From assembly GCF_009707865.1 (NCBI RefSeq), contig NZ_WMBA01000031.1, positions 1 through 64,000 of the forward strand: DNA of 64,000 bases, given 5' to 3'. A program made the position numbers and the translations under genes. The notes beneath the pieces were generated by a model. It did no database searches. It was not told where the DNA came from and saw nothing but the letters and a program-made list of their open reading frames with translations. Below are positions 1-64,000 of the stretch, in pieces. Every line of letters begins with the position of its first letter. Positions within the stretch are counted from its first letter, which is position 1. This stretch comes from Amycolatopsis pithecellobii (GTDB lineage Bacteria; Actinomycetota; Actinomycetes; Mycobacteriales; Pseudonocardiaceae).

Positions 1-170
1 CCCCAGTACGGCTCACGTTCGAACAGTTCGACCTCGACGCCGCGCTCGGCGAGCGCGGTCGCCGCGGTCAGCCCGGCGATCCCGCCACCGACCACGGCGA
101 CGCGTTTGCGTCCCGGCACCCGCTCATGCCCGCCGGGCGCCTCGACCCGGACGCGCCGGGAGTCCCTCAC
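1..170 (-). CDS. FAD-dependent oxidoreductase, N-terminal fragment (CrtU-like candidate)
   Basis: Only the first 56 codons are in the window; the gene runs off the left edge. The start is GTG, and its first bases form a GTGA overlap with the stop of the upstream methyltransferase gene, so the two are probably translationally coupled. Residues about 24-50 form a Rossmann FAD site: VAVVGGGIAGLTAA, then an acidic strand end (VELFERE). Known families: isorenieratene clusters of actinomycetes carry crtY-crtT-crtU, where CrtU is a FAD-containing beta-carotene desaturase/methyltransferase. Position at the end of this carotenoid operon makes CrtU likely, but a hydroxysqualene-dehydroxylase-like or CrtI-like protein starts the same way. 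The dinucleotide-fold call is firm, the CrtU call is inference. Confidence 0.65.
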   Translation of the reverse strand, partial: MRDSRRVRVEAPGGHERVPGRKRVAVVGGGIAGLTAATALAERGVEVELFEREPYW

Positions 171-838
171 GGTTTGCCCGCGCGGAAGGTGTGCACGATG
201 CCGCGCTGCCAGCCGGTCATCGTGCGCGTGTGCACGCGCCCGAACCCGGCCCCGCGCAGCCGTCCGGCGAGCGCGGTCGCCCCGTCGAAGTCCCGCACGC
301 TGCGCCACAGGTACCGGTAGAGCCCCGCGTCACCGGACACGACCCGGCCCAACGGGATGATCACCGACCAGCACACCGCGTGCCAGATCAGCCGCGCCCG
401 CCGGCTGTCGGCGACGCTGTAGTCGTGCACGACGAGCACCCCGCCCGGGCGCAACAGGGCGAACATCGCGGCGAGCGTGGTGTCCGGATCGGGCAGGTTC
501 CGGATGAGATACGCGGCGAAGATCGCGTCGAACGGCCCGTCGAGGGCCACGTCCTCGATCCGGCTGTGCACGAAGCGCACCGTGTCCGGCCAGGGTTTCC
601 GCCTCGCTTCGGCGAGCATGCCCGCCGAGCCGTCCACCCCGACGATCTCCGCGCCCGGCACGACGCGCAGCAACGCGCTCGTCGACGCGCCCGTGCCGCA
701 CCCGGCGTCGAGAACCCGCTTCGCGTCAACGGGAATCGCCGCGGCCGAGCGCCGCAGGTGCGCGTGATACCCGGGGTTGAGGCCGACGAGCCGGTCGTAG
801 GCGCGGGCTCCGCGATCGAACGCCGCCGCGAGGGTCAT
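167..838 (-). CDS. Class I SAM-dependent methyltransferase of the carotenoid operon (CrtT-like)
   Basis: 223 aa. The SAM-binding motif I is VLDAGCGTG at residues 42-50, followed by the acidic ribose-contacting strand IVGVDGSAGM and a motif IV region DAIFAAYLIRNLPD; the order matches UbiE/MenG-like class I methyltransferases. ATG at 838 is chosen because it sits in an ATGA overlap with the stop of crtYd; an open frame extends further upstream but would run through crtYd. Neighbours are lycopene cyclase subunits upstream and a FAD oxidoreductase downstream, the crtY-crtT-crtU order seen in Streptomyces isorenieratene loci. The true substrate of CrtT-type proteins is not obvious from sequence, so only the fold and pathway context are asserted. 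Confidence 0.8.
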   Translation of the reverse strand: MTLAAAFDRGARAYDRLVGLNPGYHAHLRRSAAAIPVDAKRVLDAGCGTGASTSALLRVVPGAEIVGVDGSAGMLAEARRKPWPDTVRFVHSRIEDVALDGPFDAIFAAYLIRNLPDPDTTLAAMFALLRPGGVLVVHDYSVADSRRARLIWHAVCWSVIIPLGRVVSGDAGLYRYLWRSVRDFDGATALAGRLRGAGFGRVHTRTMTGWQRGIVHTFRAGKP

Positions 839-1140
839 GTGGTTTTCCTTCCGCGAAGCCAAAGCAGCAGGGTGAGCGTGACGAGACTGAAGCCGAACAG
901 GTAGTCCTCGACCGGGATGTCGAACGGGAACCGCAGCCCCGTCAGCTGGTCCGGCTCGTACCGGACGATGGGCGCGGACAGTTTCGTCAGCCAGCCGTCG
1001 GCGAGAACCTGGAACGCCACCACGATGACCATGGAAATCCAGTACCCGGGGCGGCGGAACAGGCCCGTGCGCAGCCAGCACAACTCGACCGCGACCACGG
1101 CCGGTACCGACAGGACCGCGGGCAGCGTGTAGCCGATCAC
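835..1140 (-). CDS. crtYd: Lycopene cyclase subunit CrtYd-type
   Basis: 101 aa, about three hydrophobic helices, matching the C-terminal half of the heterodimeric membrane lycopene beta-cyclases of Actinobacteria. The family motif around FDIPVEDYLFGFSLVTL is present near the C terminus, and a segment WISMVIVVAFQVLADGWLT forms a membrane helix. It starts at GTG 1140, overlapping the crtYc stop as GTGA, and its own stop overlaps the next start as ATGA. Known: CrtYc and CrtYd act together to cyclise both ends of lycopene to beta-carotene. The tight coupling supports equal synthesis of the two halves. Confidence 0.85.
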   Translation of the reverse strand: MIGYTLPAVLSVPAVVAVELCWLRTGLFRRPGYWISMVIVVAFQVLADGWLTKLSAPIVRYEPDQLTGLRFPFDIPVEDYLFGFSLVTLTLLLWLRGRKTT

Positions 1141-1442
1141 CGCAGCATCCGCTCCACGGTCTCGAACGTCAGCAGCCCGCACACCGGGATCACCAGGAAG
1201 AACAACGCCTCCTCCAGCGGCACGCCGAACGGCAGCGTGACGCCGAGGAGAAAGCGTGGGTTGTAGTTCCACACCCCGCCCGCGATGGCCAGCACGTCCC
1301 ACACCAGGAACACCGCGGCGGCCGGGAGCACGGCCCGAGCCAGCCGCGCCGGCTGCCGGTACACGCGTGACCCGGTCAGCTCCAGTGGCAGCGTCACGAC
1401 CAGGCACGCGGCCAGCAGGAGCAGGTACTGCCAGTGATCCAT
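1137..1442 (-). CDS. crtYc: Lycopene cyclase subunit CrtYc-type
   Basis: 101 aa with three predicted membrane segments. It carries GGVWNYNPRFLLGV and the acidic signature FGVPLEEALFFLVIPV, characteristic of the lycopene cyclase domain that pairs with CrtYd. ATG at 1442 gives a protein of normal subunit length (MDHWQYLLLLAACLVV), 17 nt downstream of crtB. The stop overlaps the crtYd start. It should act in the membrane on lycopene; no crtE or crtI is visible here, so they lie outside the window, perhaps beyond the left edge or at another locus. Confidence 0.85.
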   Translation of the reverse strand: MDHWQYLLLLAACLVVTLPLELTGSRVYRQPARLARAVLPAAAVFLVWDVLAIAGGVWNYNPRFLLGVTLPFGVPLEEALFFLVIPVCGLLTFETVERMLR

Positions 1443-1459
1443 TCCCCTTGCCTTCCCGT

Positions 1460-2383
1460 TCAGCCCGCGGCCCGTGCCCACAGCGCGCGAGCCGCCGCTC
1501 CGCCGGCCAGCGCCAGCCGCCGCCCGCCGCCGACCTTCGCCCGCACCGCGAACACGTTGTGCCCGTGGTCCTCGATGCGGTCGAGGATGCGAGCGTAAAG
1601 GCTGAACGCCGTCGCCACACACGGGCGCGACACGGGGTCGAGCAGCGCGATCCCCGGCCGGGCGCGCCGGTACACCGAGCGGGTGACCGCGATCTGGTGG
1701 GCGAGTGCGCGCCGCACCCGCGAATCGGCCTCTCCGCTCCGGCGGCACCGGAGGAGCAGCTCCCGGTCGACGCCGAACGCACGCAGTTCGTCGGCCGGCA
1801 GGTACACACGGCCGCGGTCGAGGTCCTCGGCGACGTCGCGCAGGAAGTTGGTCAGCTGGAACGCTTCCCCGAGCGCCGCGGCGTAGGGCGCGGCCTCGGC
1901 CGGGTCGGTGACGGTGCCCAGGACCGGCAGCAACTGCAGCCCGATGACCTCCGCGGACCCGTGCACGTAGCGGTGCAGGCTTTCCCGGTCCGGGTAACCG
2001 GTGACGGTCAGGTCCATCCGCATCGACTCCAGGAACGCCGCGTGCAGTCCCGGGTCGATGCCGAACCGGTTCGTCGTGTCGATCACCGCGGCCAGCACCG
2101 GATGCGCCGAGCGCCCGGTGCGCAGTCCCTCCGCCAGCTCGGCCTGGACCCGCTTGAGGCTTTCCGCCACGTCGGCTCCGGGCTCGGGGTGGTCGACGAG
2201 ATCGTCGGTGTAGCGGGCAAATCCGTACAACGCGTGGATCGCGGGACGCTGGCGGGGACGCAGCAGCCGGGTCGCCAGGAAGTAGGTGCGCCCGTGCTCG
2301 GCGTTGAGCGTGCGGCATTGCGTGTACGCCGCGCGCAGCCACGGGTCGGTGATGCGCGCCGCCGCGAGTTCTCGCCGGGACAA
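1460..2383 (-). CDS. crtB: Phytoene synthase
   Basis: 307 aa, the usual length for bacterial CrtB. It condenses two geranylgeranyl diphosphates head-to-head to phytoene. Both Mg-diphosphate aspartate motifs are visible: DDLVD at 60-64 (DxxxD) and DVAED at 183-187 within NFLRDVAEDLDRGR, a squalene/phytoene synthase signature. The start chosen is TTG at 2383, because AGGAG lies six bases upstream and the only nearby ATG (2417) is in another frame. First gene of a five-gene minus-strand operon; the divergent-free gap to the TetR gene at 2460 holds its promoter. Confidence 0.93.
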   Translation of the reverse strand: MSRRELAAARITDPWLRAAYTQCRTLNAEHGRTYFLATRLLRPRQRPAIHALYGFARYTDDLVDHPEPGADVAESLKRVQAELAEGLRTGRSAHPVLAAVIDTTNRFGIDPGLHAAFLESMRMDLTVTGYPDRESLHRYVHGSAEVIGLQLLPVLGTVTDPAEAAPYAAALGEAFQLTNFLRDVAEDLDRGRVYLPADELRAFGVDRELLLRCRRSGEADSRVRRALAHQIAVTRSVYRRARPGIALLDPVSRPCVATAFSLYARILDRIEDHGHNVFAVRAKVGGGRRLALAGGAAARALWARAAG

Positions 2384-2459
2384 GGGCCGCTCCTGGGAAT
2401 GAGGGGTCTGTCCTCATGATCCCTGCCCCGGCGTGCGGCGGCAGTACGGGGAGTCCGCG

Positions 2460-3035
2460 TCAGGACGGTGACTTCGGCGGAGCGGTGCGGAGCCCATCGA
2501 CGAGCAGGTCCAGCTGCCGTCCGGCTTGAGTGCGGTCTTCGGCGGTGAGGAAGATGCCGGCCAACGTGGCGACGACGTCCTCGACCCGCACGTCCGCTCG
2601 CAACGTGCCCGCGTGCACACCGGCGGTGATCAGGCTGCCCACCGCGGCGGTAAGGGCCGCTTTCGCATCGCCGGACGGGACGGTGCCCACGGGGATCGCT
2701 GTCGCGCGGGTCTTGGCCATGCCGTGCTTGACGGCGACGAACCCGGCGTAGAAGTCCATCCACCTCCGTAACGCGACCACGGGTTCGTGCTCGTCCAGCA
2801 GCGGTTTTACCCGCGCGCACAGCTCTTCCCGTTCGGCGCGGAACACCGCGTCGACCAGTGCTTCCCGGGTCGGGTAGTTCCGGTACACCGTGCCCACACC
2901 CAAGCCCGCTTCGCGGGCCAGCGCCTCGATCGACGGCATCCGGCCGCTGAGAAAGGCGGCTCGTGCGGCGGCAAGTAAGCGCTCGCGGTTGCGCCGGGCA
3001 TCGGCCCGTGCGGGGGATCGATCACCAGCCGGCAC
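2460..3035 (-). CDS. TetR/AcrR family transcriptional regulator
   Basis: 191 aa, GTG start. The N-terminal helix-turn-helix is clear: RERLLAAARAAFL, then SIEALAREAGLGVGTVYRNYPTREALVDAVF at about residues 35-65, with the conserved Tyr of the recognition helix. The C-terminal ligand domain is typical in length. It is divergent from an aldo-keto reductase gene, and the gap between them holds two matching dyads (see 3036-3083), one adjoining this gene's start, so it most likely represses itself and the reductase. Ligand unknown. Confidence 0.88.
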   Translation of the reverse strand: MPAGDRSPARADARRNRERLLAAARAAFLSGRMPSIEALAREAGLGVGTVYRNYPTREALVDAVFRAEREELCARVKPLLDEHEPVVALRRWMDFYAGFVAVKHGMAKTRATAIPVGTVPSGDAKAALTAAVGSLITAGVHAGTLRADVRVEDVVATLAGIFLTAEDRTQAGRQLDLLVDGLRTAPPKSPS

Positions 3036-3083
3036 AAGCGGAATCCCTTCCGGTTATTCTTCGTTGCGGAAGGCCTTCCGCTT
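3036..3083. promoter_or_regulatory. Twin operators CGGAA-N4-TTCCG between TetR and aldo-keto reductase genes
   Basis: Two dyads with identical half-sites lie in the divergent gap: CGGAA TCCC TTCCG (3039-3052) and CGGAA GGCC TTCCG (3067-3080). The second is part of a perfect 16-bp palindrome (3066-3081). Outer half-sites extend to AAGCGGAA (3036-3043) and TTCCGCTT (3076-3083). Centres are 28 bp apart. Size and position suit TetR dimers; binding itself is inferred. Confidence 0.7.
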
Positions 3084-3119
3084 ATCGTGAACCTACCCGA
3101 ACGTCAGGAGCGTCCGCCA

Positions 3120-4001
3120 TTGACAGCCATCAACGCGTCGTCACCACGCAACCCCCCGAGCGGCCTTGCCCGCCTGAACGCACGATCCATCGCCCGGATC
3201 GGCTACGGCGCGATGCAGCTCGAGCACGGCGACGACGAGTCCGCCCACGCTGTACTGCGCCGCGCCGTGGAGCTGGGCGTCGAACACATCGACACGGCCC
3301 AGTTCTACGGGGCGGGGCGGGTGAACGAACGCATCCGCGCCGCCCTGCACCCGTACCCGGAGCGGCTCGTGCTGGTCAGCAAGATCGGCGCCACGAGCGA
3401 TCCGGACGGTGAGTACGGGCTGCGCCCGGCGCAGCGGCCCGCCGAGATGCGGGCCGCGGTCGAGGACAACCTGCGCTCGCTGCGCCTCGAACGCCTCGAA
3501 GTGGTCAACTTCTATCCGATGTACCGGACCGACGGGGTGCCCGCCGCCCAGCGGGTGGACTTCGACGACCAGCTCGCCGAGCTGATCGCCCTGCGGGACG
3601 CGGGAAAGATCGGCGGTTTCGGGCTCAGTCACATCGGTGCGGATGACCTGTACCGCGCGCTGCCCGCCGGCGTCATCTGCGTCCAGAACAGCTACAGCAT
3701 CGTCGACCGCTCGGCCGAACCGCTGCTGCGGATCTGCCGCGAGCACGACATCGCGTGGGTGCCCTACTTTCCGCTCGGGTCGGGGTTTCCCGGCCTGCCG
3801 AGGGTCACCGGCCAGGCCGCGGTCAGAACGGTCGCCACGCGGCTGGGCGTGACCCCCGCCCAGGTCGGGCTCGCCTGGATCCTCACCCGCAGTCCTCAGG
3901 CGCTGCTCATCCCCGGTACCCGCACGGTCGCGCACCTCGAAGAAAATCTCGCCGCGGGCAGGGTAACCCTCGACGAGGAGTCGCTGAGCATTCTGGAGTG
4001 A
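3120..4001 (+). CDS. Aldo/keto reductase
   Basis: 293 aa from TTG 3120, preferred over GTG 3087 because AGGAG lies nine bases before it and the earlier start would sit almost on the operator. The (beta/alpha)8 AKR signatures are present: IDTAQFYG with the catalytic Tyr near residue 63, LVLVSKIGA with the catalytic Lys, and the NADPH-binding end IPGTRTVAHLEENL. Known family role is NADPH-dependent carbonyl reduction. The divergent TetR regulator suggests induction by the substrate or a related toxic aldehyde/ketone. Convergent with the AHSA1-like gene, with a strong shared hairpin between them. Confidence 0.9.
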   Translation: MTAINASSPRNPPSGLARLNARSIARIGYGAMQLEHGDDESAHAVLRRAVELGVEHIDTAQFYGAGRVNERIRAALHPYPERLVLVSKIGATSDPDGEYGLRPAQRPAEMRAAVEDNLRSLRLERLEVVNFYPMYRTDGVPAAQRVDFDDQLAELIALRDAGKIGGFGLSHIGADDLYRALPAGVICVQNSYSIVDRSAEPLLRICREHDIAWVPYFPLGSGFPGLPRVTGQAAVRTVATRLGVTPAQVGLAWILTRSPQALLIPGTRTVAHLEENLAAGRVTLDEESLSILE

Positions 4002-4005
4002 CGAC

Positions 4006-4033
4006 GGTGGCCGCCCCCCCGCGGGCGGCCACC
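4006..4033. terminator. Bidirectional hairpin terminator
   Basis: Perfect 11-bp arms GGTGGCCGCCC (4006-4016) and GGGCGGCCACC (4023-4033) around a 6-nt loop, between convergent stop codons at 4001 and 4041. No U-tract, as is usual for high-GC actinomycetes. Confidence 0.75.
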
Positions 4034-4040
4034 GCCTCCC

Positions 4041-4541
4041 TCAGTCCGCGAGGATCTTTCCCGTCTCCAGCAACGATTTCAGGTCGCTGAGGATCCACGG
4101 CCAGCCGCCGCCGGCACCCTCCTGCTCGCCGGCGCCGTCCACCATGGCGGCCAGTTTCGGCATGCCGTCGAGCTCGTGCACGACGGTGAGTTTCGTCCCG
4201 CCCGCGGTCGCGGCCAGTTCGTAGGTCAGCGTGCTGAAACCCTCCTCGGCGACACCGGGGTCCATCAGCATCCGCCAGGTCAGCACCAGTCTGTGTGGTG
4301 GCGTCGCCTCGACGACCTCGCCGTCGATGATCACGTCGGGAATCGGGAAACCCTGCTCTTTCGACGCGTCGATCATCGACTGGCTCGGCCGGGTGCCGAA
4401 CTTCGCGCCCGGCGTCAGGTCGTAGTCGGTGAGCCCGCCGTACCCGTAGCGGTCCGTCCACTCCGGCTTGGTGATGGCTTCCCACACCTTCTGGGGCGCG
4501 GCCTTGATGTAGATCCGGTGCACCTGTGTCGTGGTGGTCAT
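4041..4541 (-). CDS. SRPBCC / AHSA1-type domain protein
   Basis: 166 aa, a single START/AHSA1-like fold. Typical features are the opening strand VHRIYIKAAPQKVWEAITKPEWTDRYG split over residues 6-33, and LVLTWRML followed by GGTKLTVVHELDGM toward the C terminus. The start ATG 4541 overlaps the stop of the ArsR gene as ATGA, so it is co-translated with its regulator; open frame upstream lies inside that gene. ArsR-AHSA1 pairs are very common in Actinobacteria, with no established substrate. Binding of a hydrophobic ligand is the family expectation. Confidence 0.85.
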   Translation of the reverse strand: MTTTTQVHRIYIKAAPQKVWEAITKPEWTDRYGYGGLTDYDLTPGAKFGTRPSQSMIDASKEQGFPIPDVIIDGEVVEATPPHRLVLTWRMLMDPGVAEEGFSTLTYELAATAGGTKLTVVHELDGMPKLAAMVDGAGEQEGAGGGWPWILSDLKSLLETGKILAD

Positions 4542-4858
4542 GGTTCCCTCTCCAGTTCTTCCTTGAGCTCCGTCAGCGCCGCGGCTTGGCGCTCGGTGTA
4601 CTTGTCGATCCACCGGTCGTGGATCGACCGGATCGGCACCGGGTTGAGAAAGTGCAGCTTCTCCCGCCCGGACCGGCGTGTGACCACGAGATCGGCGTCC
4701 TCGAGCACCTTGAGGTGCTTCGCCACGCCGAACCGGGTCATCTCCAACTCGGACTCCAGCTCGGTGAGCGTGCGGCCGTCACGCGCGAACAGCAGATCGA
4801 GCAGGAAGCGACGAGTGGGGTCCGCGAGTGCCTTGAACACCCGGTCGTCGTCGTTCAC
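4538..4858 (-). CDS. ArsR-family winged-helix regulator
   Basis: 106 aa, GTG start. The HTH core is VFKALADPTRRFLLDLL at 7-23, then LTELESELEMTRFGVAKHLKVLEDADLV. It lacks the cysteine metal site of ArsR/SmtB sensors (there are no cysteines), placing it with the non-metal ArsR proteins paired with AHSA1 genes. It is divergent from the monooxygenase gene; a perfect dyad at 4872-4887 begins 14 bp before its start codon and is the obvious candidate operator controlling both directions. Confidence 0.88.
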   Translation of the reverse strand: MNDDDRVFKALADPTRRFLLDLLFARDGRTLTELESELEMTRFGVAKHLKVLEDADLVVTRRSGREKLHFLNPVPIRSIHDRWIDKYTERQAAALTELKEELEREP

Positions 4859-4871
4859 CGAGCCAGAATAG

Positions 4872-4887
4872 GTGACCGGAAGGTCAC
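4872..4887. promoter_or_regulatory. Dyad GTGACC-GGAA-GGTCAC, candidate ArsR operator
   Basis: Perfect 6-bp arms, 4872-4877 and 4882-4887, in the 46-bp gap between the divergent ArsR and monooxygenase genes. Its presence argues against starting the monooxygenase at GTG 4872, which would put the operator inside the coding sequence. Confidence 0.65.
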
Positions 4888-4904
4888 ATGTCTACCTTGG
4901 ACGT

Positions 4905-6380
4905 ATGACACGCGAGCATGCCGACGTTCTCATCATCGGAGCCGGGCTGGCCGGCGTCGGCGCCGCGTGCCGGCTGCGGGACGAGGCGCCCGGCAAGACG
5001 TTCGTCGTCCTCGAGGCGCGCGGCGCGGTCGGTGGCACCTGGGATCTGTTCCGCTACCCGGGCATCCGCTCCGACTCGGACATGTTCACCCTCGCCTATG
5101 ATTTCCGGCCGTGGACCCAGGTACAGTCCATTGTCGACGGTGACGCGATCCGTGGGTACATCCGCGAAACCGCGGCGCAGTACGGCATCGAGGACCGGAT
5201 CCGCCTTCACCACAAGGTGGTCCGGGTCGAGTGGTCCAGTGAGAGTGCACAGTGGACGGTGCACGCGGTGCGCTCGGACACCGGCGAGAACGTGGAGTTC
5301 ACCTGTGGCTTCCTGTTCTGCAACACCGGGTACTACGACTACGACGAGGGCTACACCCCGGATTTCCCTGGTGTGGAACGCTTTCGCGGCACAGTGGTGC
5401 ACCCGCAGCACTGGCCCGAGCACCTCGACTACGCGGGCAAGCGCGTCCTCGTGATCGGCAGCGGCGCGACGGCGGTCACGCTCGTCCCGGCGCTCGCGGA
5501 GCATGCCGCGCACGTGACGATGGTGCAGCGTTCGCCGGGCTACCTGCTGGCCCTGCCCACCGCCGACCCGCTCGACGGGAAGCTGTACCGGTTTCTCCCC
5601 GCCCGGCTCGCCGTTCCGATCGTGCGCTGGCGGCACGCGCTGCTGACCGGGTTCGCCTACCAGGTCAGCCGGCGCCTGCCGGGAGTGGTGAAAAAGGTGC
5701 TGCGCCGGCGCATCGAGCGGCAGCTGCCGCCGGGCTACGACATCGATCGCCACTTCACCCCGCGGTACGAGCCGTGGGACCAGCGCCTGTGCATCGCACG
5801 GGACGCCGACCTGTTTCGTGCCCTGCGCGCCGGCACGGCTTCCATTGTCACGGACCGGATCGAAACGTTCACCGAGCGCGGTATCCGGCTGGAATCGGGA
5901 CAGGAACAGGAAGCCGACATCGTGGTGACCGCGACCGGGCTGAACCTGCTCGTCGCCGGCGGGATCACGTTCACCGTGGACGGTGAGGCCGTCGATTTCA
6001 GCAAAACGGTGGAGTACAAGGGAATGATGTTCTCCGGGGTGCCCAACTTCGCGCTCACGGTCGGCTACACCAATACCTCCTGGACACTCAAGGCCGATCT
6101 GGTCGCGCATTACGTGACCCGGCTGCTGCGTCATATGGACACGCGCGGTTACCAGGTGTGCCTGCCTGTCGCCCCGCCCGGAAAGCTGCCCAGCGCGCCG
6201 TTCATCGATCTGCAATCCGGATATGTGCTGCGCAGTGCCGCGAAACTGCCACGGCAGGGAGCGGCGAGGCCGTGGCGGCTGCACCAGAACTACCCGCGTG
6301 ACGTGCTGTTCTTGCGCCTCGGCCCGATCGAGGACGAGGGTGTGGTCTTCTCACAGGTGGCCACCGAAGTGGCCGTTTGA
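4905..6380 (+). CDS. Flavin-containing monooxygenase, Baeyer-Villiger type
   Basis: 491 aa from ATG 4905. Two Rossmann sites are visible: FAD site IIGAGLAGVGA (11-20) and NADPH site VLVIGSGATAVTLVP. Between them lies FRGTVVHPQHWPE (about 160-172), which fits the Baeyer-Villiger fingerprint FxGxxxHxxxWP. The C-terminal IVVTATGLN is also typical. Such enzymes insert oxygen next to a ketone carbonyl, or oxidise sulfur as in EthA, using NADPH and O2. It is divergent from the ArsR gene and followed closely by an acyl-CoA synthetase fusion gene, suggesting ester or acid production followed by CoA activation. Substrate not predictable; acetone is a remote possibility given the propane locus nearby. 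Confidence 0.88.
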   Translation: MTREHADVLIIGAGLAGVGAACRLRDEAPGKTFVVLEARGAVGGTWDLFRYPGIRSDSDMFTLAYDFRPWTQVQSIVDGDAIRGYIRETAAQYGIEDRIRLHHKVVRVEWSSESAQWTVHAVRSDTGENVEFTCGFLFCNTGYYDYDEGYTPDFPGVERFRGTVVHPQHWPEHLDYAGKRVLVIGSGATAVTLVPALAEHAAHVTMVQRSPGYLLALPTADPLDGKLYRFLPARLAVPIVRWRHALLTGFAYQVSRRLPGVVKKVLRRRIERQLPPGYDIDRHFTPRYEPWDQRLCIARDADLFRALRAGTASIVTDRIETFTERGIRLESGQEQEADIVVTATGLNLLVAGGITFTVDGEAVDFSKTVEYKGMMFSGVPNFALTVGYTNTSWTLKADLVAHYVTRLLRHMDTRGYQVCLPVAPPGKLPSAPFIDLQSGYVLRSAAKLPRQGAARPWRLHQNYPRDVLFLRLGPIEDEGVVFSQVATEVAV

Positions 6381-6413
6381 CCATTTTTCCGCACGTTTCG
6401 TTGACCCCCGGCT

Positions 6414-8462
6414 ATGGACACCTCTAGGTTCGGCGGAATGGCGGATTGCGTGAGCTTCGACCTCATTGTCGGGCACCCGCGGGCCGATCTTTGGCCCGTC
6501 ATCACCAACCCCGAACTCTATCCACGATTCTTCCGCGGTGTCGGCGCGTGCGAACGGATCGCCACCGAGGGCCGTGGCGCGCGCTACCGGATGCGGCTGG
6601 GTGTGTGCGGGCCGCCGGCCGAGCACGAGTGGCGGGTGTTGCTCAGCCGCCGCGGCGAGCAGTTCGTGCTGGACTGCGAACCAGGCGGGCAGGGCAGCGT
6701 CTCGGTGAAGCTGGCCGACGCCGGCGGCAGGCAAACCCGCGTCCAGTGCATGTTCTTTCTCCCGCCGGGCTCGCGGGCGACGGCGGCCGAGCTCAAGGAG
6801 TGGATCACCGACGGGCTCGACCGGGTCGGCCGCAGCCTCAAGGGGATCGGTGAACCCCTGCCGCCGGAACGCACGCCGTCGACCCTGCAGGTGGCGAACG
6901 TGCTGGTACAGGCCGGGATCCTGACCACGGCCCGCCCCGACCGGCTGGTCCGCCAGCTGCGTGCGGCCGTGAAATGGGGCGCGACGCTGGCCGGCGGGTA
7001 CACCTCGGCCGCGTTGCGCTCGCCGAAAGCGCTTTCTCTGATCGACGAGAAAGGCCCGCGGTGGAGCTTCCTCGACCTCGCCGACCGGACCGACCGGCTG
7101 GCGTCGGTGCTGCGCAAGATGGGCGCCGCGCCGGACAACAAGGTCGCCGTGCTCGCCCGCAACTCCAGCGCGCTGATCCAGACCCTCGTCGCGTGCGGCA
7201 AGCTCGGCGTCGACGCCGTCCTGCTCAACACCGGCCTCGCCGAACCGCAGGTGCTCGAAGGGGTCCACAACAACAACGTCCGCATCGTCGTCGCGGACCC
7301 CGAGTTCACCTCGCTGCTGAAAAACCTGCCGCACACCGTCGCGTGGGTGCCCACCGACGCCCTCGACCCGCTGATCGACCGTCACCCGTCGGGGCCGAAG
7401 CTGGCGCCGCCCGCCACGACCGGCCGGCTCGTCGTGCTCACGTCGGGCACGACCGGTAACCCGAAAGGCGCGAAGCGGCCGACGCCGAAGGGCCTGTCCG
7501 CGGTCGTCGCGCTGCTGTCGCGGGTCCCGTTGCGCAGTCTCGACCGCATCCTCGTGTCCACCCCGCTGTTCCACACCTGGGGGCTGGCGGCGGTGCAGAT
7601 CGGGATGCCGCTGCGGGCCACTCTCGTGTTGCAGCGGAAGTTCGACGCCGAGGAATGCCTGCGGATGATCGAGGAATCGCGGTGCACGGCGATGTTCGTG
7701 GTACCGGTGATGCTGCAACGGATCATGGCGCTGCCGCCGGAGGTCCGGGCCCGCTACGACACTTCGAGCCTGCGCGTCGTGATCAGCAGCGGCTCGGCGA
7801 TGCCGGCGTCACTCGTCATCGGGTTCATGGACGCGTTCGGTGACGTGCTTTACAACTTCTACGGCTCGACCGAGGTGTCCGCGGCCGCGATCGCCGCCCC
7901 CGAGGACCTTCGCGCTTCGCCGACCACCGCGGGCTATCCGCCGCTGGGTTCGCGGCTGGCGATCCTCGGGCCGAACGGGGAACCGTTGCCACCGGGGGAG
8001 ATCGGCTGGATCTACGTGGGCAACGACATGCTGTTCGACGGCTACACCGACGGCAGCGGCCGCAACGTCCGGCACAACCTGATGGACACCGGCGACCGTG
8101 GCTACCTCGACGCCGACGGCCGCCTGTTCATCGCGGGCCGGGACGACGACATGATCATCTCCGGTGGGGAGAACGTGTTCCCGCGCCCGGTCGAGGAGGC
8201 ACTGTCCACCCTGCCCGGCGTATTGGACACGGCGGTGATCGGGGTGCCGGACCCGGAGTTCGGCCAGCGTCTGGTCGCCTACCTGGTGGCACATCCGCAC
8301 GCCGGCCTCGACGAACGTGTCGTGCGTGACTTCCTGCGCCACCGGGTGGCGCGCTTCGAGATGCCCCGCGAGGTGCGTTTCGTGGCGGACCTGCCGCGCA
8401 CCCAGACCGGCAAGGTGCTCAAACGGCTCCTGCTCGAAGACGGCTGGCTCGCCGGGACGTAG
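6414..8462 (+). CDS. SRPBCC-AMP-dependent acyl-CoA synthetase fusion
   Basis: 682 aa. Residues about 9-150 look like an SRPBCC/polyketide-cyclase fold (FDLIVGHPRADLWPVITN ... LDRVGRSLKGIG), followed by a complete ANL acyl-CoA synthetase. Adenylation motifs: LTSGTTGNPKGAKR near 341, YGSTEVSAA, DTGDRGYLD near 557, GRDDDMIISGGENVFP, and RTQTGKVLKR near 665 with the catalytic Lys. It should activate an acid to acyl-AMP and acyl-CoA. The N-terminal extension is unusual for the family and may bind a hydrophobic substrate. ATG 6438 (MADCVSFD) is an alternative start; neither has a strong Shine-Dalgarno. It lies 33 nt downstream of the monooxygenase, probably in one transcript. Confidence 0.87.
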   Translation: MDTSRFGGMADCVSFDLIVGHPRADLWPVITNPELYPRFFRGVGACERIATEGRGARYRMRLGVCGPPAEHEWRVLLSRRGEQFVLDCEPGGQGSVSVKLADAGGRQTRVQCMFFLPPGSRATAAELKEWITDGLDRVGRSLKGIGEPLPPERTPSTLQVANVLVQAGILTTARPDRLVRQLRAAVKWGATLAGGYTSAALRSPKALSLIDEKGPRWSFLDLADRTDRLASVLRKMGAAPDNKVAVLARNSSALIQTLVACGKLGVDAVLLNTGLAEPQVLEGVHNNNVRIVVADPEFTSLLKNLPHTVAWVPTDALDPLIDRHPSGPKLAPPATTGRLVVLTSGTTGNPKGAKRPTPKGLSAVVALLSRVPLRSLDRILVSTPLFHTWGLAAVQIGMPLRATLVLQRKFDAEECLRMIEESRCTAMFVVPVMLQRIMALPPEVRARYDTSSLRVVISSGSAMPASLVIGFMDAFGDVLYNFYGSTEVSAAAIAAPEDLRASPTTAGYPPLGSRLAILGPNGEPLPPGEIGWIYVGNDMLFDGYTDGSGRNVRHNLMDTGDRGYLDADGRLFIAGRDDDMIISGGENVFPRPVEEALSTLPGVLDTAVIGVPDPEFGQRLVAYLVAHPHAGLDERVVRDFLRHRVARFEMPREVRFVADLPRTQTGKVLKRLLLEDGWLAGT

Positions 8463-8484
8463 TCGACTGTCCCTTGTGGACGCG

Positions 8485-9414
8485 TCAGTCGAGCCCGTCG
8501 CGATCGGCCCACTCCAGCAGGGTTTCCAGTGAGTACACCGCGTCGTCGATCCCCTCGTGCAGGTCGCCGAGTTTCGCGAACCGGTGCGGCACCGTCGCTA
8601 TCGTGCAGTCACCCGGTTCGACGTCGTCCACTTCGTCCCACGCGATGGGCGTCGACACCGTCGCCTCAGGCACGCCACGGACCGAGTACGCGCTGGCGAT
8701 CGTGTGATCGCGCGTGTTCTGGTTGTAGTCGACGAAAACCTTGGCGGGGTCACGATCTTTGCGCCACCACGTGGTCGTCGCGTCCTGCGGGGCGCGCCGC
8801 TCCACCTCCATCGCGAAGGCGAGCGCGGCCCGGCGGACTTCCTGGAAACCCCAGCGCGGCTCGATGCGGACATACACGTGCAGCCCGTCACCGCCGGAGG
8901 TTTTCGGCCAGCCGGTCGCGCCGAGCTCGTCGAGAACCTCGCGCGCGAGATGCGCAACCCGGCGTACCCGCGCGAAATCCGCCTCCGGGCCGGGATCGAG
9001 GTCGATCCGCCACTCGTCGGGCCGTTCGGTGTCCGCGCGGCGCGAGTTCCACGGGTGAAACTCCACAGTGGACATCTGGACCGCCCAGATGACACTGGCC
9101 GGCTCGGTCACGCACAGCTCGTCGGCGTGCCGGTTGTAGCGCGGGAAGTGCACGCGCACGGTCTCCAGCCACGGTGGTGCCCCGCCGGGGATCCGTTTCT
9201 GGTGCACCTTCTCGCCGCTGACCCCGGACGGGAAGCGGTGCAGCATGCACGGGCGTTCCCGCAGCGCGCGCACGATCCCGTCGCCGACCGCGAGGTAGTA
9301 GCGGGCGAGGTCGAGCTTCGTCTCGCCACGCGCCGGAAAATACACGCGCTGCGGGTTCGAGATGCGCACGGTCCGCTCGCCGACCTCGAGTTCCACCGCC
9401 GGATCCTTGCCCAT
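8485..9414 (-). CDS. LigD-type primase-polymerase domain protein (stand-alone)
   Basis: 309 aa, a polymerase (PolDom) domain alone, without the ligase or phosphoesterase modules of full-length LigD. The archaeo-eukaryotic primase catalytic motifs are visible: RIDLDPG with Asp138 and Asp140, TSGGDGLHVYV (172-182), and KVFVDYNQN with the third acidic residue. The opening VRISNPQRVYFP is also characteristic. The family synthesises short RNA/DNA patches for Ku-dependent end joining. No ku or ligase gene is in the window, so partners are elsewhere. It lies downstream of a sigma factor gene, separated by an inverted repeat. Confidence 0.92.
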   Translation of the reverse strand: MGKDPAVELEVGERTVRISNPQRVYFPARGETKLDLARYYLAVGDGIVRALRERPCMLHRFPSGVSGEKVHQKRIPGGAPPWLETVRVHFPRYNRHADELCVTEPASVIWAVQMSTVEFHPWNSRRADTERPDEWRIDLDPGPEADFARVRRVAHLAREVLDELGATGWPKTSGGDGLHVYVRIEPRWGFQEVRRAALAFAMEVERRAPQDATTTWWRKDRDPAKVFVDYNQNTRDHTIASAYSVRGVPEATVSTPIAWDEVDDVEPGDCTIATVPHRFAKLGDLHEGIDDAVYSLETLLEWADRDGLD

Positions 9415-9423
9415 GGTCGAAAT

Positions 9424-9477
9424 CTAACCCGCGAGCGCTCAACTCGCCCCCCACGAACGGCCGAGTTGAGCGGTTAG
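9424..9477. terminator. Hairpin downstream of the sigma factor gene, related to the 22-bp repeat family
   Basis: Arms CGCTCAACTCG (9436-9446) and CGAGTTGAGCG (9462-9472) are perfect, with outer CTAACC (9424-9429) and GGTTAG (9472-9477). It covers the sigma gene stop (9474). The core TCAACTCG is shared with the repeat units at 29,706, 51,014 and 62,677. Confidence 0.65.
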
Positions 9478-10412
9478 GCGACGGGGAGGAGCGCCTCGCG
9501 ACGGCCGGGGGCGCGTAGTTCCGACAGCGCATCCTGTTCCAGACGCCGCGCCTGCGAGCGGGTCACCCCGACCTGGTCGGCGGCCTGCTGCAGGGTCCGT
9601 TGACGGCCGTCGTCCAGGCCGTACCGCAGCGAGATCACCCTCTTCGCCAGCGGCGGCAGACTGTCCAGCGCGTCGTCGAGCAGCCGCGACGTCATCTCGC
9701 GCGCGATCGTGTCCGCGACCGGATCCTCGTCGGCGCCTCCGATGAGGTCACCGAGCGCCACCTCGCCGTCCCCGATCGGCACGTCCAGGCTCGTCGTCAC
9801 CTTCGCCACCCGCTTCAACTCGACGACCCGGGCCAGCGGCAACGACGACGCCTCCGCCAGCTCCTCCATCGTCGGGTCGTGGTCGGCGTCCGCCCGCAGC
9901 GCGTTTTCCGCCCGCTCCAGCTTCACCAGCTGGTCACTCGTGTGCTCGGGCACCCGGATCGCCCGGCTGTTGAACGCGATCCCGCGCTGCATCGCCTGGC
10001 GGATCCACCACATCGCGTAGGTGGAGAACTTGTAACCCTTGGTGTAGTCGAACTTTTCCACCGCGTGGATCAGCCCGAGGTTGCCCTCCTGCACCAGATC
10101 CAGCAACGGCACCGACCGCTCGCGCCGCTTGCGTGCCGCGGCCACCACCAGCCGCAGGTTCGCCTCGATCATGTGGTCCTTCGCGCGCTGACCGTCACGG
10201 ACGACCAGTTCCAGGTCGCGCCGTCCGGTGGCCGGCTCCTGCTCACCGGCGTCCGCGCGGCGAAGCAGCTCCGCGGCGTACACGCCCGCTTCGATCCGCT
10301 TGGCGAGTTCCACCTCCTCGGTCGCCGTCAGCAGCGGAACCGCGCCGATCGCGTCGAGGTAGTCACGCACGGAATCCGGCTCCTCCGTACGCCGGTCCGT
10401 CCTTCTCGCCAT
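9474..10412 (-). CDS. Group 2 sigma-70 family RNA polymerase sigma factor
   Basis: 312 aa. Region 1.2 (SVRDYLDAIGAVPLLTATEE), region 2 with NLRLVVAAARKR, LLDLVQEGNLGLIHAVEKFD, and the -10-binding 2.4 helix YKFSTYAMWWIRQAMQRGI are all intact, followed by regions 3 and 4. The region 4.2 helix reads VTRSQARRLEQDALSELR, diverging from the usual VTRERIRQIE-type sequence, so -35 preference may differ from the housekeeping factor. ATG 10412 is chosen because GGAAGGGGG lies eight bases upstream; ATG 10418 is too close to it. The length and absence of region 1.1 indicate an alternative, stress or stationary-phase factor. Confidence 0.9.
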   Translation of the reverse strand: MARRTDRRTEEPDSVRDYLDAIGAVPLLTATEEVELAKRIEAGVYAAELLRRADAGEQEPATGRRDLELVVRDGQRAKDHMIEANLRLVVAAARKRRERSVPLLDLVQEGNLGLIHAVEKFDYTKGYKFSTYAMWWIRQAMQRGIAFNSRAIRVPEHTSDQLVKLERAENALRADADHDPTMEELAEASSLPLARVVELKRVAKVTTSLDVPIGDGEVALGDLIGGADEDPVADTIAREMTSRLLDDALDSLPPLAKRVISLRYGLDDGRQRTLQQAADQVGVTRSQARRLEQDALSELRAPGRREALLPVA

Positions 10413-10489
10413 GATCATCACCCCCTTCCGGAGCATTCCGTCTGCTTCAACGGACAAAGCATGTCCGGAATTCCATTGGGTGGGAACGC

Positions 10490-11068
10490 TCAGGCGACCG
10501 CGGCGTCGAGGAGGGGAGCGAGTTCGCCGGCGACGGCGTCCAGCGGGGCGAGGTCGTGGTGGGCGCGGGCCAGTACGATCGCGCCCTCCAGCGAGCTGAT
10601 CATGAGCAGCGCCAGGGAGAGGCTGCGTTCCGGCGGGACGCCCATCCGCCGCAGCTCCTCGGCGACCGGTTCCTGCCAGGCCTCGAACGCCGCGCTGACC
10701 GCCGCCCGCAACCGCTCGCTGGCCGCCGCGGTGTCGGCCGTCGTGGCGACCAGCGGGCAGCCCCCGGCGTACCCGAGCTTCGTGAACTCGTCGCGCCATT
10801 GCCCGACCATCGCGGCGTACAGCTTGCCCGGCGACGGTTCCTCGAGCGACGCGGCGTAGCGGCGGACCCGGCGGGCGGCGTAGGCCCCGGCCCACGCGAG
10901 CGCCTCGTCGACGAGCTGTTCCTTGCCGCCGGGAAAGTAGTGCTGCAGCGAACCGCGTGGCGCCTCGGCGTGCTCGACGACCTCACGCATGCCGGTCCCG
11001 CTCACCCCCTGTACCCGGATCAGCTGCGCGGCGCTGAACACCATGCGCTCTCGCGGTGACTTCGTCAC
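10490..11068 (-). CDS. TetR/AcrR family regulator (LmrA/YxaF-like)
   Basis: 192 aa, GTG start. The DNA-binding domain is RERMVFSAAQLIRVQGV, then MREVVEHAEAPRGSLQHYFPGGKEQLV. The SLQHYFPGGKEQL signature and Cys in GGCPLVATTAD are typical of the LmrA/YxaF C-terminal group that controls multidrug pumps or flavin enzymes. The start overlaps the stop of the preceding GNAT gene by 4 nt, so the acetyltransferase is its most likely partner. Confidence 0.88.
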   Translation of the reverse strand: MTKSPRERMVFSAAQLIRVQGVSGTGMREVVEHAEAPRGSLQHYFPGGKEQLVDEALAWAGAYAARRVRRYAASLEEPSPGKLYAAMVGQWRDEFTKLGYAGGCPLVATTADTAAASERLRAAVSAAFEAWQEPVAEELRRMGVPPERSLSLALLMISSLEGAIVLARAHHDLAPLDAVAGELAPLLDAAVA

Positions 11069-11550
11069 CCGGCCACCTCCTCCATGACGCGCGTCATGCT
11101 AGCCGCTCCGGGTAACCGCAGTTCGAATTCCCGCGAGCCGTCGGCTGAGGAGATGTGCCGGAATCCTTGCCGCGCCAGGAATGCGAGCGCCGCGTCGTTG
11201 CCGGCGCGGGCGGTCGCGTACACCGTGTGCCCGGCCCAGTGGCCCGAGCACCACACCGTCTCGGCGAGGCGTGTCCCGACGCCCTGGCGCTGCCACGGGT
11301 CGGCCACCAGCAAGCCCAGCTCGGCCACGCCGGGTGCCGCGGCCGCCACGTTGAGCAGGCCGGCCGGGTGGTCACCGGCCCAGGCCACCAGTGCCTCACC
11401 GGTCAGCAGGAACTTCCGGTAACGGCACCAGATGTCCCGAGGGTCCGGCTCGCCACCCAGAAAGAAGCGCTGCCGCAGGCTGTTCGCCGAGCAGGTGGTC
11501 AGCAACCGCTCGACTGCGCCCGGGGCCGCCGGTGTTATGACAATCGGCAT
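11065..11550 (-). CDS. GNAT family N-acetyltransferase
   Basis: 161 aa. The acetyl-CoA pyrophosphate loop of motif A is present as ELGLLVADPWQRQGVGTRLAE (Q-R-Q-G-V-G-T), preceded by the beta4 strand, and ALAFLARQGFRH forms motif B. The family moves acetyl from acetyl-CoA to an amine; the substrate is unknown. It is translationally coupled to the TetR gene that follows, so it is probably autoregulated with it and may modify an antibiotic, amino acid or protein. Confidence 0.85.
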   Translation of the reverse strand: MPIVITPAAPGAVERLLTTCSANSLRQRFFLGGEPDPRDIWCRYRKFLLTGEALVAWAGDHPAGLLNVAAAAPGVAELGLLVADPWQRQGVGTRLAETVWCSGHWAGHTVYATARAGNDAALAFLARQGFRHISSADGSREFELRLPGAASMTRVMEEVAG

Positions 11551-11603
11551 GACGTCCAGTAGAGCAGAAACCCGGGCCGTTCGCCATGACGATCGTCATA
11601 GGA

Positions 11604-11729
11604 TCATTCGCGGCCGCGGACGATCGTCGGCTCGAACTCCAGCTCCTCATCGACCGGCTCGACAGCTTCGGCAGGTTCGGGGATTTCGGCTTCCAGTGGG
11701 CTCGGCTGTCGCGGCGTGATGATGTCCAT
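11604..11729 (-). CDS. Candidate 41-aa acidic small protein
   Basis: Reads MDIITPRQPSPLEAEIPEPA, then AEAVEPVDEELEFEPTIVRG and RE. About 29% Asp/Glu and 17% Pro, no Cys, no membrane segment. Third codon positions are roughly three-quarters G/C, and it fills an otherwise gene-free 305-bp gap between GNAT and dinB. Only a weak GAAG lies before the ATG. It could be a small regulatory protein or a precursor peptide; a chance open frame is still possible. I do not recognise it. Confidence 0.4.
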   Translation of the reverse strand: MDIITPRQPSPLEAEIPEPAEAVEPVDEELEFEPTIVRGRE

Positions 11730-11848
11730 GCAGACTTCAATACCCGCGCGACCGCGTTCGCAAGAAGAGGTTGGCTTCAACCCAGGGGAAAACCGCCGGA
11801 TCGGGGGCGGACGGTTCGCGCGCGGCCCGGGATTGTCGTCCCTGTATG

Positions 11849-11862
11849 CGAACATATGTTCG
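11849..11862. promoter_or_regulatory. LexA (SOS) box CGAAC-ATAT-GTTCG on the dinB start
   Basis: Perfect dyad matching the actinobacterial/Bacillus-type LexA core CGAAC-N4-GTTCG. The ATG at 11856 lies within its central four bases. Direct LexA repression of dinB is the natural reading. Confidence 0.85.
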
Positions 11863-13052
11863 TGTCGAATGAAGGGCCGATCCTGCACGCCGATCTCGAT
11901 TCGTTCTACGCGTCGGTCGAGCAGCGGGACGACGCGAGCCTGCGCGGCCGCCCGGTCATCGTGGGCGGCGGTGTCGTACTGGCCGCGAGCTACGAGGCCA
12001 AGGCGTTCGGGGTGCGCACGGCGATGACCGGCGGGCTCGCGCGAACACTGTGCCCGCAGGCCATCGTGGTGCGCCCACGGATGGCGGCTTACGCCGAGGC
12101 GAGCAAGGCGGTGTTCGGCGTGTTCGAGCGGACAACGCCACTGGTCGAGGGGTTGTCGATCGACGAGGCGTTCCTCGACGTGGGCGGACTCGCCCGGATT
12201 TCCGGTTCGCCGAGCCGGATCGCGGCGGATCTGCGGCGGGCGGTGGCCGAACAGGTCGGGCTGCGGATCACCGTCGGTGTGGCGCGTACGAAGTTTCTCG
12301 CGAAGGTTGCGAGCGGGGTCGCGAAGCCCGATGGCCTGCTCGTCGTGCCGCATGACGGGGAGCTGGCGTTCCTGCACCCGCTGCCGGTCGAGCGGTTGTG
12401 GGGCGTCGGCCAGGTGACGGCGGGCAAGCTGCGGCGGCGGGGTATCACGACGGTCGGCGAGGTGGCGCGGCTGGGGGAGGCCACGCTGGTGTCGATGCTG
12501 GGCCGCGCGTCGGGGCGGCATCTGCATGCGCTGGCGCACAACAGGGATCCGCGTCCGGTACAGACGGGACGGCGGCGCCGGTCGATGGGCGCGCAGCGGG
12601 CGCTGGGGCGCCGGCGGCGGTCGGCGGAGGAGCTGGACGCCGTGCTCGCCGCGCTGACCGACCGGCTGGCGCGGCGGCTGCGCGCGGCGAAGCGAGTGTG
12701 CCGAACGGTCACGTTGCGGTTGCGGTTCGCCGATTTCAGCCGTGCCACGCGGTCACACACGCTCCGCGACCCGACCGCCGGCACGGCGGCCATCCTCACG
12801 ACGGCGCGTGGCCTGCTGGCCGCCGCCCGGTCCATGATCGAGGACGACGGGCTGACCCTGCTGGGCCTCACTCTGTCCAATTTGGACAATGACGGTGCGG
12901 TGCAGTTGATGCTTCCTTTCGACGGTGCCGAAACCGGTGCCCTGGACGCCACCCTCGACGAGGTCCGCACCCGCTTCGGCGCCACAGCGGTCACCCGCGC
13001 CATGCTCCTCGGCCAAGCGGAGGGCCCGACGGTGCCACTGCTCCCGGACTGA
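11856..13052 (+). CDS. dinB: DNA polymerase IV (Y-family)
   Basis: 398 aa. The catalytic acidic residues are in ILHADLDSFYASVEQ (first metal Asp) and LSIDEAFLDV (the SIDE motif); the helix-hairpin-helix segment is VERLWGVGQVTAGKLRRRGI, and the little-finger domain follows. The C-terminal VQLMLPFD resembles a beta-clamp-binding motif (QL-LF-like). ATG 11856 gives MFVSNEGPILHADLD; GTG 11862 is an alternative that would leave the LexA box wholly untranslated. It performs error-prone translesion synthesis, and the LexA box indicates damage induction. Confidence 0.93.
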   Translation: MFVSNEGPILHADLDSFYASVEQRDDASLRGRPVIVGGGVVLAASYEAKAFGVRTAMTGGLARTLCPQAIVVRPRMAAYAEASKAVFGVFERTTPLVEGLSIDEAFLDVGGLARISGSPSRIAADLRRAVAEQVGLRITVGVARTKFLAKVASGVAKPDGLLVVPHDGELAFLHPLPVERLWGVGQVTAGKLRRRGITTVGEVARLGEATLVSMLGRASGRHLHALAHNRDPRPVQTGRRRRSMGAQRALGRRRRSAEELDAVLAALTDRLARRLRAAKRVCRTVTLRLRFADFSRATRSHTLRDPTAGTAAILTTARGLLAAARSMIEDDGLTLLGLTLSNLDNDGAVQLMLPFDGAETGALDATLDEVRTRFGATAVTRAMLLGQAEGPTVPLLPD

Positions 13053-13142
13053 GCCGCACACTGCGCGCCGCCACGGCACCGGTTCGTGCGATGCGAGCGT
13101 CACGGCCGGCCGCGCCGGTTGAGGTGGCCGACACGATGCGGG

Positions 13143-14930
13143 TCACCGGTCGGCGGTGACGATGCCGTACTCGTGGATCTTGCGGTAGATCGTCGCGCGG
13201 GAAATGCCCAGCAGCTTCGCGGCGCGCACCTTGTTGCCGCCGGCGTCCTCGAGGCTCCGCACGATCGCGTCCCGCTCCACCGCCTCGAACCGGTTGAGCG
13301 GTCGCCGGGTGAGCGTGTGGTACTCCGCCGGCAGGTCGGTCGGCACGATCGTGCCGGTGCGGCGGCGCTGGCCGATCTGCTTGAGCACGCCGCACAGCTG
13401 CCGGACATTGCCCGGCCAGCCCGCGCGCATCAGCAGGTGCAGGGCCGCGGGGGAGCAGGTCAGCTGCCCGCCCCCGGCGAGCCGGGACAGCATCAACGGC
13501 ACCAGCTCGGCCAGGTCCTCCGCATGCCGCCGCAGCGGCGGCACGGTCACCGTGCGCGGGAACAGCGCCAGCAGCCCAGGATCGGCGTCGGTGTCCGCGG
13601 ACACGGTGACCGTCACCCAGGTGCTGCTCGGCGCCTGCTTCAGCACGGACACCAGCGTCCGCACGTCCGGCGCCGCGAGGCGGTCGACGTGCCGGATCAC
13701 CAGGGTGTCCACCGGGTCCTCGACCAGCTCGCGGAGTAGATCGTCGTGCCAGTCGGCGGTCACCCGCGCCGCGTCGAGCGTGTGCAGCCGGCCGGCAGGA
13801 TTGCGCCGCTGGTGCACTCCGCGGGCGAGGGTGAACTTGCCGGTGCCGGGCTCACCCGCGAGCACGAGCCACTCGCCGCGGCTGAAGCTCGCGTCCACAT
13901 CGTGGCTCGCGCGCAGCCACGGGGCCGCCGAGCCGACCACGCCGGGCAGGAACATCGGCACCATCGGCAGCGAGGACTGGCCGGGTGTGGTGTCATCGGC
14001 CTCGATGAGTTTCACCGAAAGCACCCCGCCCGCGATGTCGCCGTCGCGGTGGCCCTTGACCCGGCGGCACACCGCGCGCACCTTGCTGCCGCTGGAAAGG
14101 ACGATCGTCACCGTCGCGCGGCGGGCTTCGGCCAGCTCGTGCTGGGCCCGGCTGAGCAGCAACGTCTGGTCGGCGGGAGCGAGCAGTTGCCGCGCGCTGT
14201 CGTTCATCATCACGATGTCCTTGTTGAAGGCCATCACGATGCCCGTGGTGCGGCGGCAGGCCTGCAGGTAAGCCTGGAACAGCACCAGCTCGCGCAGGTC
14301 GCTGTGGGTGAGCAGGGCTTGGCGCACCTGCTCGGCCGTCGTGCGCGCGAGCGCGACCAGCAGCCCGCCGGCGTCCTTGCGCCAGCACGTCAGGTCGACC
14401 GCGCCGATCGTCTTGCCGGTGATCGGATGCTGGATCGGCACGCCGGCGCAGGCCAGGTTCTCCAGGTGCTCGGCGTAATGCTCGTGACCGAACACGTAGC
14501 TGGGGCGGCCGTCTTCGAGTGCGGTGCCGATGCCGTTGGTGCCGACGAAGCGCTCGCCGTAGCTGTAGCCGGGCACCAGCTCGACATGTTCCAGATGCCG
14601 GTGCAGGTCGGTGTCCCCGGTCCGCTGGCTCACCACGATGCCGGTGGGATCGGTGAGAATCAGGCTGATCGGCTGTCCTTCGAGCTGGTCACCCAGCCGT
14701 TCCAGGACCGGCGCGGCACCGCGGATCAGGGGCGTGTCGAGGTTCTGCTCGCCGGTGTAGGGCAGGTCGATGCGGTCCGCGGGAACGTGGAACTCGCGCG
14801 AGCGCCACCACGAGGCCAGGATCGCCTCACGCACCTGGTCGGGCCCCACAGGTTCCGAGGTCAGGAACCGTTCCCGGGTCCGGGCCAGGCCTTCGTCGTC
14901 GGGCAGGATCGCGGTCGTGACACGGTCCAC
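13143..14930 (-). CDS. AcoR/MimR-like GAF-AAA-Fis transcriptional activator
   Basis: 595 aa from GTG 14930, with GGGAGG just upstream. The longer GTG start at 14990 would abut the operator palindrome and leave no room for a ribosome site. Order: GAF-like sensor (LILTDPTGIVVSQ; GYSYGERFVGTNGIGTAL; AGVPIQHPITGKTIGAVDLTC split across about 110-200), a PAS-like middle, a AAA+ module with Walker A GEPGTGKF, and a C-terminal Fis HTH (AAKLLGISRATIYRKI). The GAFTGA loop for sigma-54 contact is absent and Walker B is degenerate (TLVIRHVD), so it probably works with a sigma-70-type factor. Divergent from the prm locus, like MimR of Mycobacterium, the activator of the propane/acetone monooxygenase genes. 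Confidence 0.88.
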   Translation of the reverse strand: MDRVTTAILPDDEGLARTRERFLTSEPVGPDQVREAILASWWRSREFHVPADRIDLPYTGEQNLDTPLIRGAAPVLERLGDQLEGQPISLILTDPTGIVVSQRTGDTDLHRHLEHVELVPGYSYGERFVGTNGIGTALEDGRPSYVFGHEHYAEHLENLACAGVPIQHPITGKTIGAVDLTCWRKDAGGLLVALARTTAEQVRQALLTHSDLRELVLFQAYLQACRRTTGIVMAFNKDIVMMNDSARQLLAPADQTLLLSRAQHELAEARRATVTIVLSSGSKVRAVCRRVKGHRDGDIAGGVLSVKLIEADDTTPGQSSLPMVPMFLPGVVGSAAPWLRASHDVDASFSRGEWLVLAGEPGTGKFTLARGVHQRRNPAGRLHTLDAARVTADWHDDLLRELVEDPVDTLVIRHVDRLAAPDVRTLVSVLKQAPSSTWVTVTVSADTDADPGLLALFPRTVTVPPLRRHAEDLAELVPLMLSRLAGGGQLTCSPAALHLLMRAGWPGNVRQLCGVLKQIGQRRRTGTIVPTDLPAEYHTLTRRPLNRFEAVERDAIVRSLEDAGGNKVRAAKLLGISRATIYRKIHEYGIVTADR

Positions 14931-14993
14931 TGGGCCTCCCGGCAGATCGTTGTGTCGCGCATTCCAGACTAGGCCAATCGGACGCTTCACCGT

Positions 14994-15008
14994 GTCTCAA
15001 ATTGAGAC
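14994..15008. promoter_or_regulatory. Operator palindrome 1: GTCTCAAATTGAGAC
   Basis: A perfect 7+1+7 dyad, extended to 10+1+10 over 14991-15011. It lies between the divergent activator gene and the small gene at 15044. The same sequence recurs at 15282 and, with one change, at 31470. Confidence 0.8.
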
Positions 15009-15043
15009 ACGCCGGCCGTCGCGCACGGCTGTCTCATGGACAC

Positions 15044-15274
15044 ATGGCCGACGAGACGTACAACCCGTGGACCGTCGTCAACGTGGTCTTTCACCACCTG
15101 GTGGAGCAGGGACTGCACCCCGAACTCGGCGAGGGCGGCCATCCGGGTGACCCTGCCGCCGAGCTGCTGCGTGCGTTCGGGATCCAGCCCCATGTCGAGG
15201 GCGATGCGCGGGTGCACGACAAGGTCCGGCAACAGCTCGCGGACCTGCGCGAGCGGATGCTCGGCGAGCAATGA
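15044..15274 (+). CDS. Small conserved protein of the propane monooxygenase locus
   Basis: 76 aa, soluble, beginning MADETYNPWTVVNVVFHHLV; mostly helical, with charged C-terminal KVRQQLADLRERMLGEQ. It has no cysteines or membrane segment and no motif I can assign. The ATG at 15044 is favoured over the in-frame upstream extension because the latter would start inside the first operator. It is bracketed by two copies of the same 15-bp operator, so it should be controlled with prmA, and may assist hydroxylase assembly or tune the activator. Function unknown. Confidence 0.75.
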   Translation: MADETYNPWTVVNVVFHHLVEQGLHPELGEGGHPGDPAAELLRAFGIQPHVEGDARVHDKVRQQLADLRERMLGEQ

Positions 15275-15281
15275 ACCGGGT

Positions 15282-15296
15282 GTCTCAAATTGAGAC
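15282..15296. promoter_or_regulatory. Operator palindrome 2: GTCTCAAATTGAGAC, upstream of prmA
   Basis: Identical to the copy at 14994. It ends 95 bp before the prmA ATG and is followed 29 nt later by GTCCCATAAGAC. It is the best candidate for the activator's site at the monooxygenase operon. Confidence 0.8.
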
Positions 15297-15325
15297 CCGC
15301 GTCACATCGACGGGGCCTTGTAATC

Positions 15326-15337
15326 GTCCCATAAGAC
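15326..15337 (+). promoter_or_regulatory. Shared promoter element GTCCCATAAGAC upstream of prmA
   Basis: Matches GTCCGATAGGAC at 31515-31526 in 10 of 12 bases, at nearly the same distance from the palindrome. Probably the core promoter (-10 region) of the regulated transcript. No sigma-54-type GG/GC pair is evident. Confidence 0.5.
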
Positions 15338-15391
15338 GTGTGCCCACGCGCCGAACCTGAACTCGCCCGCGATCACGGGTAAGGAGCCGCA

Positions 15392-17044
15392 ATGAGCCGT
15401 CAGAGCGTGGCGAAAGCCCACCAGAAAATCCAGGAACTCTCCTGGGAGCCGGCCTATCACGAGCCGGTGTCCCAGTACGGGACCGACTACACCTTCCGCA
15501 AGGCCAAGAAGAAGGACCCGTTGAAGCAGGTGCTGCGGTCCTACTTCCCGATGCAGGAGGAAAAGGACCACCGGGTCTACGGTGCCGAGGACGGTGCCAT
15601 CCGCGGCAACATGTTCCGGCAGGTTCAGGAACGCTGGCTGGAATGGCAGAAACTGTTCCTGTCGATCATCCCGCTGCCGGAGATCTCCGCGGCGCGGGCG
15701 ATGCCGCTGCTGTTCCGCACCGTTCCCAACCCGGAGCTGCACAACGGACAGGCCATCCAGATGATCGACGAGGTACGGCACTCGACGATCCAGCAGAACC
15801 TCAAGCGCCTGTACATGAACAACTACATCGACCCCGCCGGCTTCAACTCGAGCCTGCGCAACTTCCAGAACGACTACTGCGGCACGATCGGCCGCCAGTT
15901 CGCGGAAGGGTTCATCACCGGTGACGCGATCACCGCGGCGAGCATCTACCTGACGATCGTCGCCGAAACCGCCTTCACCAACACCCTGTTCGTCGCGATG
16001 CCCGCCGAGGCCGCCGCCAACGGCGACTACCTGCTGCCGACGGTGTTCCACTCGGTGCAGTCCGACGAGTCGCGGCACATCTCCAACGGGTACGCGACGC
16101 TGCTGATGGCGCTGTCCGACGAAAGCAACCACCAGCTACTCGAACGCGACCTGCGCTACGCGTGGTGGAACAACCACGCCGTGGTGGACGCGGCGATCGG
16201 TACCTTCATCGAGTACGGCACCAAGGACCGCCGCAAGGAGCGCGAGAGCTACGCGGAGATGTGGCGCCGGTGGATCTACGACGACTACTACCGCAGTTAC
16301 CTGGTGCCGCTGGAGAAGTACGGCCTGGTGATCCCGCACGACCTCATCGAGGAGGCGTGGAACCGGATCTGGAACAAGGGGTATGTGCACGAGGTGGCGC
16401 AGTTCTTCGCCACCGGGTGGCTCGCCAACTACTGGCGGATCGACCCGATGACCGACGAGGACTTCGAGTGGTTCGAGTACAAGTACCCCGGCTGGTACGA
16501 CAAGTACGGAAAGTGGTGGGAGAACTACAACCGGCTGTCCGTCCCGAACGGACACAAGCCGATCGCGTTCGAGAACGTCGACTACGTGTACCCGCACCGC
16601 TGCTGGACCTGCATGGTGCCGTGCCTCATCCGCGAGGACATGGTCGTGGACAAAGTGGACGGTCAGTGGCGTACCTATTGTTCGGAGACCTGCCGCTGGA
16701 CCGACGCCGAGGCGTTCCGGCCGACCTACCAGGGGCGCAGCACCCCGAACATGGGCCAGCTCATCGGTGCCCGGGAATGGGAAACCCTTTACCACGGCTG
16801 GAACTTCGCGGACATCGTGCAGGACATGGGCTACGTCCGTGACGACGGCAAGACCCTCGTCGCGCAGCCACACCTGGACCTCGACCCGAAGAAGATGTGG
16901 ACGCTGGACCACCTGCGCAGGTGCCCGGAGTTCCCCAGCCCGAACGTGCTGCTCAACGAGATGACCGACGAACAGCGGTCCGCCTTCGTCGCCGACTACA
17001 ACCGGCAGGGCCCGGCGGGGCGTCCCGCACCGGCCGAGGGCTGA
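15392..17044 (+). CDS. prmA: Propane/acetone monooxygenase hydroxylase large subunit
   Basis: 550 aa, normal for the alpha subunit of soluble diiron monooxygenases. All six iron ligands can be placed: Glu97, Glu127 and His130 (IDEVRHS), then Glu192, Glu226 and His229 (SDESRHI). It oxidises propane at C2 to 2-propanol, and in the Mim system also acetone to acetol and phenol to hydroquinone. A Cys-rich segment near 405-430 ([16 protein letters not shown]) is like the extra C-terminal domain in this subgroup. AAGGAG precedes the ATG. First gene of prmABCD; expected in the cytoplasm as an (alpha-beta)2 hydroxylase with PrmC. Confidence 0.95.
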
Positions 17045-17056
17045 CGGTTGTGGACC

Positions 17057-17080
17057 GGGGAGGGCGCACGCGCCCTCCCC
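17057..17080 (+). other. Intra-operon hairpin between prmA and prmB
   Basis: Perfect 10-bp arms GGGGAGGGCG (17057-17066) and CGCCCTCCCC (17071-17080), 4-nt loop, 28 nt before the prmB start. No U-tract follows. It may lower downstream expression or protect the prmA message 3' end, fitting a need for more hydroxylase than reductase. Confidence 0.65.
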
Positions 17081-17108
17081 GCCTGTAGCGCCGATCGAAG
17101 GAGTCTCG

Positions 17109-18146
17109 TTGGCGGACAAGCATGTGGTGCGGTTCGAACCCGTGGGGATCGAGATCGAGGCGGACGAAGACCAGACGATTCTCCGCGCCGCCGCCGAGCA
17201 GGGCGTCATGCTGATGCACGGCTGCAAGGAAGGCCAGTGCGCCTCCTGCAAATCCTTCATTCTCGACGGCGATGACGTCGAGCACGACCGGTACTCCACC
17301 TTCGCGCTGCCCGATTTCGAAAAGGAGGAGGGATACACCCTGCTGTGCCGGGCACACGCCTACGAGGACCTCACGATCGAGCTGCTCAACTACGACGAGG
17401 AGATGATCCACTCCGGACTCCCGATCCAGCAGGCGGTCGTCGAGGTGGTCTCGAAGGACCGTGTCACCCACGACATGCGGCATCTGATCGTGCGGCTGGT
17501 GGAGCCGGAAACGGTGAAGTTCTTTCCGGGGCAGTATCTGGACTTCTCGGTGCCCGGCACCGGCGAGACCCGGTCGTTCTCGATGGCGAACACGTCCTCG
17601 CGGGAAGGCGGGCGGCTCGAGTTCGTCATCAAGTGCTATCCGGATGGGCTGTTCTCGAACTTCCTCGACACGCGCCTGGAAGTCGGGGACCGGCTGGACG
17701 TGACCGGACCGTTCGGGGTGTTCACCTTGCGGGACAACCCGGACGCGGATCTGGTGTTCATCGGCGGGGGCGCCGGTATGGCGCCGATCCTGGCGTTGCT
17801 GCGCTCGATGGCCGAGCGCGGTATCGAGCGGAAGACGACCTTCTACTACGGCGCGCGGCGTCGCAAGGACCTCTGTTTCGAGGAGGAACTTCGCGCGCTG
17901 GAGGAGAAGCTGGCCGATTTCCGTTACGTACCAGCACTGTCCGAACCGGACGGTGAGGACTGGGACGGGGAGACCGGGTTGATCACCGACGTGCTGCGCC
18001 GGTGCGAAACCGGTCTCGACGGTGCCGACGCGTATGTGTGCGGGCCGCCACCGATGGTGGAGGCGGCGCTGGAACTACTGCCCGCCTTGGGTGTGGCTGA
18101 GAAACGAGTCTTCTACGACAAGTTCACGACGACGGGTGAGGGATAA
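17109..18146 (+). CDS. prmB: Propane monooxygenase reductase
   Basis: 345 aa, TTG start with GAAGGAG six bases upstream. N-terminal plant-type [2Fe-2S] ferredoxin domain with Cys39, Cys44, Cys47 (GCKEGQCASCKSF) and Cys80, then an FNR-like module: FAD-binding RSFSMANTS, and NAD(P)H-binding GGGAGMAPILALL and YVCGPPPMVEAAL. It carries electrons from NADH through FAD and the Fe-S cluster to the diiron centre of PrmA. Separated from prmA by a strong hairpin and followed 4 nt later by prmC. Confidence 0.95.
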   Translation: MADKHVVRFEPVGIEIEADEDQTILRAAAEQGVMLMHGCKEGQCASCKSFILDGDDVEHDRYSTFALPDFEKEEGYTLLCRAHAYEDLTIELLNYDEEMIHSGLPIQQAVVEVVSKDRVTHDMRHLIVRLVEPETVKFFPGQYLDFSVPGTGETRSFSMANTSSREGGRLEFVIKCYPDGLFSNFLDTRLEVGDRLDVTGPFGVFTLRDNPDADLVFIGGGAGMAPILALLRSMAERGIERKTTFYYGARRRKDLCFEEELRALEEKLADFRYVPALSEPDGEDWDGETGLITDVLRRCETGLDGADAYVCGPPPMVEAALELLPALGVAEKRVFYDKFTTTGEG

Positions 18147-18150
18147 CGAA

Positions 18151-19338
18151 ATGTCAGCTCCGACAACTGGGTCGACCACCCAAGAACGCAGCGTGCCGAA
18201 GCCTGTTTTCACCGACGCCGAGGCGGGCGCTAAACAGTTCCCGGACTCGCAGCTGCGGCGGTTCAACTACTTCAACCCGGCCAAGCGCAAGCAGAGCCAC
18301 TACGAGGACGTGACCGTCGAGGTTCAGCCGGATCCGCGGCACTATCTCACCCAGGGCTGGCTGTACGGCTTCGCCGACGGCCGCGGCGGATACCCGCTGG
18401 AGTGGACGAAACTGAAGGCATGGGGCACGGACCGGCCGGTGCCCGAGCGGTACCCGGGTTCCGGCGGCAAGGGCTATGACTGGCCGGCGCTCGGCTGGCA
18501 CGAGTTCCGTGACCCCAACGAGGAATGGGAGCTCACCCTCTACCGCTACAACGCCAACGTGGTCCGCCAGCTCAACCAGAACGTCGACGCGGCACGCCAG
18601 TCCAAGGCGTTCGAGCAGTGGAACCGCAACTGGGTGCACTTCGTGGCACAGCACGTCGGCGCGTGGATGCACGTGGACCACGGACTTGGTCTGTACCTGT
18701 TCGCCAACGCCAACCGGCGTGCGCCGACCAACATGCACAACAACGCGATCTCGGTGAACAGCATGCACCGGATCCGGGCCGCACAGGACCTGGCGCTGTA
18801 CAACCTGACCCTGTCCGAGGAGATCGAGGACTTCGACGGCGGCGCGCATCTCGTGACCTGGAACGAAGATCCGGCGTGGCAAGGCGTACGGGAGGTCGCC
18901 GAGCAGCTGACCGGGATCGACGACTGGTGCGAGGCGATCTTCGCCGCCAACGTCGTGTTCGAGCCGTTGGTGGGCGAGTTGTTCCGCAGCAACCTGGTGC
19001 AGCAGGCGGCACCGGCCAACGGCGACTTCGTGACACCGACCCTGATCGGCGCCGAGGAGTTCGACTACGCCGAGCGCGACCTGCGCTACACCCGCGTGAT
19101 GTTCGATTTGCTGGTCAACGACAAGGAGTTCGCCGAGCACAACCGGGCGCTGTTGCACGAGTGGCTCGGCACGTGGGTGCCACGGTGCATTCGCGCCGCG
19201 CGGACGCTGCAACCGTTGTGGTCGCAGCCCGACGCCAAACCCCGGCGCTTCGAAGACGGTCTCGACCGTGCGAAGAGCCGCTTCGGCGGCATCCTGTCCG
19301 ATCTGGGTCTGCAAGCACCGAAGGAGCTGGCGCAGTGA
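18151..19338 (+). CDS. prmC: Propane monooxygenase hydroxylase small (beta) subunit
   Basis: 395 aa. It has the ferritin-like helical plan of the beta subunit of soluble diiron hydroxylases, including ELTLYRYNANVVRQLNQNV, WVHFVAQHVGAWMHVDHGL and DYAERDLRYTRVMFDLLV, but lacks the iron-ligating ExxH pairs of the large subunit, as expected for a structural partner. ATG 18151 is chosen because upstream frame lies inside prmB. Its stop overlaps the prmD start by 4 nt, coupling it to the effector protein. Confidence 0.94.
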   Translation: MSAPTTGSTTQERSVPKPVFTDAEAGAKQFPDSQLRRFNYFNPAKRKQSHYEDVTVEVQPDPRHYLTQGWLYGFADGRGGYPLEWTKLKAWGTDRPVPERYPGSGGKGYDWPALGWHEFRDPNEEWELTLYRYNANVVRQLNQNVDAARQSKAFEQWNRNWVHFVAQHVGAWMHVDHGLGLYLFANANRRAPTNMHNNAISVNSMHRIRAAQDLALYNLTLSEEIEDFDGGAHLVTWNEDPAWQGVREVAEQLTGIDDWCEAIFAANVVFEPLVGELFRSNLVQQAAPANGDFVTPTLIGAEEFDYAERDLRYTRVMFDLLVNDKEFAEHNRALLHEWLGTWVPRCIRAARTLQPLWSQPDAKPRRFEDGLDRAKSRFGGILSDLGLQAPKELAQ

Positions 19339-19706
19339 CCACGTTCAAGACGGCCGAGAGCCCCTACAAGTCCGACAACACCGCCTCCAACAGGTGCGGT
19401 TTCACGCTGATGAACAACCAAGTCGGCGTGATCGTCGCCGAGGTGCTGGAGAAACTGCCCAACGTCACCATCACCCACCTGCCTTCGATGATCCGGGTGG
19501 ACGGTCAGAACAGGTTCGACGTGGTGTACGCCGACGTCGACGAGGCCGCCGGTGAGGAGGAAGGCTGGTTCAACGCGGCCGAGTTCGAGGAGAGCATGTC
19601 CACCCACTACGGCCGGATGGTGCACCTCGACGACCGCACGATCATGTTCGCCAACCCCGAGGACGCGGCCGAGTATCTCGACTTCGACCTCAAGCCCATC
19701 CGTTAA
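19335..19706 (+). CDS. prmD: Propane monooxygenase coupling (effector) protein
   Basis: 123 aa, GTG start in a GTGA overlap with prmC. It matches the MmoB/DmpM effector family in size and in features such as NRCGFTLMNNQVGVIVAEVL and ITHLPSMIRVDGQNRFDVVY. The family binds the hydroxylase near the diiron site to gate O2 and substrate access and couple NADH use to oxidation. The next gene is 111 nt away, and the gap contains a dispersed repeat element (19722-19787). Confidence 0.93.
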   Translation: MTTFKTAESPYKSDNTASNRCGFTLMNNQVGVIVAEVLEKLPNVTITHLPSMIRVDGQNRFDVVYADVDEAAGEEEGWFNAAEFEESMSTHYGRMVHLDDRTIMFANPEDAAEYLDFDLKPIR

Positions 19707-19721
19707 AACCATGCTGAGCGT

Positions 19722-19787
19722 GGCTTGCGTGGCGGCGTGGGCAGCAGAGTGCCGGTTAACGGCCCACAGCAAGCGGCTCCGCCGCTT
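19722..19787. repeat. Dispersed 64-66-bp element, copy A
   Basis: Begins GGCTTGCGTGGCGG and ends with ACGGCCCACAG, CAAGCGGCTCCGCCGCTT. The last part folds as AAGCGGC (19771-19777), loop TCC, GCCGCTT (19781-19787). Copy B is at 37588-37651 in the opposite orientation, with a different loop and diverged middle. Confidence 0.65.
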
Positions 19788-19817
19788 CAACAAGACGATC
19801 GAAAGGGGGTCAACCCG

Positions 19818-20855
19818 ATGTACGAGAAGGATGGCGAGAAGTACTTCGTCGTCGACGGGCACACCCATTTCTGGGACGCGAGCCCGGAGAACTGGGTACC
19901 GGGACAGGAAGAGTACGCCAAAGGCTGGATCGAGTGCTTCCACGCCTACCAGGGGCTCGGTCCACAGGACACGCACTGGCCGATCGACCGGTTCCAGAAG
20001 TACTCCGAGGAACTGATGATGCACGACCTGTTCGAGGTCGGGCACGTGGACAAGGCGATTTTCCAGCCGACGAACCTGCGGCAGTGGTACATCAACGGCT
20101 TCAACACCACCGAGTCCGACGGCGCGATGGCCGAGCGGCACCCCGGAAAGTTCCTGGTGAACACCACGTTCGACCCGCGTGAGGGCGACGCCGGGATGCG
20201 GGCCTTCGAAGAGCGGGTCAAGCGTTACGGCTGCAAGGGTGTCAAGCTCTACACCGCCGAATGGCGCGGGGACTCGCGGGGCTGGAACTTGAAGGACCCG
20301 GAAGCCGCGCGGTATCTGGAAAAGTGTGAGGAGCTGGGCGTCAAGAACATCCACGTCCACAAGGGACCGACGATCTGGCCGCTGGACAAGGACGCCTTCG
20401 ATGTGTCCGATGTGGACTATGTCGCGACGAACTTCCAGGGGCTCAACTTCATCGTCGAGCACGTCGGCCTGCCACGGATCGAGGACTTCTGCTTCATGGC
20501 GACGCAGGAGCGCAACGTCTACGCGGGCCTGGCGGTGGTCATCGGCGGGCTGATGCACGCCCGGCCGAAGTTCTTCGCGAAGGTCATGGGCGAGCTGATG
20601 TTCTGGCTCGGTGAAGACAAGCTGATCTTCGGTGCCGACTACGCGATCTGGGAACCGAAGTGGCAGGTCGAAGGGTTCGTCGACTGGAACATGCCCTCGG
20701 ACGAGGAGCTGTCGGACTTCCCGCCGCTGACCGTGGCGCAGAAGAAGAAGATTCTCGGGCTCAACGCCGCGCGGCTGTACGGCATCGATGTGCCCGCGGA
20801 GCTTGACCTTCAGGCGCCGAAGGTCGTCGAGCCCGTCGGCGTGCCGAACCCATGA
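19818..20855 (+). CDS. Amidohydrolase-family metal-dependent hydrolase
   Basis: 345 aa. The metal-binding HxH is in VVDGHTHFWD (His15, His17); a C-terminal LIFGADYAIW supplies the usual Asp. It belongs to the ACMS-decarboxylase/TIM-barrel group (amidohydro-rel 2). GAAAGGGGG lies upstream of the ATG. An equivalent gene follows mimABCD in Mycobacterium. Its role in alkane or ketone oxidation is not established; hydrolysis or decarboxylation of an oxidation product, or help in enzyme maturation, are both possible. Its stop overlaps the next start by ATGA. Confidence 0.88.
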   Translation: MYEKDGEKYFVVDGHTHFWDASPENWVPGQEEYAKGWIECFHAYQGLGPQDTHWPIDRFQKYSEELMMHDLFEVGHVDKAIFQPTNLRQWYINGFNTTESDGAMAERHPGKFLVNTTFDPREGDAGMRAFEERVKRYGCKGVKLYTAEWRGDSRGWNLKDPEAARYLEKCEELGVKNIHVHKGPTIWPLDKDAFDVSDVDYVATNFQGLNFIVEHVGLPRIEDFCFMATQERNVYAGLAVVIGGLMHARPKFFAKVMGELMFWLGEDKLIFGADYAIWEPKWQVEGFVDWNMPSDEELSDFPPLTVAQKKKILGLNAARLYGIDVPAELDLQAPKVVEPVGVPNP

Positions 20856-21559
20856 CGGCACTGCACGAGCGGGGTGCCCGCGCCGGCTACGCCGAGGTGT
20901 GGTCGGCGCTGGGCACCGTCCGGGATCCGGAACTGGACGAACCGTTGACGGACCTGGGTTTTGTCGCGCGGTGCGAGGTTTCCGCCGGCAGAGCCCAGGT
21001 CCAGTTGCGGCTGCCGACGTATTTCTGCGCGCCGAACTTCGCCTTCCTGATGGTCGCGGACGCCTACGACGCGGTGTCCGCGGTGCCGGGCATCGAGGAA
21101 ACCGAAGTCGTGCTGCAGGATCACTTCGCGGCCGAAGCCATCAACCGGGGCGTCGCGGCACGCTCTGGTTTCGTCGCTTCGTTCGAGGGTGAGGCCGTGG
21201 ACGAGCTCGATTCGCTGCGCGCGGACTTCCTGCGCAAGGCGGTGCTCGCCGGGACCGACCGGGTATGCCGTGCACTGGTTTCCGCCGGGCTCGACACGGC
21301 GCGCCTGGCGGAGCTGACTCTCGGCGAGATACCGTCCACTGTGGACATTACCAGGCTGCGGGAGCGCCGCCACGAGCTGGGTTTGCCTGCCGGCGACGAC
21401 GCTCCGCTGCTGATCGATCCCGGCAGCGGTACCGGTGTCGGCGCCGGGGATGTCAAGCGGCACCTGGCCTTCGCCCGCCTCACCCGCACCAGCATGGAGG
21501 CGAACTCGGGGGTGTGCCGCGGGATGTTGCGCGTCCGTTACCAGTCCGACCGGAAGTAG
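20852..21559 (+). CDS. DUF59/MIP18-type Fe-S assembly-like protein
   Basis: 235 aa. Residues about 13-90 have the DUF59 plan: VWSALGTVRDPELDEPLTDLGF and then VQLRLPTYFCAPNF with a Cys in the usual place. DUF59 proteins (SufT, PaaD, MIP18) assist metal-cluster assembly in target enzymes. The C-terminal 140 residues have no fold I recognise. It is coupled to the amidohydrolase, and its presence in prm/mim loci suggests a part in maturing the diiron hydroxylase or the reductase cluster; that is inference. Confidence 0.82.
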   Translation: MTALHERGARAGYAEVWSALGTVRDPELDEPLTDLGFVARCEVSAGRAQVQLRLPTYFCAPNFAFLMVADAYDAVSAVPGIEETEVVLQDHFAAEAINRGVAARSGFVASFEGEAVDELDSLRADFLRKAVLAGTDRVCRALVSAGLDTARLAELTLGEIPSTVDITRLRERRHELGLPAGDDAPLLIDPGSGTGVGAGDVKRHLAFARLTRTSMEANSGVCRGMLRVRYQSDRK

Positions 21560-21667
21560 GCGGACACGGACCGCAGCCGATGCGCTTGTAGCACCCGTTT
21601 CCGCCGTGGCTGCCATCGGATTGGTAACAACAGCACAGTCGCAGATCGACAACGAGGAGGGTGCGGG

Positions 21668-22693
21668 ATGAAAGCCGTCCGGCTGCACAAATACCACCAG
21701 CAGCCCGTCGTGGAACAGGTGCCGGAGCCGGCCGCGAAGGAACCCTTCGACGTGGTCGTCAAGATCGGCGGAGCCGGGGTGTGCCGGACCGATCTGCACA
21801 TCATCGAGGAGCAGTGGGCGGAGAAGTCGGGGGTCACCCTGCCTTACACGATTGGGCACGAAAACGCGGGCTGGGTGCACGAAGTCGGTCCCGGAGTGTC
21901 CAATGTGGAGGTCGGTGACACGGTGATCCTGCACCCGACGCCGACCTGCGGGCTGTGTCATGCGTGCCGGGCCGGCAACGACATGCACTGCGAGAACAGC
22001 AGGTTTCCCGGCATCGACAGTGATGGCGGGATGGCCGAATACCTGCTCACCTCCGCACGGGCGTGCATCAAGCTCGACCCGGGAACGCAGCCAGCCGATG
22101 TCGCCGCGCTCGCGGACGCGGGCATCACGGCCTACCACGCCGTCCGCAAGGCCGTACCGCTGCTGTACCCGGGCACCGTATGTGTCGTCAACGGGGCCGG
22201 GGGACTGGGGCACATCGGTATCCAGTCGCTGAAAGCGCTGACCGCGACGAAGATCGTGGTGGTGGACCGCAACGCCGACGCGCTGAAGCTCGCGGCCGAA
22301 CTGGGCGCGGACGAAACCGTGCCGGCGGACGGGAAACAGGTCGGCGCCGTGCTCGACCTGACCGGCGGCAACGGGGCCGAGGTCGTGCTCGACTTCGTCG
22401 CCGAGCAAGGCGCGCAGCAGGACGCGTTCGCGATGACGCGTGCGGGCGGCTCGCACTTCGTGATCGGCTATGGCAGCAACATCGACATTCCGACGATCGA
22501 CATCATCTCCACCGAGCGGAACGTGGTGGGGAACCTGGTCGGCACCTACAACGATCTCGTCGAGCTGATGGTGCTGGCGCAGGCGGGAAAGGTGACCCTG
22601 CACACGAAGAAGTATCCGCTGGATGCCGCGCTCGACGCGCTGGCCGATCTCGACGCCGGTCACGTCCGCGGCCGCGCGATCCTGACCCCTTAA
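21668..22693 (+). CDS. Zinc-dependent alcohol dehydrogenase (2-propanol oxidation candidate)
   Basis: 341 aa medium-chain dehydrogenase. Catalytic zinc ligands appear in GVCRTDLH and TIGHENAG; structural zinc cysteines in CGLCHACRAGNDMHC; NAD-binding VNGAGGLGHIG, with an acidic residue (VVVDRNADAL) that favours NAD+. In propane loci the equivalent gene oxidises 2-propanol to acetone. A GAGGAGGG ribosome site precedes it. It is 108 nt from the DUF59 gene and may have an additional promoter (TTGGTAACAAC-rich stretch), but no operator copy is there. It probably continues into groEL 16 nt downstream. Confidence 0.92.
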   Translation: MKAVRLHKYHQQPVVEQVPEPAAKEPFDVVVKIGGAGVCRTDLHIIEEQWAEKSGVTLPYTIGHENAGWVHEVGPGVSNVEVGDTVILHPTPTCGLCHACRAGNDMHCENSRFPGIDSDGGMAEYLLTSARACIKLDPGTQPADVAALADAGITAYHAVRKAVPLLYPGTVCVVNGAGGLGHIGIQSLKALTATKIVVVDRNADALKLAAELGADETVPADGKQVGAVLDLTGGNGAEVVLDFVAEQGAQQDAFAMTRAGGSHFVIGYGSNIDIPTIDIISTERNVVGNLVGTYNDLVELMVLAQAGKVTLHTKKYPLDAALDALADLDAGHVRGRAILTP

Positions 22694-22706
22694 GCTGGAG
22701 GAGTAG

Positions 22707-24401
<1,695 letters not shown>

Positions 24402-24416
24402 GCGTTATCTCGCGGC

Positions 24417-24453
24417 GCCGCCGGCGTGGGACTTCGGGTCTCACGCCGGCGGC
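24417..24453 (+). terminator. Terminator of the propane monooxygenase operon
   Basis: Perfect 12-bp outer arms GCCGCCGGCGTG (24417-24428) and CACGCCGGCGGC (24442-24453), a paired inner stem and a TTCGG loop, followed by ATTTTCTT. This is one of the few U-rich terminators in the window. Confidence 0.85.
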
Positions 24454-24567
24454 ATTTTCTTGCGCGGTCGTGAAGTCTGCACCGGATCGGCTCTTGTTTA
24501 GTTGGTTCAGACCATGCATACTTCGTTGTCACCAACAACAAACGTTGATCCGCTGGTGGTGACGCCG

Positions 24568-25917
24568 ATGTCCCTCCGCACGTTGTTTCCGCTTCTTGCG
24601 GTCGTGGGTGCGCTCGTATTGACCGTCGTGTCCCCGTTCGCCGCGCAGGCGGCGACCGGGCAGATCACCGGCTACGGCGGCAAATGCGTCGACGTGGCGG
24701 GGGCCGCCACCGCGAACGGAACGCATGTCCAGCTCTACGACTGCAACGGTACGGCCGCGCAGCGGTGGACCACCGGCGACGGCACCGTCCGCGCGCTCGG
24801 CAAGTGCCTCGACGTCACCGGCGGCGCCACTGCCAACGGCGCCAAGGTCCAGCTGTATGACTGCAACGGCACGAGCGCGCAGAGCTGGACCTACAACAGT
24901 GGTACGAAAGCCTTGGTGCACAACGGATCCGGCAAGTGTCTCGACGACACCGACTGGAACACCGCGAACGGGACCCAGCTGCAGATCTGGGACTGTGCCG
25001 GCACGGCCAACCAGCAGTGGTCCGCGCCCGGCGGCACCGCCACGGGCGGGTCGATGGCCGTCGCGCCTTACCTTTACGAAGGCTGGGGAAACCCGCCGAA
25101 TCCGGCCGACATCATGTCCGCCACCGGGGTCAAATGGTTCACCCTCGCGTTCGTGCTGTCCGGCGGCAGCTGCAACCCGCAATGGGACGGCGCGCGCCCG
25201 CTGACCGGGGGCGCGGACCAGTCGGCCGTCACCACGATCCGGGCCGGCGGCGGCGACGTGATCCCCTCCTTCGGCGGCTACAGCGGCAACAAGCTCGAAC
25301 AGTCCTGCGGGAACGCGGGCGCGCTCGCCGGGGCGTACCAGGCCGTCATCAACGCGCTGGGCTTCAAGGCGATCGACATCGACCTCGAAGCCGACGCGTA
25401 CAACGACCCCGCCGTGCAGCAGCGCACCGTGGACGCGCTCAAGACGATCCGCGCGAACAACGCGGGAATCAAGATCTACGTCACCATCGGCACTGGGCAG
25501 GCCGGCCCCGACACGAGCCTGATCAACCGGGCGGCCTCCTCCGGATTCGAGGCCGACGCATGGACGATCATGCCGTTCGACTTCGGTGGCGCCGGCCAGA
25601 ACATGGGCACCCTGACCACGCAGGCGGCCGAAGGACTCAAGAACGCGTTGAAGAACGCGTACGGCTACAACGACGACACCGCTTACCGCCACAGCGGTAT
25701 TTCATCGATGAACGGGATCACCGACCAGTCGGAGACCGTCACGGTGGGCGACTTCACCACGATCCTCGGCTACGCGAACGCGCATCACCTGGCGCGGCTC
25801 ACTTTCTGGTCGGCGAACCGGGACCGCCCGTGCCCCGGCGGCCTGACCGACTCGTGCTCGGGCGTGGCACAGTCCAATTGGGACTACACCAGGGTCTTCG
25901 CCCAGTACGCCGGTTAG
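24568..25917 (+). CDS. Secreted ricin-lectin / GH18-like glycoside hydrolase
   Basis: 449 aa from ATG 24568, which begins a good Sec signal peptide (hydrophobic VVGALVLTVVSPFAAQA, cleavage before ATGQ). Residues about 35-165 form a CBM13 beta-trefoil with three repeats ending QRWTT, QSWTY, QQWSA. The C-terminal half is GH18-like, with SFGGYSG and FKAIDIDLEA. In the DxxDxDxE catalytic motif the first Asp is Lys, but the last Asp and the Glu remain, so chitinase-type activity is plausible though not certain. Exported; probably acts on chitin or other glycans. Upstream ATGs (24502, 24514) would give a long polar leader before the signal peptide. Confidence 0.85.
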   Translation: MSLRTLFPLLAVVGALVLTVVSPFAAQAATGQITGYGGKCVDVAGAATANGTHVQLYDCNGTAAQRWTTGDGTVRALGKCLDVTGGATANGAKVQLYDCNGTSAQSWTYNSGTKALVHNGSGKCLDDTDWNTANGTQLQIWDCAGTANQQWSAPGGTATGGSMAVAPYLYEGWGNPPNPADIMSATGVKWFTLAFVLSGGSCNPQWDGARPLTGGADQSAVTTIRAGGGDVIPSFGGYSGNKLEQSCGNAGALAGAYQAVINALGFKAIDIDLEADAYNDPAVQQRTVDALKTIRANNAGIKIYVTIGTGQAGPDTSLINRAASSGFEADAWTIMPFDFGGAGQNMGTLTTQAAEGLKNALKNAYGYNDDTAYRHSGISSMNGITDQSETVTVGDFTTILGYANAHHLARLTFWSANRDRPCPGGLTDSCSGVAQSNWDYTRVFAQYAG

Positions 25918-26092
25918 CCACCCATCACTTCTCCCTGACACGAAAGGTAATCAGTCACCCCATGGCGTGGGGCTCACCGGGTCGGCGGTGGGCCCCACTT
26001 CGCGTCGTCCGTCCATAGTGGACGTTAGGTGCGCCCGCGCGTGCAGAGGTACGGTGAACTGGCATCGGTTCGACGACGAAACGAGGTGCACG

Positions 26093-27313
26093 ATGACGGG
26101 CAACAAAGCCGTTGCGTACGTCGGCAAGGGCACCGTCGAGGTCGAGGAAATCGACTATCCGACCTTTGTCCTGCACGACGGCCCCGGGGTCAACAAAGCC
26201 AACGTGGGACGCGAAGTTCACCACGGCGTGATCCTGAAGAACGTGGCGACGAACATCTGTGGCAGTGACCAGCACATGGTGCGCGGGCGCACGACCGCGC
26301 CGGAAGGACTGGTACTGGGCCACGAGATCACCGGCGAGGTGGTCGAAGTCGGCCGGGACGTGGAGTTCGTGCATGAGGGGGACCTGGTCTCGGTACCGTT
26401 CAACATCGCGTGCGGGCGGTGCCGCAACTGCAAGGAGGGAAAGACCGGGATCTGTCTGAATGTCAACCCGGACCGGCCGGGCTCGGCCTACGGGTACGTG
26501 GACATGGGCGGCTGGGTCGGCGGGCAGGCCGAGTACGTGCTGGTGCCCTACGCCGACTGGAACGTGCTGAAGTTCCCGGATCGCGACCAGGCGATGGAGA
26601 AGATCCTTGACCTGGCCATGCTTTCCGACATCTTCCCGACCGGATTCCACGGCTGCGTGTCGGCCGGGGTCACGGTCGGTTCGACGGTCTACATCGCCGG
26701 TGCCGGGCCGGTCGGGCTGGCGGCCGCGGCGTCGGCACAGCTGCTGGGCGCGGCGGTGGTCATCGTCGGCGATCTCAACGCCGACCGGCTCGCGCAGGCC
26801 CGCTCGTTCGGCTGCGAGACCGTGGATGTGTCGCAGGGTGACCCCAAGGACCAGATCGCGGAAATCCTGCACACACCGGAAGTCGACTGCGGCGTGGACG
26901 CGGTCGGGTTCGAGGCGCGCGGCCACGGTCGTGAGGCGGAAACGGAAAAACCGGCCACCGTGCTCAATTCGCTGATGGACATCACCAGGGCCGGCGGTGC
27001 GCTGGGCATTCCGGGCCTGTACGTCACCGGTGACCCTGGCGCGGCGGACCCGGCGGCCCGCGAAGGTTCGCTGTCCATCCGGATCGGCCTCGGCTGGGCG
27101 AAATCGCACGAGTTCACCACCGGCCAGTGCCCGGTCATGCGCTATCACCGCAAGCTGATGATGGCCATCCTGCACGACCGGGTCCAGATCGCGAAGGCGG
27201 TCAACGCGACGCCGATCCCGCTCACCGAAGCGCCGCGCGGGTACCGCGAGTTCGACAGCGGTGCCGCCCGCAAGTATGTGCTCGACCCGCACGGGTCCCT
27301 TGCGCGGACCTGA
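26093..27313 (+). CDS. fdhA: Glutathione-independent formaldehyde dehydrogenase
   Basis: 406 aa. Matches the Pseudomonas-type NAD-dependent Zn formaldehyde dehydrogenase: catalytic Cys in NICGSDQHMVRG, GHEITGEV, structural zinc Cys in CGRCRNCKEGKTGIC, and NAD-binding YIAGAGPVGLAAAA. A long C-terminal insertion typical of the group is present. It oxidises formaldehyde to formate and can dismutate aldehydes. Upstream frame to 25967 lacks a ribosome site, whereas ACGAGG lies near this ATG. Its position 1.7 kb after the propane locus fits removal of formaldehyde from acetol cleavage, but no shared operator was found here. Confidence 0.92.
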   Translation: MTGNKAVAYVGKGTVEVEEIDYPTFVLHDGPGVNKANVGREVHHGVILKNVATNICGSDQHMVRGRTTAPEGLVLGHEITGEVVEVGRDVEFVHEGDLVSVPFNIACGRCRNCKEGKTGICLNVNPDRPGSAYGYVDMGGWVGGQAEYVLVPYADWNVLKFPDRDQAMEKILDLAMLSDIFPTGFHGCVSAGVTVGSTVYIAGAGPVGLAAAASAQLLGAAVVIVGDLNADRLAQARSFGCETVDVSQGDPKDQIAEILHTPEVDCGVDAVGFEARGHGREAETEKPATVLNSLMDITRAGGALGIPGLYVTGDPGAADPAAREGSLSIRIGLGWAKSHEFTTGQCPVMRYHRKLMMAILHDRVQIAKAVNATPIPLTEAPRGYREFDSGAARKYVLDPHGSLART

Positions 27314-27433
27314 CACCGGCGGCGGCACACTCGGGTTCCGCCGGGCCACTGGCTAGAGTGACCCCGGCGGAAACCCGAGCGTGCAGCCGAACCATGAGCC
27401 GGCAGCCGCGTGTGACAGTGCGGAGGTCGACTC

Positions 27434-29626
27434 GTGGACTACGGCCGTGGTCGTCGCGTGCCGCGGCGGGCGTTGTGGCGCCGCGTGCGCCGGACCCTTT
27501 ACGTCGTACTGGGACTGGGCATGTTCGTGCCGGTGGCGGCCTTCGTCATCGGCTACTTCCTGGTCGACGTGCCGGACCCGAACGCGCTCGCGGCGAGCCT
27601 CAACCAGCCGGTCACGCTGTACTACGCGGACGGCTCGACGCTGTATACGAAATCGACCCAGAACAGCCACAGTGTGGTGACCTGGGACCAGATCCCGGCG
27701 TCGATGAAGAACGCGCAGATCGCGGCCGAGGACGAGACGTTCATGACGAACTCGGGCTTCGACCTCAAGGCGATCCTGCGCACCGTGTGGAACCGGGTGA
27801 CCGGCGGCACCGGCGGCGGTTCGACGATCGGGCAGGAATACGTCAAGAACGCCACCGGCAACGACGATCCGACGCTGTCCCGCAAGTTCGTGGAAATGGT
27901 CGAGTCGTACAAGATGACCCGTACCTATTCCAAAGAGGACATTCTGACCGCGTACCTCAACACTGTCTATTTCGGACGTGGTGCGTACGGGATCGCCGCG
28001 GCGGCGAAGGCGTACTACAACGAGGACGTGTCGCAGCTGAACACCGGGCAGGCCGCGTTGCTTGCGGGTCTCGTGCAGTTGCCGGCGCAGGCGGACAATC
28101 CCGCGTACCAGCAGCGCCGCTACGCCTACGTGATGGGGCGGTTGCTGGCCAATCACTGGATCACGGCCGCGGACCTCGCGTCGGCGCCGTTTCCCACGCC
28201 GGTACCGGGCCCGGCGAAGAACGGCGGATCGGCGCTGGCCGACCGGCAGTACATCGTGTCGCAGGCCTTCGCGGAACTCGCGCAGGCCGGCTACTCCGAG
28301 CAGTCGCTGGCGGCCGAGGGCGCGAAGATCTACCTGACTGTCGAACCGGCCGCGCAAGCCGCCGCGGAGCAGGCCGTCACGAAGATCATGGCCGCGGACA
28401 AGGATTATCCCGACGAAGGCAGCGCGCTGGTGTCGGCCGACCCGCGCACCGGGAAGATCCTCGCGTACTACGGCGGCGACGGCTCGACGGCGTACGACCT
28501 GGCGACCACACCGCAGCAACCCGGTTCCTCGTTCAAGCCGTACGTGCTCGCGGCGGGAGTGCGGGCGCAGCCGGAGACGATCGGGCTGAACACGATCTAC
28601 GACGGCAGTGACAACCAGACCATCGCCGGTCAGGTGGTGCACAACTCCGACGGCGAGGGTGCGCCGCAGATCACCGTCAAGGACGCGATGACCCAGTCGG
28701 TGAACACGGTGTTCTACCGGATGGGCGCCGACATCGGGGTGCGGGACGTGCGGCAGGCGGCCTGGGACGCCGGAATTCCCCGGCAGATCACCACTTCGCT
28801 GGGATCGACGTACGACTCGCTGCAGAACGACGATGCGGATGGGAAGGGCACCGGCACCACGGAACTGGGCATCACACTCGGCCAGTACGCGGTGCGCCCG
28901 CTCGACCAGGCGCAGGGGTACGCGACGTTCGCGGCGAACGGGCAGTATGTGCCGCTGCACCTGGTGGCGCGGGTGACCGATGACGCGGGCCGGGCGCTGT
29001 ACGGGTTCACGGCCACCCCGAAACCCGCGTTCTCCACCGATCCGGAAACGAACTCGGCCATCGCGGCCATCGTGACGCAGTCGATGACATCGGTGTCGGA
29101 GTCCTCGGGAGACGGGTTGCCGGACTCGCGGCCGAACGCGGCGAAGACGGGCACCGCGCAGTACCAGGACAGCGGGCACAACTCGGAGGCGTGGATGGTC
29201 GGGTACACGCCGCAGGTGGTGACCGCGGTGTGGTTCGGCAACAAGAAGCAGCCGGCGCCGATCTACGGGAACTACCACAACGGCAAGGGAAAGGCGCGCG
29301 GGTACGACGTGTACGGGCGCGAGGAGCCGGGCTACATCTGGCAGGCATACATGGGCGGCTACCTGGACGGCAAGCCCGCGATGGCGTTCCCGGACGCGCC
29401 GGACCTGACCGCCCCTTCGACGACCGAGGCCCCGCCGACGACCGAAGAACCGACCACGACGGAGCCCGACGAGACGACGACGGAGGAACAGCCGCCCAGC
29501 ACGGTCCCGTGGACCCGCCCGCCATGGCGCACCTCCACCGCGCCGGACTGCTTCCCGGGCGACGGGTGCGACACGAGCACGGACACCCCGACGTCGAGTT
29601 CGCGGCAGCGGCCCGTCACGGGCTGA
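27434..29626 (+). CDS. Class A penicillin-binding protein (bifunctional transglycosylase/transpeptidase)
   Basis: 730 aa. One N-terminal membrane anchor (TLYVVLGLGMFVPVAAFVIG). GT51 motifs: AAEDETF with catalytic Glu, GGSTIGQEYVKN, and LNTVYFGRGAYGI. Transpeptidase motifs: SSFK (SxxK), SVN and KTGT. The last 90 residues are Thr/Pro/Glu-rich and disordered (PPTTEEPTTTEPDETTTEEQ), a cell-wall-spanning tail usual in actinomycetes. GTG start with GGAG upstream. It polymerises and crosslinks peptidoglycan outside the membrane. Confidence 0.94.
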   Translation: MDYGRGRRVPRRALWRRVRRTLYVVLGLGMFVPVAAFVIGYFLVDVPDPNALAASLNQPVTLYYADGSTLYTKSTQNSHSVVTWDQIPASMKNAQIAAEDETFMTNSGFDLKAILRTVWNRVTGGTGGGSTIGQEYVKNATGNDDPTLSRKFVEMVESYKMTRTYSKEDILTAYLNTVYFGRGAYGIAAAAKAYYNEDVSQLNTGQAALLAGLVQLPAQADNPAYQQRRYAYVMGRLLANHWITAADLASAPFPTPVPGPAKNGGSALADRQYIVSQAFAELAQAGYSEQSLAAEGAKIYLTVEPAAQAAAEQAVTKIMAADKDYPDEGSALVSADPRTGKILAYYGGDGSTAYDLATTPQQPGSSFKPYVLAAGVRAQPETIGLNTIYDGSDNQTIAGQVVHNSDGEGAPQITVKDAMTQSVNTVFYRMGADIGVRDVRQAAWDAGIPRQITTSLGSTYDSLQNDDADGKGTGTTELGITLGQYAVRPLDQAQGYATFAANGQYVPLHLVARVTDDAGRALYGFTATPKPAFSTDPETNSAIAAIVTQSMTSVSESSGDGLPDSRPNAAKTGTAQYQDSGHNSEAWMVGYTPQVVTAVWFGNKKQPAPIYGNYHNGKGKARGYDVYGREEPGYIWQAYMGGYLDGKPAMAFPDAPDLTAPSTTEAPPTTEEPTTTEPDETTTEEQPPSTVPWTRPPWRTSTAPDCFPGDGCDTSTDTPTSSSRQRPVTG

Positions 29627-29705
29627 CGGCCTGGCGTCGGCGCGGGTCCGGGTGTGCGGTGGCGTCTCGTCCTGTGCGGCAGCCGTGCGGTGCGTGGTGC
29701 AGGGT

Positions 29706-29900
29706 CGACTCGTGCAACGGCAACGTTCAACTCGTGCAACGGCAACGTTCAACTCGCGCGGCGGGAATGCTCGACTCGTGCAACGGCAACGTTCAACTCG
29801 CGCGGCGGGAATGCTCGACTCGCGCGACGGGAATGCTCGACTCGCGCGACGGGAACGTTCGACTCGCGCGAACGGAACGCTCGACTCGCGCGACCGGAAC
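29706..29900. repeat. Nine tandem copies of a 22-bp repeat
   Basis: Period 22 bp exactly, starting at 29706, 29728, 29750 and so on, with the ninth copy incomplete. Each unit begins C(G/A)ACTCG(C/T)GC, continues with a GRCGGSAA-type core and ends (T/C)G(T/C)T. Units 2 and 3, and 4 and 5, form an alternating pair, suggesting duplication of a two-unit block. It fills the gap between convergent genes ending at 29626 and 29907. The period is not a multiple of 3, so it is not a coding repeat. Confidence 0.9.
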
Positions 29901-29906
29901 CGGGGG

Positions 29907-30689
29907 TTAGGTCGGCGGGGTGGTTTGGTGGCGGGTGAGCATGCCGTCGGGTGGGGCGGTCGGCGACCATTTGCCTTCGGCGGCGATCCAGGTCTGGCCG
30001 TCGAAGGTGACGCGGTCGACGGCGAACCGGGTCGCGTTGGCGACCAGCCAGGTCGCCAGTGCCCACCCCGGTGCCGGGTCGTGCCTGCCGGTGAACGCCG
30101 CCGTGCCGAGTTCCGCGTTCGCGGCCGCGATCAGCGCGGGTGCCGTGGCGGTGCCGAGGACGAGATCGTGGCAGGCGAGCGTGGCCGGGGTCTGACCCGT
30201 CAGCGCGCCGGCGAGTACCCGGGCTTCCGGTTCCCACTGGGCATACGCGTCGGGCGCGCCGGAACGCTGCACCAGCTGCGCCGCCTGCGTCACGCTCAGC
30301 TGCGTCCAGTTCGGCTGCTGGCGCAACCGCTGATAGAACGCCGTCGTCGCGTAGACCGGGTCGGTCACCTGCTCGTAGCTGCCCCAGCCCTGGCTCGGCC
30401 GCTGCTGGAACAACCCCGCCGAATCCCGGTCACCGCCGGTCAGGTTCCGAAGCTTCGATTCCTGCAGCACAGTGGCGAGCGCGACCGTGACGGCGTGGTC
30501 CGGCATGCCGAGCCGCATCCCGACCGCCGCGATCGTCGCCGCGTTCTGTGCCTGGTCCGGGGTCAGGCTGTACTGGCCGGCCGAACACGCCGGAGCCGGT
30601 GGCTTGCGCAGCACGAGGACCAGCCACGTCACGCCACCGGCCACCACGGCGATGACGAGCACCAGACATCCCCACCGGCGCGCCTGCAC
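29907..30689 (-). CDS. Membrane-anchored lysozyme-like / transglycosylase-like protein
   Basis: 260 aa. An N-terminal membrane segment (CLVLVIAVVAGGVTWLVLVL) is followed by an extracellular domain with ATVLQESKLRNLTGGDRD, SAGLFQQRPSQGWG and TAFYQRL, the pattern of lysozyme-like/resuscitation-related actinobacterial proteins with a candidate catalytic Glu in LQES. The C-terminal half has no clear assignment. Probably acts on peptidoglycan; activity is inferred. It is convergent with the class A PBP gene, across the tandem repeats. Confidence 0.75.
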   Translation of the reverse strand: MQARRWGCLVLVIAVVAGGVTWLVLVLRKPPAPACSAGQYSLTPDQAQNAATIAAVGMRLGMPDHAVTVALATVLQESKLRNLTGGDRDSAGLFQQRPSQGWGSYEQVTDPVYATTAFYQRLRQQPNWTQLSVTQAAQLVQRSGAPDAYAQWEPEARVLAGALTGQTPATLACHDLVLGTATAPALIAAANAELGTAAFTGRHDPAPGWALATWLVANATRFAVDRVTFDGQTWIAAEGKWSPTAPPDGMLTRHQTTPPT

Positions 30690-30713
30690 ATTCTCTTCTT
30701 ACCAGGGGTCTTG

Positions 30714-31418
30714 TCACGCCTGGTCAGGGTTCCAGGTCAGCAGCCGCACGCGGCGGACCGTGTCCAGATGCGCCCGCATCGCCTCCGCCGCGGCCGGAGG
30801 GTCCTGAGCGCGGATCGCCTCGGCGATCTTCGTGTGCTGCGCGAGCGACCGCGGGGGACGAGCGGGCTGGCGCAACGATTCCCGCCGCGTTTCCGCGATC
30901 TGCGCGCCGATCCGGGCCATGAAGTCGGCCAGCAGCTCGCTGTGCGCGGCCGCGGTCACCGCGGCGTGGAACCGGCGATCCCCGTCCTCACCGAAGGCCC
31001 CGTCCTCGATTTCGGCGCGCATCGCGTCCAGCGCCGCGTCGATCTCGGCGAGATCGGCGTCGGTTCGCCGGGCCGCGGCCAGCTCGGCGAGTTTCGTCTC
31101 CATCGCCTCGCGCGCGTCCAGCACATCGGGCAGTCGCCGGCGCCGTTCGACGAGCTCGTCCACCGGCTCCGGATGCAGGCTGTCGGTGCGCAGGTAGGTG
31201 CCGCCGCCGTGCCGGATTTCCACCAGCCCCTGGACTTCCAGCACCACGATGGCCTGTTTCAGCGACGCACGGCTGACCCGGAGCCGGTCGGCGAGATCCC
31301 GTTCGGAGGGCAGCCGGTCACCGGAGCGCAGGCCCGCGGCATCGGCGTACGCTCGCAGCTGCCGCACCACCTGTTCGTACAGGCGCAGGCGCGTGACCGG
31401 GCGAAGCGGATCGGACAT
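30714..31418 (-). CDS. GntR/FadR-family transcriptional regulator
   Basis: 234 aa. N-terminal winged helix: LRSGDRLPSERDLADRLRVSRASLKQAIVVLEVQGLV at about 29-66, then HGGGTYL. The C-terminal all-helical FCD ligand domain has the metal-binding His pattern (RRFHAAVTAAAH, later LAQHTKIAEAI). FadR-type regulators sense small organic acids or acyl-CoA. It is divergent from the acetate-type permease at 31550, so that permease may be under two regulators: this one and the operator shared with the propane locus. Confidence 0.9.
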   Translation of the reverse strand: MSDPLRPVTRLRLYEQVVRQLRAYADAAGLRSGDRLPSERDLADRLRVSRASLKQAIVVLEVQGLVEIRHGGGTYLRTDSLHPEPVDELVERRRRLPDVLDAREAMETKLAELAAARRTDADLAEIDAALDAMRAEIEDGAFGEDGDRRFHAAVTAAAHSELLADFMARIGAQIAETRRESLRQPARPPRSLAQHTKIAEAIRAQDPPAAAEAMRAHLDTVRRVRLLTWNPDQA

Positions 31419-31469
31419 CCGCGTCAGCCTAGTGGATGAGTGGCTCAGCCAGCCGGATTGGCTTGCGGT

Positions 31470-31484
31470 GTCTCAGATTGAGAC
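31470..31484. promoter_or_regulatory. Operator palindrome 3: GTCTCAGATTGAGAC, upstream of the acetate permease
   Basis: Differs in one base from the two copies flanking the gene before prmA, 16 kb away. It ends 65 bp before the permease ATG and lies in the divergent gap with the FadR-type regulator. Confidence 0.78.
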
Positions 31485-31514
31485 GCGCGGCATGGGGGAG
31501 CGGGTCTCCAATAG

Positions 31515-31526
31515 GTCCGATAGGAC
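31515..31526 (+). promoter_or_regulatory. Shared promoter element GTCCGATAGGAC upstream of the acetate permease
   Basis: Matches the prmA element GTCCCATAAGAC (15326-15337) at 10 of 12 positions and lies 30 nt after its palindrome, against 29 nt at prmA. Probably the core promoter of the shared regulon. Confidence 0.5.
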
Positions 31527-31549
31527 TGCCCACTCGAAGGTGGATCGCC

Positions 31550-32227
31550 ATGTCACAGGTGCAGCGCAACGAGTCCACACCCACCCCCACCGCCCACGAG
31601 GTCCGTTCGATGGTCGAGCGGTCAGGGCCGGCAGGCGTCGTCGTCGGCGCCGGCGGGGACCCGCTGATCATCGGGTTGCCGATCTTCGCCGTCGGTTCGC
31701 TCGCGCTCGGCATGGCGCTGATCGGGGTGATCCCGGCGACCGCGCTCGGCGCCGTCGTGCCGATCATCGTGTTCGGCACCGGGCTCTTCCTCACCATCGT
31801 GACCGTCTGGGCGGCACTGCTCGCCCAGACGATGGTCGCGGGTATCACCGGCACGTTCGCCGGATTCTGGCTCAGCCTCGGCGCGTTGCTGCTCGGGCTC
31901 GGCCACAACTGGTACGGCGTGACCACCGCGCAGGCAGGCTCGGTGCAGGAACTGTTCTTCATCGCGTGGGGGTGCTTGTTCCTGTTCCTGCTGGTACCCA
32001 CGTTGCGATTGCCGGCGATCTACCCGGCGGTCGTCGCGCTCGTCGTGGCGGCGCTGGCGCTCGCCGCGGCCGGCGCGGCCACCGGTGACGCGAACCTGCT
32101 GAAGGCAGCCGGATACGTCATTCTCCTCTTCGCGCTCCTCGGTTTTTGTGCTTTTGTGAACGTCGGACTCACCGCTATGGGCGCGAAAAGGCCGTTCCCG
32201 CCGCTCGGCCGGGCACTCGTCGACTGA
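31550..32227 (+). CDS. GPR1/FUN34/YaaH (SatP)-type acetate permease
   Basis: 225 aa with six predicted membrane helices, usual for the AceTr family. GDPLIIGLPIFAVGSLALGM corresponds to the family's N-terminal NP(A/I)PLGL-type signature, although the Asn-Pro is here Asp-Pro. Later helices include FAGFWLSLGALLLGLG and FFIAWGCLFLFLL. Family members move acetate and succinate with protons. The shared operator suggests export or uptake of acetate during propane/acetone growth. ATG 31550 has weak GAAGG upstream; other in-frame starts lie before the promoter element. Confidence 0.87.
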   Translation: MSQVQRNESTPTPTAHEVRSMVERSGPAGVVVGAGGDPLIIGLPIFAVGSLALGMALIGVIPATALGAVVPIIVFGTGLFLTIVTVWAALLAQTMVAGITGTFAGFWLSLGALLLGLGHNWYGVTTAQAGSVQELFFIAWGCLFLFLLVPTLRLPAIYPAVVALVVAALALAAAGAATGDANLLKAAGYVILLFALLGFCAFVNVGLTAMGAKRPFPPLGRALVD

Positions 32228-32284
32228 GGCGATCGGCTCCGCGTGTGCCGCCGCCGGGAGAACCCCGCGTGCCGGTAAGGTTCT

Positions 32285-35200
32285 GTGGTGGACGGGACCG
32301 AGGACCGGCCCGGCACGACGTTGGGGGAGCTGCTGCGACGGCACCGGCGTCGTCGTCGGCTGACCCAGAGCGAACTTGCCGAGACGGCCGGGATCAGCGT
32401 GCGCACGCTGAGCAATCTCGAGCGCGGCCGGTCCCGTACCGCGCAGCGCCGGTCCGCCGAGGTACTCGCCGACGCGCTCGGTCTCGACGGCACGGATCGC
32501 GCGGTTTTCCTTGCGGCGGCCAAGGAAGGGCGGCGGTTTCCCGAACCCGCACCGGTCGCGGGCGCGCCGCCGCCCGCTGTCGCGGACCTGGTCGGGCGCG
32601 TCGGTGAGCTCGCGTTCCTGCGCCACGCCGCCGAGGCCGCGGAGGACGCGCCGGCCGGTGTGGTGGTGCCGGTGATCGGGCAGCCCGGGGTCGGCAAGAC
32701 CGCACTGGTCCAGACCGCCGCGCACGCGCTGAGTTCCTTGTTCCCACACGGATTCCTGTCGGTGGACCTGCGTGGCATGGACGACCAGCCGGTCGGCCCG
32801 CGTGTCGCGCTGGATTCGCTGCTGCGCTCACTGGCCGTGCCCGCCACGCGGATCCCGGCGACCGTCGGCGAACAGGCCGCGCTCTACCGGTCCCTGCTGG
32901 CCGGGCGGCGGTTGCTGGTCGTGCTCGACAATGCCGCCGGCGAGGACCAGGTCCGGCCGCTGCTGGCGGAAACCCAGGGCTGTCTCACGCTGATCACCTG
33001 CCGCCGCGCGCTCACCGGGCTGCCGTCCGCGCGCCCGTTGCGGCTGAACCCGCTCGCGGAGGCCGACGCCACGGCACTCGTCGGGTCGATCATCGGCGCG
33101 GAGCGGGCCGCCGCCGAGCCGGCGGCCACGGCCGAACTCGTCGAGCTGTGCGGGAATCTGCCGCTGGCCGTGCGCATCGCCGGGAACCGGCTGGCCAGCA
33201 GGCCCGACTGGTCGGTGACGTACCTGGTCGGCCAGCTGCGTGACGAGCGCACCCGGCTCGGCGCGCTGTCGGCCGGTGATCTGCGGGTGCGGCCGGCGTT
33301 CGAGATCTCCCACTGGCGGCTGTCCCCGGACGCGCGGCTGGTGTTCCGGCGGGCCGCGGTGATCCCCGGCCCGGATTTCGGGGTGGCCCTTGCCGCCGTC
33401 GCCACCGGGTTGCCCGAAACCGAGGTGCGGCGGCATCTCGACGAGCTGGTCGACGCGAGCATGCTGCGCCCGGCGGCCGCGCCGGGACGCTACGCCTATC
33501 ACGACCTGATCCGCATCTACGCCCGCGAACAGCTCAAGGACGAGGAACAGACCGGGCGAAGACAGGAACAGGCGGTCGTCGATCATCTGCTCGCCGCGGC
33601 CACCGAAGCGGGAAAGATGTTCCTGCCCGAAGCCCGCACGAGCGACGGCCGGTTCGCCACCCTCGACGAGGCCGCCGCGTGGCTCGACGCCGAAGCCGGG
33701 AACTGGCTGGCCGCGCAACGCATCGCGGCGCGCGCCGGGCAGCATCGCGAGGTGCTCGATCTGGCCGAGGCGCTGCACTGGTACGCCGACGTCCGGCTCC
33801 AGCAGTACCCGTGGGACGAGGTCGCCGAGCTCGGTCTCGCCGCGGCCCGCGCGCTGGGCAGCCGCACCGAGGAAGCGTCGATGCTCAATGCCCTTGGCTG
33901 GGCACGGTATTACTGCCTGGGTGACGACGAGGGCGGCCGTGCCGTGCTCGAGGAGGCGCTGGCGCTCGCGAGCCGGATCGGTGACCGGCGTCAGGAGACC
34001 TGGGCGCTGGGGTATCTCGGTGCGGTGTTCATGAAGCTGGGCCGTTCCGACGAAGCGCTGCGCCATATCCGCCGTGCCGTCTCGATGTCCGGTGATCTCG
34101 GGTTCTGGCTCGGCCAGAGCACGATCCGCAACGCGCTCGGCCGGATCCTGTGCGCCGTCGGGCGCGCCGACGAAGGGCTCGCGGTGCACCGGGCCGTGCT
34201 CGTGGACGCGGAATTCAACCGCGACGCGACCAACGCCGATTCCTACCGGATGCTCAAGGCCTACACCATCCAGTGCATCGGCATGGCGCTGGAAGCGCTG
34301 GAGGACTGGCTGCGCGCCGGCGCCACGTTCGGCACCGCCCGCGCCCTGTTCGCCTCGATCCCGTTGCCGTTGCGGGAAGCCGAATCCGCGTTGCACGAGG
34401 GCATGGCATGGCGCCGGGCCGGACGTCGTTACCTGCCGTTGGCGGCCGGGTCGCTGCGCACGGCGCTGTCGGTGTTCACCGGTCCGCTGAACCGGTGGGA
34501 CCGGGCACAGACGCTGTCCGAGCTGGCCGCGGTGCTCGAACTCACCAGCGATCCCGCCGGTGCCCGCCAGTGCCGTGCGGAAGCCGTTGCGCTGTATGAA
34601 GAACTGGGCACCGACCGGGCCAAGGAGCTCGCGGCGCAACTGGCCGCTCCGCGACCACGGCCCGCACGCCTGTCGGACCGGTTGTCCGCCGCCCGCAACC
34701 GCGCGTTCGCCGGGCGCGCCGAAGAGCTGGCACTGGTGCGGGCCGCGCGGCGCGCGCAGGAGCCGCCGTTCCACGTGCTGTGGCTGCACGGCCCCGGAGG
34801 GATCGGGAAAACCGCGTTGCTGCGGCGGATCGCCGACGACGCCGGCGCGGACGGCGAATCGTGCGTCATGCTCGACGCCCGCACGTTCACCCCGACACCG
34901 CAAGGTTTTCGCGGCGCGCTGGGTTCGCCCGACTGGCCCGCCGGGGTCCGGTTGATCGTGCTGGACACCGCGGAGCTGATCGGGTCGCTGGAAACCTGGC
35001 TGCGTGAGGCATTCCTGCCGACCGCGCCACAGGACGCCATCCTGGTCATCGCGAGCCGCGACGAACCGGCGCCCGAGTGGCTGTCGGACCGATCGTGGTG
35101 GAAGTCGTTGCGCACCATGCCCGTTCCGCCTCTGGCCGCAGGTGAGGCCGCGGATCTGTTGCGGCAGCGCGGATTCCCGGACAACGCCGTGGCACTGGAG

Positions 35201-36196
35201 TTCGCCGGCGGTCACCCGCTGTCGCTCGGCCTCGCCGCGGACGTGCTGCGGCAGCACGGTGCGGGCGCCCCGGACTGGGAGATCGGTTCCGATGTCGTCG
35301 CGTCACTGACCCGGCACCTGATGGAGACGGCGCCGTCGTTCGCGCATCGCGAGGCGCTGGAGGTCATGGCACTGGCCAGAGCGACCACCGCGGATCTGTT
35401 GCGGCACAGCCTTTCCGAGCCGCCGCCGGACGCGGGGACACTGCTCGAATGGCTGCGTGAACTGTCGTTTGTGGACAGTAGCGGCGCGGGGCTGGTGCCG
35501 GACCGGGGCGTGCGGGCGGCACTGGCCGCGCAGGTGTCGCAGGACAGTTACCAGCGGGTGTTCCGGTATGTCGCGGAGCGGATGCTCGCGGCACCGCAGG
35601 AACACCGCCGGGTGCTCGACTTCCTTTACCTGAGCCGGTTTCGCATCGACGGTGCCGGCGAACTGGCCCCGGACACCCGGGTCGACGCGGCGGCGCCACC
35701 GGATGAGCAGGCCGTGCTGAAACTGATCGAGCACACCTCGGGCGCGCGTTCGGCACGGCTGGCGCGGCGGTGGTGGCGGGCGCAACCCGGGGCGTTCACC
35801 GTGCTGCGCCGGCGCGACGGCGGGATCGACGGTGTGGCGGTGCTGCCCCGGCTGACGGCAGGGGAGCCGGACGTGCCCGACGACCCGGCGGCGCGGGCGG
35901 CGCTGGCGTGGGCGCGGGAGCATGCCCCGCTCCAGCCGGGGCAGCACCTGCTGCTCGGCCGGTGGCTGGCCGGCGACGATCTGTGCGACCAGACCGTGTC
36001 GTTGCTCGTGCGCCGGTGGTTGAGCACACCCGGGCCGGCCCTGAGCTACGCCGTGGCCGGGGACGACGCGTCGACGGCGATGTTCTCCTTCCTCGGGCAG
36101 CGGCCGTTGCCGCGGATACCCGATGCGGGCACGCCGTTCGTGTTCGACTGGCGGGAAACCCCGCCGGCGGAATGGATCCGGCTCATCGCGAAGTGA
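32285..36196 (+). CDS. XRE-NB-ARC-TPR regulator with a second ATPase module
   Basis: 1303 aa. Residues 13-70 form an XRE helix-turn-helix (RRLTQSELAETAGISVRTL, LERGR). A STAND ATPase follows: Walker A GQPGVGKT near 133, Walker B LLVVLDNA, and GNLPLAVRIAGNRL. Residues about 480-800 are helical repeats of TPR type. A second P-loop, GPGGIGKT near 835, starts another ATPase region with RLIVLDTAEL and IVIASRDE-like sensor strands. The final ~250 residues (LIEHTSGARSARLARRWW onward) may be a GNAT-like fold, low certainty. GTG start with TAAGG upstream. Large signal-transducing transcription regulator; the target is unknown. The stop lies 14 nt inside the convergent decarboxylase. Confidence 0.85.
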   Translation: MVDGTEDRPGTTLGELLRRHRRRRRLTQSELAETAGISVRTLSNLERGRSRTAQRRSAEVLADALGLDGTDRAVFLAAAKEGRRFPEPAPVAGAPPPAVADLVGRVGELAFLRHAAEAAEDAPAGVVVPVIGQPGVGKTALVQTAAHALSSLFPHGFLSVDLRGMDDQPVGPRVALDSLLRSLAVPATRIPATVGEQAALYRSLLAGRRLLVVLDNAAGEDQVRPLLAETQGCLTLITCRRALTGLPSARPLRLNPLAEADATALVGSIIGAERAAAEPAATAELVELCGNLPLAVRIAGNRLASRPDWSVTYLVGQLRDERTRLGALSAGDLRVRPAFEISHWRLSPDARLVFRRAAVIPGPDFGVALAAVATGLPETEVRRHLDELVDASMLRPAAAPGRYAYHDLIRIYAREQLKDEEQTGRRQEQAVVDHLLAAATEAGKMFLPEARTSDGRFATLDEAAAWLDAEAGNWLAAQRIAARAGQHREVLDLAEALHWYADVRLQQYPWDEVAELGLAAARALGSRTEEASMLNALGWARYYCLGDDEGGRAVLEEALALASRIGDRRQETWALGYLGAVFMKLGRSDEALRHIRRAVSMSGDLGFWLGQSTIRNALGRILCAVGRADEGLAVHRAVLVDAEFNRDATNADSYRMLKAYTIQCIGMALEALEDWLRAGATFGTARALFASIPLPLREAESALHEGMAWRRAGRRYLPLAAGSLRTALSVFTGPLNRWDRAQTLSELAAVLELTSDPAGARQCRAEAVALYEELGTDRAKELAAQLAAPRPRPARLSDRLSAARNRAFAGRAEELALVRAARRAQEPPFHVLWLHGPGGIGKTALLRRIADDAGADGESCVMLDARTFTPTPQGFRGALGSPDWPAGVRLIVLDTAELIGSLETWLREAFLPTAPQDAILVIASRDEPAPEWLSDRSWWKSLRTMPVPPLAAGEAADLLRQRGFPDNAVALEFAGGHPLSLGLAADVLRQHGAGAPDWEIGSDVVASLTRHLMETAPSFAHREALEVMALARATTADLLRHSLSEPPPDAGTLLEWLRELSFVDSSGAGLVPDRGVRAALAAQVSQDSYQRVFRYVAERMLAAPQEHRRVLDFLYLSRFRIDGAGELAPDTRVDAAAPPDEQAVLKLIEHTSGARSARLARRWWRAQPGAFTVLRRRDGGIDGVAVLPRLTAGEPDVPDDPAARAALAWAREHAPLQPGQHLLLGRWLAGDDLCDQTVSLLVRRWLSTPGPALSYAVAGDDASTAMFSFLGQRPLPRIPDAGTPFVFDWRETPPAEWIRLIAK

Positions 36197-37551
36197 ACGC
36201 CGCCAGCACCGCGTCGGCGGAGCGGTCGACGTCGGCTTCGGTGGTGCGCCAGCTGGACACCGAGATCCGCATGTACTCGCGGCCATGCCAGGTCGTGCCA
36301 CCCATCCAGCACACCCCGGACCGCTGCACCGCCGCGAGTACTTCCCGGGTGCGCTCGTCGTCGCCGAAGGAGGCGAGAACCTGGTTGAGCACCACGTCGT
36401 TGCCGATCGTCACGCCACCATCGGCCAGGCGGGCGGCGAACCTGCGGGCCAGGGCGCAGCAGCGGTCCACGAGCTCGGCGAAACCGGAGCGGCCGAGTTC
36501 GCGCAGCACTGCCCAGGTCGCGAAACCGCGGGCGCGCCGCGAGGATTCGGGGGCGAAGGCGCTCGGCGAGCGGAACCCGTCCTGGGCCCGTCAGGTAGGC
36601 CGCGTGATACGCGGTCGCGGCGGCGTGCGCGTCCGGATGCGCGCAGAACGCGTAACCGCTGTCGTAGGGGACGTTGAGCCATTTGTGCCCGTCGGTCGAC
36701 CACGAATCCGCGTCCTCGACGCCGTTCGTCAGCTGTCGCAGGGCGGGGCTGGCGGCGGCCCACAGCCCGACCGCGCCGTCGACGTGCACCCATGCGCCGT
36801 GGGCGTGCGCCGCCTCGATCGCGGCGGGGAAGTCGTCGAACGCGCCGGTGTTGACGTCCCCCGCCTGCAGGCACACGATCCGTGGACCGTCCACTTCGGA
36901 CAGAAGGCGGCGGAGCTCGCCGACGTCGGCGCGGCCCTGGGCATCGGTGCGCACCGGGATGATGGCCGCGGTACCCAGCCCGAGCAGCCGCAGCGCCCTG
37001 TCGATGGTCGCGTGCCGGTCGGCGGTGGCCAGCACCCGGACGCGGGGTGCGCCGGAGAGACCGTCACGCTCCACATCCCACCCGGCGGCGGCCAGCACGT
37101 GGTGCCGCGCCGCGGCGAGGCAGACGGTGTTGGCGGCCTGCCCGCCGGTGACGAACCCGGCCGACGCGCCGGCGGGCAGCCCGAGCAGTTCCTTGAGCCA
37201 GGTCGCGGCGACGTCTTCGACGGCCGCTGCGGCGGGGGAGCTGATGGCGTTGGCGGCGTTCTGGTCCCAGGCGGTGGTCAGCAGGTCGGCGGCGGTGGCG
37301 GCGTCGGTCGAACCACCGATGACGAAACCGAAGTACCGTGGGCCGGTGCTGGCGACCAGCGCCGGTTCGGCCACCTTTGCGAGCTCCTCGACGACCTGGG
37401 CCGCGGGCGTCGGCCCGTCGGGCAACTCGCCGCCGAGCGCGTCCCGCACGGATTCCGGGCTCGTGGCAGGGAAAACCGGCTCGCCGGCGGCCCGCTCCCG
37501 ATAGTCGGCGGCCCTCGCCGCGGTGGTCACGAGCAGTTCACGCAGTTCCAT
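36183..37551 (-). pseudogene. PLP-dependent decarboxylase (group II), frameshifted
   Basis: The N-terminal part (MELRELLVTTAARAADYRER to YHAAYLTGP) contains GFVTGGQAANTVCLAAAR, HVDGAVGLWAA and the PLP-lysine motif STDGHKWLNVPYD. The C-terminal part (FAPESSRRARGFATW, VLRELGRSGFAELVDRCCAL, WMGGTTWHGREYMRISV) is in another frame. They join if one C is dropped from GGGCCC at 36584-36589, restoring LTG-QDGFRSPSAFAPES. The whole would be about 455 aa, like aromatic-amino-acid/aspartate-type decarboxylases. Either a sequencing error in a short G/C run, a recent null mutation, or programmed slippage. The reading frames are otherwise intact, so any inactivation is recent. Confidence 0.88.
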
Positions 37552-37587
37552 GCCCTGAGCCTAGCGAGGGGGAAGGTGCTGTTTCCT

Positions 37588-37651
37588 CAGCGGCACAGCC
37601 GCTTGTTGTGGGCCGTCAGCTTGCATCGCCACCTGCACCGCCACGCAAGCC
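37588..37651. repeat. Dispersed 64-66-bp element, copy B
   Basis: On the minus strand it begins GGCTTGCGTGGCGG and ends with ACGGCCCACA and a hairpin. The stem is AGCGGC (37589-37594), loop ACA, GCCGCT (37598-37603). The first 14 bases and the block before the stem match copy A at 19722-19787; the middle 22-24 bases do not. It lies between divergent genes starting at 37551 and 37679. Confidence 0.65.
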
Positions 37652-37678
37652 TTCACCCCATTCTCTAACCTCGGGTCC

Positions 37679-38602
37679 ATGAGCGTTTCGGTGCTGGAGC
37701 TGGTGCGGGCGCGAGCGGCGGACGGCAGCGTCCCGGGGGCGCGGGAGGATCCGTACCGGCTGGGGCTGGCGATCGAGGGTGGCGGGAGCCGGGGGACCTA
37801 CGCCAGTGGGATGGCCGTGGAACTCGAGCGTCGCGGGCTGACGCGGGTGTTCGACGACGTGTACGGCTCGTCGATGGGCGCGATCACCGGGGCGTGGCTG
37901 CTGTCGGGCAAGGCCGAGCACGGCACGTCGTTCTGGTGGCATCCCGAGGTCATGCCGAATGTCATCAAGCCAAGGGCCGCGCTGCGCCGGAAACCGGTGG
38001 TGGACCTGGAATTCCTGATGAACGAGGTGTATCAGCGCTGGGCCGGGCTCGACTTCGCGGGCGTGCTGGCCGCCCCGGCGCGGTTGCATCCGATCGCCAC
38101 CGACGCCGACAGCGGTGAGGGCATCGACCTCGCGCCGCACCTGACCGACGCCGAGTCGCTCAAGCTCGCCTTGCGCGGTTCGGCCGGCCTGCCGCTGCTC
38201 GCCGGTCCGCTCATCCGGCTCGACGGCCGCCGGTTGCTGGACGGCGGGCTCACCGAGCCGATCCCGTTTCACTCGGCCCTGCGCGACGGCTGCACCCACG
38301 TGCTCGTGTTGCGCACCCGCCGCGCCGATGAACGTCCCCTGCCGCCGTCGCGGATGGAAAACCTTGCGGTGACGGCATTTCTGCGCCGGACCGCACCCGC
38401 GGCGCTCGGCGCGTGGCGCGAGCGCACCCGCCACCGCCGCGCCGACGACGAACACCTCTCCTCGGCCGGGCCACTGACCCAGGTCCTCGTCCCACCCGGC
38501 GCACCGGAGGTCTCCCGCCTCGCCGTCGACCCCGCCCTGCTGCGCCGCGCGCTCGACCTCGGCGCCGCGGCCATGGCCACCGCGCTCGACATCGAGACCT
38601 AG
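37679..38602 (+). CDS. Patatin-like phospholipase
   Basis: 307 aa. The catalytic dyad and oxyanion hole are clear: LAIEGGGSRGTYASG, the nucleophile elbow VYGSSMGAITG (GxSxG), and the Asp in LLDGGLTEPIP (DGG). The family hydrolyses lipid acyl esters. No signal peptide or membrane segment, so it is cytosolic or peripheral. It resembles the bacterial YjjU/RssA-type patatins. Convergent with the molybdenum hydroxylase operon, ending 9 bp from it. Confidence 0.92.
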   Translation: MSVSVLELVRARAADGSVPGAREDPYRLGLAIEGGGSRGTYASGMAVELERRGLTRVFDDVYGSSMGAITGAWLLSGKAEHGTSFWWHPEVMPNVIKPRAALRRKPVVDLEFLMNEVYQRWAGLDFAGVLAAPARLHPIATDADSGEGIDLAPHLTDAESLKLALRGSAGLPLLAGPLIRLDGRRLLDGGLTEPIPFHSALRDGCTHVLVLRTRRADERPLPPSRMENLAVTAFLRRTAPAALGAWRERTRHRRADDEHLSSAGPLTQVLVPPGAPEVSRLAVDPALLRRALDLGAAAMATALDIET

Positions 38603-38611
38603 GCTTTCCGC

Positions 38612-40831
38612 CTACAGCAACTTGTCCAGGGTGATGGGCAGGTCATGGACACGGCGGCCGGTGGCGTTGTGCACGGCGTTGGCGACCGCCGCCGCCGAGC
38701 CCACGGTGCCCAGTTCGCCGATACCGCGCACCCCGGCCGGATTGAACACGGTGTCCGCGTGCTGCACGAACCGGACGTCGATATCGGGCACGTCGGGATT
38801 GACCGGCAGCAGATACTCGGCGAGGTTGGCGTTGGCGAACCGTCCGGTGGCCGCCTCGACCCGGGTGCCTTCCAGGAGCGCCTGACCGATGCCGAAGATG
38901 ACCCCGCCCGCGATCTGGCTGCGTGCCGCTTTCATGTTGACGATCAGCCCCGCGTCGATCACGGTGGTGAACCGCGACAGCCGTGGTTCCCCGGTCAGCC
39001 GGTGGACGCGGACCTCGCAGAAGTGAGCGCCGAACGAGTGGAACGCGTATTTCGCCGGGTCACCGCCGGCAGGTCCGCTCTCGGTGGCTTCCACGGCCGG
39101 CGTACCGGTCAACTCCAGCAGGGTGCCGAAACCGATGGTGCGGCCACCCCCGATGAGCGAACCGTCGCCATAGCGCACGTCGTCCGGTGCCATCCCGTGG
39201 AACGGCGAACGCGGGTTGTCGAGCGCGAGCCGGGTCAGCGCACGCGTGGCGGAATCGGCCGCGGCACGCACACCCGGCGCGACACCGGCGGTGGAGGCGG
39301 AACCGAAAGCGCCGTAGTTGTTCGGCAGCGCCGAGTCGCCGAGGTCCGGCCTGACCCGCTCCAGCGGGATGCCCAGTGCGTCGGCGCCGAGGATCGCCAG
39401 CACCGTCCACATGCCCGTGCCCAGGTCGGCGGTGGCGCTGGAGACCGCGGCGGTGCCGTCGGCCTGCAGGCGCACCTTCACCGAGGTCGCGAACCGGTTC
39501 GCCGGGTAGATCGCGGTGGACATGCCCATGCCGACCAGCCACTCGCCGTCTTCGTTGGTGACGGAGCGGGGCACCGGGTTGCGCCGGGCCCAGCCGAACG
39601 CCTCCGCGCCGACGCGGTAACACTCGTCGAGATGCTTGCTGGACCAGGCCCGGTCGGTGCCGGGCAGGACCGTGGCGTAGTTCCGCATCCGCAGTTCGAT
39701 CGGGTCGATCCGGAGCCGGATCGCCAGTTCGTCCATGGCGCTCTCGATCGCGAAGGAACCCGAGTTCTCGCCCGGCGCCCGCATGAAGGTGGGTACCGGC
39801 ACATCGAGGGCGACGACCTTCTGCCCGACATGCAGGTTCGGCGACCGGTACAGCACGCGCGACGTGGTGCCGGGCCCGGACTCGGGACGGCCCCCCGAGG
39901 CCGACGTGCTGGAGTAGGCGTCGTGCTTCACCGCGGTGAGCACACCGTCCCGGGTGGCGCCCAGTGCCACGGTTTGCGCCACCGTCGAGCGGTGCCCGGT
40001 GACCGTGAACGTCTGCTCGCGGGTGAGCACGGTCCGCACCGGGCGGCCCAGCGCCTGCGCGGCGGCCACCGTGAGCGGGGCGCAGGACCAGGTGGTTGCC
40101 TTGTTGCCGAAGCCGCCGCCGACGAACGGGCTGATCACGTGCACCTTCGCCGGATCCACTCCGGTCCACGCCGCGATGTCACCGGCGTGCCTGTTCGGCG
40201 ACTGGGTGCCGCTGTAGACCGTGACGTGGCCGTCCTGCCACACCGCGGTCGTCGAGTGCGGCTCCATCGCGTTGTGGTTTTCGATCGGCTGGCTGTAGTC
40301 GCCGGTCACCGTGACTTCGCTGGCGGCGAGCGCGTCGTCGATCGAGGACACCCCGGGGGCCAGGAAGTCCTGCACCGCCGGCTCGCCGAAACTGGGCGGC
40401 GGGATCGTCGCCGTGGGGAAGCCGGCCTCGAACGACGCGGCGGGTGGCCGGGCGTCATAGCTGGTCCGGACCAATGCGGCGGCATTGCGGGCCTGCTCGA
40501 ACGTCTCGGCCACCACCAGCCCGATGATCTGCCCGTGGTAACGGATTTCGGTGTCCTGCAAGGGCGCCCAGTTCTGCGCGCCCGCCGCGTCCGCGGGGGC
40601 GAACAACTTCAGCGGATTGAACGGCGTGAAGACGGCCAGCACGCCGGGTGAGTGCTCCGCGGCGCCGGTATCCATCGACCGGATGCTGCCGCGGCCGATC
40701 GTGCTCACCACCAGGTAGCCGTTGGCCAGCCGGTCGAAGCGGAAGTCCGCCCCATACCGGGCGCCACCGGTGACCTTGAGCCGGCCGTCGATCCGGTTGA
40801 CCGCGGTCCCGAAAGGAGATCGTCGAGGCAT
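38612..40831 (-). CDS. Xanthine dehydrogenase-family molybdopterin-binding subunit
   Basis: 739 aa, usual for the large subunit of PaoC/YagR-type aldehyde oxidoreductases. GSFAIESAMDELAIRLRIDPIELRMRN is split around residues 360-385, and PFVGGGFGNK and GIGELGTVGSAAAVANAVHNATG (toward the C terminus; catalytic Glu expected in GELG) are Moco-binding signatures. It should oxidise an aldehyde or N-heterocycle by hydroxylation with water. Last gene of a three-gene operon with FAD and Tat-exported Fe-S subunits; it has no signal peptide itself and would be exported as a passenger of the complex. Confidence 0.92.
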   Translation of the reverse strand: MPRRSPFGTAVNRIDGRLKVTGGARYGADFRFDRLANGYLVVSTIGRGSIRSMDTGAAEHSPGVLAVFTPFNPLKLFAPADAAGAQNWAPLQDTEIRYHGQIIGLVVAETFEQARNAAALVRTSYDARPPAASFEAGFPTATIPPPSFGEPAVQDFLAPGVSSIDDALAASEVTVTGDYSQPIENHNAMEPHSTTAVWQDGHVTVYSGTQSPNRHAGDIAAWTGVDPAKVHVISPFVGGGFGNKATTWSCAPLTVAAAQALGRPVRTVLTREQTFTVTGHRSTVAQTVALGATRDGVLTAVKHDAYSSTSASGGRPESGPGTTSRVLYRSPNLHVGQKVVALDVPVPTFMRAPGENSGSFAIESAMDELAIRLRIDPIELRMRNYATVLPGTDRAWSSKHLDECYRVGAEAFGWARRNPVPRSVTNEDGEWLVGMGMSTAIYPANRFATSVKVRLQADGTAAVSSATADLGTGMWTVLAILGADALGIPLERVRPDLGDSALPNNYGAFGSASTAGVAPGVRAAADSATRALTRLALDNPRSPFHGMAPDDVRYGDGSLIGGGRTIGFGTLLELTGTPAVEATESGPAGGDPAKYAFHSFGAHFCEVRVHRLTGEPRLSRFTTVIDAGLIVNMKAARSQIAGGVIFGIGQALLEGTRVEAATGRFANANLAEYLLPVNPDVPDIDVRFVQHADTVFNPAGVRGIGELGTVGSAAAVANAVHNATGRRVHDLPITLDKLL

Positions 40832-40834
40832 GTC

Positions 40835-41806
40835 TCAGTCCTTCAAACTCATCAGGGCGCGAACGATGGTCCGCTGCAGCAGCGCTACCTTGAATCCGTT
40901 GTGTGCCAAGGGATGAGCTCCCTCGACGGCGCGCTGCGCCGCGGATTCGGCCAGATCCTGGCGCAGCGGCCGGTTCCGTAACGCGTCCTCGACCGCGGGC
41001 AGCCGCCACGGTGTGGTGGCGACGCCGCCCACCGCGACCCGCACGTCCCGCACGATCGGCCCGTCCAGGTCCACCGCGACCGCCGCCGACGAGAGGGCGA
41101 ACTCGTACGACGCCCTGTCGCGGATCTTGAGGTAGGCCGAGCGACGTGCCCAGTCGAGCCGCGGTACCAGCACACCGGTGACCAGCTCGCCGGGATGCAG
41201 ATCGAACTCCCGCTCCGGCGAGTCGCCGGGCCGGAGGTAGAACTCGGCCAGCCGCACGCTGCGCGTGCCCGTCCGGCCCCGGAGTTCGACCGAGGCATCC
41301 AGCGCCACCAGCGCGACCGCCAGGTCGCTGGGATGGGTGGACACGCAGGAGCCGCTGGTGCCGAGGATGGCGTGCATGCGGTTTTCGCCGTTCAGCGCCG
41401 GACATCCGGTGCCGGGTTCCCGCTTGTTGCACGGCGTCGCGGTGTCCCGGAAGTAGCCGCACCGGCTGCGCTGCAACAGATTGCCGCCGATACTGGCCAT
41501 GTTGCGCAGTTGTGGCGAGGCACTGGCCAGCAGCGCCTGGGCGAGCACCGGGTAGCCGGCCGTCACCAGCGGATGGGCGGCGACGTCGCTCATCCGCTCC
41601 AGCGCCCCGAGGTGCAGACCTCGTTGATCCAGCCGGATCCCGGGCAACGCCAGGTGATTGATGTCGACCACGTGCCGGGGTGTCATCACCTCGAGCTTCA
41701 TCAGGTCGACCAAGGTGGTACCACCGGCCAGGTAGGCGGAACCGTCCACGGGCGCCGCGAGCGCCTCGTCCACGGTGCGTGCGGTGGCGAAATCGTAGGG
41801 CCGCAT
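40835..41806 (-). CDS. FAD-binding subunit of the molybdenum hydroxylase
   Basis: 323 aa. FAD contacts in AYLAGGTTLVDLMKL and ASIGGNLLQRSRCGYF. The Cys-containing segment CGYFRDTATPCNKREPGTGC with three or four cysteines resembles the extra [4Fe-4S] site of PaoB-type subunits. ATG 41806 overlaps the upstream stop by one base (TGATG). It passes electrons between the Fe-S subunit and the acceptor. The spacing to the molybdopterin subunit is three bases. Confidence 0.92.
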   Translation of the reverse strand: MRPYDFATARTVDEALAAPVDGSAYLAGGTTLVDLMKLEVMTPRHVVDINHLALPGIRLDQRGLHLGALERMSDVAAHPLVTAGYPVLAQALLASASPQLRNMASIGGNLLQRSRCGYFRDTATPCNKREPGTGCPALNGENRMHAILGTSGSCVSTHPSDLAVALVALDASVELRGRTGTRSVRLAEFYLRPGDSPEREFDLHPGELVTGVLVPRLDWARRSAYLKIRDRASYEFALSSAAVAVDLDGPIVRDVRVAVGGVATTPWRLPAVEDALRNRPLRQDLAESAAQRAVEGAHPLAHNGFKVALLQRTIVRALMSLKD

Positions 41807-42474
41807 CAGCGGGCACCCCCGGTGCCATGGACGGCTTTGATCGCGCCGACGATGTTCGGGTACGCCCCGCACCGGCAGATGTTGCCCGCCATGAACTCCT
41901 GGATCTCCGCGTCGGACCCGGCGTGTCCTTCGGCCACCACGGCCACGGCGGACATGATCTGACCGGACGTGCAGAATCCACATTGGAACGCGTCGTGGTC
42001 GATGAACGCCTGCTGCATGGGATGGAGCCGGTCACCGTTCCCGCCCGCCGGCGGCAGGCCCTCGATGGTGGTGACCGCCCGGCCGTCCGCCGCACCGGCC
42101 AGGGTGAGGCAGGACAGCACCCGCCTGCCGTCCACGTGGACGGTGCACGCGCCACATTGGCCGCGATCGCAGCCCTTTTTCGTGCCGGTCAGCCCGAGCC
42201 GGTCGCGCAGTGTGTCGAGGAGGGTCGCCCGGGGGTCGGCGCGCAGCCGCTCGGTGTGCCCGTTCACCGTCAGCATGACGTCGACCAGGTTTTCCCCGCC
42301 CGGAACGGCGGCCGGTCCGGCGCCGGGGCCCGCGGCGGCCGCCGGTGCCACGTGTGCGCCGGCGGCGAGACCGGCGGACGCGATCGCCGACCGGGTCAGG
42401 AAATTGCGGCGGGACACCGGATCGGTCCGGCCCGCCTCGGCCGTCGAATCCGGCAACGGTTCTGTCAAAGCCAT
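41806..42474 (-). CDS. Tat-exported [2Fe-2S] subunit of the molybdenum hydroxylase
   Basis: 222 aa. An N-terminal twin-arginine signal is clear: SRRNFL at about 21-26, hydrophobic stretch, then alanine-rich end. Two [2Fe-2S] sites follow: plant-type [12 protein letters not shown] with a later Cys (VLSCLTL), and [10 protein letters not shown] with CRCGAYPN. As in E. coli PaoABC, only this subunit carries a Tat signal, so the assembled enzyme probably acts outside the cytoplasmic membrane, where it would detoxify aldehydes. First gene of the operon, divergent from a MarR gene. Confidence 0.93.
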
Positions 42475-42535
42475 TCGTGCTCCCCAGTTTTTCTGATGCG
42501 CGGCCGGGATGCCCGGCCCGCCGGCTCACCGTATC

Positions 42536-42565
42536 TCAAGCGTCGAATTAGCGTCAAACGCTTGA
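42536..42565. promoter_or_regulatory. Overlapping dyads, candidate MarR operator
   Basis: AGCGT-CAA-ACGCT (42550-42562) is a perfect short dyad, nested in TCAAGCG (42536-42542) and CGCTTGA (42559-42565). It lies between the molybdenum hydroxylase operon (start 42474, minus) and the MarR gene (start 42617, plus), in an AT-rich stretch likely to hold both promoters. Confidence 0.6.
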
Positions 42566-42616
42566 TACTGATCAGCATGCCGTATAGTTCTCCGCGGTGG
42601 CACGGGAGGGGGCAGG

Positions 42617-43072
42617 GTGGCGGAATTGGTCTGGGCGCTGCGGAAGGCCGAGGTCGCGGTGGCGGCGCGTAAGGAGCAGGGGCTGCGGAAGGTGGGGATG
42701 GCGCCGGCACACTTCTCGCTGCTCATGGCGATCAGCCGCCAGCCCGGCCTCACCGGCGCGGAGATGGCTCGCCGGCTGAACGTGACGCCGCAGGCGGTCG
42801 CGTCACTGGTGGCCAGGCTGGAGGGCAAGGGCCAGCTGGAACGCCGGCCGCATCCACGGCACGGCCATGTGCAGGAGCTCCATCTGACCGAGGCCGGCCG
42901 TGACGCGCTGCAGGCCGCCAAGCCCGTGGTCGCGGAGATCGAGCGGAAACTCAGGCGGGACCTGGGCTCCGCGGAGGCGGACCGGCTCGCCGCGATGCTC
43001 GACCGGGTGGCCGAGGTCGTCAAGGACGATCGGGATCTTCCGCGACGCACGGCCGCCGCCGAGCAGCCCTGA
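42617..43072 (+). CDS. MarR-family transcriptional regulator
   Basis: 151 aa, GTG start with GGAGGGGG nearby. The winged helix is LTGAEMARRLNVTPQAVASLVARLEGKGQLERRP at about 52-85, with the wing HPRHGHVQELHLTEAG. It is divergent from the molybdenum hydroxylase operon with shared dyads between them; likely a repressor released by an aromatic acid or aldehyde substrate. Confidence 0.88.
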   Translation: MAELVWALRKAEVAVAARKEQGLRKVGMAPAHFSLLMAISRQPGLTGAEMARRLNVTPQAVASLVARLEGKGQLERRPHPRHGHVQELHLTEAGRDALQAAKPVVAEIERKLRRDLGSAEADRLAAMLDRVAEVVKDDRDLPRRTAAAEQP

Positions 43073-43216
43073 GAATCCGCCTGCCGTCTGCGCACGGTCC
43101 ATTGTGGACTCGGTTGCGCGACGCCGCGCTGAGCATTCCCGGAAAACGGTGGTGGGAACCATCCGAATCGGGCATCCTGGGCGCACTGGGGAAGGCGCGG
43201 CACAGGGGAGGGTGCT

Positions 43217-44461
43217 ATGCGGATCATCGTCGCGGGCGCGGGAATCGGCGGCCTTGTCACCGCGCTCCGGTTGCACCACCTGGGAATCCACTGCGAAATC
43301 TACGAGCAGAGCGATCTCGTCCACGAACTCGGCGTCGGCATCAACGCATTACCGCATGCGGTCAAGGAACTGAGCGAACTCGGGCTGCTCGACCGGCTCG
43401 ACGAGGTCGCCATCCGCACCCGCGAACTGGTCTACAGCCACCGGCTCGGGCACGAGATCATGCGCCGGCCATGTGGGCTGGCAGCAGGATTCGCCTTGCC
43501 GCAGTTCAGCGTGCACCGCGGCCGGTTGCAGGGCGTGCTGCTGCGCGCGGTGCGCGAACGCCTCGGCAAGCACGCCGTGCGCACCGGGCACCGCCTGGTC
43601 GGTTTCGACCAGGACGCGGGTGAAGTCGAGGTGCGGTTCGCGGGCCGGGAACCGGTGCGTGCCGACGCGCTCATCGCGGCCGACGGGATCCACTCCGAGG
43701 TGCGCGCGATGCTGTTTCCCGCCGAGGGCCCGCCCCGGTGGAACGGCGTGCTGATGTGGCGCGGGGCAACGGAATGGCCGCGGTTCGGCGACGGGCACCG
43801 GATGGTCATCGCGGGCGGGACCGCCGCGAAGGTCGTCATCTACCCGATCGCCCCCGGCCGGACCCCGGAAACGCGGCTGACGAACTGGGCGATCGGCGTG
43901 CTGGCCGGGCAGGCCGGTGACCCGCCGCCGCAGCGCCAGGACTGGTCCCGCCGGGTCGATCCCACCACGCTGGCCGGACCGCTCGCGCGATTCCGCATGC
44001 CCCACACCGATCTGCCCGGTCTCGTCGCGGCGACGAGCGAGGTGTACGAATTCCCCATGTGCGACCGCGATCCGTTGCCGTACTGGACACACGGACGGGT
44101 CACGCTGCTCGGTGACGCCGCGCATCCGATGTACCCGATGGGGTCGAACGGTGCCGGACAGGCGATCCTCGACGCGAAAAGTCTCAGCGAGCAGCTCGCC
44201 CGCTACCATGATCCGGTCGAAGCATTGAAGGCGTATCAGGACGAGCGTCTCCCGGCGACCAGCGAAGTGGTGCTGCGCAACCGCATCGGCGGGCCCGAGA
44301 GCGTCATCGACGAGGTGGAACGCCGTGCACCGGAAGGGTTTTCCCGCATCGACGACGTGATCGACCCGGCGGAGCTGGAGGCGACCGTGGCCGCCTATGC
44401 CAAGGCGGCCGGGGCATCGCGTGAGCAGGTGAACCGTGGACACAGTGGGGAGCAGACATGA
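43217..44461 (+). CDS. FAD-dependent aromatic hydroxylase-like monooxygenase
   Basis: 414 aa. Group A flavoprotein monooxygenase motifs: IIVAGAGIGGLVTAL (GxGxxG), ALIAADGIHSEVR (DG motif), and TLLGDAAHPMYPMGSNGAGQ (GD motif). The sequence resembles salicylate-hydroxylase/PhzS-type enzymes, which use NAD(P)H and O2 to hydroxylate an aromatic ring. AGGGGAGGG precedes the ATG. Its stop overlaps the start of an LLM oxidoreductase by 4 nt, so they likely act in one pathway. Confidence 0.88.
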   Translation: MRIIVAGAGIGGLVTALRLHHLGIHCEIYEQSDLVHELGVGINALPHAVKELSELGLLDRLDEVAIRTRELVYSHRLGHEIMRRPCGLAAGFALPQFSVHRGRLQGVLLRAVRERLGKHAVRTGHRLVGFDQDAGEVEVRFAGREPVRADALIAADGIHSEVRAMLFPAEGPPRWNGVLMWRGATEWPRFGDGHRMVIAGGTAAKVVIYPIAPGRTPETRLTNWAIGVLAGQAGDPPPQRQDWSRRVDPTTLAGPLARFRMPHTDLPGLVAATSEVYEFPMCDRDPLPYWTHGRVTLLGDAAHPMYPMGSNGAGQAILDAKSLSEQLARYHDPVEALKAYQDERLPATSEVVLRNRIGGPESVIDEVERRAPEGFSRIDDVIDPAELEATVAAYAKAAGASREQVNRGHSGEQT

Positions 44462-45249
44462 CGAATCTCGGCCCGATCGGCGCCGCGACCCGGACGGACG
44501 ACACCGCGGTGCTGGCCGAGCTGGAACAGCTCGGCTACGGCACATTGTGGCTGCCCGGCGGGGAAGGCGACGCGCCGGCGCGGGTGAGCGAAGCCGTCCG
44601 CGCCACCCGTACCGCCACGATCACCACGGGGATCATGTCGGTCGACCAGGTGCCCGCGGCCGATGTCGCAGCCACGTACACGAAGCTCGCCGAGTCGCAC
44701 CCCGGCCGGTTCGTCCCGGGCCTCGGCGGCGCGCACGGCGCGAAACCCCTTGCCACGCTGAACGCGTACTTCGACGCACTGGACCCGGTGGTGCCGGCGA
44801 CGGCACGGATCCTGTCCGCGCTCGGCCCGAAGATGCTGCGCCTCGCCCGGGACAGGGCAGCCGCCGCATATCCCTTCCTCGTCACACCGGACTATGTCGC
44901 CTCGGCGCGCGAAATCGTCGGCCCTGACACGGGATTGGCGGTGCTGCTGACCGTGGTCGCGGACGCCGATCCCGGGCAGGCGCGGGAAAAGCTGCGCGAC
45001 AGCGGGTTGCGGTTCCTGTCCGGAGTGCCTGGTTACGTCGCGAACTTCCGTCGCATGGGCTTCACCGAGGACGACGTCGCGAACCTGTCCGACCGGCTCG
45101 TCGACGGGGTCACGGTGTGGGGCGATTTCGACACCGTGGTCCGGCGGCTGCGGGAATACCAGGCCGCGGGCGCCGACCAGCTCGTCATCCAGATCGACGC
45201 GCTGCCCCGTGACTGGTGGTCCGCGCTCGCGACGGCGATCACCGGCTGA
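44458..45249 (+). CDS. LLM-class (F420-type) oxidoreductase
   Basis: 263 aa, short for the luciferase-like family but with its barrel plan: LEQLGYGTLWLPG, TTGIMSV, RFVPGLGGAHG, and the C-terminal VWGDFDTVVRRLREYQAAGADQLVIQ split over the last 50 residues. Actinobacterial LLM proteins of this type usually use reduced F420 or FMN. ATGA overlap with the FAD monooxygenase gene suggests a shared substrate. No direct evidence for cofactor choice. Confidence 0.85.
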   Translation: MTNLGPIGAATRTDDTAVLAELEQLGYGTLWLPGGEGDAPARVSEAVRATRTATITTGIMSVDQVPAADVAATYTKLAESHPGRFVPGLGGAHGAKPLATLNAYFDALDPVVPATARILSALGPKMLRLARDRAAAAYPFLVTPDYVASAREIVGPDTGLAVLLTVVADADPGQAREKLRDSGLRFLSGVPGYVANFRRMGFTEDDVANLSDRLVDGVTVWGDFDTVVRRLREYQAAGADQLVIQIDALPRDWWSALATAITG

Positions 45250-45317
45250 GCGTTTTGCCCCTGCCCCTGCCGGGTAGGTGACCGGCGTATCTGTGCCCGG
45301 CACCAGGGGAGGTTTTC

Positions 45318-46832
45318 ATGACACAGCCGTTCACCACGACGGATGCCGGTATCCCGGCTGAAAGCGACGAACATTCGCTGACCGCGGGCCCGGGTGGTCC
45401 GATCCTGTTGCAGGACGGCTATCTGATCGAGCAGATGGCCCAGTTCAACCGGGAGCGGATTCCGGAACGGCAGCCGCACGCGAAGGGCAGCGGTGCGTTC
45501 GGCCATTTCGAGGTGACTCAGGACGTCAGCCGGTACACGAAGGCCGCGGTGTTCCAGCCCGGCGCGAAAACCGAGCTGGTGGCCCGGTTTTCGACGGTGG
45601 CGGGGGAGCGGGGCAGCCCCGACACCTGGCGGGACCCGCGCGGGTTCGCGTTGAAGTTCTATACCACGCAAGGCAATTACGACATGGTCGGCAACAACAC
45701 GCCGGTCTTCTTCGTCAAGGACCCGATGAAGTTCCAGCATTTCATCCGGTCGCAGAAACGTCGTGCCGACAACAACCTGCGTGACCACGACATGCAGTGG
45801 GATTTCTGGACGCTGTCACCGGAATCGGCGCACCAGGTGACCTGGCTGATGGGAGATCGCGGTATCCCGCGCACGTGGCGTCACATGAACGGCTACACCT
45901 CGCACACCTATATGTGGGTCAACGCCGAAGGCAAACGGCACTGGGTGAAATACCATTTCAAGACCGACCAGGGCATCGAGTTCTTCACCCAGCACGAGGC
46001 CGACCAGATGGCCGCGGCGGACACCGACTACCACATGCGTGACCTGTTCGAGCACATCGCCGACGGCGACTACCCGAGCTGGACGTTGTCCGTGCAGATC
46101 ATGCCGTACGAGGACGCCGAGAACTACCGGTTCAACCCGTTCGACCTGACGAAGGTCTGGCCGCACGGCGACTACCCGCTGATCGAGGTCGGGCGGATGA
46201 CGCTGGACCGCAACCCGACCGACAACCACGCGCAGATCGAGCAGGCCGCGTTCCAGCCGAACAACCTGGTGCCCGGGATCGGGCCCAGCCCGGACCGCAT
46301 GCTGCTGGCCCGGTTGTTCTCCTACGCCGACGCACACCGCCACCGGATCGGCGCGAACTACCAGCAGCTCCCGGTGAACGCGCCCGCCGTGCCGGTGCAC
46401 ACCTACTCCAAGGACGGTGCGATGGCCTACCGCACCACCACGGACCCGGTGTACGCGCCGAATTCGAAGGGCGGCCCGGCCGCCGACACCGAGCGGTACG
46501 GTTCTCCGCCGAGCTGGGAGACCGACGGCACGATCGTCCGCTCCGCCTACGTTTCGCATGCCGAGGACGACGACTGGGGCCAGCCCGGCACCCTGGTGCG
46601 CGAGGTGATGGACGACGCGGCGCGCGACCGGCTGGTCGACAACGTCGTGGGGCATCTGCTCAACGGGGTGTCCGAACCGGTGCTGGAGCGCGCTTTCGAC
46701 TACTGGCACAACATCGACAAGAACGTCGGCGACCGCATCCAGGACGGGGTGCGGGCCAAACAGGGTGAGCAGGACCCGAAGGCGGCCCAGCAAGGGAACC
46801 CGGCGCGCCGCAGCATGCAAGACAAGGCCTGA
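45318..46832 (+). CDS. katA: Haem catalase (small-subunit type)
   Basis: 504 aa. Active-site signature [18 protein letters not shown] with the distal His, the Asn in [13 protein letters not shown], and the haem-ligand Tyr in [14 protein letters not shown]. The length is that of clade 3 catalases without the C-terminal flavodoxin-like domain. It converts hydrogen peroxide to water and oxygen. AGGGGAGG precedes the ATG. No furA or oxyR-like regulator adjoins it; control is not evident. Confidence 0.95.
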
Positions 46833-46903
46833 CTCGTCCGTTCGGAGCAAACCGCCCGCGACGGGAGGGGTGATCGCGACCCGGTGGGCGGGTAGCTGGC
46901 AGC

Positions 46904-48028
46904 ATGCCGCGCATGCGCGTACGCCGATTGATCGCGGCTGTGACGGTGGTGCCGGTGGTGGCCGGCTGTTCGGTGTCGGCCGGGCGGCTGCCGCCGCTGC
47001 CCGCACCGCCACCGGTGACCATCCCGGCCGACCCCGGGTTCAACGTCGTGGCGACCGGTGACGTGCTGATCCATCCCGAGCTGACCGCGCAGGCGACGGC
47101 CGACGGTTCCGGGCGGCGCGACTACCGGCCGATGCTCGCCGGGATCCGCGACGTCATCAGCCGCGCCGATCTCGCGATCTGCCATCTGGAAACGCCGATC
47201 GCCCCGCCGGGCGGACCGTTCGCGGGCTACCCCGATTTCAGCGCGCCACCGGAGATCACCACCGCGCTCGCCGCCACCGGATACGACGACTGCTCCACCG
47301 CGTCCAACCACACGCTCGACCAGGGTGCCGCCGGGGTCGCCCGCACCGAGGACGCGCTCGATGCCGCGGGCGTGCGCCACACCGGGTCGGCCCGGAGTGA
47401 ACAGGAAGCGCGGACCCCGCTCGTGCTCGACGTGCACGGGGTGAAGGTCGGGCATGTCGCGTTCACCTTTGGCTACAACGGCCGGAAGGTGCCGGCGGCC
47501 ACGCCGTGGCTGGCCAACACCCTCGACGTGGACGCCGTGCTCGCCGCGGCGCGGGCCGCCCGCGCGGCCGGGGCGCAGATCGTGATCGTGAGCCTGCACT
47601 GGGGCACGGAGTACCAGCAGGAGGTGACCGCCGACCAGCGCCGGATCGCGCAGCGCCTGCTGAACGATCCCGCGATCGACCTGATCATCGGTCACCACGC
47701 GCATGTGGTGCAGCCGTTCGAAAACATCAACGGCAAGTGGGTCGCCTACGGCCTCGGCAACTCCATCGCCCGGCATTCCGAACCGCGTGGCACCACCGAG
47801 GAAGGCGTCATCGCCCGCTTCCATTTCGTGCCTTCGGCCACCGGGTGGAGCGTGGACCGCGCCGAGTACCTGCCGACCGTGATCGACCTCGGCCCGCCGA
47901 TCCGGCTCGACCTGGCCGGCAGCCCGCAGCTGGACCCGGCTCGTGCGGCGAAAGCCTTGCAGGACACCGATTCCGTGGTACTCAGCCGCGGTGCCGCGAA
48001 CGCCGGCCTGATGCGCGCGATGAACTGA
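46904..48028 (+). CDS. CapA/PgsA-like metallophosphatase-fold lipoprotein
   Basis: 374 aa. N-terminal lipobox VVAGCS near residue 20, so the mature protein is anchored outside the membrane. The CapA fold is indicated by VVATGDVLIHPEL, ICHLETPI, TASNHTLDQG, VSLHWGTEY and LIIGHHAHVVQP, which supply Asp, His and Asn of a dimetal centre. PgsA/CapA proteins take part in poly-gamma-glutamate or capsule export, and many homologues are of unknown function. ATG 46913 is an alternative start. No pgsBC genes are nearby. Confidence 0.87.
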   Translation: MPRMRVRRLIAAVTVVPVVAGCSVSAGRLPPLPAPPPVTIPADPGFNVVATGDVLIHPELTAQATADGSGRRDYRPMLAGIRDVISRADLAICHLETPIAPPGGPFAGYPDFSAPPEITTALAATGYDDCSTASNHTLDQGAAGVARTEDALDAAGVRHTGSARSEQEARTPLVLDVHGVKVGHVAFTFGYNGRKVPAATPWLANTLDVDAVLAAARAARAAGAQIVIVSLHWGTEYQQEVTADQRRIAQRLLNDPAIDLIIGHHAHVVQPFENINGKWVAYGLGNSIARHSEPRGTTEEGVIARFHFVPSATGWSVDRAEYLPTVIDLGPPIRLDLAGSPQLDPARAAKALQDTDSVVLSRGAANAGLMRAMN

Positions 48029-48047
48029 CCTTGCCGTGGAGGGCACG

Positions 48048-48836
48048 ATGATCGAGATCCCCGAAGGCACCCACCCCGCGCTGGCCGCCGTCGCTCGTGC
48101 GGCCGCGACGGCGTTCCACGACGCGCGGAGCGGCCACGACCGGGCGGCGCTGGCCGAGAAGATCGGCATGGGCGCGGACGGCACGCCCACCACCCGGCTC
48201 GACCAGCTCGTCGACACCGCGGTCGCGGAAACCGCTGCCGCGCACCGGGTCAACCTGATCAGCGAGGAAATCGGGGTGGTGGACAACGGTTCCGCGGTCA
48301 CCCTCGTCGTCGATCCCGTCGACGGCACCGCGAACGCCGTCGCCGGGGTTCCGCTGGCCGCGTTCGCCGGAGTCGTCGCCATCGACGGCACGGCCGTGGA
48401 ATCGCTGACCACATGGCTCGACACCGGCCGCAGCTGGCATGCGAAAGCCGGGGAACGGGGGCCGTGGCGCACCAGCGGACGCCGGGAGCTCGACGGCGCC
48501 GCGGTGAACCTGCTGCGCCCGCACCCGGGGAACGAGGCGGCGTGGCTGCGGATCAGCCGTCGCGCCGGGCGGGTGCGGATCCTGTCCAGCAGCTGCATCG
48601 AAGCCGCGCTCGTTGCCCAGGGCAGCACGGATGCGTTCGCCGACGCCGGTTCCGACACCCACCGCATCATGGACATCGCCGCGGCGGCGGTGCTGGTGCC
48701 CGCCGCGGGTGGCGTGGTGATCGACGCCTTCGGCCGCACGGTCGAGATCGACCCGGACCTGAGCCGCCGCTGGTCGGGGGTGGTCGCCGCGACGCCGGAG
48801 CTGGCGGAGGAGATCGCGGCGACGATCGTGGGGTGA
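48048..48836 (+). CDS. Inositol monophosphatase-family protein
   Basis: 262 aa from ATG 48048 with GGAGGGCACG upstream. The metal-binding motif VVDPVDGTANAVAG matches DPxDGT, and a C-terminal DTHRIMDIAAAAVLVPAAGG corresponds to the second motif, though the usual WD..A is altered to MD. The family includes inositol-1-phosphatase, CysQ and histidinol-phosphatase. Expected to be a Mg-dependent phosphatase; the substrate is unclear. It follows the CapA-like gene by 19 nt. Confidence 0.85.
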   Translation: MIEIPEGTHPALAAVARAAATAFHDARSGHDRAALAEKIGMGADGTPTTRLDQLVDTAVAETAAAHRVNLISEEIGVVDNGSAVTLVVDPVDGTANAVAGVPLAAFAGVVAIDGTAVESLTTWLDTGRSWHAKAGERGPWRTSGRRELDGAAVNLLRPHPGNEAAWLRISRRAGRVRILSSSCIEAALVAQGSTDAFADAGSDTHRIMDIAAAAVLVPAAGGVVIDAFGRTVEIDPDLSRRWSGVVAATPELAEEIAATIVG

Positions 48837-48899
48837 ACTGATTTCCGATGACCGCCGTCTACCCGGTGGAATCCGGAACGCAGTACACCGAGGAGAGAC

Positions 48900-49466
48900 A
48901 TGCGCACGACCGTGGTCACCCTGACCGGCGCCGTTCTGCTGACCGCCGGGCTGGCGGCCTGTGCGACCAGCACGGCCGCGAGCACCCCGCTCACCGCAGC
49001 CGCCGTGGCCGCTCCCGCAAAGTCCGGCGCGCAGCCCGCGGCGCTCACCTACGACACCGAGCGGGTCCCCGCCGGAGCGAAACTCGGCACCTTCACGACC
49101 GTCGACAATGGACAGACGACGGTGCACCTGACCGCGAGTGGTCTGCTGCCCGGGACTCAGTACGGCTCGCATGTGCACACCAAGCCGTGTGGCGCGAAGC
49201 CTGCCGACTCGGGCCCGCACTACCAGAACGAGAAGGACCCGGTGTCGCCCAGCGTGGACCCGAAGTACGCCAACGCCCAGAACGAGGTGTGGCTCGACTT
49301 CACGACGGACTCGTCAGGCACGGCGAACGCTTCGGCGACCGTCGGGTGGCGGTTCCGGCCGGGCGAGGCCAACGCGATCGTCCTGCACGCCATGCACACC
49401 TCGACCGAGCCCGGCAAGGCGGGCGGGGCGGGCGATCGGCTGGCGTGCCTGACCGCGAAGTTCTGA
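48900..49466 (+). CDS. Superoxide dismutase-like lipoprotein (Cu/Zn SOD family)
   Basis: 188 aa. Lipobox LTAGLAAC near residue 21. The SodC-type beta-barrel appears in VHLTASGLLPGTQYGSHVH, with the copper-ligand HxH, GPHYQN, and later VLHAMHTS. Some zinc-site residues of canonical SodC are hard to place, so activity may be reduced or absent; many actinobacterial members of this family are degenerate. GAGGAGAG precedes the ATG. Exported defence against superoxide is the likely role. Confidence 0.8.
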   Translation: MRTTVVTLTGAVLLTAGLAACATSTAASTPLTAAAVAAPAKSGAQPAALTYDTERVPAGAKLGTFTTVDNGQTTVHLTASGLLPGTQYGSHVHTKPCGAKPADSGPHYQNEKDPVSPSVDPKYANAQNEVWLDFTTDSSGTANASATVGWRFRPGEANAIVLHAMHTSTEPGKAGGAGDRLACLTAKF

Positions 49467-49578
49467 CGCCCGGCTGAACTCCCCGCCGCGTCAAGATGCC
49501 GTCAAAATCCGGTGTCGTGGCGCACGAAGCGCGGCAACGGCGGGAGCTGCGGGCCGGAAGTGCTCGTGCAATAAGGGT

Positions 49579-49995
49579 ATGCGCACGTCACGTTGGCCGG
49601 CGCCGCCGGTGTCCGGCAGGTTCGGGTTTCCGCTGGGGTTCGCCGCGGGGATCGGGGCCACGATCCTCATGGTCGCGGCCGGGGCGACCGCGCGGCCCGG
49701 CTGGTCGGTGGCCATGCTGGTGGTCGTGGTGGCCGGCATCGCGGCACTGAGCACCCCGGCCGCCGCGTTCGGTACGGCGGTGCTTGCCTGGTGCCTGCAC
49801 GACGGGTTCGTGCTCGGCCGGCACGGGAACCTGGTCTTCACCCCCGCCGCCGGGGCCGTGGCCGCGATTTTCGCCGGCGCCGCGCTCGTCGCGATCACCA
49901 TTGCCGCGCTGGTCCGGTTGTCGCGGCGGATGACCGCCCCGGCGGTGCCGGCCCCACGTGTGGCGAGGGAAAGCCTGGCGCGCCTGCCACACTAG
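49579..49995 (+). CDS. Small integral membrane protein
   Basis: 138 aa with three to four hydrophobic helices: FAAGIGATILMVAAGATA, AMLVVVVAGIAALSTPAAAF, and AAIFAGAALVAITIAALVRL. The C terminus is basic and proline-containing. I do not recognise the family; a four-helix sensor-like module (as in KdpD's DUF4118) is one possibility. It lies 10 nt upstream of corA and may be co-transcribed. Confidence 0.6.
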   Translation: MRTSRWPAPPVSGRFGFPLGFAAGIGATILMVAAGATARPGWSVAMLVVVVAGIAALSTPAAAFGTAVLAWCLHDGFVLGRHGNLVFTPAAGAVAAIFAGAALVAITIAALVRLSRRMTAPAVPAPRVARESLARLPH

Positions 49996-50005
49996 GGTGG
50001 CGCGC

Positions 50006-50977
50006 ATGGCTCGCACGAGGCTTTACCGCGACGGTGTCCTGGAGGCGGAAAACTTCCCCGTCGCTGACGTATCCGACCATCTTGCCGACACCGGGGCCAC
50101 GGTGTGGCTGGACATGTGCGGCCCCACGGAGGAAGACCTGGCGTCGATCGCCGAGGAACTGAACCTGCACCGGCTCGCCGTCGAGGACGCCGTGCACGAA
50201 CATCAGCGGCCCAAGCTCGACCGGTACCAGACGCACGCCTTCCTCACCGCGTACGCCGTGCGGCTGGACACCACGACCGGGATGCTCGGCAAGTTCGAGG
50301 TCGCCGCCTTCCTCACCGAGGGCGCGCTGGTGACGGTCCGCAAGGACGAAGGGTTCGCCATCGACGAGGTCGTCGCCCGCTGGGACGGCGCGCAGGACCT
50401 GGCCAAAGGCGGCGTCGGTTTCCTCGTGCACGGCCTGCTCGACTACGTGGTCGACAGCCACTTCGACGCCGTGCAGACCCTCGACGAGGAGATCGAGGCG
50501 CTGGAGGATCTCGTGTTCGCCGACAACGCCGATCACAAGGAGATTCAGCGCCGGTCGCTGCACCTGCGCAAGAGCCTGGTCACGTTGCGCCGGGTGGTGC
50601 TGCCGATGCGGGAGGTCGTGAACACCTTGATGCGCCGCGATCTGCACATCGTCGACGACATGCTGATGCCGTACTACCAGGATGTCTACGATCACGTGCT
50701 GCGCGCCACCGAATGGACGGAATCGTTGCGGGACCTGGTCACCACGATCCGCGAGACCCAGTTGAGCCTGCAGGGCAACCGGCTCAACACGGTCATGAAG
50801 AAGGTCACCAGCTGGGCCGCGATCATCGCCGTGCCCACCGCCGTGACCGGTTTCTACGGCCAGAACGTGCCGTACCCGGGCTTCGACAAGCTTTGGGGCT
50901 TCTGGGCTTCCACGATCGCGATCGTCGCACTGGGCGGTGGGCTCTACGTAGCCTTCCGGCGCCGCGACTGGTTATGA
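50006..50977 (+). CDS. corA: CorA-family magnesium/cobalt transporter
   Basis: 323 aa. The C-terminal pair of membrane helices encloses the family loop, here FYGQNVPYPG rather than YGMN; the Met to Gln change occurs in the CorA/ZntB superfamily. The long helical cytoplasmic domain includes RLAVEDAVHEHQRPKLDRY and LDEEIEALEDLVF. ATG 50006 follows AGGGTGG. Probably carries Mg2+ or other divalent ions as a pentamer; the altered signature leaves ion choice uncertain. Confidence 0.9.
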   Translation: MARTRLYRDGVLEAENFPVADVSDHLADTGATVWLDMCGPTEEDLASIAEELNLHRLAVEDAVHEHQRPKLDRYQTHAFLTAYAVRLDTTTGMLGKFEVAAFLTEGALVTVRKDEGFAIDEVVARWDGAQDLAKGGVGFLVHGLLDYVVDSHFDAVQTLDEEIEALEDLVFADNADHKEIQRRSLHLRKSLVTLRRVVLPMREVVNTLMRRDLHIVDDMLMPYYQDVYDHVLRATEWTESLRDLVTTIRETQLSLQGNRLNTVMKKVTSWAAIIAVPTAVTGFYGQNVPYPGFDKLWGFWASTIAIVALGGGLYVAFRRRDWL

Positions 50978-51013
50978 GAGCGATGAGATGGCTTTGCGTC
51001 GCGGTCAATATCC

Positions 51014-51101
51014 GCGCGAGTTGCGCGTTCCCGGTGCGCGAGTTGCGCGTTCCCGTCGCACGCAACGCTCGACTCGCGCGCACGCAACGCTCAACTCGCG
51101 C
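51014..51101. repeat. Four 22-bp units, two inverted then two direct
   Basis: Units lie at 51014-51035 and 51036-51057 (reverse orientation, each starting GCGCGAGTTGCGCGTTCCCG) and 51058-51079 and 51080-51101 (forward, each starting GCACGCAACGCTC). The whole could fold as a long hairpin with 44-nt arms. It lies between corA and kup, both plus strand, so it may end the corA transcript. Same architecture as 62677-62764. Confidence 0.88.
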
Positions 51102-51172
51102 GGGCCTGGGCGCGCGGTAGTGTCCGCGTCGGTGCGCGGGGGACACGCCGCCCGCGCGGAGGAGGGCGTGCG

Positions 51173-53128
51173 GTGGCCGATCGGCAGCAAGTGACCACAC
51201 CGGACGTGACGGCGCCACCCGGCGGTCACGGCGCACCGGACAGCGCCCGGCTCGCGCTGGTCATCGGTGCGCTGGGCGTGGTGTTCGGCGACATCGGCAC
51301 CAGCCCGATCTACACCCTGCAGACGGTGTTCAACCCGGCCGACCCGCATCCCGTCCCGGTCAGCACGCAGAACGTGTTCGGCGTGGTGTCACTGGTGTTC
51401 TGGTCCGTGATGATCATCGTCACGGTCACCTACGTGCTGCTGGCCATGCGCGCCGACAACGACGGCGAGGGCGGCATCATGGCCCTGATCACCTTGCTGC
51501 GGCGGTGGCGCGGGCAACGCGGGCGCCGCGCCGCGCTCGTGCTCGCCGGGGCCGGCATCTTCGGTGCATCCCTGTTCTTCGGTGACAGCATGATCACCCC
51601 GGCGATCTCGGTGCTGTCGGCCGTGGAAGGGCTCAAAGTCGTCCAGCCATCGCTGGAGGAACTGGTCGTGCCGATCACCGCGGTGATCATCGTGCTGCTG
51701 TTTTTGTTCCAGCGCAAGGGAACCGCGGCGGTCGGCCGGGTGTTCGGGCCGGTGATGATCCTGTGGTTCACCGTCATCGGCGTCTGCGGGATCGGCGGTA
51801 TCACCAAGAACCCGCGCATTCTGGAAGCGCTTTCACCGACCTACGCCATCGGCTTCGCGGTGCAGCACTTCGGCATCGCGTTCTTCGCACTCGCCGCGGT
51901 CGTGCTGGCCGTCACCGGCGCCGAGGCCCTGTATGCCGACATGGGACACTTCGGCCGCAAGGCGATCACGCGCGGCTGGGTTTTCCTGGTATTTCCCGCT
52001 TTGACCCTCAGCTACCTCGGCCAGGGCGCGCTGATCCTCGAGGACCCGGCGAACATTTCCAGCCCGTTCTTCCTGCTGGTGCCCGGCTGGGGCCGAATCC
52101 TGATGATCGTGCTCGCCACCGCGGCGACCGTGATCGCCTCCCAGGCCGTGATCACCGGCGCGTATTCGGTGACATCGCAGGCCGCGCAGCTCGGTTACCT
52201 GCCGCGGTTGCGGATCGCGCACACCTCGGCGTCCACCATGGGCCAGATCTACGTCCCGTGGATCAACTGGCTGCTGATGGTTTCGGTGCTGACGCTGGTT
52301 TTCGCGTTCCGCAGCTCGGCGGCGCTGGCGTTCGCCTTCGGTATGGCGGTGACCGGCACGATCACCATCACCACCGTGCTGTTCTTCTTCATCGCCCGGG
52401 AGAAATGGCGCACCCCGGCGTGGCTCGCCGGGATCGGCGCGACCGTGCTGCTGGTGGTGGATCTGCTGTTCCTCGCCGCGAACTTCACCAAGCTGCTGCA
52501 CGGGGCGTGGCTGCCGCTGCTGATCGGCCTGACCGCGTTCACGATCATGATGACCTGGCAGCACGGTCGCCGGATCGTGACCGCGGAACGCGAACGGCGC
52601 GAAGGCACGCTGGCGGAGTTCGTGGAAAAGCTGCGGAGCAAGAAGGCCCTGATCCGGCGGGTGCCCGGCACGGCCATCTTTCTCAACCGTGGCAAGGAAA
52701 CCGCACCGCTGGCGCTGCGGGCCAATGTGGACCACAACCATGTGCGGCACGAGCACGTGGTGATCGTGGCGATGGAGACCGAGCCGGTGCCGCGGGTGCC
52801 GGAGGATCAGCGGGTGGTCGTCGACGACCTGGGCTACCGCGACGACGGGATCACTCACGTCACCGTCCGCTTCGGCTATATGGAGTCCCCGGACGTGCCG
52901 CGGGCGCTGCGCGTGCTCGACCCCGACGAGACCGAGGGCAGGCTGGATCTGGCGAACGCGTCCTACTTCCTGTCCACGATCGAACTGCGCCGTGGCACCG
53001 AACCGACGATGGCGTCGTGGCGGAAGCGGTTGTTCATCGCGACCTCCTACATCGCCGCGGATGCGGCCGAATACTTCAACCTGCCGCGCGAGCGCACCGT
53101 GATCATGGGCTCCCATATCGAGGTCTGA
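51173..53128 (+). CDS. kup: KUP-family potassium transporter
   Basis: 651 aa, about 12 membrane helices followed by a C-terminal cytoplasmic domain. Family signatures: LGVVFGDIGTSPIYTLQ, ADNDGEGGIMAL, GDSMITPAISVLSAVEGL, and TGAEALYADMGHFG. GTG start with GGAGG about six bases away. It takes up K+ with protons. Upstream lies the inverted 22-bp repeat array. Confidence 0.95.
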   Translation: MADRQQVTTPDVTAPPGGHGAPDSARLALVIGALGVVFGDIGTSPIYTLQTVFNPADPHPVPVSTQNVFGVVSLVFWSVMIIVTVTYVLLAMRADNDGEGGIMALITLLRRWRGQRGRRAALVLAGAGIFGASLFFGDSMITPAISVLSAVEGLKVVQPSLEELVVPITAVIIVLLFLFQRKGTAAVGRVFGPVMILWFTVIGVCGIGGITKNPRILEALSPTYAIGFAVQHFGIAFFALAAVVLAVTGAEALYADMGHFGRKAITRGWVFLVFPALTLSYLGQGALILEDPANISSPFFLLVPGWGRILMIVLATAATVIASQAVITGAYSVTSQAAQLGYLPRLRIAHTSASTMGQIYVPWINWLLMVSVLTLVFAFRSSAALAFAFGMAVTGTITITTVLFFFIAREKWRTPAWLAGIGATVLLVVDLLFLAANFTKLLHGAWLPLLIGLTAFTIMMTWQHGRRIVTAERERREGTLAEFVEKLRSKKALIRRVPGTAIFLNRGKETAPLALRANVDHNHVRHEHVVIVAMETEPVPRVPEDQRVVVDDLGYRDDGITHVTVRFGYMESPDVPRALRVLDPDETEGRLDLANASYFLSTIELRRGTEPTMASWRKRLFIATSYIAADAAEYFNLPRERTVIMGSHIEV

Positions 53129-53213
53129 CGCCGGCCGTGACCAGGCTCTCACCGCGGGCGACCCCGGTGCCGCCGGGGGAGTGCCAGGTCAGGCTCGGCG
53201 TTTGGAGGGTTCC

Positions 53214-53321
53214 CACAAAAAACGCCGTCCGGCACGCAACATGGCCGATGAGCACATACCGGCCGGTAAGCGGAATGCTGGACGGCGGCCAAGCTGCCAC
53301 GTTCCGTCGTCGATTTTTGTG
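53214..53321. other. Nested inverted repeats before the carboxylase gene
   Basis: CACAAAAA (53214-53221 with A-run) pairs with TTTTTGTG (53314-53321), and GCCGTCC (53224-53230) with GGACGGC (53280-53286); a GGCCG/CGGCC pair lies inside. It could be a structured leader or a terminator for kup ending in a T-run. It is the only AT-rich patch between the two large genes. Confidence 0.4.
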
Positions 53322-53332
53322 AGGCTCGTTCG

Positions 53333-56300
53333 GTGTTCAGTCGTGTCGCGATCGTCAACCGGGGAGAGGCCGCGATGCGGCTCATCCACGCCGTCGGTGA
53401 GCTCAATGCGGAGGGCGGGCCGCGGATCGAGACGGTCGCCCTCTACACCGACGCCGACGCCACGGCCACTTTCGTCCGCGAGGCCGACCTGACCTACGAC
53501 CTCGGGCCCGCCTCGGCGCGCCCGTATCTCGATCTCGAGGTGCTGGCGCGTGCGCTGACCGAGACGGGCGCCGACGCGGCGTGGGTCGGCTGGGGGTTCG
53601 TCGCCGAGGACCCGGCGTTCGCGCAACTGTGCGAGAAGCTCGGCGTGACCTTCATCGGCCCCGGTCCGGATGCGATGCGCAAGCTGGGCGACAAGATCGG
53701 CGCCAAGCTGCTCGCCGAGGAGGTCGGTGTCCCGGTCGCGCCGTGGAGCCGTGGCCCGGTCGAAGATCTCGGCGCGGCGCTGCGCGCGGCCGAGTGGATC
53801 GGCTACCCGTTGATGCTCAAGGCGACCGCGGGCGGTGGTGGCCGCGGGATCCGCGTCATTACGGGTCCCGACGAGCTCACCGAGGCCTACGAGCGCACCA
53901 GCCTGGAGGCCGAGCGCGCGTTCGGCAGCGGGGTGGTGTTCCTCGAGCGCCTGGTCACCGGGGCGCGGCATGTCGAGGTCCAGGTGATCGCGGACGGTCA
54001 GGGCACCGCGTGGGCGCTGGGCGTGCGCGACTGTTCCGTGCAGCGGCGCAACCAGAAGATCATCGAGGAGTCGGCCTCGCCGGTGCTGGGCCCGGAACAG
54101 GTGGCCGAGCTCAAGGCGTCGGCGGAACGCCTCGCGGTCGCCGTCGGCTACCGCGGCGCGGCGACCGTGGAGTTCCTGTACCACCCGGCCGACAAGCTGT
54201 TCGCCTTCCTCGAGGTCAACACGCGGCTGCAGGTCGAGCACCCGATCACCGAGGCCACCACCGGGATGGACCTGGTCAAGGCGCAGCTGCAGGTGGCATC
54301 GGGCGGGCGGCTCACCGGCACCCGGCCCACCGAGACCGGGCACGCGATCGAGGCACGGTTGAACGCCGAGGATCCCGACCGTGACTTCGCACCGGCCCCA
54401 GGCCGGATCGCGCTGCTGGATCTGCCGGCGGGCCCGGGGATCAGGGTGGACACCGGGGTCAGCGAGGGCGACGTGATCCCGGCCGACTTCGACTCGATGA
54501 TCGCGAAGATCATCGCCTACGGCCGTACCCGCGACGAGGCCCTGTCCCGGCTGCGGCGCGCGATGCGGGAGACCACCGTCCTCATCGAGGGCGGCACCAC
54601 GAACAAGAGCTTCGTGCTCGACCTGCTCGGCGAGCCCGAGGTGATCGACGGAAGCGCCGACACCGGCTGGATCGACCGTGTCCGCGCCGAGGGACGCCTG
54701 GTGTCGCACCAGCATTCCGGCGTCGCGCTCGCCGCCGCGGCGATCGAGGCGTACCAGGACGAGAAGCAGGTCGAATTGCAGCGGCTGCTGGACACCGCGC
54801 ACGGCGGGCGGCCGCAGGTGCAGCACGAAAGCGGCCGCCCCGTGGACCTCAAGCTGCGCGGCGCCGGCTACCGGGTCACCGTCGCCGAAACCGGACCCGG
54901 CCGCTACCGCGTCGGGTTCGTCACCGGGGACGACGTGCGGACCGTCGACGCCGAGCTGGAGCGGTTCGACGAGCACACCGGGCGGATCCGGCTCAACGGG
55001 CAGCCGTTCCGCCTGGTCACCGGCACCCACGGGCCGATCCACCTGGTCGAGGTGGACGGGGTCACGCACCGGATCAGCCGCGACGAGGGTGGTGTGGTGC
55101 GGTCCCCGGCGCCCGCGCTGGTGGTCGCGACGCCGGTCGCGGCCGGTGACGAGGTGGAGGCGGGCGCGCCGCTGCTGGTGCTGGAGAGCATGAAGATGGA
55201 GACCGTGCTGCGGGCCCCGTTCCGCGCGCTGCTGCGGGAATGCGTGGTCTCCGTCGGCAGCCAGGTCGGGACCGGCGCGCCGTTGCTGCGCCTGGAACCG
55301 CTCGACGACACCGCCGCCGAAACCTCGTCCGACACCGGGGCGGTCGAGCTGGACCTGCCCGCCGAACCCGTGCCCAGCGCGGAACAGCGCGTCCGGCAAG
55401 GCCTCGCGGATCTGCGCAGCATGCTGCTCGGGTTCGACCTCGACCCGCGCGACGGCGGGCGTACGGTGAAGCACTACCTCGCGGCTCGCGCCGAGTTGCC
55501 GCAGCGACCGCTGGACGCCGAGGTCGGCCTGCTGGAGGTCTTCGCCGACCTGTCGGAGCTGTCCCAGAACAAGCCGGTCGGCGAGGAAACCGAAGTCCAC
55601 ACGCGGGTGCACAGCCCCCGCGAGCACTTCCACGCCTACCTGCAAAGCCTCGACGCCGAGCGGGCCGGGCTGTCGGAAACCTTCCAGGGCCGGCTGACCC
55701 GGGTGCTCGGGCACTACGGCGTCGATGGTCTGGACCGCACGCCCGCACTGGAAGAGGCGGTGTTCCGGATCTTCCTCGCCCAGCGGCGGGCCGGTGCGGA
55801 CGCCGCGGTGATCACCTCGGTGCTGCGGCAGTGGCTCGAGGAGGCGCCGCCGCGCGGGGCGCTGCGGCAGACCGTCGGGCAGGCGCTGGAGCGGCTGATC
55901 GTGGCCACGCAGCTGAGGTTTCCCGCGATCGGGGACCTCGCGCGCAGCCTGGTGTTCCGCTGGGCCGCCCAGCCCCTGCTGCGGCGCAACCGCGCCGAGG
56001 TCTACACCCGGGTGCGCCGCCATCTGCGTTATCTGGACCAGCATCCGGACGCGCCCGACCGCGACGAGCGGATTGCCGAGATGGTCGCCAGTCCCGAACC
56101 GCTCGTCCGGTTGCTCGGTCAGCGCATGACCCGCCCCGGCGAAGATCCGGGCGCGCTGCTGGAAGTCATCAGCCGGCGTTACTACCGCGAGTACCGGCTG
56201 TCCGGGGTGCGGTGTGCGCCGGAGGGGGAGCGGCCGGTCGTCACCGGCGGGTTCGAGATCGACGGCCGCCGGATGCGGTTGCTGTCCACGGTCGCGGACT

Positions 56301-58816
56301 TCGATGACCTGCCCGAGGCGCTGGCGACCGTGGCGCGACTGGTCGGAACCGAGCCGGACGCAACGGATTCCGTCGCCGACGTCTACCTGACCTGGGCCGG
56401 TCAGCCTGCCGACGCCGAAGAAATGGCGAGGCGGTTGCACACGGTGCTGTCCGCCGTCGCCCTGCCCACGCGGCTGCGCCGGATCACCACCACGGTCGCC
56501 GGCAGCACCGGTGCCGTGCCGCACCACCACTTCACCTTCCAGCCCTCGGCCGAAGGGCTCGGCGAGGACAGGCTGATCCGCGGCCTGCACCCGCTCATCG
56601 CGGAAAGCCTGCAGCTGTGGCGGTTGCGGCAGTTCGACCTCACCCGGCTGCCCTCGGCCGACGAGGACGTGTCGCTGTTCCGTTGTGTCGCACCGGAAAA
56701 CCCGGCCGACGAGCGGCTGGTCGCGATGGCACAGGTGCGTGACCTGACCCCGCTGCGCGACGACGCGGGCCGGATCCTCGCGCTGCCCGCCGTCGAGGGC
56801 GCGCTCGGCGCGTGCCTCGACGCGATCCGCAAGGTCCAGGCACAGCGCCCGGCGAAGAAACGCTTGGACACCAACCGGATCGTGCTGTACGTGTGGCCGC
56901 CGAGTGACCTCAGCCTCGAGGACCTGGAGGCGGTCGCCCGGCGGGTCGTGCCCACCACGGCCGGTGCCGGGGTCGAGGAGGTGCTCGTCCTCGGCCGCCG
57001 CCGCGACGCGGAAACCCGGCAGCTGCGCCCGATCGCGGTGCGCGTCTCCTATGACGTCGCCACCGGCGTCCGGCTGGAACCCACCGAACCGCCGGCCGAG
57101 CCCATTCAGCCGCTCGACGACTACGGCCAGAAGGTGTTGCGGGCGCGGCGCCGCGGCACGGTCTACCCGTACGAGCTGGCGGGCATGATCGCCGGCCCCG
57201 GCGGGGCGTTCACCGAGTACGACCTCGACGACAAGGGCGTGCTGGCGCCGGTGGACCGGCCGAAGGGGCTCAACAAGGCGGCCATCGTCGCGGCTGTGGC
57301 GACCACGCCCACCGAGCGTTACGCCGAGGGCATGACGCGCGTGGTGCTGCTCGGCGACCCGACGAAGGCGCTCGGCGCACTGTCCGAACCGGAATGCGCG
57401 CGGGTCATCGCGGCGCTGGATCTGGCGCAGCGGCTGGGAGTTCCCCTCGAGTGGTACGCGCTGTCGGCGGGCGCGCGGATCGCGATGGACTCGGGCACCG
57501 AGAACATGGACTGGATCGCCGCGGCACTCAAGCGGATCGTCGAGTTCACCCAGGACGGCGGTGAGATCAACATCGTGGTGGCCGGGATCAACGTGGGTGC
57601 CCAGCCGTACTGGAACGCCGAGGCCACGATGCTCATGCACACCAAGGGAATCCTCGTGATGACCCCGGACTCGGCGATGGTGCTGACCGGCAAGGAGGCG
57701 CTGGACTTCTCCGGTGGCGTGTCGGCCGAGGACAACTTCGGCATCGGCGGCTACGACCGCGTGATGGGTCCCAACGGCCAGGCCCAGTACTGGGCGCCGG
57801 ACCTGCGCGCCGCGCACCGCGTGCTGCTTTCGCACTACGACCACAGTTACGTGGCGCCGGGCGAAACGGGTCCTCGCCGGGCGGTCACCACCGACCCGGT
57901 GGACCGCGACGTGTCGGCCTTCCCGCACGCGGTGGTGGGCAGTGATTTCACCACGGTGGGCCAGATCTTCTCCCGCGAGACCAACCCGGACCGCAAGAAA
58001 CCGTTCGACATCAGGACGGTCATGCGGGCACTGTCCGATCAGGACCATCCGGTGCTGGAACGGTGGGCGGGCATGGCCGACGCGGACACCGCGGTCGTGC
58101 AGGACGTGCACCTCGGTGGCCGTCCGGTGTGCCTGGTGGGCATCGAGTCGCGATCGGTGCCGCGGCGCGGGTTCCTGCCCACCGACGGGCCGGACGCCTA
58201 CACCGCGGGCACGCTGTTCCCGCGCTCGTCGAAGAAGGTCGCGCGGGCGATCAACGCGGCGAGCGGGAACCGGCCGCTGGTGGTGCTGGCGAACCTGTCC
58301 GGGTTCGACGGGTCGCCGGAGTCGCTGCGCAAGCTGCAACTGGAGTACGGCGCGGAGATCGGCCGCGCGATCGTGAACTTCCGTGGTCCCATCGTGTTCT
58401 GCGTGATCTCGCGGTATCACGGCGGCGCGTTCGTGGTGTTCTCGAAGACCCTCAACCCGGGCATGACGGTGCTGGCCGTGGATGGCTCGTACGCCTCGGT
58501 GCTGGGCGGCGCGCCCGCCGCGGCGGTCGTGTTCGCCGCCGACGTCAACGGCCGGACCGCTCGTGACCCGCGGGTGACGGAGCTGGAAGCTCAGCTCGCG
58601 CCGGCCGAGGGCGCGCAGCGGGCCGCGCTCGTCGCCCGGCTGGCGGATGTCCGGGCATCGGTGCGGGCGGAGAAACTGGGCGAGGTCGCGGCCGAGTTCG
58701 ACGGGGTGCATTCGATCCAGCGGGCCCAGCAGGTGGGCTCGGTGGACGCGATCATCCGGCCGGAAGAGCTGCGGCCACAGATCATCGCCGCCGTCGAACG
58801 GGGACTGGCCCGGTGA
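53333..58816 (+). CDS. Single-chain multidomain acyl-CoA carboxylase
   Basis: 1827 aa with all three activities fused. Biotin carboxylase (about 1-450): KATAGGGGRGIRVI, EVNTRLQVEHPITE. BCCP at about 590-660 with the biotinyl-Lys motif LESMKMET near residue 619. A long helical middle (about 690-1150) resembles the central region of eukaryotic-type ACC. Carboxyltransferase (about 1230-1800): AGMIAGPGGAF, GGEINIVVAGINVGAQ, and GGAFVVFSKTLNPGM. Most actinobacterial acyl-CoA carboxylases are split AccA/AccD/AccE complexes, so this ACC1-like architecture is unusual. GTG start; TTTTTGTGAGG lies upstream. The acyl-CoA preferred cannot be told from the sequence. Confidence 0.9.
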   Translation: MFSRVAIVNRGEAAMRLIHAVGELNAEGGPRIETVALYTDADATATFVREADLTYDLGPASARPYLDLEVLARALTETGADAAWVGWGFVAEDPAFAQLCEKLGVTFIGPGPDAMRKLGDKIGAKLLAEEVGVPVAPWSRGPVEDLGAALRAAEWIGYPLMLKATAGGGGRGIRVITGPDELTEAYERTSLEAERAFGSGVVFLERLVTGARHVEVQVIADGQGTAWALGVRDCSVQRRNQKIIEESASPVLGPEQVAELKASAERLAVAVGYRGAATVEFLYHPADKLFAFLEVNTRLQVEHPITEATTGMDLVKAQLQVASGGRLTGTRPTETGHAIEARLNAEDPDRDFAPAPGRIALLDLPAGPGIRVDTGVSEGDVIPADFDSMIAKIIAYGRTRDEALSRLRRAMRETTVLIEGGTTNKSFVLDLLGEPEVIDGSADTGWIDRVRAEGRLVSHQHSGVALAAAAIEAYQDEKQVELQRLLDTAHGGRPQVQHESGRPVDLKLRGAGYRVTVAETGPGRYRVGFVTGDDVRTVDAELERFDEHTGRIRLNGQPFRLVTGTHGPIHLVEVDGVTHRISRDEGGVVRSPAPALVVATPVAAGDEVEAGAPLLVLESMKMETVLRAPFRALLRECVVSVGSQVGTGAPLLRLEPLDDTAAETSSDTGAVELDLPAEPVPSAEQRVRQGLADLRSMLLGFDLDPRDGGRTVKHYLAARAELPQRPLDAEVGLLEVFADLSELSQNKPVGEETEVHTRVHSPREHFHAYLQSLDAERAGLSETFQGRLTRVLGHYGVDGLDRTPALEEAVFRIFLAQRRAGADAAVITSVLRQWLEEAPPRGALRQTVGQALERLIVATQLRFPAIGDLARSLVFRWAAQPLLRRNRAEVYTRVRRHLRYLDQHPDAPDRDERIAEMVASPEPLVRLLGQRMTRPGEDPGALLEVISRRYYREYRLSGVRCAPEGERPVVTGGFEIDGRRMRLLSTVADFDDLPEALATVARLVGTEPDATDSVADVYLTWAGQPADAEEMARRLHTVLSAVALPTRLRRITTTVAGSTGAVPHHHFTFQPSAEGLGEDRLIRGLHPLIAESLQLWRLRQFDLTRLPSADEDVSLFRCVAPENPADERLVAMAQVRDLTPLRDDAGRILALPAVEGALGACLDAIRKVQAQRPAKKRLDTNRIVLYVWPPSDLSLEDLEAVARRVVPTTAGAGVEEVLVLGRRRDAETRQLRPIAVRVSYDVATGVRLEPTEPPAEPIQPLDDYGQKVLRARRRGTVYPYELAGMIAGPGGAFTEYDLDDKGVLAPVDRPKGLNKAAIVAAVATTPTERYAEGMTRVVLLGDPTKALGALSEPECARVIAALDLAQRLGVPLEWYALSAGARIAMDSGTENMDWIAAALKRIVEFTQDGGEINIVVAGINVGAQPYWNAEATMLMHTKGILVMTPDSAMVLTGKEALDFSGGVSAEDNFGIGGYDRVMGPNGQAQYWAPDLRAAHRVLLSHYDHSYVAPGETGPRRAVTTDPVDRDVSAFPHAVVGSDFTTVGQIFSRETNPDRKKPFDIRTVMRALSDQDHPVLERWAGMADADTAVVQDVHLGGRPVCLVGIESRSVPRRGFLPTDGPDAYTAGTLFPRSSKKVARAINAASGNRPLVVLANLSGFDGSPESLRKLQLEYGAEIGRAIVNFRGPIVFCVISRYHGGAFVVFSKTLNPGMTVLAVDGSYASVLGGAPAAAVVFAADVNGRTARDPRVTELEAQLAPAEGAQRAALVARLADVRASVRAEKLGEVAAEFDGVHSIQRAQQVGSVDAIIRPEELRPQIIAAVERGLAR

Positions 58817-58825
58817 CTCCGGGTG

Positions 58826-59506
58826 TCACCGCCGGCGGGGGTTTCCTCGCCGGCGGGGCGGGGTCTTCGCGGCCGGCTTGCGCTTGACGGGGGCTTTGGC
58901 CTGGGCCGGTGCCGGTCGTCCGCGGGTGCTGTTGACCGTGCGCCCGCGGACGATCCCGATGAACTGTTCCATCTCATCGGTCGTCTCGTCCTCGGGCCAC
59001 GACAACGCGACGCGGGACTCCGGGACGTCCGAGAGCGGGCGATAGGTGAGGTCCCGGCGGTGGTGCAACCGGGCGAGCGACTGCGGCACCACGAGCAGGC
59101 CGGCCCCGGCCGCGACCAGTTCGATCGCGTCCCCGGTCGTCGCGGGGCGCTGGATCGCGGGCAGGCCGGGCGGCTGTTCCCAGCCGAGGGTGTCGTCGAG
59201 CGGGTGCAGCACGACGTCGTCGGCGAGATCGCCCGGGCTCACCTCGTCGGCCGCGGCGACGAGATGGTCCTTGGGGACCACGACGACGGTGGTCTCGGTG
59301 TAGAGCGGGATGGCGTGCAGACCGGACCGGTCCGTGGGCAGCCGGAGCAGGACCGCGTCCACGTCACGGCTGCGTACCAGGTCAGCGGCTTCGGCGGCGG
59401 CCACTGCGACAAGGGTGAGCGGGACGCGCGGCATGCGTTCGCCCCAGATCCGGACCCATTTCGCGGGCGTGACGCCGGGGACGTAGGCGAGCCGGAACGA
59501 CGTCAT
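58826..59506 (-). CDS. LysR-type substrate-binding domain protein without HTH
   Basis: 226 aa. Begins directly with the effector-domain strand FRLAYVPGVTPAKWVRIW, followed by ADLVRSRDVDAVLLRLP, VVVVPKDHL and ELVAAGAGLLVVPQSLA. The DNA-binding helix-turn-helix of LysR proteins is missing, and no open frame upstream supplies one. The C-terminal 40 residues are Lys/Arg/Pro-rich (PVKRKPAAKTPPRRRG), which may bind nucleic acid. Divergent from a DUF5997 gene, a pairing seen in other actinomycetes. Function unknown. Confidence 0.85.
   Translation of the reverse strand: MTSFRLAYVPGVTPAKWVRIWGERMPRVPLTLVAVAAAEAADLVRSRDVDAVLLRLPTDRSGLHAIPLYTETTVVVVPKDHLVAAADEVSPGDLADDVVLHPLDDTLGWEQPPGLPAIQRPATTGDAIELVAAGAGLLVVPQSLARLHHRRDLTYRPLSDVPESRVALSWPEDETTDEMEQFIGIVRGRTVNSTRGRPAPAQAKAPVKRKPAAKTPPRRRGNPRRR
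58829..58856. terminator. Bidirectional hairpin at a convergent gene junction
   Basis: Arms CCGCCGGCG (58829-58837) and CGCCGGCGG (58848-58856), 10-nt loop, just after the carboxylase stop (58816) and inside the last codons of the convergent gene. Confidence 0.6.
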
Positions 59507-59552
59507 ACGGCCAAGATTACTGGCAGTGATCGCGACCCCTATCCTTGAGCCC

Positions 59553-59927
59553 ATGACGGCGCGCAAGACCCCGCAGACGATGAAGCCCGCGACGGCGGCG
59601 AAGAAGCTCGGGGTGTACCTCGAGGCCACTCCCGCCCAGTTCCGGGAGGGCGTCGTCTCGCGCGACGAGCTGAACGCCCTGCAGGCCGACCCGCCCGAGT
59701 GGCTGCGCGAACTGCGCCGCAACGGCCCGCACCCCCGGCCGGTCGTCGCCGCGAAACTCGGCATCTCGATCAGCGGCCTCGCCCGCGGCGGCATCACCGA
59801 GGCGCTCACCACCGAGCAGATCGACGCGCTGAAAGCCGAGGCGCCCGACTGGCTGGAGCGGGAACGCGCCACGCAGGCGGAGGTCCGCCGGGAAGCCGCC
59901 CGGCTCAAGGAAACCAGGCCGGAGTGA
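59553..59927 (+). CDS. DUF5997-family protein
   Basis: 124 aa, soluble and charged. Recognisable by TMKPATAAKKLGVYLEATPA, LQADPPEWLRELRRNGPHPR and AAKLGISISGLARGGI; the last segment resembles a helix-turn-helix. Divergent from the LysR effector-domain protein that lacks DNA-binding helices, so the two could form a split regulator; this is speculation. ATG 59553 gives the usual MTARKTPQ start. Confidence 0.85.
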   Translation: MTARKTPQTMKPATAAKKLGVYLEATPAQFREGVVSRDELNALQADPPEWLRELRRNGPHPRPVVAAKLGISISGLARGGITEALTTEQIDALKAEAPDWLERERATQAEVRREAARLKETRPE

Positions 59928-59934
59928 CGCGCGG

Positions 59935-60312
59935 TCAGCTTCCGTAGGGCCGGGTGATGATCTCCAGGCGGTGGCCGTTGGGGTCGTTCCAGTAGACGCC
60001 GCGGCCGCCGTCGTGGTGGTTGATCCGGCCGGGTTCGCGCTCGTACGGGTCGGCCCAGTACGGCAGCCCGCGGTCGGTGATCCGGCCGAAGATCTGGTCG
60101 AACTCGTCCTCGGCGACCAGGAACGCGTAGTGCTGGGGGTGCACGGGGCCGTCGGTGTCGGCCACGTCGAGCGAGACGTCGTTGGTCACCTGGACGACCG
60201 CGAACGGGCCGTAGCTCACCGCTTTGGGCAGGCCGAGGATGTCCGTGAGAAACGCCGCCGTCTCGTGCTTGTCCCGTGCTTCGACGATCGTGTGGTTCAG
60301 CTGTACCGGCAT
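59935..60312 (-). CDS. VOC-superfamily (glyoxalase/bleomycin-resistance-like) protein
   Basis: 125 aa, two beta-alpha-beta-beta-beta modules. Metal-ligand candidates are His7 (QLNHTIVEA), His in QHYAFLV, and the C-terminal Glu in GHRLEIITRPYG; YWNDPNGHRLEI is typical. Possible roles include dioxygenase, isomerase or drug binding. The gene at 60334-60930 lies 21 nt upstream in the same direction. Confidence 0.88.
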   Translation of the reverse strand: MPVQLNHTIVEARDKHETAAFLTDILGLPKAVSYGPFAVVQVTNDVSLDVADTDGPVHPQHYAFLVAEDEFDQIFGRITDRGLPYWADPYEREPGRINHHDGGRGVYWNDPNGHRLEIITRPYGS

Positions 60313-60333
60313 CGTTACCTCCTGCTACCGACG

Positions 60334-60930
60334 CTACTCCCGCGTCGCCAGCGCGAGGTAGCGTTCGTCGCCGTCGTCGACGGAATCGCAGTGCCAGCCC
60401 GCTCCGGCCAGTGCGGCACGGATGTTCGGCTCCGCACGAATGTCCTCTGTGGACAGTTCGCGGCCGTGCCTGCGGGCCAGTGCCGCGCGGCCCAGGGGAT
60501 GGAACACCGCGAGCCGCCCGCCGGGGCGGCACACCCGGGCGAGCTCGGCCAGCCCGGCGAGCGGGTCGCCGAGATGGGCCAGCAGGCCGGCGGCGAACAC
60601 CGCGTCGAGGCGCCCGGTGGGAAACGGGAGCCGCATCGCGTCGGCGAGGACAAGGGTGGCCACCTTGTCCCGGCCGCGCGCGGCGGCTTCGGCGAGCATC
60701 TCGGCGGTCACGTCGACCCCGAATACCGCGCCACCGGCGCCGACCGCGTCCCGCAGCTCCGGCAGGGCGCGACCGGTCCCGCACGCGACGTCCGCGACCG
60801 CCCCGCCTGCCGGGGGAGCCAGCTCGGCGACCGCCTGCCGGTAACGCGGGCCGTCGCCGGGGAACTTGGCCTCCCACCCGGCCGCCCGCGGACCGAAGAA
60901 GGCGCGCGTCGCCGCAAGGTCACCGCTCAT
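60334..60930 (-). CDS. Class I SAM-dependent methyltransferase
   Basis: 198 aa. Motif I is VADVACGTGRALPEL, followed by VFGVDVTAEMLAEA and DAVFAAGLLAHLGDPLAGL, as in the UbiE-like methyltransferase-11 group. GTG 60936 is another possible start, two codons earlier. Substrate unknown. Followed closely by the VOC protein gene. Confidence 0.87.
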   Translation of the reverse strand: MSGDLAATRAFFGPRAAGWEAKFPGDGPRYRQAVAELAPPAGGAVADVACGTGRALPELRDAVGAGGAVFGVDVTAEMLAEAAARGRDKVATLVLADAMRLPFPTGRLDAVFAAGLLAHLGDPLAGLAELARVCRPGGRLAVFHPLGRAALARRHGRELSTEDIRAEPNIRAALAGAGWHCDSVDDGDERYLALATRE

Positions 60931-61030
60931 GAACACCGGATTCTAGTCCCGCCCGTGACCGGCGCCACGATGCCGCGAACCCCGCCAGAGGACTAAGTTC
61001 GGGAATTAGCGAAATAACGAAGGTGGTCCC

Positions 61031-61351
61031 GTGCTCGACCAGTGCAAGGCCCTGGCCAACGACACCCGGCTGCGGATCCTCGAATGGCTCAAGGACCCGG
61101 CCGCCAACTTCGGCTGCCCGGAGGTCGTCGAACTCGGTGTGTGCGCCGGGCTGATCCAGCGGAAGGCCGGCACGTCGGCGTCCACGATGTCGGCGCATCT
61201 TGCGGTCCTGCAGCGGGCCGGATTCCTGACGGCGACGCGCCGCGGCCAGTGGATCTACTACCGGCGCGACGAGGACCGCATCCGGGCGTTCACCGAACAT
61301 CTCAACCAGGTCCTCGTGCACGCGAGCGCGACGACACAGAAAGGCCGTTGA
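61031..61351 (+). CDS. ArsR-family winged-helix regulator
   Basis: 106 aa, GTG start. [20 protein letters not shown] opens the fold; the recognition helix is [22 protein letters not shown]. Two Cys in [16 protein letters not shown] could sense a metal or oxidant, but the usual CxC metal site is absent. It precedes an LLM oxidoreductase with only 2 nt between the genes, so it is likely to regulate it. AT-rich TTAGCGAAATAACGAA (61006-61021) just upstream is a candidate operator. Confidence 0.88.
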
Positions 61352-61353
61352 CC

Positions 61354-62352
61354 ATGCCCGTCGCCCTGTCCATCCTCGACCTGGCGCCGATCGCGCCGGG
61401 CCAGACCGCGCGCGAGACCTTCGCCGCCAGCGTCGAGCTCGCCCGCGCCGCCGAGCGCAACGGGTACCGCCGGGTCTGGTACGCCGAGCACCACAACGCG
61501 GCGACGATCGCGTCGAGCGCGACCAGCATCGTGATCGCGCATGTCGCCGAGCACACCGACAGCATCCGGCTCGGTTCCGGCGGGATCATGCTGCCCAACC
61601 ACTCGCCGCTGGTGATCGCGGAGCAGTTCGGCACCCTGGGCTCGCTGTTCCCGGAGCGGATCGACCTCGGGCTCGGCCGCGCGCCCGGCACGGACCAGAC
61701 CACGATGCACGCCATGCGCCGCGACGCGATGTCGGCGGACACGTTCCCGCAGGATGTGCTGGAACTGCAGGGGTATCTGCGCGGCAGGTCGCGTGTCTCG
61801 GGGGTGCAGGCCGTGCCCCGGCCTGAAGGTGAGGTGCCGCTGTACATCCTGGGTTCGTCGCTGTTCGGCGCCCAGCTCGCCGCACAGCTGGGCCTGCCCT
61901 ACGGTTTTGCGTCGCATTTCGCGCCGGACGCGCTGCACCAGGCGGTGGCCGTCTACCGGCAGCATTTCCAGCCGTCGGACCAGCTCGCCGAGCCGTACGT
62001 CATCGCGGGGGTCAACGTGTACGCGGCCGACAATCGCGAAGACGCGTTGGTACAGCAGAAGATCGCAGGCCGGTTCCGGACGAGGTTGTTCATCGAGCGC
62101 GGCGCCGGCGGCAGGACCTACACCGACGAAGAGGTGGACGCTTTCATCGAGTCGCCGGGAGGGCGCCAGCTGAAGAGCATGACGAAGTACTCCGTCGCGG
62201 GCACTCAGGACGAAGTGCGCGAATACCTGACGGACTTTGCCGATTCCGTCGAGGCCGACGAGCTGATCACCGTGCACCACGCGGTGGATATCGCCGACCG
62301 GGTTCGTTCGGTGGAGCTGACCGCCGAGGCGATGCTGCAGGCGCACGTCTGA
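61354..62352 (+). CDS. LLM-class flavin-dependent oxidoreductase
   Basis: 332 aa, the alkanal-monooxygenase-like group (MsnO8/YhbW-like). Signatures: [54 protein letters not shown], and [14 protein letters not shown]. Such proteins bind FMN with an external reductase, or F420, and oxidise small aldehydes or other carbon compounds. Co-transcribed with the upstream ArsR gene. Confidence 0.92.
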
Positions 62353-62357
62353 GCTCT

Positions 62358-62391
62358 CGCCACCGTCCGTGGTCCTCTTCGGACGGTGGCG
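62358..62391 (+). terminator. Hairpin terminator after the LLM gene
   Basis: Perfect 12-bp arms CGCCACCGTCCG (62358-62369) and CGGACGGTGGCG (62380-62391), 10-nt loop, starting 6 bp past the stop. Confidence 0.8.
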
Positions 62392-62455
62392 GGAATAGCG
62401 CGTCCGGGTTCCGCGCTGTAGCCCGTGGTGGGGAGAGTGCCACGGAGGTGCGGAG

Positions 62456-62668
62456 ATGAACGGCTCCGGTCAACGCCGGACTGTCGAGACCCGGTGTGGT
62501 CGGGAGATCTCGATCGGGCGGACGGTGCTGCCGGCGGTGCCGTTGCGCTGGGTCACGGTGCGGATCTCGTCAGGCCTTGGTGACGGCGGCGCGGAATGGG
62601 TGACCCTGAGCGGCGCCGAAGCGGCCGCACTCGCCGAGGCCCTGCTCGAACAGGCCAGGACCGTCTAG
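62456..62668 (+). CDS. Small hypothetical protein
   Basis: 70 aa, preceded by a convincing GGAGGTGCGGAG. A short beta-rich N-terminal part (LPAVPLRWVTVRISS) is followed by EWVTLSGAEAAALAEALLEQ, an amphipathic helix. No motif recognised. It ends 8 bp before the inverted 22-bp repeat array. Confidence 0.6.
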   Translation: MNGSGQRRTVETRCGREISIGRTVLPAVPLRWVTVRISSGLGDGGAEWVTLSGAEAAALAEALLEQARTV

Positions 62669-62676
62669 GGAGCACC

Positions 62677-62764
62677 GCGCGAGTTGACCTTTCCCGCTGC
62701 GCGAGTTGCGCGTTCCCGTCGCAAGCAACGCTCAACTCGCGCGCTCCCAACGCTCAACTCGCGC
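62677..62764. repeat. Four 22-bp units, two inverted then two direct (second locus)
   Basis: Units at 62677-62698, 62699-62720 (reverse; the second unit is identical over all 22 bases to 51036-51057), 62721-62742 and 62743-62764 (forward, both containing AACGCTCAACTCGCGC). Lies between convergent genes ending at 62668 and 62769, where it can act as a bidirectional terminator. Confidence 0.88.
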
Positions 62765-62768
62765 CGGC

Positions 62769-63173
62769 CTACCGTACGGCGACGGCTTTTCCGGACGGGG
62801 ACAGCAGCTGCGCCAGCACCGCGCGATGGGTCGGCTTGGCCTGCCGGTAGCGTTCCCGGCCGGCGTCGGTGAGGGTGACGAAAATGCCGCGCCGGTCGGA
62901 CTCGCACATCGACCGCTCGGCCAGACCTTCCCGCTCCAGCCGGGCGACGAGCCGGGACGTCGCGCTCTGGCTCAGGTGCACGACCTCCGTCAGGTCCGCG
63001 CCGCGGCACTGCCCGGTTTCGTTGCGCGCCAGCGCTTCCAGAGCTTCGAACTCGGTGACGCCGAGCCCGTGTTCTTCCTGCAGGCGGGTTTCGAGCGTGC
63101 CGGACACGGCCGCGTGAAGGGCCAGCAGGTCATGCCACTGGCGCACGAGACGTTGTTCGGCGACATCGCTCAC
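62769..63173 (-). CDS. MarR-family transcriptional regulator
   Basis: 134 aa from GTG 63173 (VSDVAEQRLVRQWHDLL). Winged helix: CRGADLTEVVHLSQSATSRLVARLEREGL, with wing CESDRRGIFVTLTDAG. Longer in-frame starts exist up to 63245 but would cross the palindrome at 63224. Divergent from an MFS exporter gene, the classical arrangement for a MarR repressor of a drug efflux pump. One or two Cys could respond to oxidants. Confidence 0.88.
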   Translation of the reverse strand: MSDVAEQRLVRQWHDLLALHAAVSGTLETRLQEEHGLGVTEFEALEALARNETGQCRGADLTEVVHLSQSATSRLVARLEREGLAERSMCESDRRGIFVTLTDAGRERYRQAKPTHRAVLAQLLSPSGKAVAVR

Positions 63174-63223
63174 GACGGGAATCTTAACATGCGGGAAAAT
63201 ATTATGCAAACGGATTAAATTCT

Positions 63224-63240
63224 CACGCATTAGATGCGTG
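63224..63240. promoter_or_regulatory. Palindrome CACGCAT-TAG-ATGCGTG, candidate MarR operator
   Basis: Perfect 7+3+7 dyad in the AT-rich divergent gap, ending 19 bp before the MFS ATG. Typical size for a MarR site. Confidence 0.7.
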
Positions 63241-63259
63241 CGCATGTAGTGTCGTCGTC

Positions 63260-64000
63260 ATGAGCCCAACCGGACCACTGTCCACCACCTCCAACCGCTG
63301 GAACGCCCGGCTGTGGGGCGTCCTGCTCACCGTTTCCACCGTCATCGGGCTCGACGCGCTCGACGTGTCGATGGTCGGGGTCGCGCTCCCGTCCATCCGG
63401 ACCGACCTGGGGCTGTCCACCAGCGCGCTGCAATGGGTCGTCAGCGGCTACGTCCTCGGCTACGGCGGCCTGCTCCTGCTCGGCGGCCGCGCGGCCGATC
63501 TGCTCGGCCGGCGTCGCGTCTTCCTCGTCGCGGTGAGCGTGTTCGCGCTCGCCTCGCTGCTCGGCGGCCTCGTCGACAGCGGCGCCCTGCTGATCGCGAG
63601 CCGGTTCGTCAAGGGACTGGCCGCGGCGTTCACCGCACCGGCCGCGCTGTCGATCATCACCACGACCTTCAAGGAAGGCCCCGCGCGCAACCGCGCGATC
63701 AGCATCTTCGCCGTGTTCGGTGCGAGCGGGTATTCGGCCGGGCTGGTGTTGTCCGGCCTGCTGACCGAAGTCGGCTGGCGCTGGACGTTCCTGCTGCCGG
63801 TGCCGATCGCACTCGCCGCGCTCGCCTTCGGCTCCCGGTTCATCCCCGCCTACCAGGCGGAGCGCTCCGGTGGTTACGACCTGCCCGGCGCGGTGACAGG
63901 TGCGCTCGGCGCGCTGCTGCTCGTGTTCGCGGTCGTCGAAGCGCCGCAGATCGGCTGGGGCGCGCCGCGCACGCTGATCTCGTTCGCCGCTGCGGCCGCG
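63260..64000 (+). CDS. MFS transporter, DHA2 (EmrB/QacA) type, 5' part
   Basis: The first 247 codons are present; the gene runs off the right edge. Membrane helices with family motifs are visible: LDALDVSMVGVALPSI (motif D1), the A motif GGRAADLLGRRRVF, and GASGYSAGLVLSGLLTE resembling motif C of antiporters. DHA2 proteins have 14 helices and expel drugs or cationic compounds using protons. Divergent from the MarR gene with a strong palindrome between, so likely induced by its substrate. Confidence 0.9.
   Translation, partial: MSPTGPLSTTSNRWNARLWGVLLTVSTVIGLDALDVSMVGVALPSIRTDLGLSTSALQWVVSGYVLGYGGLLLLGGRAADLLGRRRVFLVAVSVFALASLLGGLVDSGALLIASRFVKGLAAAFTAPAALSIITTTFKEGPARNRAISIFAVFGASGYSAGLVLSGLLTEVGWRWTFLLPVPIALAALAFGSRFIPAYQAERSGGYDLPGAVTGALGALLLVFAVVEAPQIGWGAPRTLISFAAAAA

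Follow-up and report, generated by a model that had tools for sequence, protein, structure and literature searches.

A 15-bp operator of the form GTCTCA-NNN-TGAGAC recurs three times in the 64-kb stretch of Amycolatopsis pithecellobii DNA analysed here (hereafter the window), and together with the sequence evidence below it gives strong support to placing a permease gene 16 kb from the prm genes in the same regulon. We consider it very probable that the activator encoded at 13143-14930 binds this operator and acts on four promoters by class II activation, and that the permease was kept in the regulon after its gene relocated. The motif, its spacing, its covariation with the activator and two arrangements of the permease gene can all be read in the sequences compared. 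The initial annotation had already linked this distant permease to a propane/acetone regulon, a proposal that gains support from the operator family, the covariation, the promoter geometry and the gene relocation. The permease is the first regulon member outside the propane cluster to be found by the operator rule. All features are listed in Table 1.

Table 1. Coordinates of genes, operators and predicted promoter hexamers in the window.
Feature	Position	Strand	Remarks
MimR/AcoR-like activator	13143-14930	-	GAF, AAA lid, Fis-type HTH
Predicted -10 of activator, TAGTCT	14966-14971	-	22 bp from operator 1
Operator 1, GTCTCAAATTGAGAC	14994-15008	.	Between divergent activator and small gene
Predicted -10 of small gene, TCTCAT	15032-15037	+	23 bp from operator 1
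Small conserved protein, 76 aa	15044-15274	+	No known family
Operator 2, GTCTCAAATTGAGAC	15282-15296	.	Upstream of prmA
Predicted -10 of prmA, TGTAAT	15319-15324	+	22 bp from operator 2
prmA, monooxygenase large subunit	15392-17044	+	Named by position and likeness to prm clusters
prmB, reductase	17109-18146	+	
prmC, monooxygenase small subunit	18151-19338	+	By position and orthology
prmD, MimD-type effector subunit	19335-19706	+	Above NCBIfam cut-off
Accessory genes: amidohydrolase, FeS-assembly-type protein, alcohol dehydrogenase, GroEL	19818-24401	+	
Glutathione-independent formaldehyde dehydrogenase	25967-27313		
GntR/FCD regulator	30714-31418	-	Beside operator 3
Operator 3, GTCTCAGATTGAGAC	31470-31484	.	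Upstream of permease
Predicted -10 of permease, TCCAAT	31507-31512	+	22 bp from operator 3
Gpr1/Fun34/YaaH (SatP) superfamily permease	31550-32227	+	

The three palindromes lie exactly where they had been reported, and the earlier judgement that they were unlikely to recur by chance agrees with both the window shuffles and the scarcity of the motif in the whole genome. At up to three mismatches, the window gave 6 matches on both strands against 1.53 expected, a number reached in 0 of 100 shuffles, and no further place in it comes within three mismatches of the operator. In the organism's own genome (7,899,446 bases, 144 contigs), TCTCANNTTGAGA occurs exactly at these three places only, and GTCTCANNNTGAGAC likewise has no exact copies beyond the three in the 7.9 Mb, so the whole-genome scan that the initial annotation had suggested did not turn up many unrelated copies. 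At one mismatch GTCTCANNNTGAGAC gave two more places, which were ruled out as operators as they have no promoter hexamer at 21-23 bp, and at two mismatches the total of 66 is at noise level, the reversed-pattern control giving 65. A chance origin is ruled out by the shuffles, the genome scan and the window count of operator-N22-hexamer given below. The palindrome had been described as 7+1+7; across loci the motif is instead 6+3+6. A full-text literature search with the operator 15-mers, a 17-mer and a 13-mer matched a single paper, on podosomes, with the 13-mer only, and no report of the operator was found in the titles and abstract openings searched; as most subscription papers fall outside this coverage, novelty is unproven.

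Each predicted -10 hexamer stands at a nearly constant distance from its operator. Because this distance is about 22 bp, the centre of the operator would fall at about -42, the position of a class II activator, in place of a -35 element. Restricting the count to genes whose 400 bp upstream contain a site with no more than one mismatch, and with seven repeated loci and identical sequences removed, we found a hexamer at a distance of 21-23 bp in 54 of 64 prmA promoters (at least 85%), 67 of 81 activator promoters, 39 of 67 small-gene promoters and 5 of 5 distinct permease promoters (an earlier permease count of 13 contains repeats), while the other 42 offsets averaged 0.07-0.48 matches. Within the window, TGAGAC-N22-TNNNAT has just two occurrences (0.09 expected), one at prmA and one at the permease. 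The prmA genes of the second cluster type have T...AT in only 8 of 19 cases, and most of the others carry CACACT. Beyond the hexamer, the permease and prmA promoters of the window are clearly similar (0 of 500 shuffles), those of G003 modestly so (15 of 500), and those of G012, G004 and G001 show no such similarity (47, 90 and 295 of 500, respectively); the idea that the permease promoter is simply a copied prmA promoter, suggested by two of the five genomes, was not retained. The predicted hexamers also bear on gene starts. The activator, of 595 aa, likely starts at GTG 14930 rather than at 14990, given the predicted -10 at 14966-14971, and the transcript of the small gene, which starts at ATG 15044, would be leaderless, with its ATG 6 nt past the predicted -10. 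Counting 7 bp on from the end of each hexamer, transcription is predicted to begin at about 14959 for the activator, 15044 for the small gene, 15331 for prmA and 31519 for the permease. The arrangement around operator 1 is kept in 11 of the 12 genus genomes with a close activator. For the small protein, Pfam and NCBIfam returned no family and a sequence search of the PDB no match, and a search of PDB folds with its AlphaFold model (mean pLDDT 76.8) gave nothing better than an E-value of 1.8.

The AcoR/MimR-like activator had been named as the natural binder, and covariation, promoter geometry and gene relocation all point to it. Its gene adjoins the mim/prm monooxygenase operon, its GAF, AAA_lid_14 and HTH_8 domains all score above cut-offs, its recognition helix reads ISRATIYRKI, and matches to it in its own genome at E ≤ 1e-40 number one. 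A first comparison of helix and operator gave 114 of 117 against 4 of 16, but it included the genus loci L063-L108 (the window excepted), most of which had been fetched for holding the motif; as this biased the count, we used a recount restricted to loci fetched by homology to the activator, with an order-level set of 18 chosen activator loci, five plasmid loci and L267. Two of the 124 loci had no readable helix and were left out (L060, with an exact site, and L223, with none). Among SRATIYRKI-like activators in the recount, 107 of 111 have an upstream site with at most one mismatch, and for 99 this site is exact; once seven repeated genomes are dropped, 100 of 104 have a site. Of the activators with other helices, 1 of 11 has one. 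The upstream site is absent for four SRATI-type activators, those of L248 and L249 (both beside GroEL), one in L061, and that of L211 (contig edge). Two activators with an SRSS helix (L047 and L264) instead have GTCCCA-NNN-TGGGAC, a sequence found in 0 of 70 comparison loci. At the family level, 54 of 56 activator-bearing genomes contain the motif, compared with 23 of 144 that lack the activator, and the reversed-motif control occurs in 5 of 200. The palindromes might instead belong to another global factor, such as a CRP-like protein, with the activator binding elsewhere, as putative CRP sites and other palindromes have been marked near the prmA -35 region of Rhodococcus sp. BCP1 in the promoter description of PMC4428276. 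However, such a factor would have many sites, and the genome has three, all beside the activator's genes or the permease; moreover, site and recognition helix occur together, and a variant of the helix is paired with a correspondingly altered operator, which makes this explanation very improbable. Nearly the same operator is also found in relatives with several paralogous activators of other clusters, which makes cross-talk possible; by this likeness, the operator is not private to the activator of the window.

The distribution and position of the permease gene argue for its membership in the regulon. Of the genus genomes, 10 of the 12 that have a close activator contain an orthologue, against 0 of the 7 without one, and all eight family genomes with the permease have the activator. 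In seven genomes the gene comes immediately after groEL in the prm operon and lacks an operator, while in five (the window and four relatives) it lies away from prm and has an exact operator in each; the tree support is 74 at the G001 node and 58 at one inner node. G005 and G011 have prm and no permease, so the permease is not essential. FadR-type (FCD) regulators often control adjoining transport genes, and in the window the gene of such a GntR regulator starts 52 bp from operator 3, divergent to the permease. This protein could therefore be the one that binds operator 3 and controls the permease, the likeness to the prm operators being coincidental. Among relatives that have the operator with the permease, however, the GntR gene lies approximately 1.7-3.6 kb from the operator in L071, L076 and L094, and L063 has no GntR match; the palindrome and N22-hexamer also recur at prmA, where no GntR match was found. 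As the GntR gene does not stay next to the operator in all relatives, synteny rules out its product as the binder of operator 3, and we regard this alternative as extremely improbable.

We favour the activator as binder, and its action can be pictured as follows. A dimer of its Fis-type HTH would bind each operator copy, and its GAF domain may sense a C3 signal, either acetone or an alcohol. Three operators would serve four promoters: operator 1 would be shared by the divergent activator gene and the small gene, operator 2 would drive prmABCD and the accessory genes, and operator 3 would drive the permease. Activation would be of class II on the ordinary polymerase, from the predicted start sites and with no part for sigma-54. 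The permease gene probably once stood at the end of the prm operon, and after leaving it would have stayed in the regulon through its own operator and a -10 at the same spacing. We also considered a sigma-54 enhancer-binding protein as the identity of the activator and rejected it, as neither a GAFTGA loop nor a Sigma54_activat domain was found in the protein and a search of its own genome gave no match to a sigma-54 gene. The same search gave short partial matches in 2 of 19 genus genomes, and 4 of 14 control genomes were positive.

The substrate of the permease is a separate question. It had been labelled an acetate permease, but although it belongs to PF01184 (48.7 bits, cut-off 25), it is, judged by its sequence, a divergent member of the YaaH family that lacks the NPAPLGL motif of the solved SatP chains. 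The prm-linked permeases have GDPLIIGLP at this place, a single-sequence search of the PDB matched no chain, and a nine-sequence profile reached SatP only at E-values of 0.0049 (5zug) and 0.06 (5ys3). The accompanying suggestion of acetol cleavage to acetate and formaldehyde meets a different proposal for the cluster of a related actinobacterium, as outlined in PMC7176365, in which acetol is converted to methylglyoxal and then pyruvate. These points fit a permease that, within the regulon as proposed, mainly carries another small carboxylate or neutral C3 compound (pyruvate, lactate, acetol or similar) rather than acetate. Against this, the relatives with solved structures go by the name of succinate-acetate permeases, and the formaldehyde dehydrogenase gene near prm would fit the formation of formaldehyde, and hence acetate; we give the non-acetate reading about an even chance. 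In five relatives, orthologues of this dehydrogenase lie at a distance of about 10-20 kb from the prm operator, and the gene itself lacks an operator.

The locus can be compared with several known systems. The SatP/YaaH succinate-acetate permeases 5zug and 5ys3 share PF01184 with the window permease and align with it over nearly the whole chain, but they are very distant. In the mimR-mimABCD system of mycobacteria, a regulator and an acetone/propane monooxygenase operon, a GAF/Fis-HTH regulator also lies beside the operon, and the effector subunit of the window scores above the NCBIfam MimD cut-off. In its account of the operon, PMC8394569 gives mimR as the regulator of the mim operon and groEL as an associated gene. 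Unlike that system as outlined there, the window has an operator on either side of a small conserved gene and another in front of a distant permease. The prmABCD cluster of Rhodococcus sp. BCP1 likewise has a Fis-family regulator divergent from prmA (PMC4428276). The start of its prmA has been mapped, with TTGTAT 7 bp upstream as a hypothetical -10 and palindromes around -35, one of which was likened to the E. coli Fis site; the description in that paper mentions neither an operator for the regulator nor any further gene of the regulon. On Rhodococcus plasmids, two prmA genes carry the operator without mismatch, followed at 22 bp by TTCAAT or TTCACT.

A more distant comparison covers eight proteobacterial prm loci, all on plasmids. 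The sigma-54-dependent prm regulators of Skermanella and Azospirillum are distant GAF/Fis-HTH relatives (26-30% identity in aligned pieces), and paired sites resembling the operator lie upstream of prmA, two with one mismatch in Skermanella and one each with one and two mismatches in Azospirillum. No site with up to two mismatches was found in the 700 bp upstream of prmA in Paracoccus, Aminobacter, Gemmobacter, Bradyrhizobium, Caballeronia and Methylocella. Unlike the window activator, the Skermanella and Azospirillum regulators have GAFTGA and the helix ISRSTLYRK, and their sites are centred approximately 60-95 bp upstream of a -24/-12 promoter. It is conceivable that one operator code persisted through a change of use, from a remote enhancer of sigma-54 promoters in Proteobacteria to a class II site near -42 in Actinobacteria, where operator and -10 form a portable module. 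In Actinobacteria without sigma-54, the regulator would have lost GAFTGA and the operator would have moved to a fixed class II position, and the module would have let the permease leave the operon yet stay in the regulon. As the ISRSTLYRK helix lowers the odds, we advance this reading tentatively, at somewhat less than an even chance. Actinobacteria like these have enhancer-binding-type regulators and no sigma-54, and the comparison makes their mode of activation testable through an operator of 15 bp, its constant spacing of 22 bp from a -10-like hexamer, a recognition helix whose sequence changes with that of the operator, and starts predicted to the single base, with operator and spacing as a rule for finding regulon members beyond the propane cluster.

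An initial annotation had read three copies of one 15-bp palindrome as the operators of a single propane/acetone regulon that includes a distant permease gene. All three were located in the window at the positions it proposed, and a scan of the whole genome (7.9 Mb in 144 contigs) found these exact copies and no others. At two mismatches the genome held 66 copies, the same level as the control (65), so the informative form is the near-exact palindrome alone. The regulon reading is well supported by the sequence comparisons described here, and now takes in four putative promoters served from three operators.

Features of the window considered in the operator analysis
Feature	Position	Strand	Remark
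Activator gene	13143-14930	-	GAF and Fis-type HTH domains
Operator 1	14994-15008		palindrome
Small gene	15044-15274	+	76 aa, between operators 1 and 2
Operator 2	15282-15296		palindrome
prmABCD	from 15392	+	monooxygenase operon; accessory genes through groEL to 24401
Formaldehyde dehydrogenase gene	25967-27313		glutathione-independent; 749.7 bits, cut-off 636.95
Penicillin-binding-protein-like ORF	27434-29626		named by eye
Tandem array	29705-29900		22-bp unit, 8.9 copies, directly downstream of this ORF
Operator 3	31470-31484		palindrome
Permease gene	31550-32227	+	PF01184

TCTCANNTTGAGA is present in 17 of the 19 genus genomes, and a close activator orthologue (76-100% identical) in 12 of the 19; the closest activators among named genomes are those of Amycolatopsis species. 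Eleven of the 12 have an exact site on each flank of the small gene that separates the activator gene from prmA; in the exception, G005, the small gene was not found and a pair of sites is spaced 39 bp apart. Eleven genomes showed a second prm cluster type (PrmA 77-80%, activator about 43% identical), with GTCTCACATTGAGAC upstream of prmA in nine and GTCTCACAATGAGAC in two (loci L109, L110). In a third type the neighbours of the activator are amidohydrolase, FeS-assembly-type and alcohol dehydrogenase genes, with the operator between them in all 13 loci seen (L064, L068, L074, L077, L082, L084, L085, L087, L091, L097, L098, L102, L106); no PrmA or monooxygenase match was found in the fetched stretch, and since these loci were fetched for holding the motif, they give no measure of its absence rate. 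Among 200 family genomes, the motif is present in 54 of the 56 that have the activator and in 23 of the 144 that lack it, and a reversed-pattern control in 5 of 200.

To avoid motif-selection bias, we recounted sites in the 124 loci retrieved through homology to the activator (L033-L062, L155-L224, L243-L265, L267), two of which had no readable helix. Activators with an SRATIYRKI-like helix (n=111) had an upstream site at no more than one mismatch in 107 cases and an exact one in 99 (100/104 at that tolerance once seven genomes counted twice are reduced to one copy); the four with no site at that tolerance are L061, L211 (gene cut off by the start of its contig), L248 and L249. With other helices, a site was found in 1 of 11 (L168, MSRATLYRKI). 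Two activators, L047 (MSRSSLYRKL) and L264 (MSRSSIYRKI), are accompanied by GTCCCA-NNN-TGGGAC, the same change in both half-sites, a variant found in 0 of the 70 loci of one comparison set. Operator and recognition helix vary jointly, as would be expected from direct reading. The window's genome gave a single activator match at E<=1e-40 and so offers one clear candidate binder; in relatives carrying activator paralogues the choice is ambiguous. The names AcoR and MimR are used here after passages in PMC8784404 and PMC8394569 and after general background.

Promoter geometry was tallied wherever a gene had an operator site in the 400 bp before it. T-N-N-N-A-T follows the operator at 21-23 bp in 54/64 prmA promoters (exactly 22 in 53), 39/67 small-gene promoters and 5/5 permease promoters, and TANNNT lies 21-23 bp from it at the activator's own promoter in 67/81, against a background mean of 0.07-0.48 matches at the remaining 42 offsets. 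Second-type prmA promoters are less regular, with T...AT in 8/19 and CACACT at 22 in most others. Within the window, TGAGAC-N22-TNNNAT occurs exactly twice (prmA and permease) versus 0.09 expected (0 of 100 shuffles). In PMC4428276, the mapped prmA start of Rhodococcus BCP1 is 7 bp past a hypothetical -10. If the hexamer is a -10 with the start 7 bp on, the operator centre would fall near -42, a class II position. Such a position is where the -35 element would otherwise sit. The small gene's start codon lies 6 nt after the hexamer in 38 of 48 loci tallied, which predicts that its mRNA is probably leaderless. The activator's canonical TANNNT, set against the targets' TNNNAT, would suit basal regulator expression with activator-dependent targets.

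Ten of the 12 genus genomes that have the close activator also encode a permease orthologue (at least 68% identity), as against none of the 7 lacking that activator (Fisher P 0.0007); across the 200 family genomes, matches at E<=1e-50 number eight, all among the 56 with the activator (P 2.6e-5). Two arrangements were found. In G002, G009, G015, G016, G017, G070 and G121 (the last two of another genus) the permease starts, as projected, within about 60 bp after groEL, with no site at up to three mismatches in 320 bp upstream, and looks like the final member of the prm operon. The other arrangement places it 16-28 kb away from prm (the window, G003, G004, G012) or on a different contig (G001), and all five copies have an exact operator 60-85 bp upstream. 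G191 (a 53% match in the family set) has neither arrangement within the fetched stretch. In a phylogeny built from activator, PrmB and PrmC, which also holds two Prauserella genomes whose permease state is outside this comparison, the genomes with a relocated permease fall into a single clade that also contains the permease-less G005 and G011 (support 74 at the node with G001, 100 without it, 58 at one inner node). We infer a single relocation event, with the operator retained in every lineage that retained the permease. A SatP-like gene (37-44%) also adjoins the activator at five loci that are more distant (L200, L204, L215, L218, L224), with two upstream one-mismatch sites in L200, one two-mismatch site in L224, one three-mismatch site in L204, and none at up to three mismatches in the other two.

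The acetate specificity proposed for the permease is unproven: NPAPLGL is absent, a single-sequence search found no PDB chain, and a profile search reached 5zug at E 0.0049. The formaldehyde dehydrogenase gene, which in five relatives has an orthologue roughly 10-20 kb away from prm, would fit acetol cleavage; the window scan found no operator at it, and a published scheme for a related cluster (PMC7176365) runs via methylglyoxal.

Fourteen extra sites in relatives were examined, and at seven TANNNT lies exactly 22 bp off in one direction. The candidate targets are enoyl-CoA-hydratase-like genes (L065 and L067 by Pfam, L070 and L103 by likeness), an alcohol dehydrogenase gene (L079) and a gene without a recognised family (L073, L093); the spacing is absent at L068, L078, L092, L105, L108, L085 and L252. 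The hydratase-like genes follow a second operator past groEL of the second prm type (L065:6862, L067:5982, L070:6045, L103:16118), which in L065 has an ABM-domain gene on its opposite side. At L073:6028 and L093:5917, operator and TANNNT precede a conserved INEPATVRR-like gene without a Pfam family, divergent from TetR- or IclR-like genes (named by eye). The small protein is conserved in most related prm loci across several actinobacterial families, with 14 invariant columns in 38 sequences, and matched no known family or fold in family, PDB sequence and fold searches.

The activator has no Sigma54_activat match and no GAFTGA, and its genome has no sigma-54 match, which favours a mechanism in which it would act directly as a class II activator on ordinary polymerase. 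Among proteobacterial prm plasmids, Paracoccus aminophilus pAMI4 (L271) and Gemmobacter fulvus p2 (L276) each have an annotated gene of their own for an RNA polymerase sigma-54 factor, located a few kb away from prmA. That one operator code may be used in two ways, with sigma-54 or as class II, is a lead rather than a result, since the Skermanella and Azospirillum regulators have a helix, ISRSTLYRK, different from that of the window's activator. These two, of eight proteobacterial plasmid clusters, have related sites that precede a -24/-12 promoter by about 60-95 bp, and their regulators, unlike the window's activator, carry GAFTGA.
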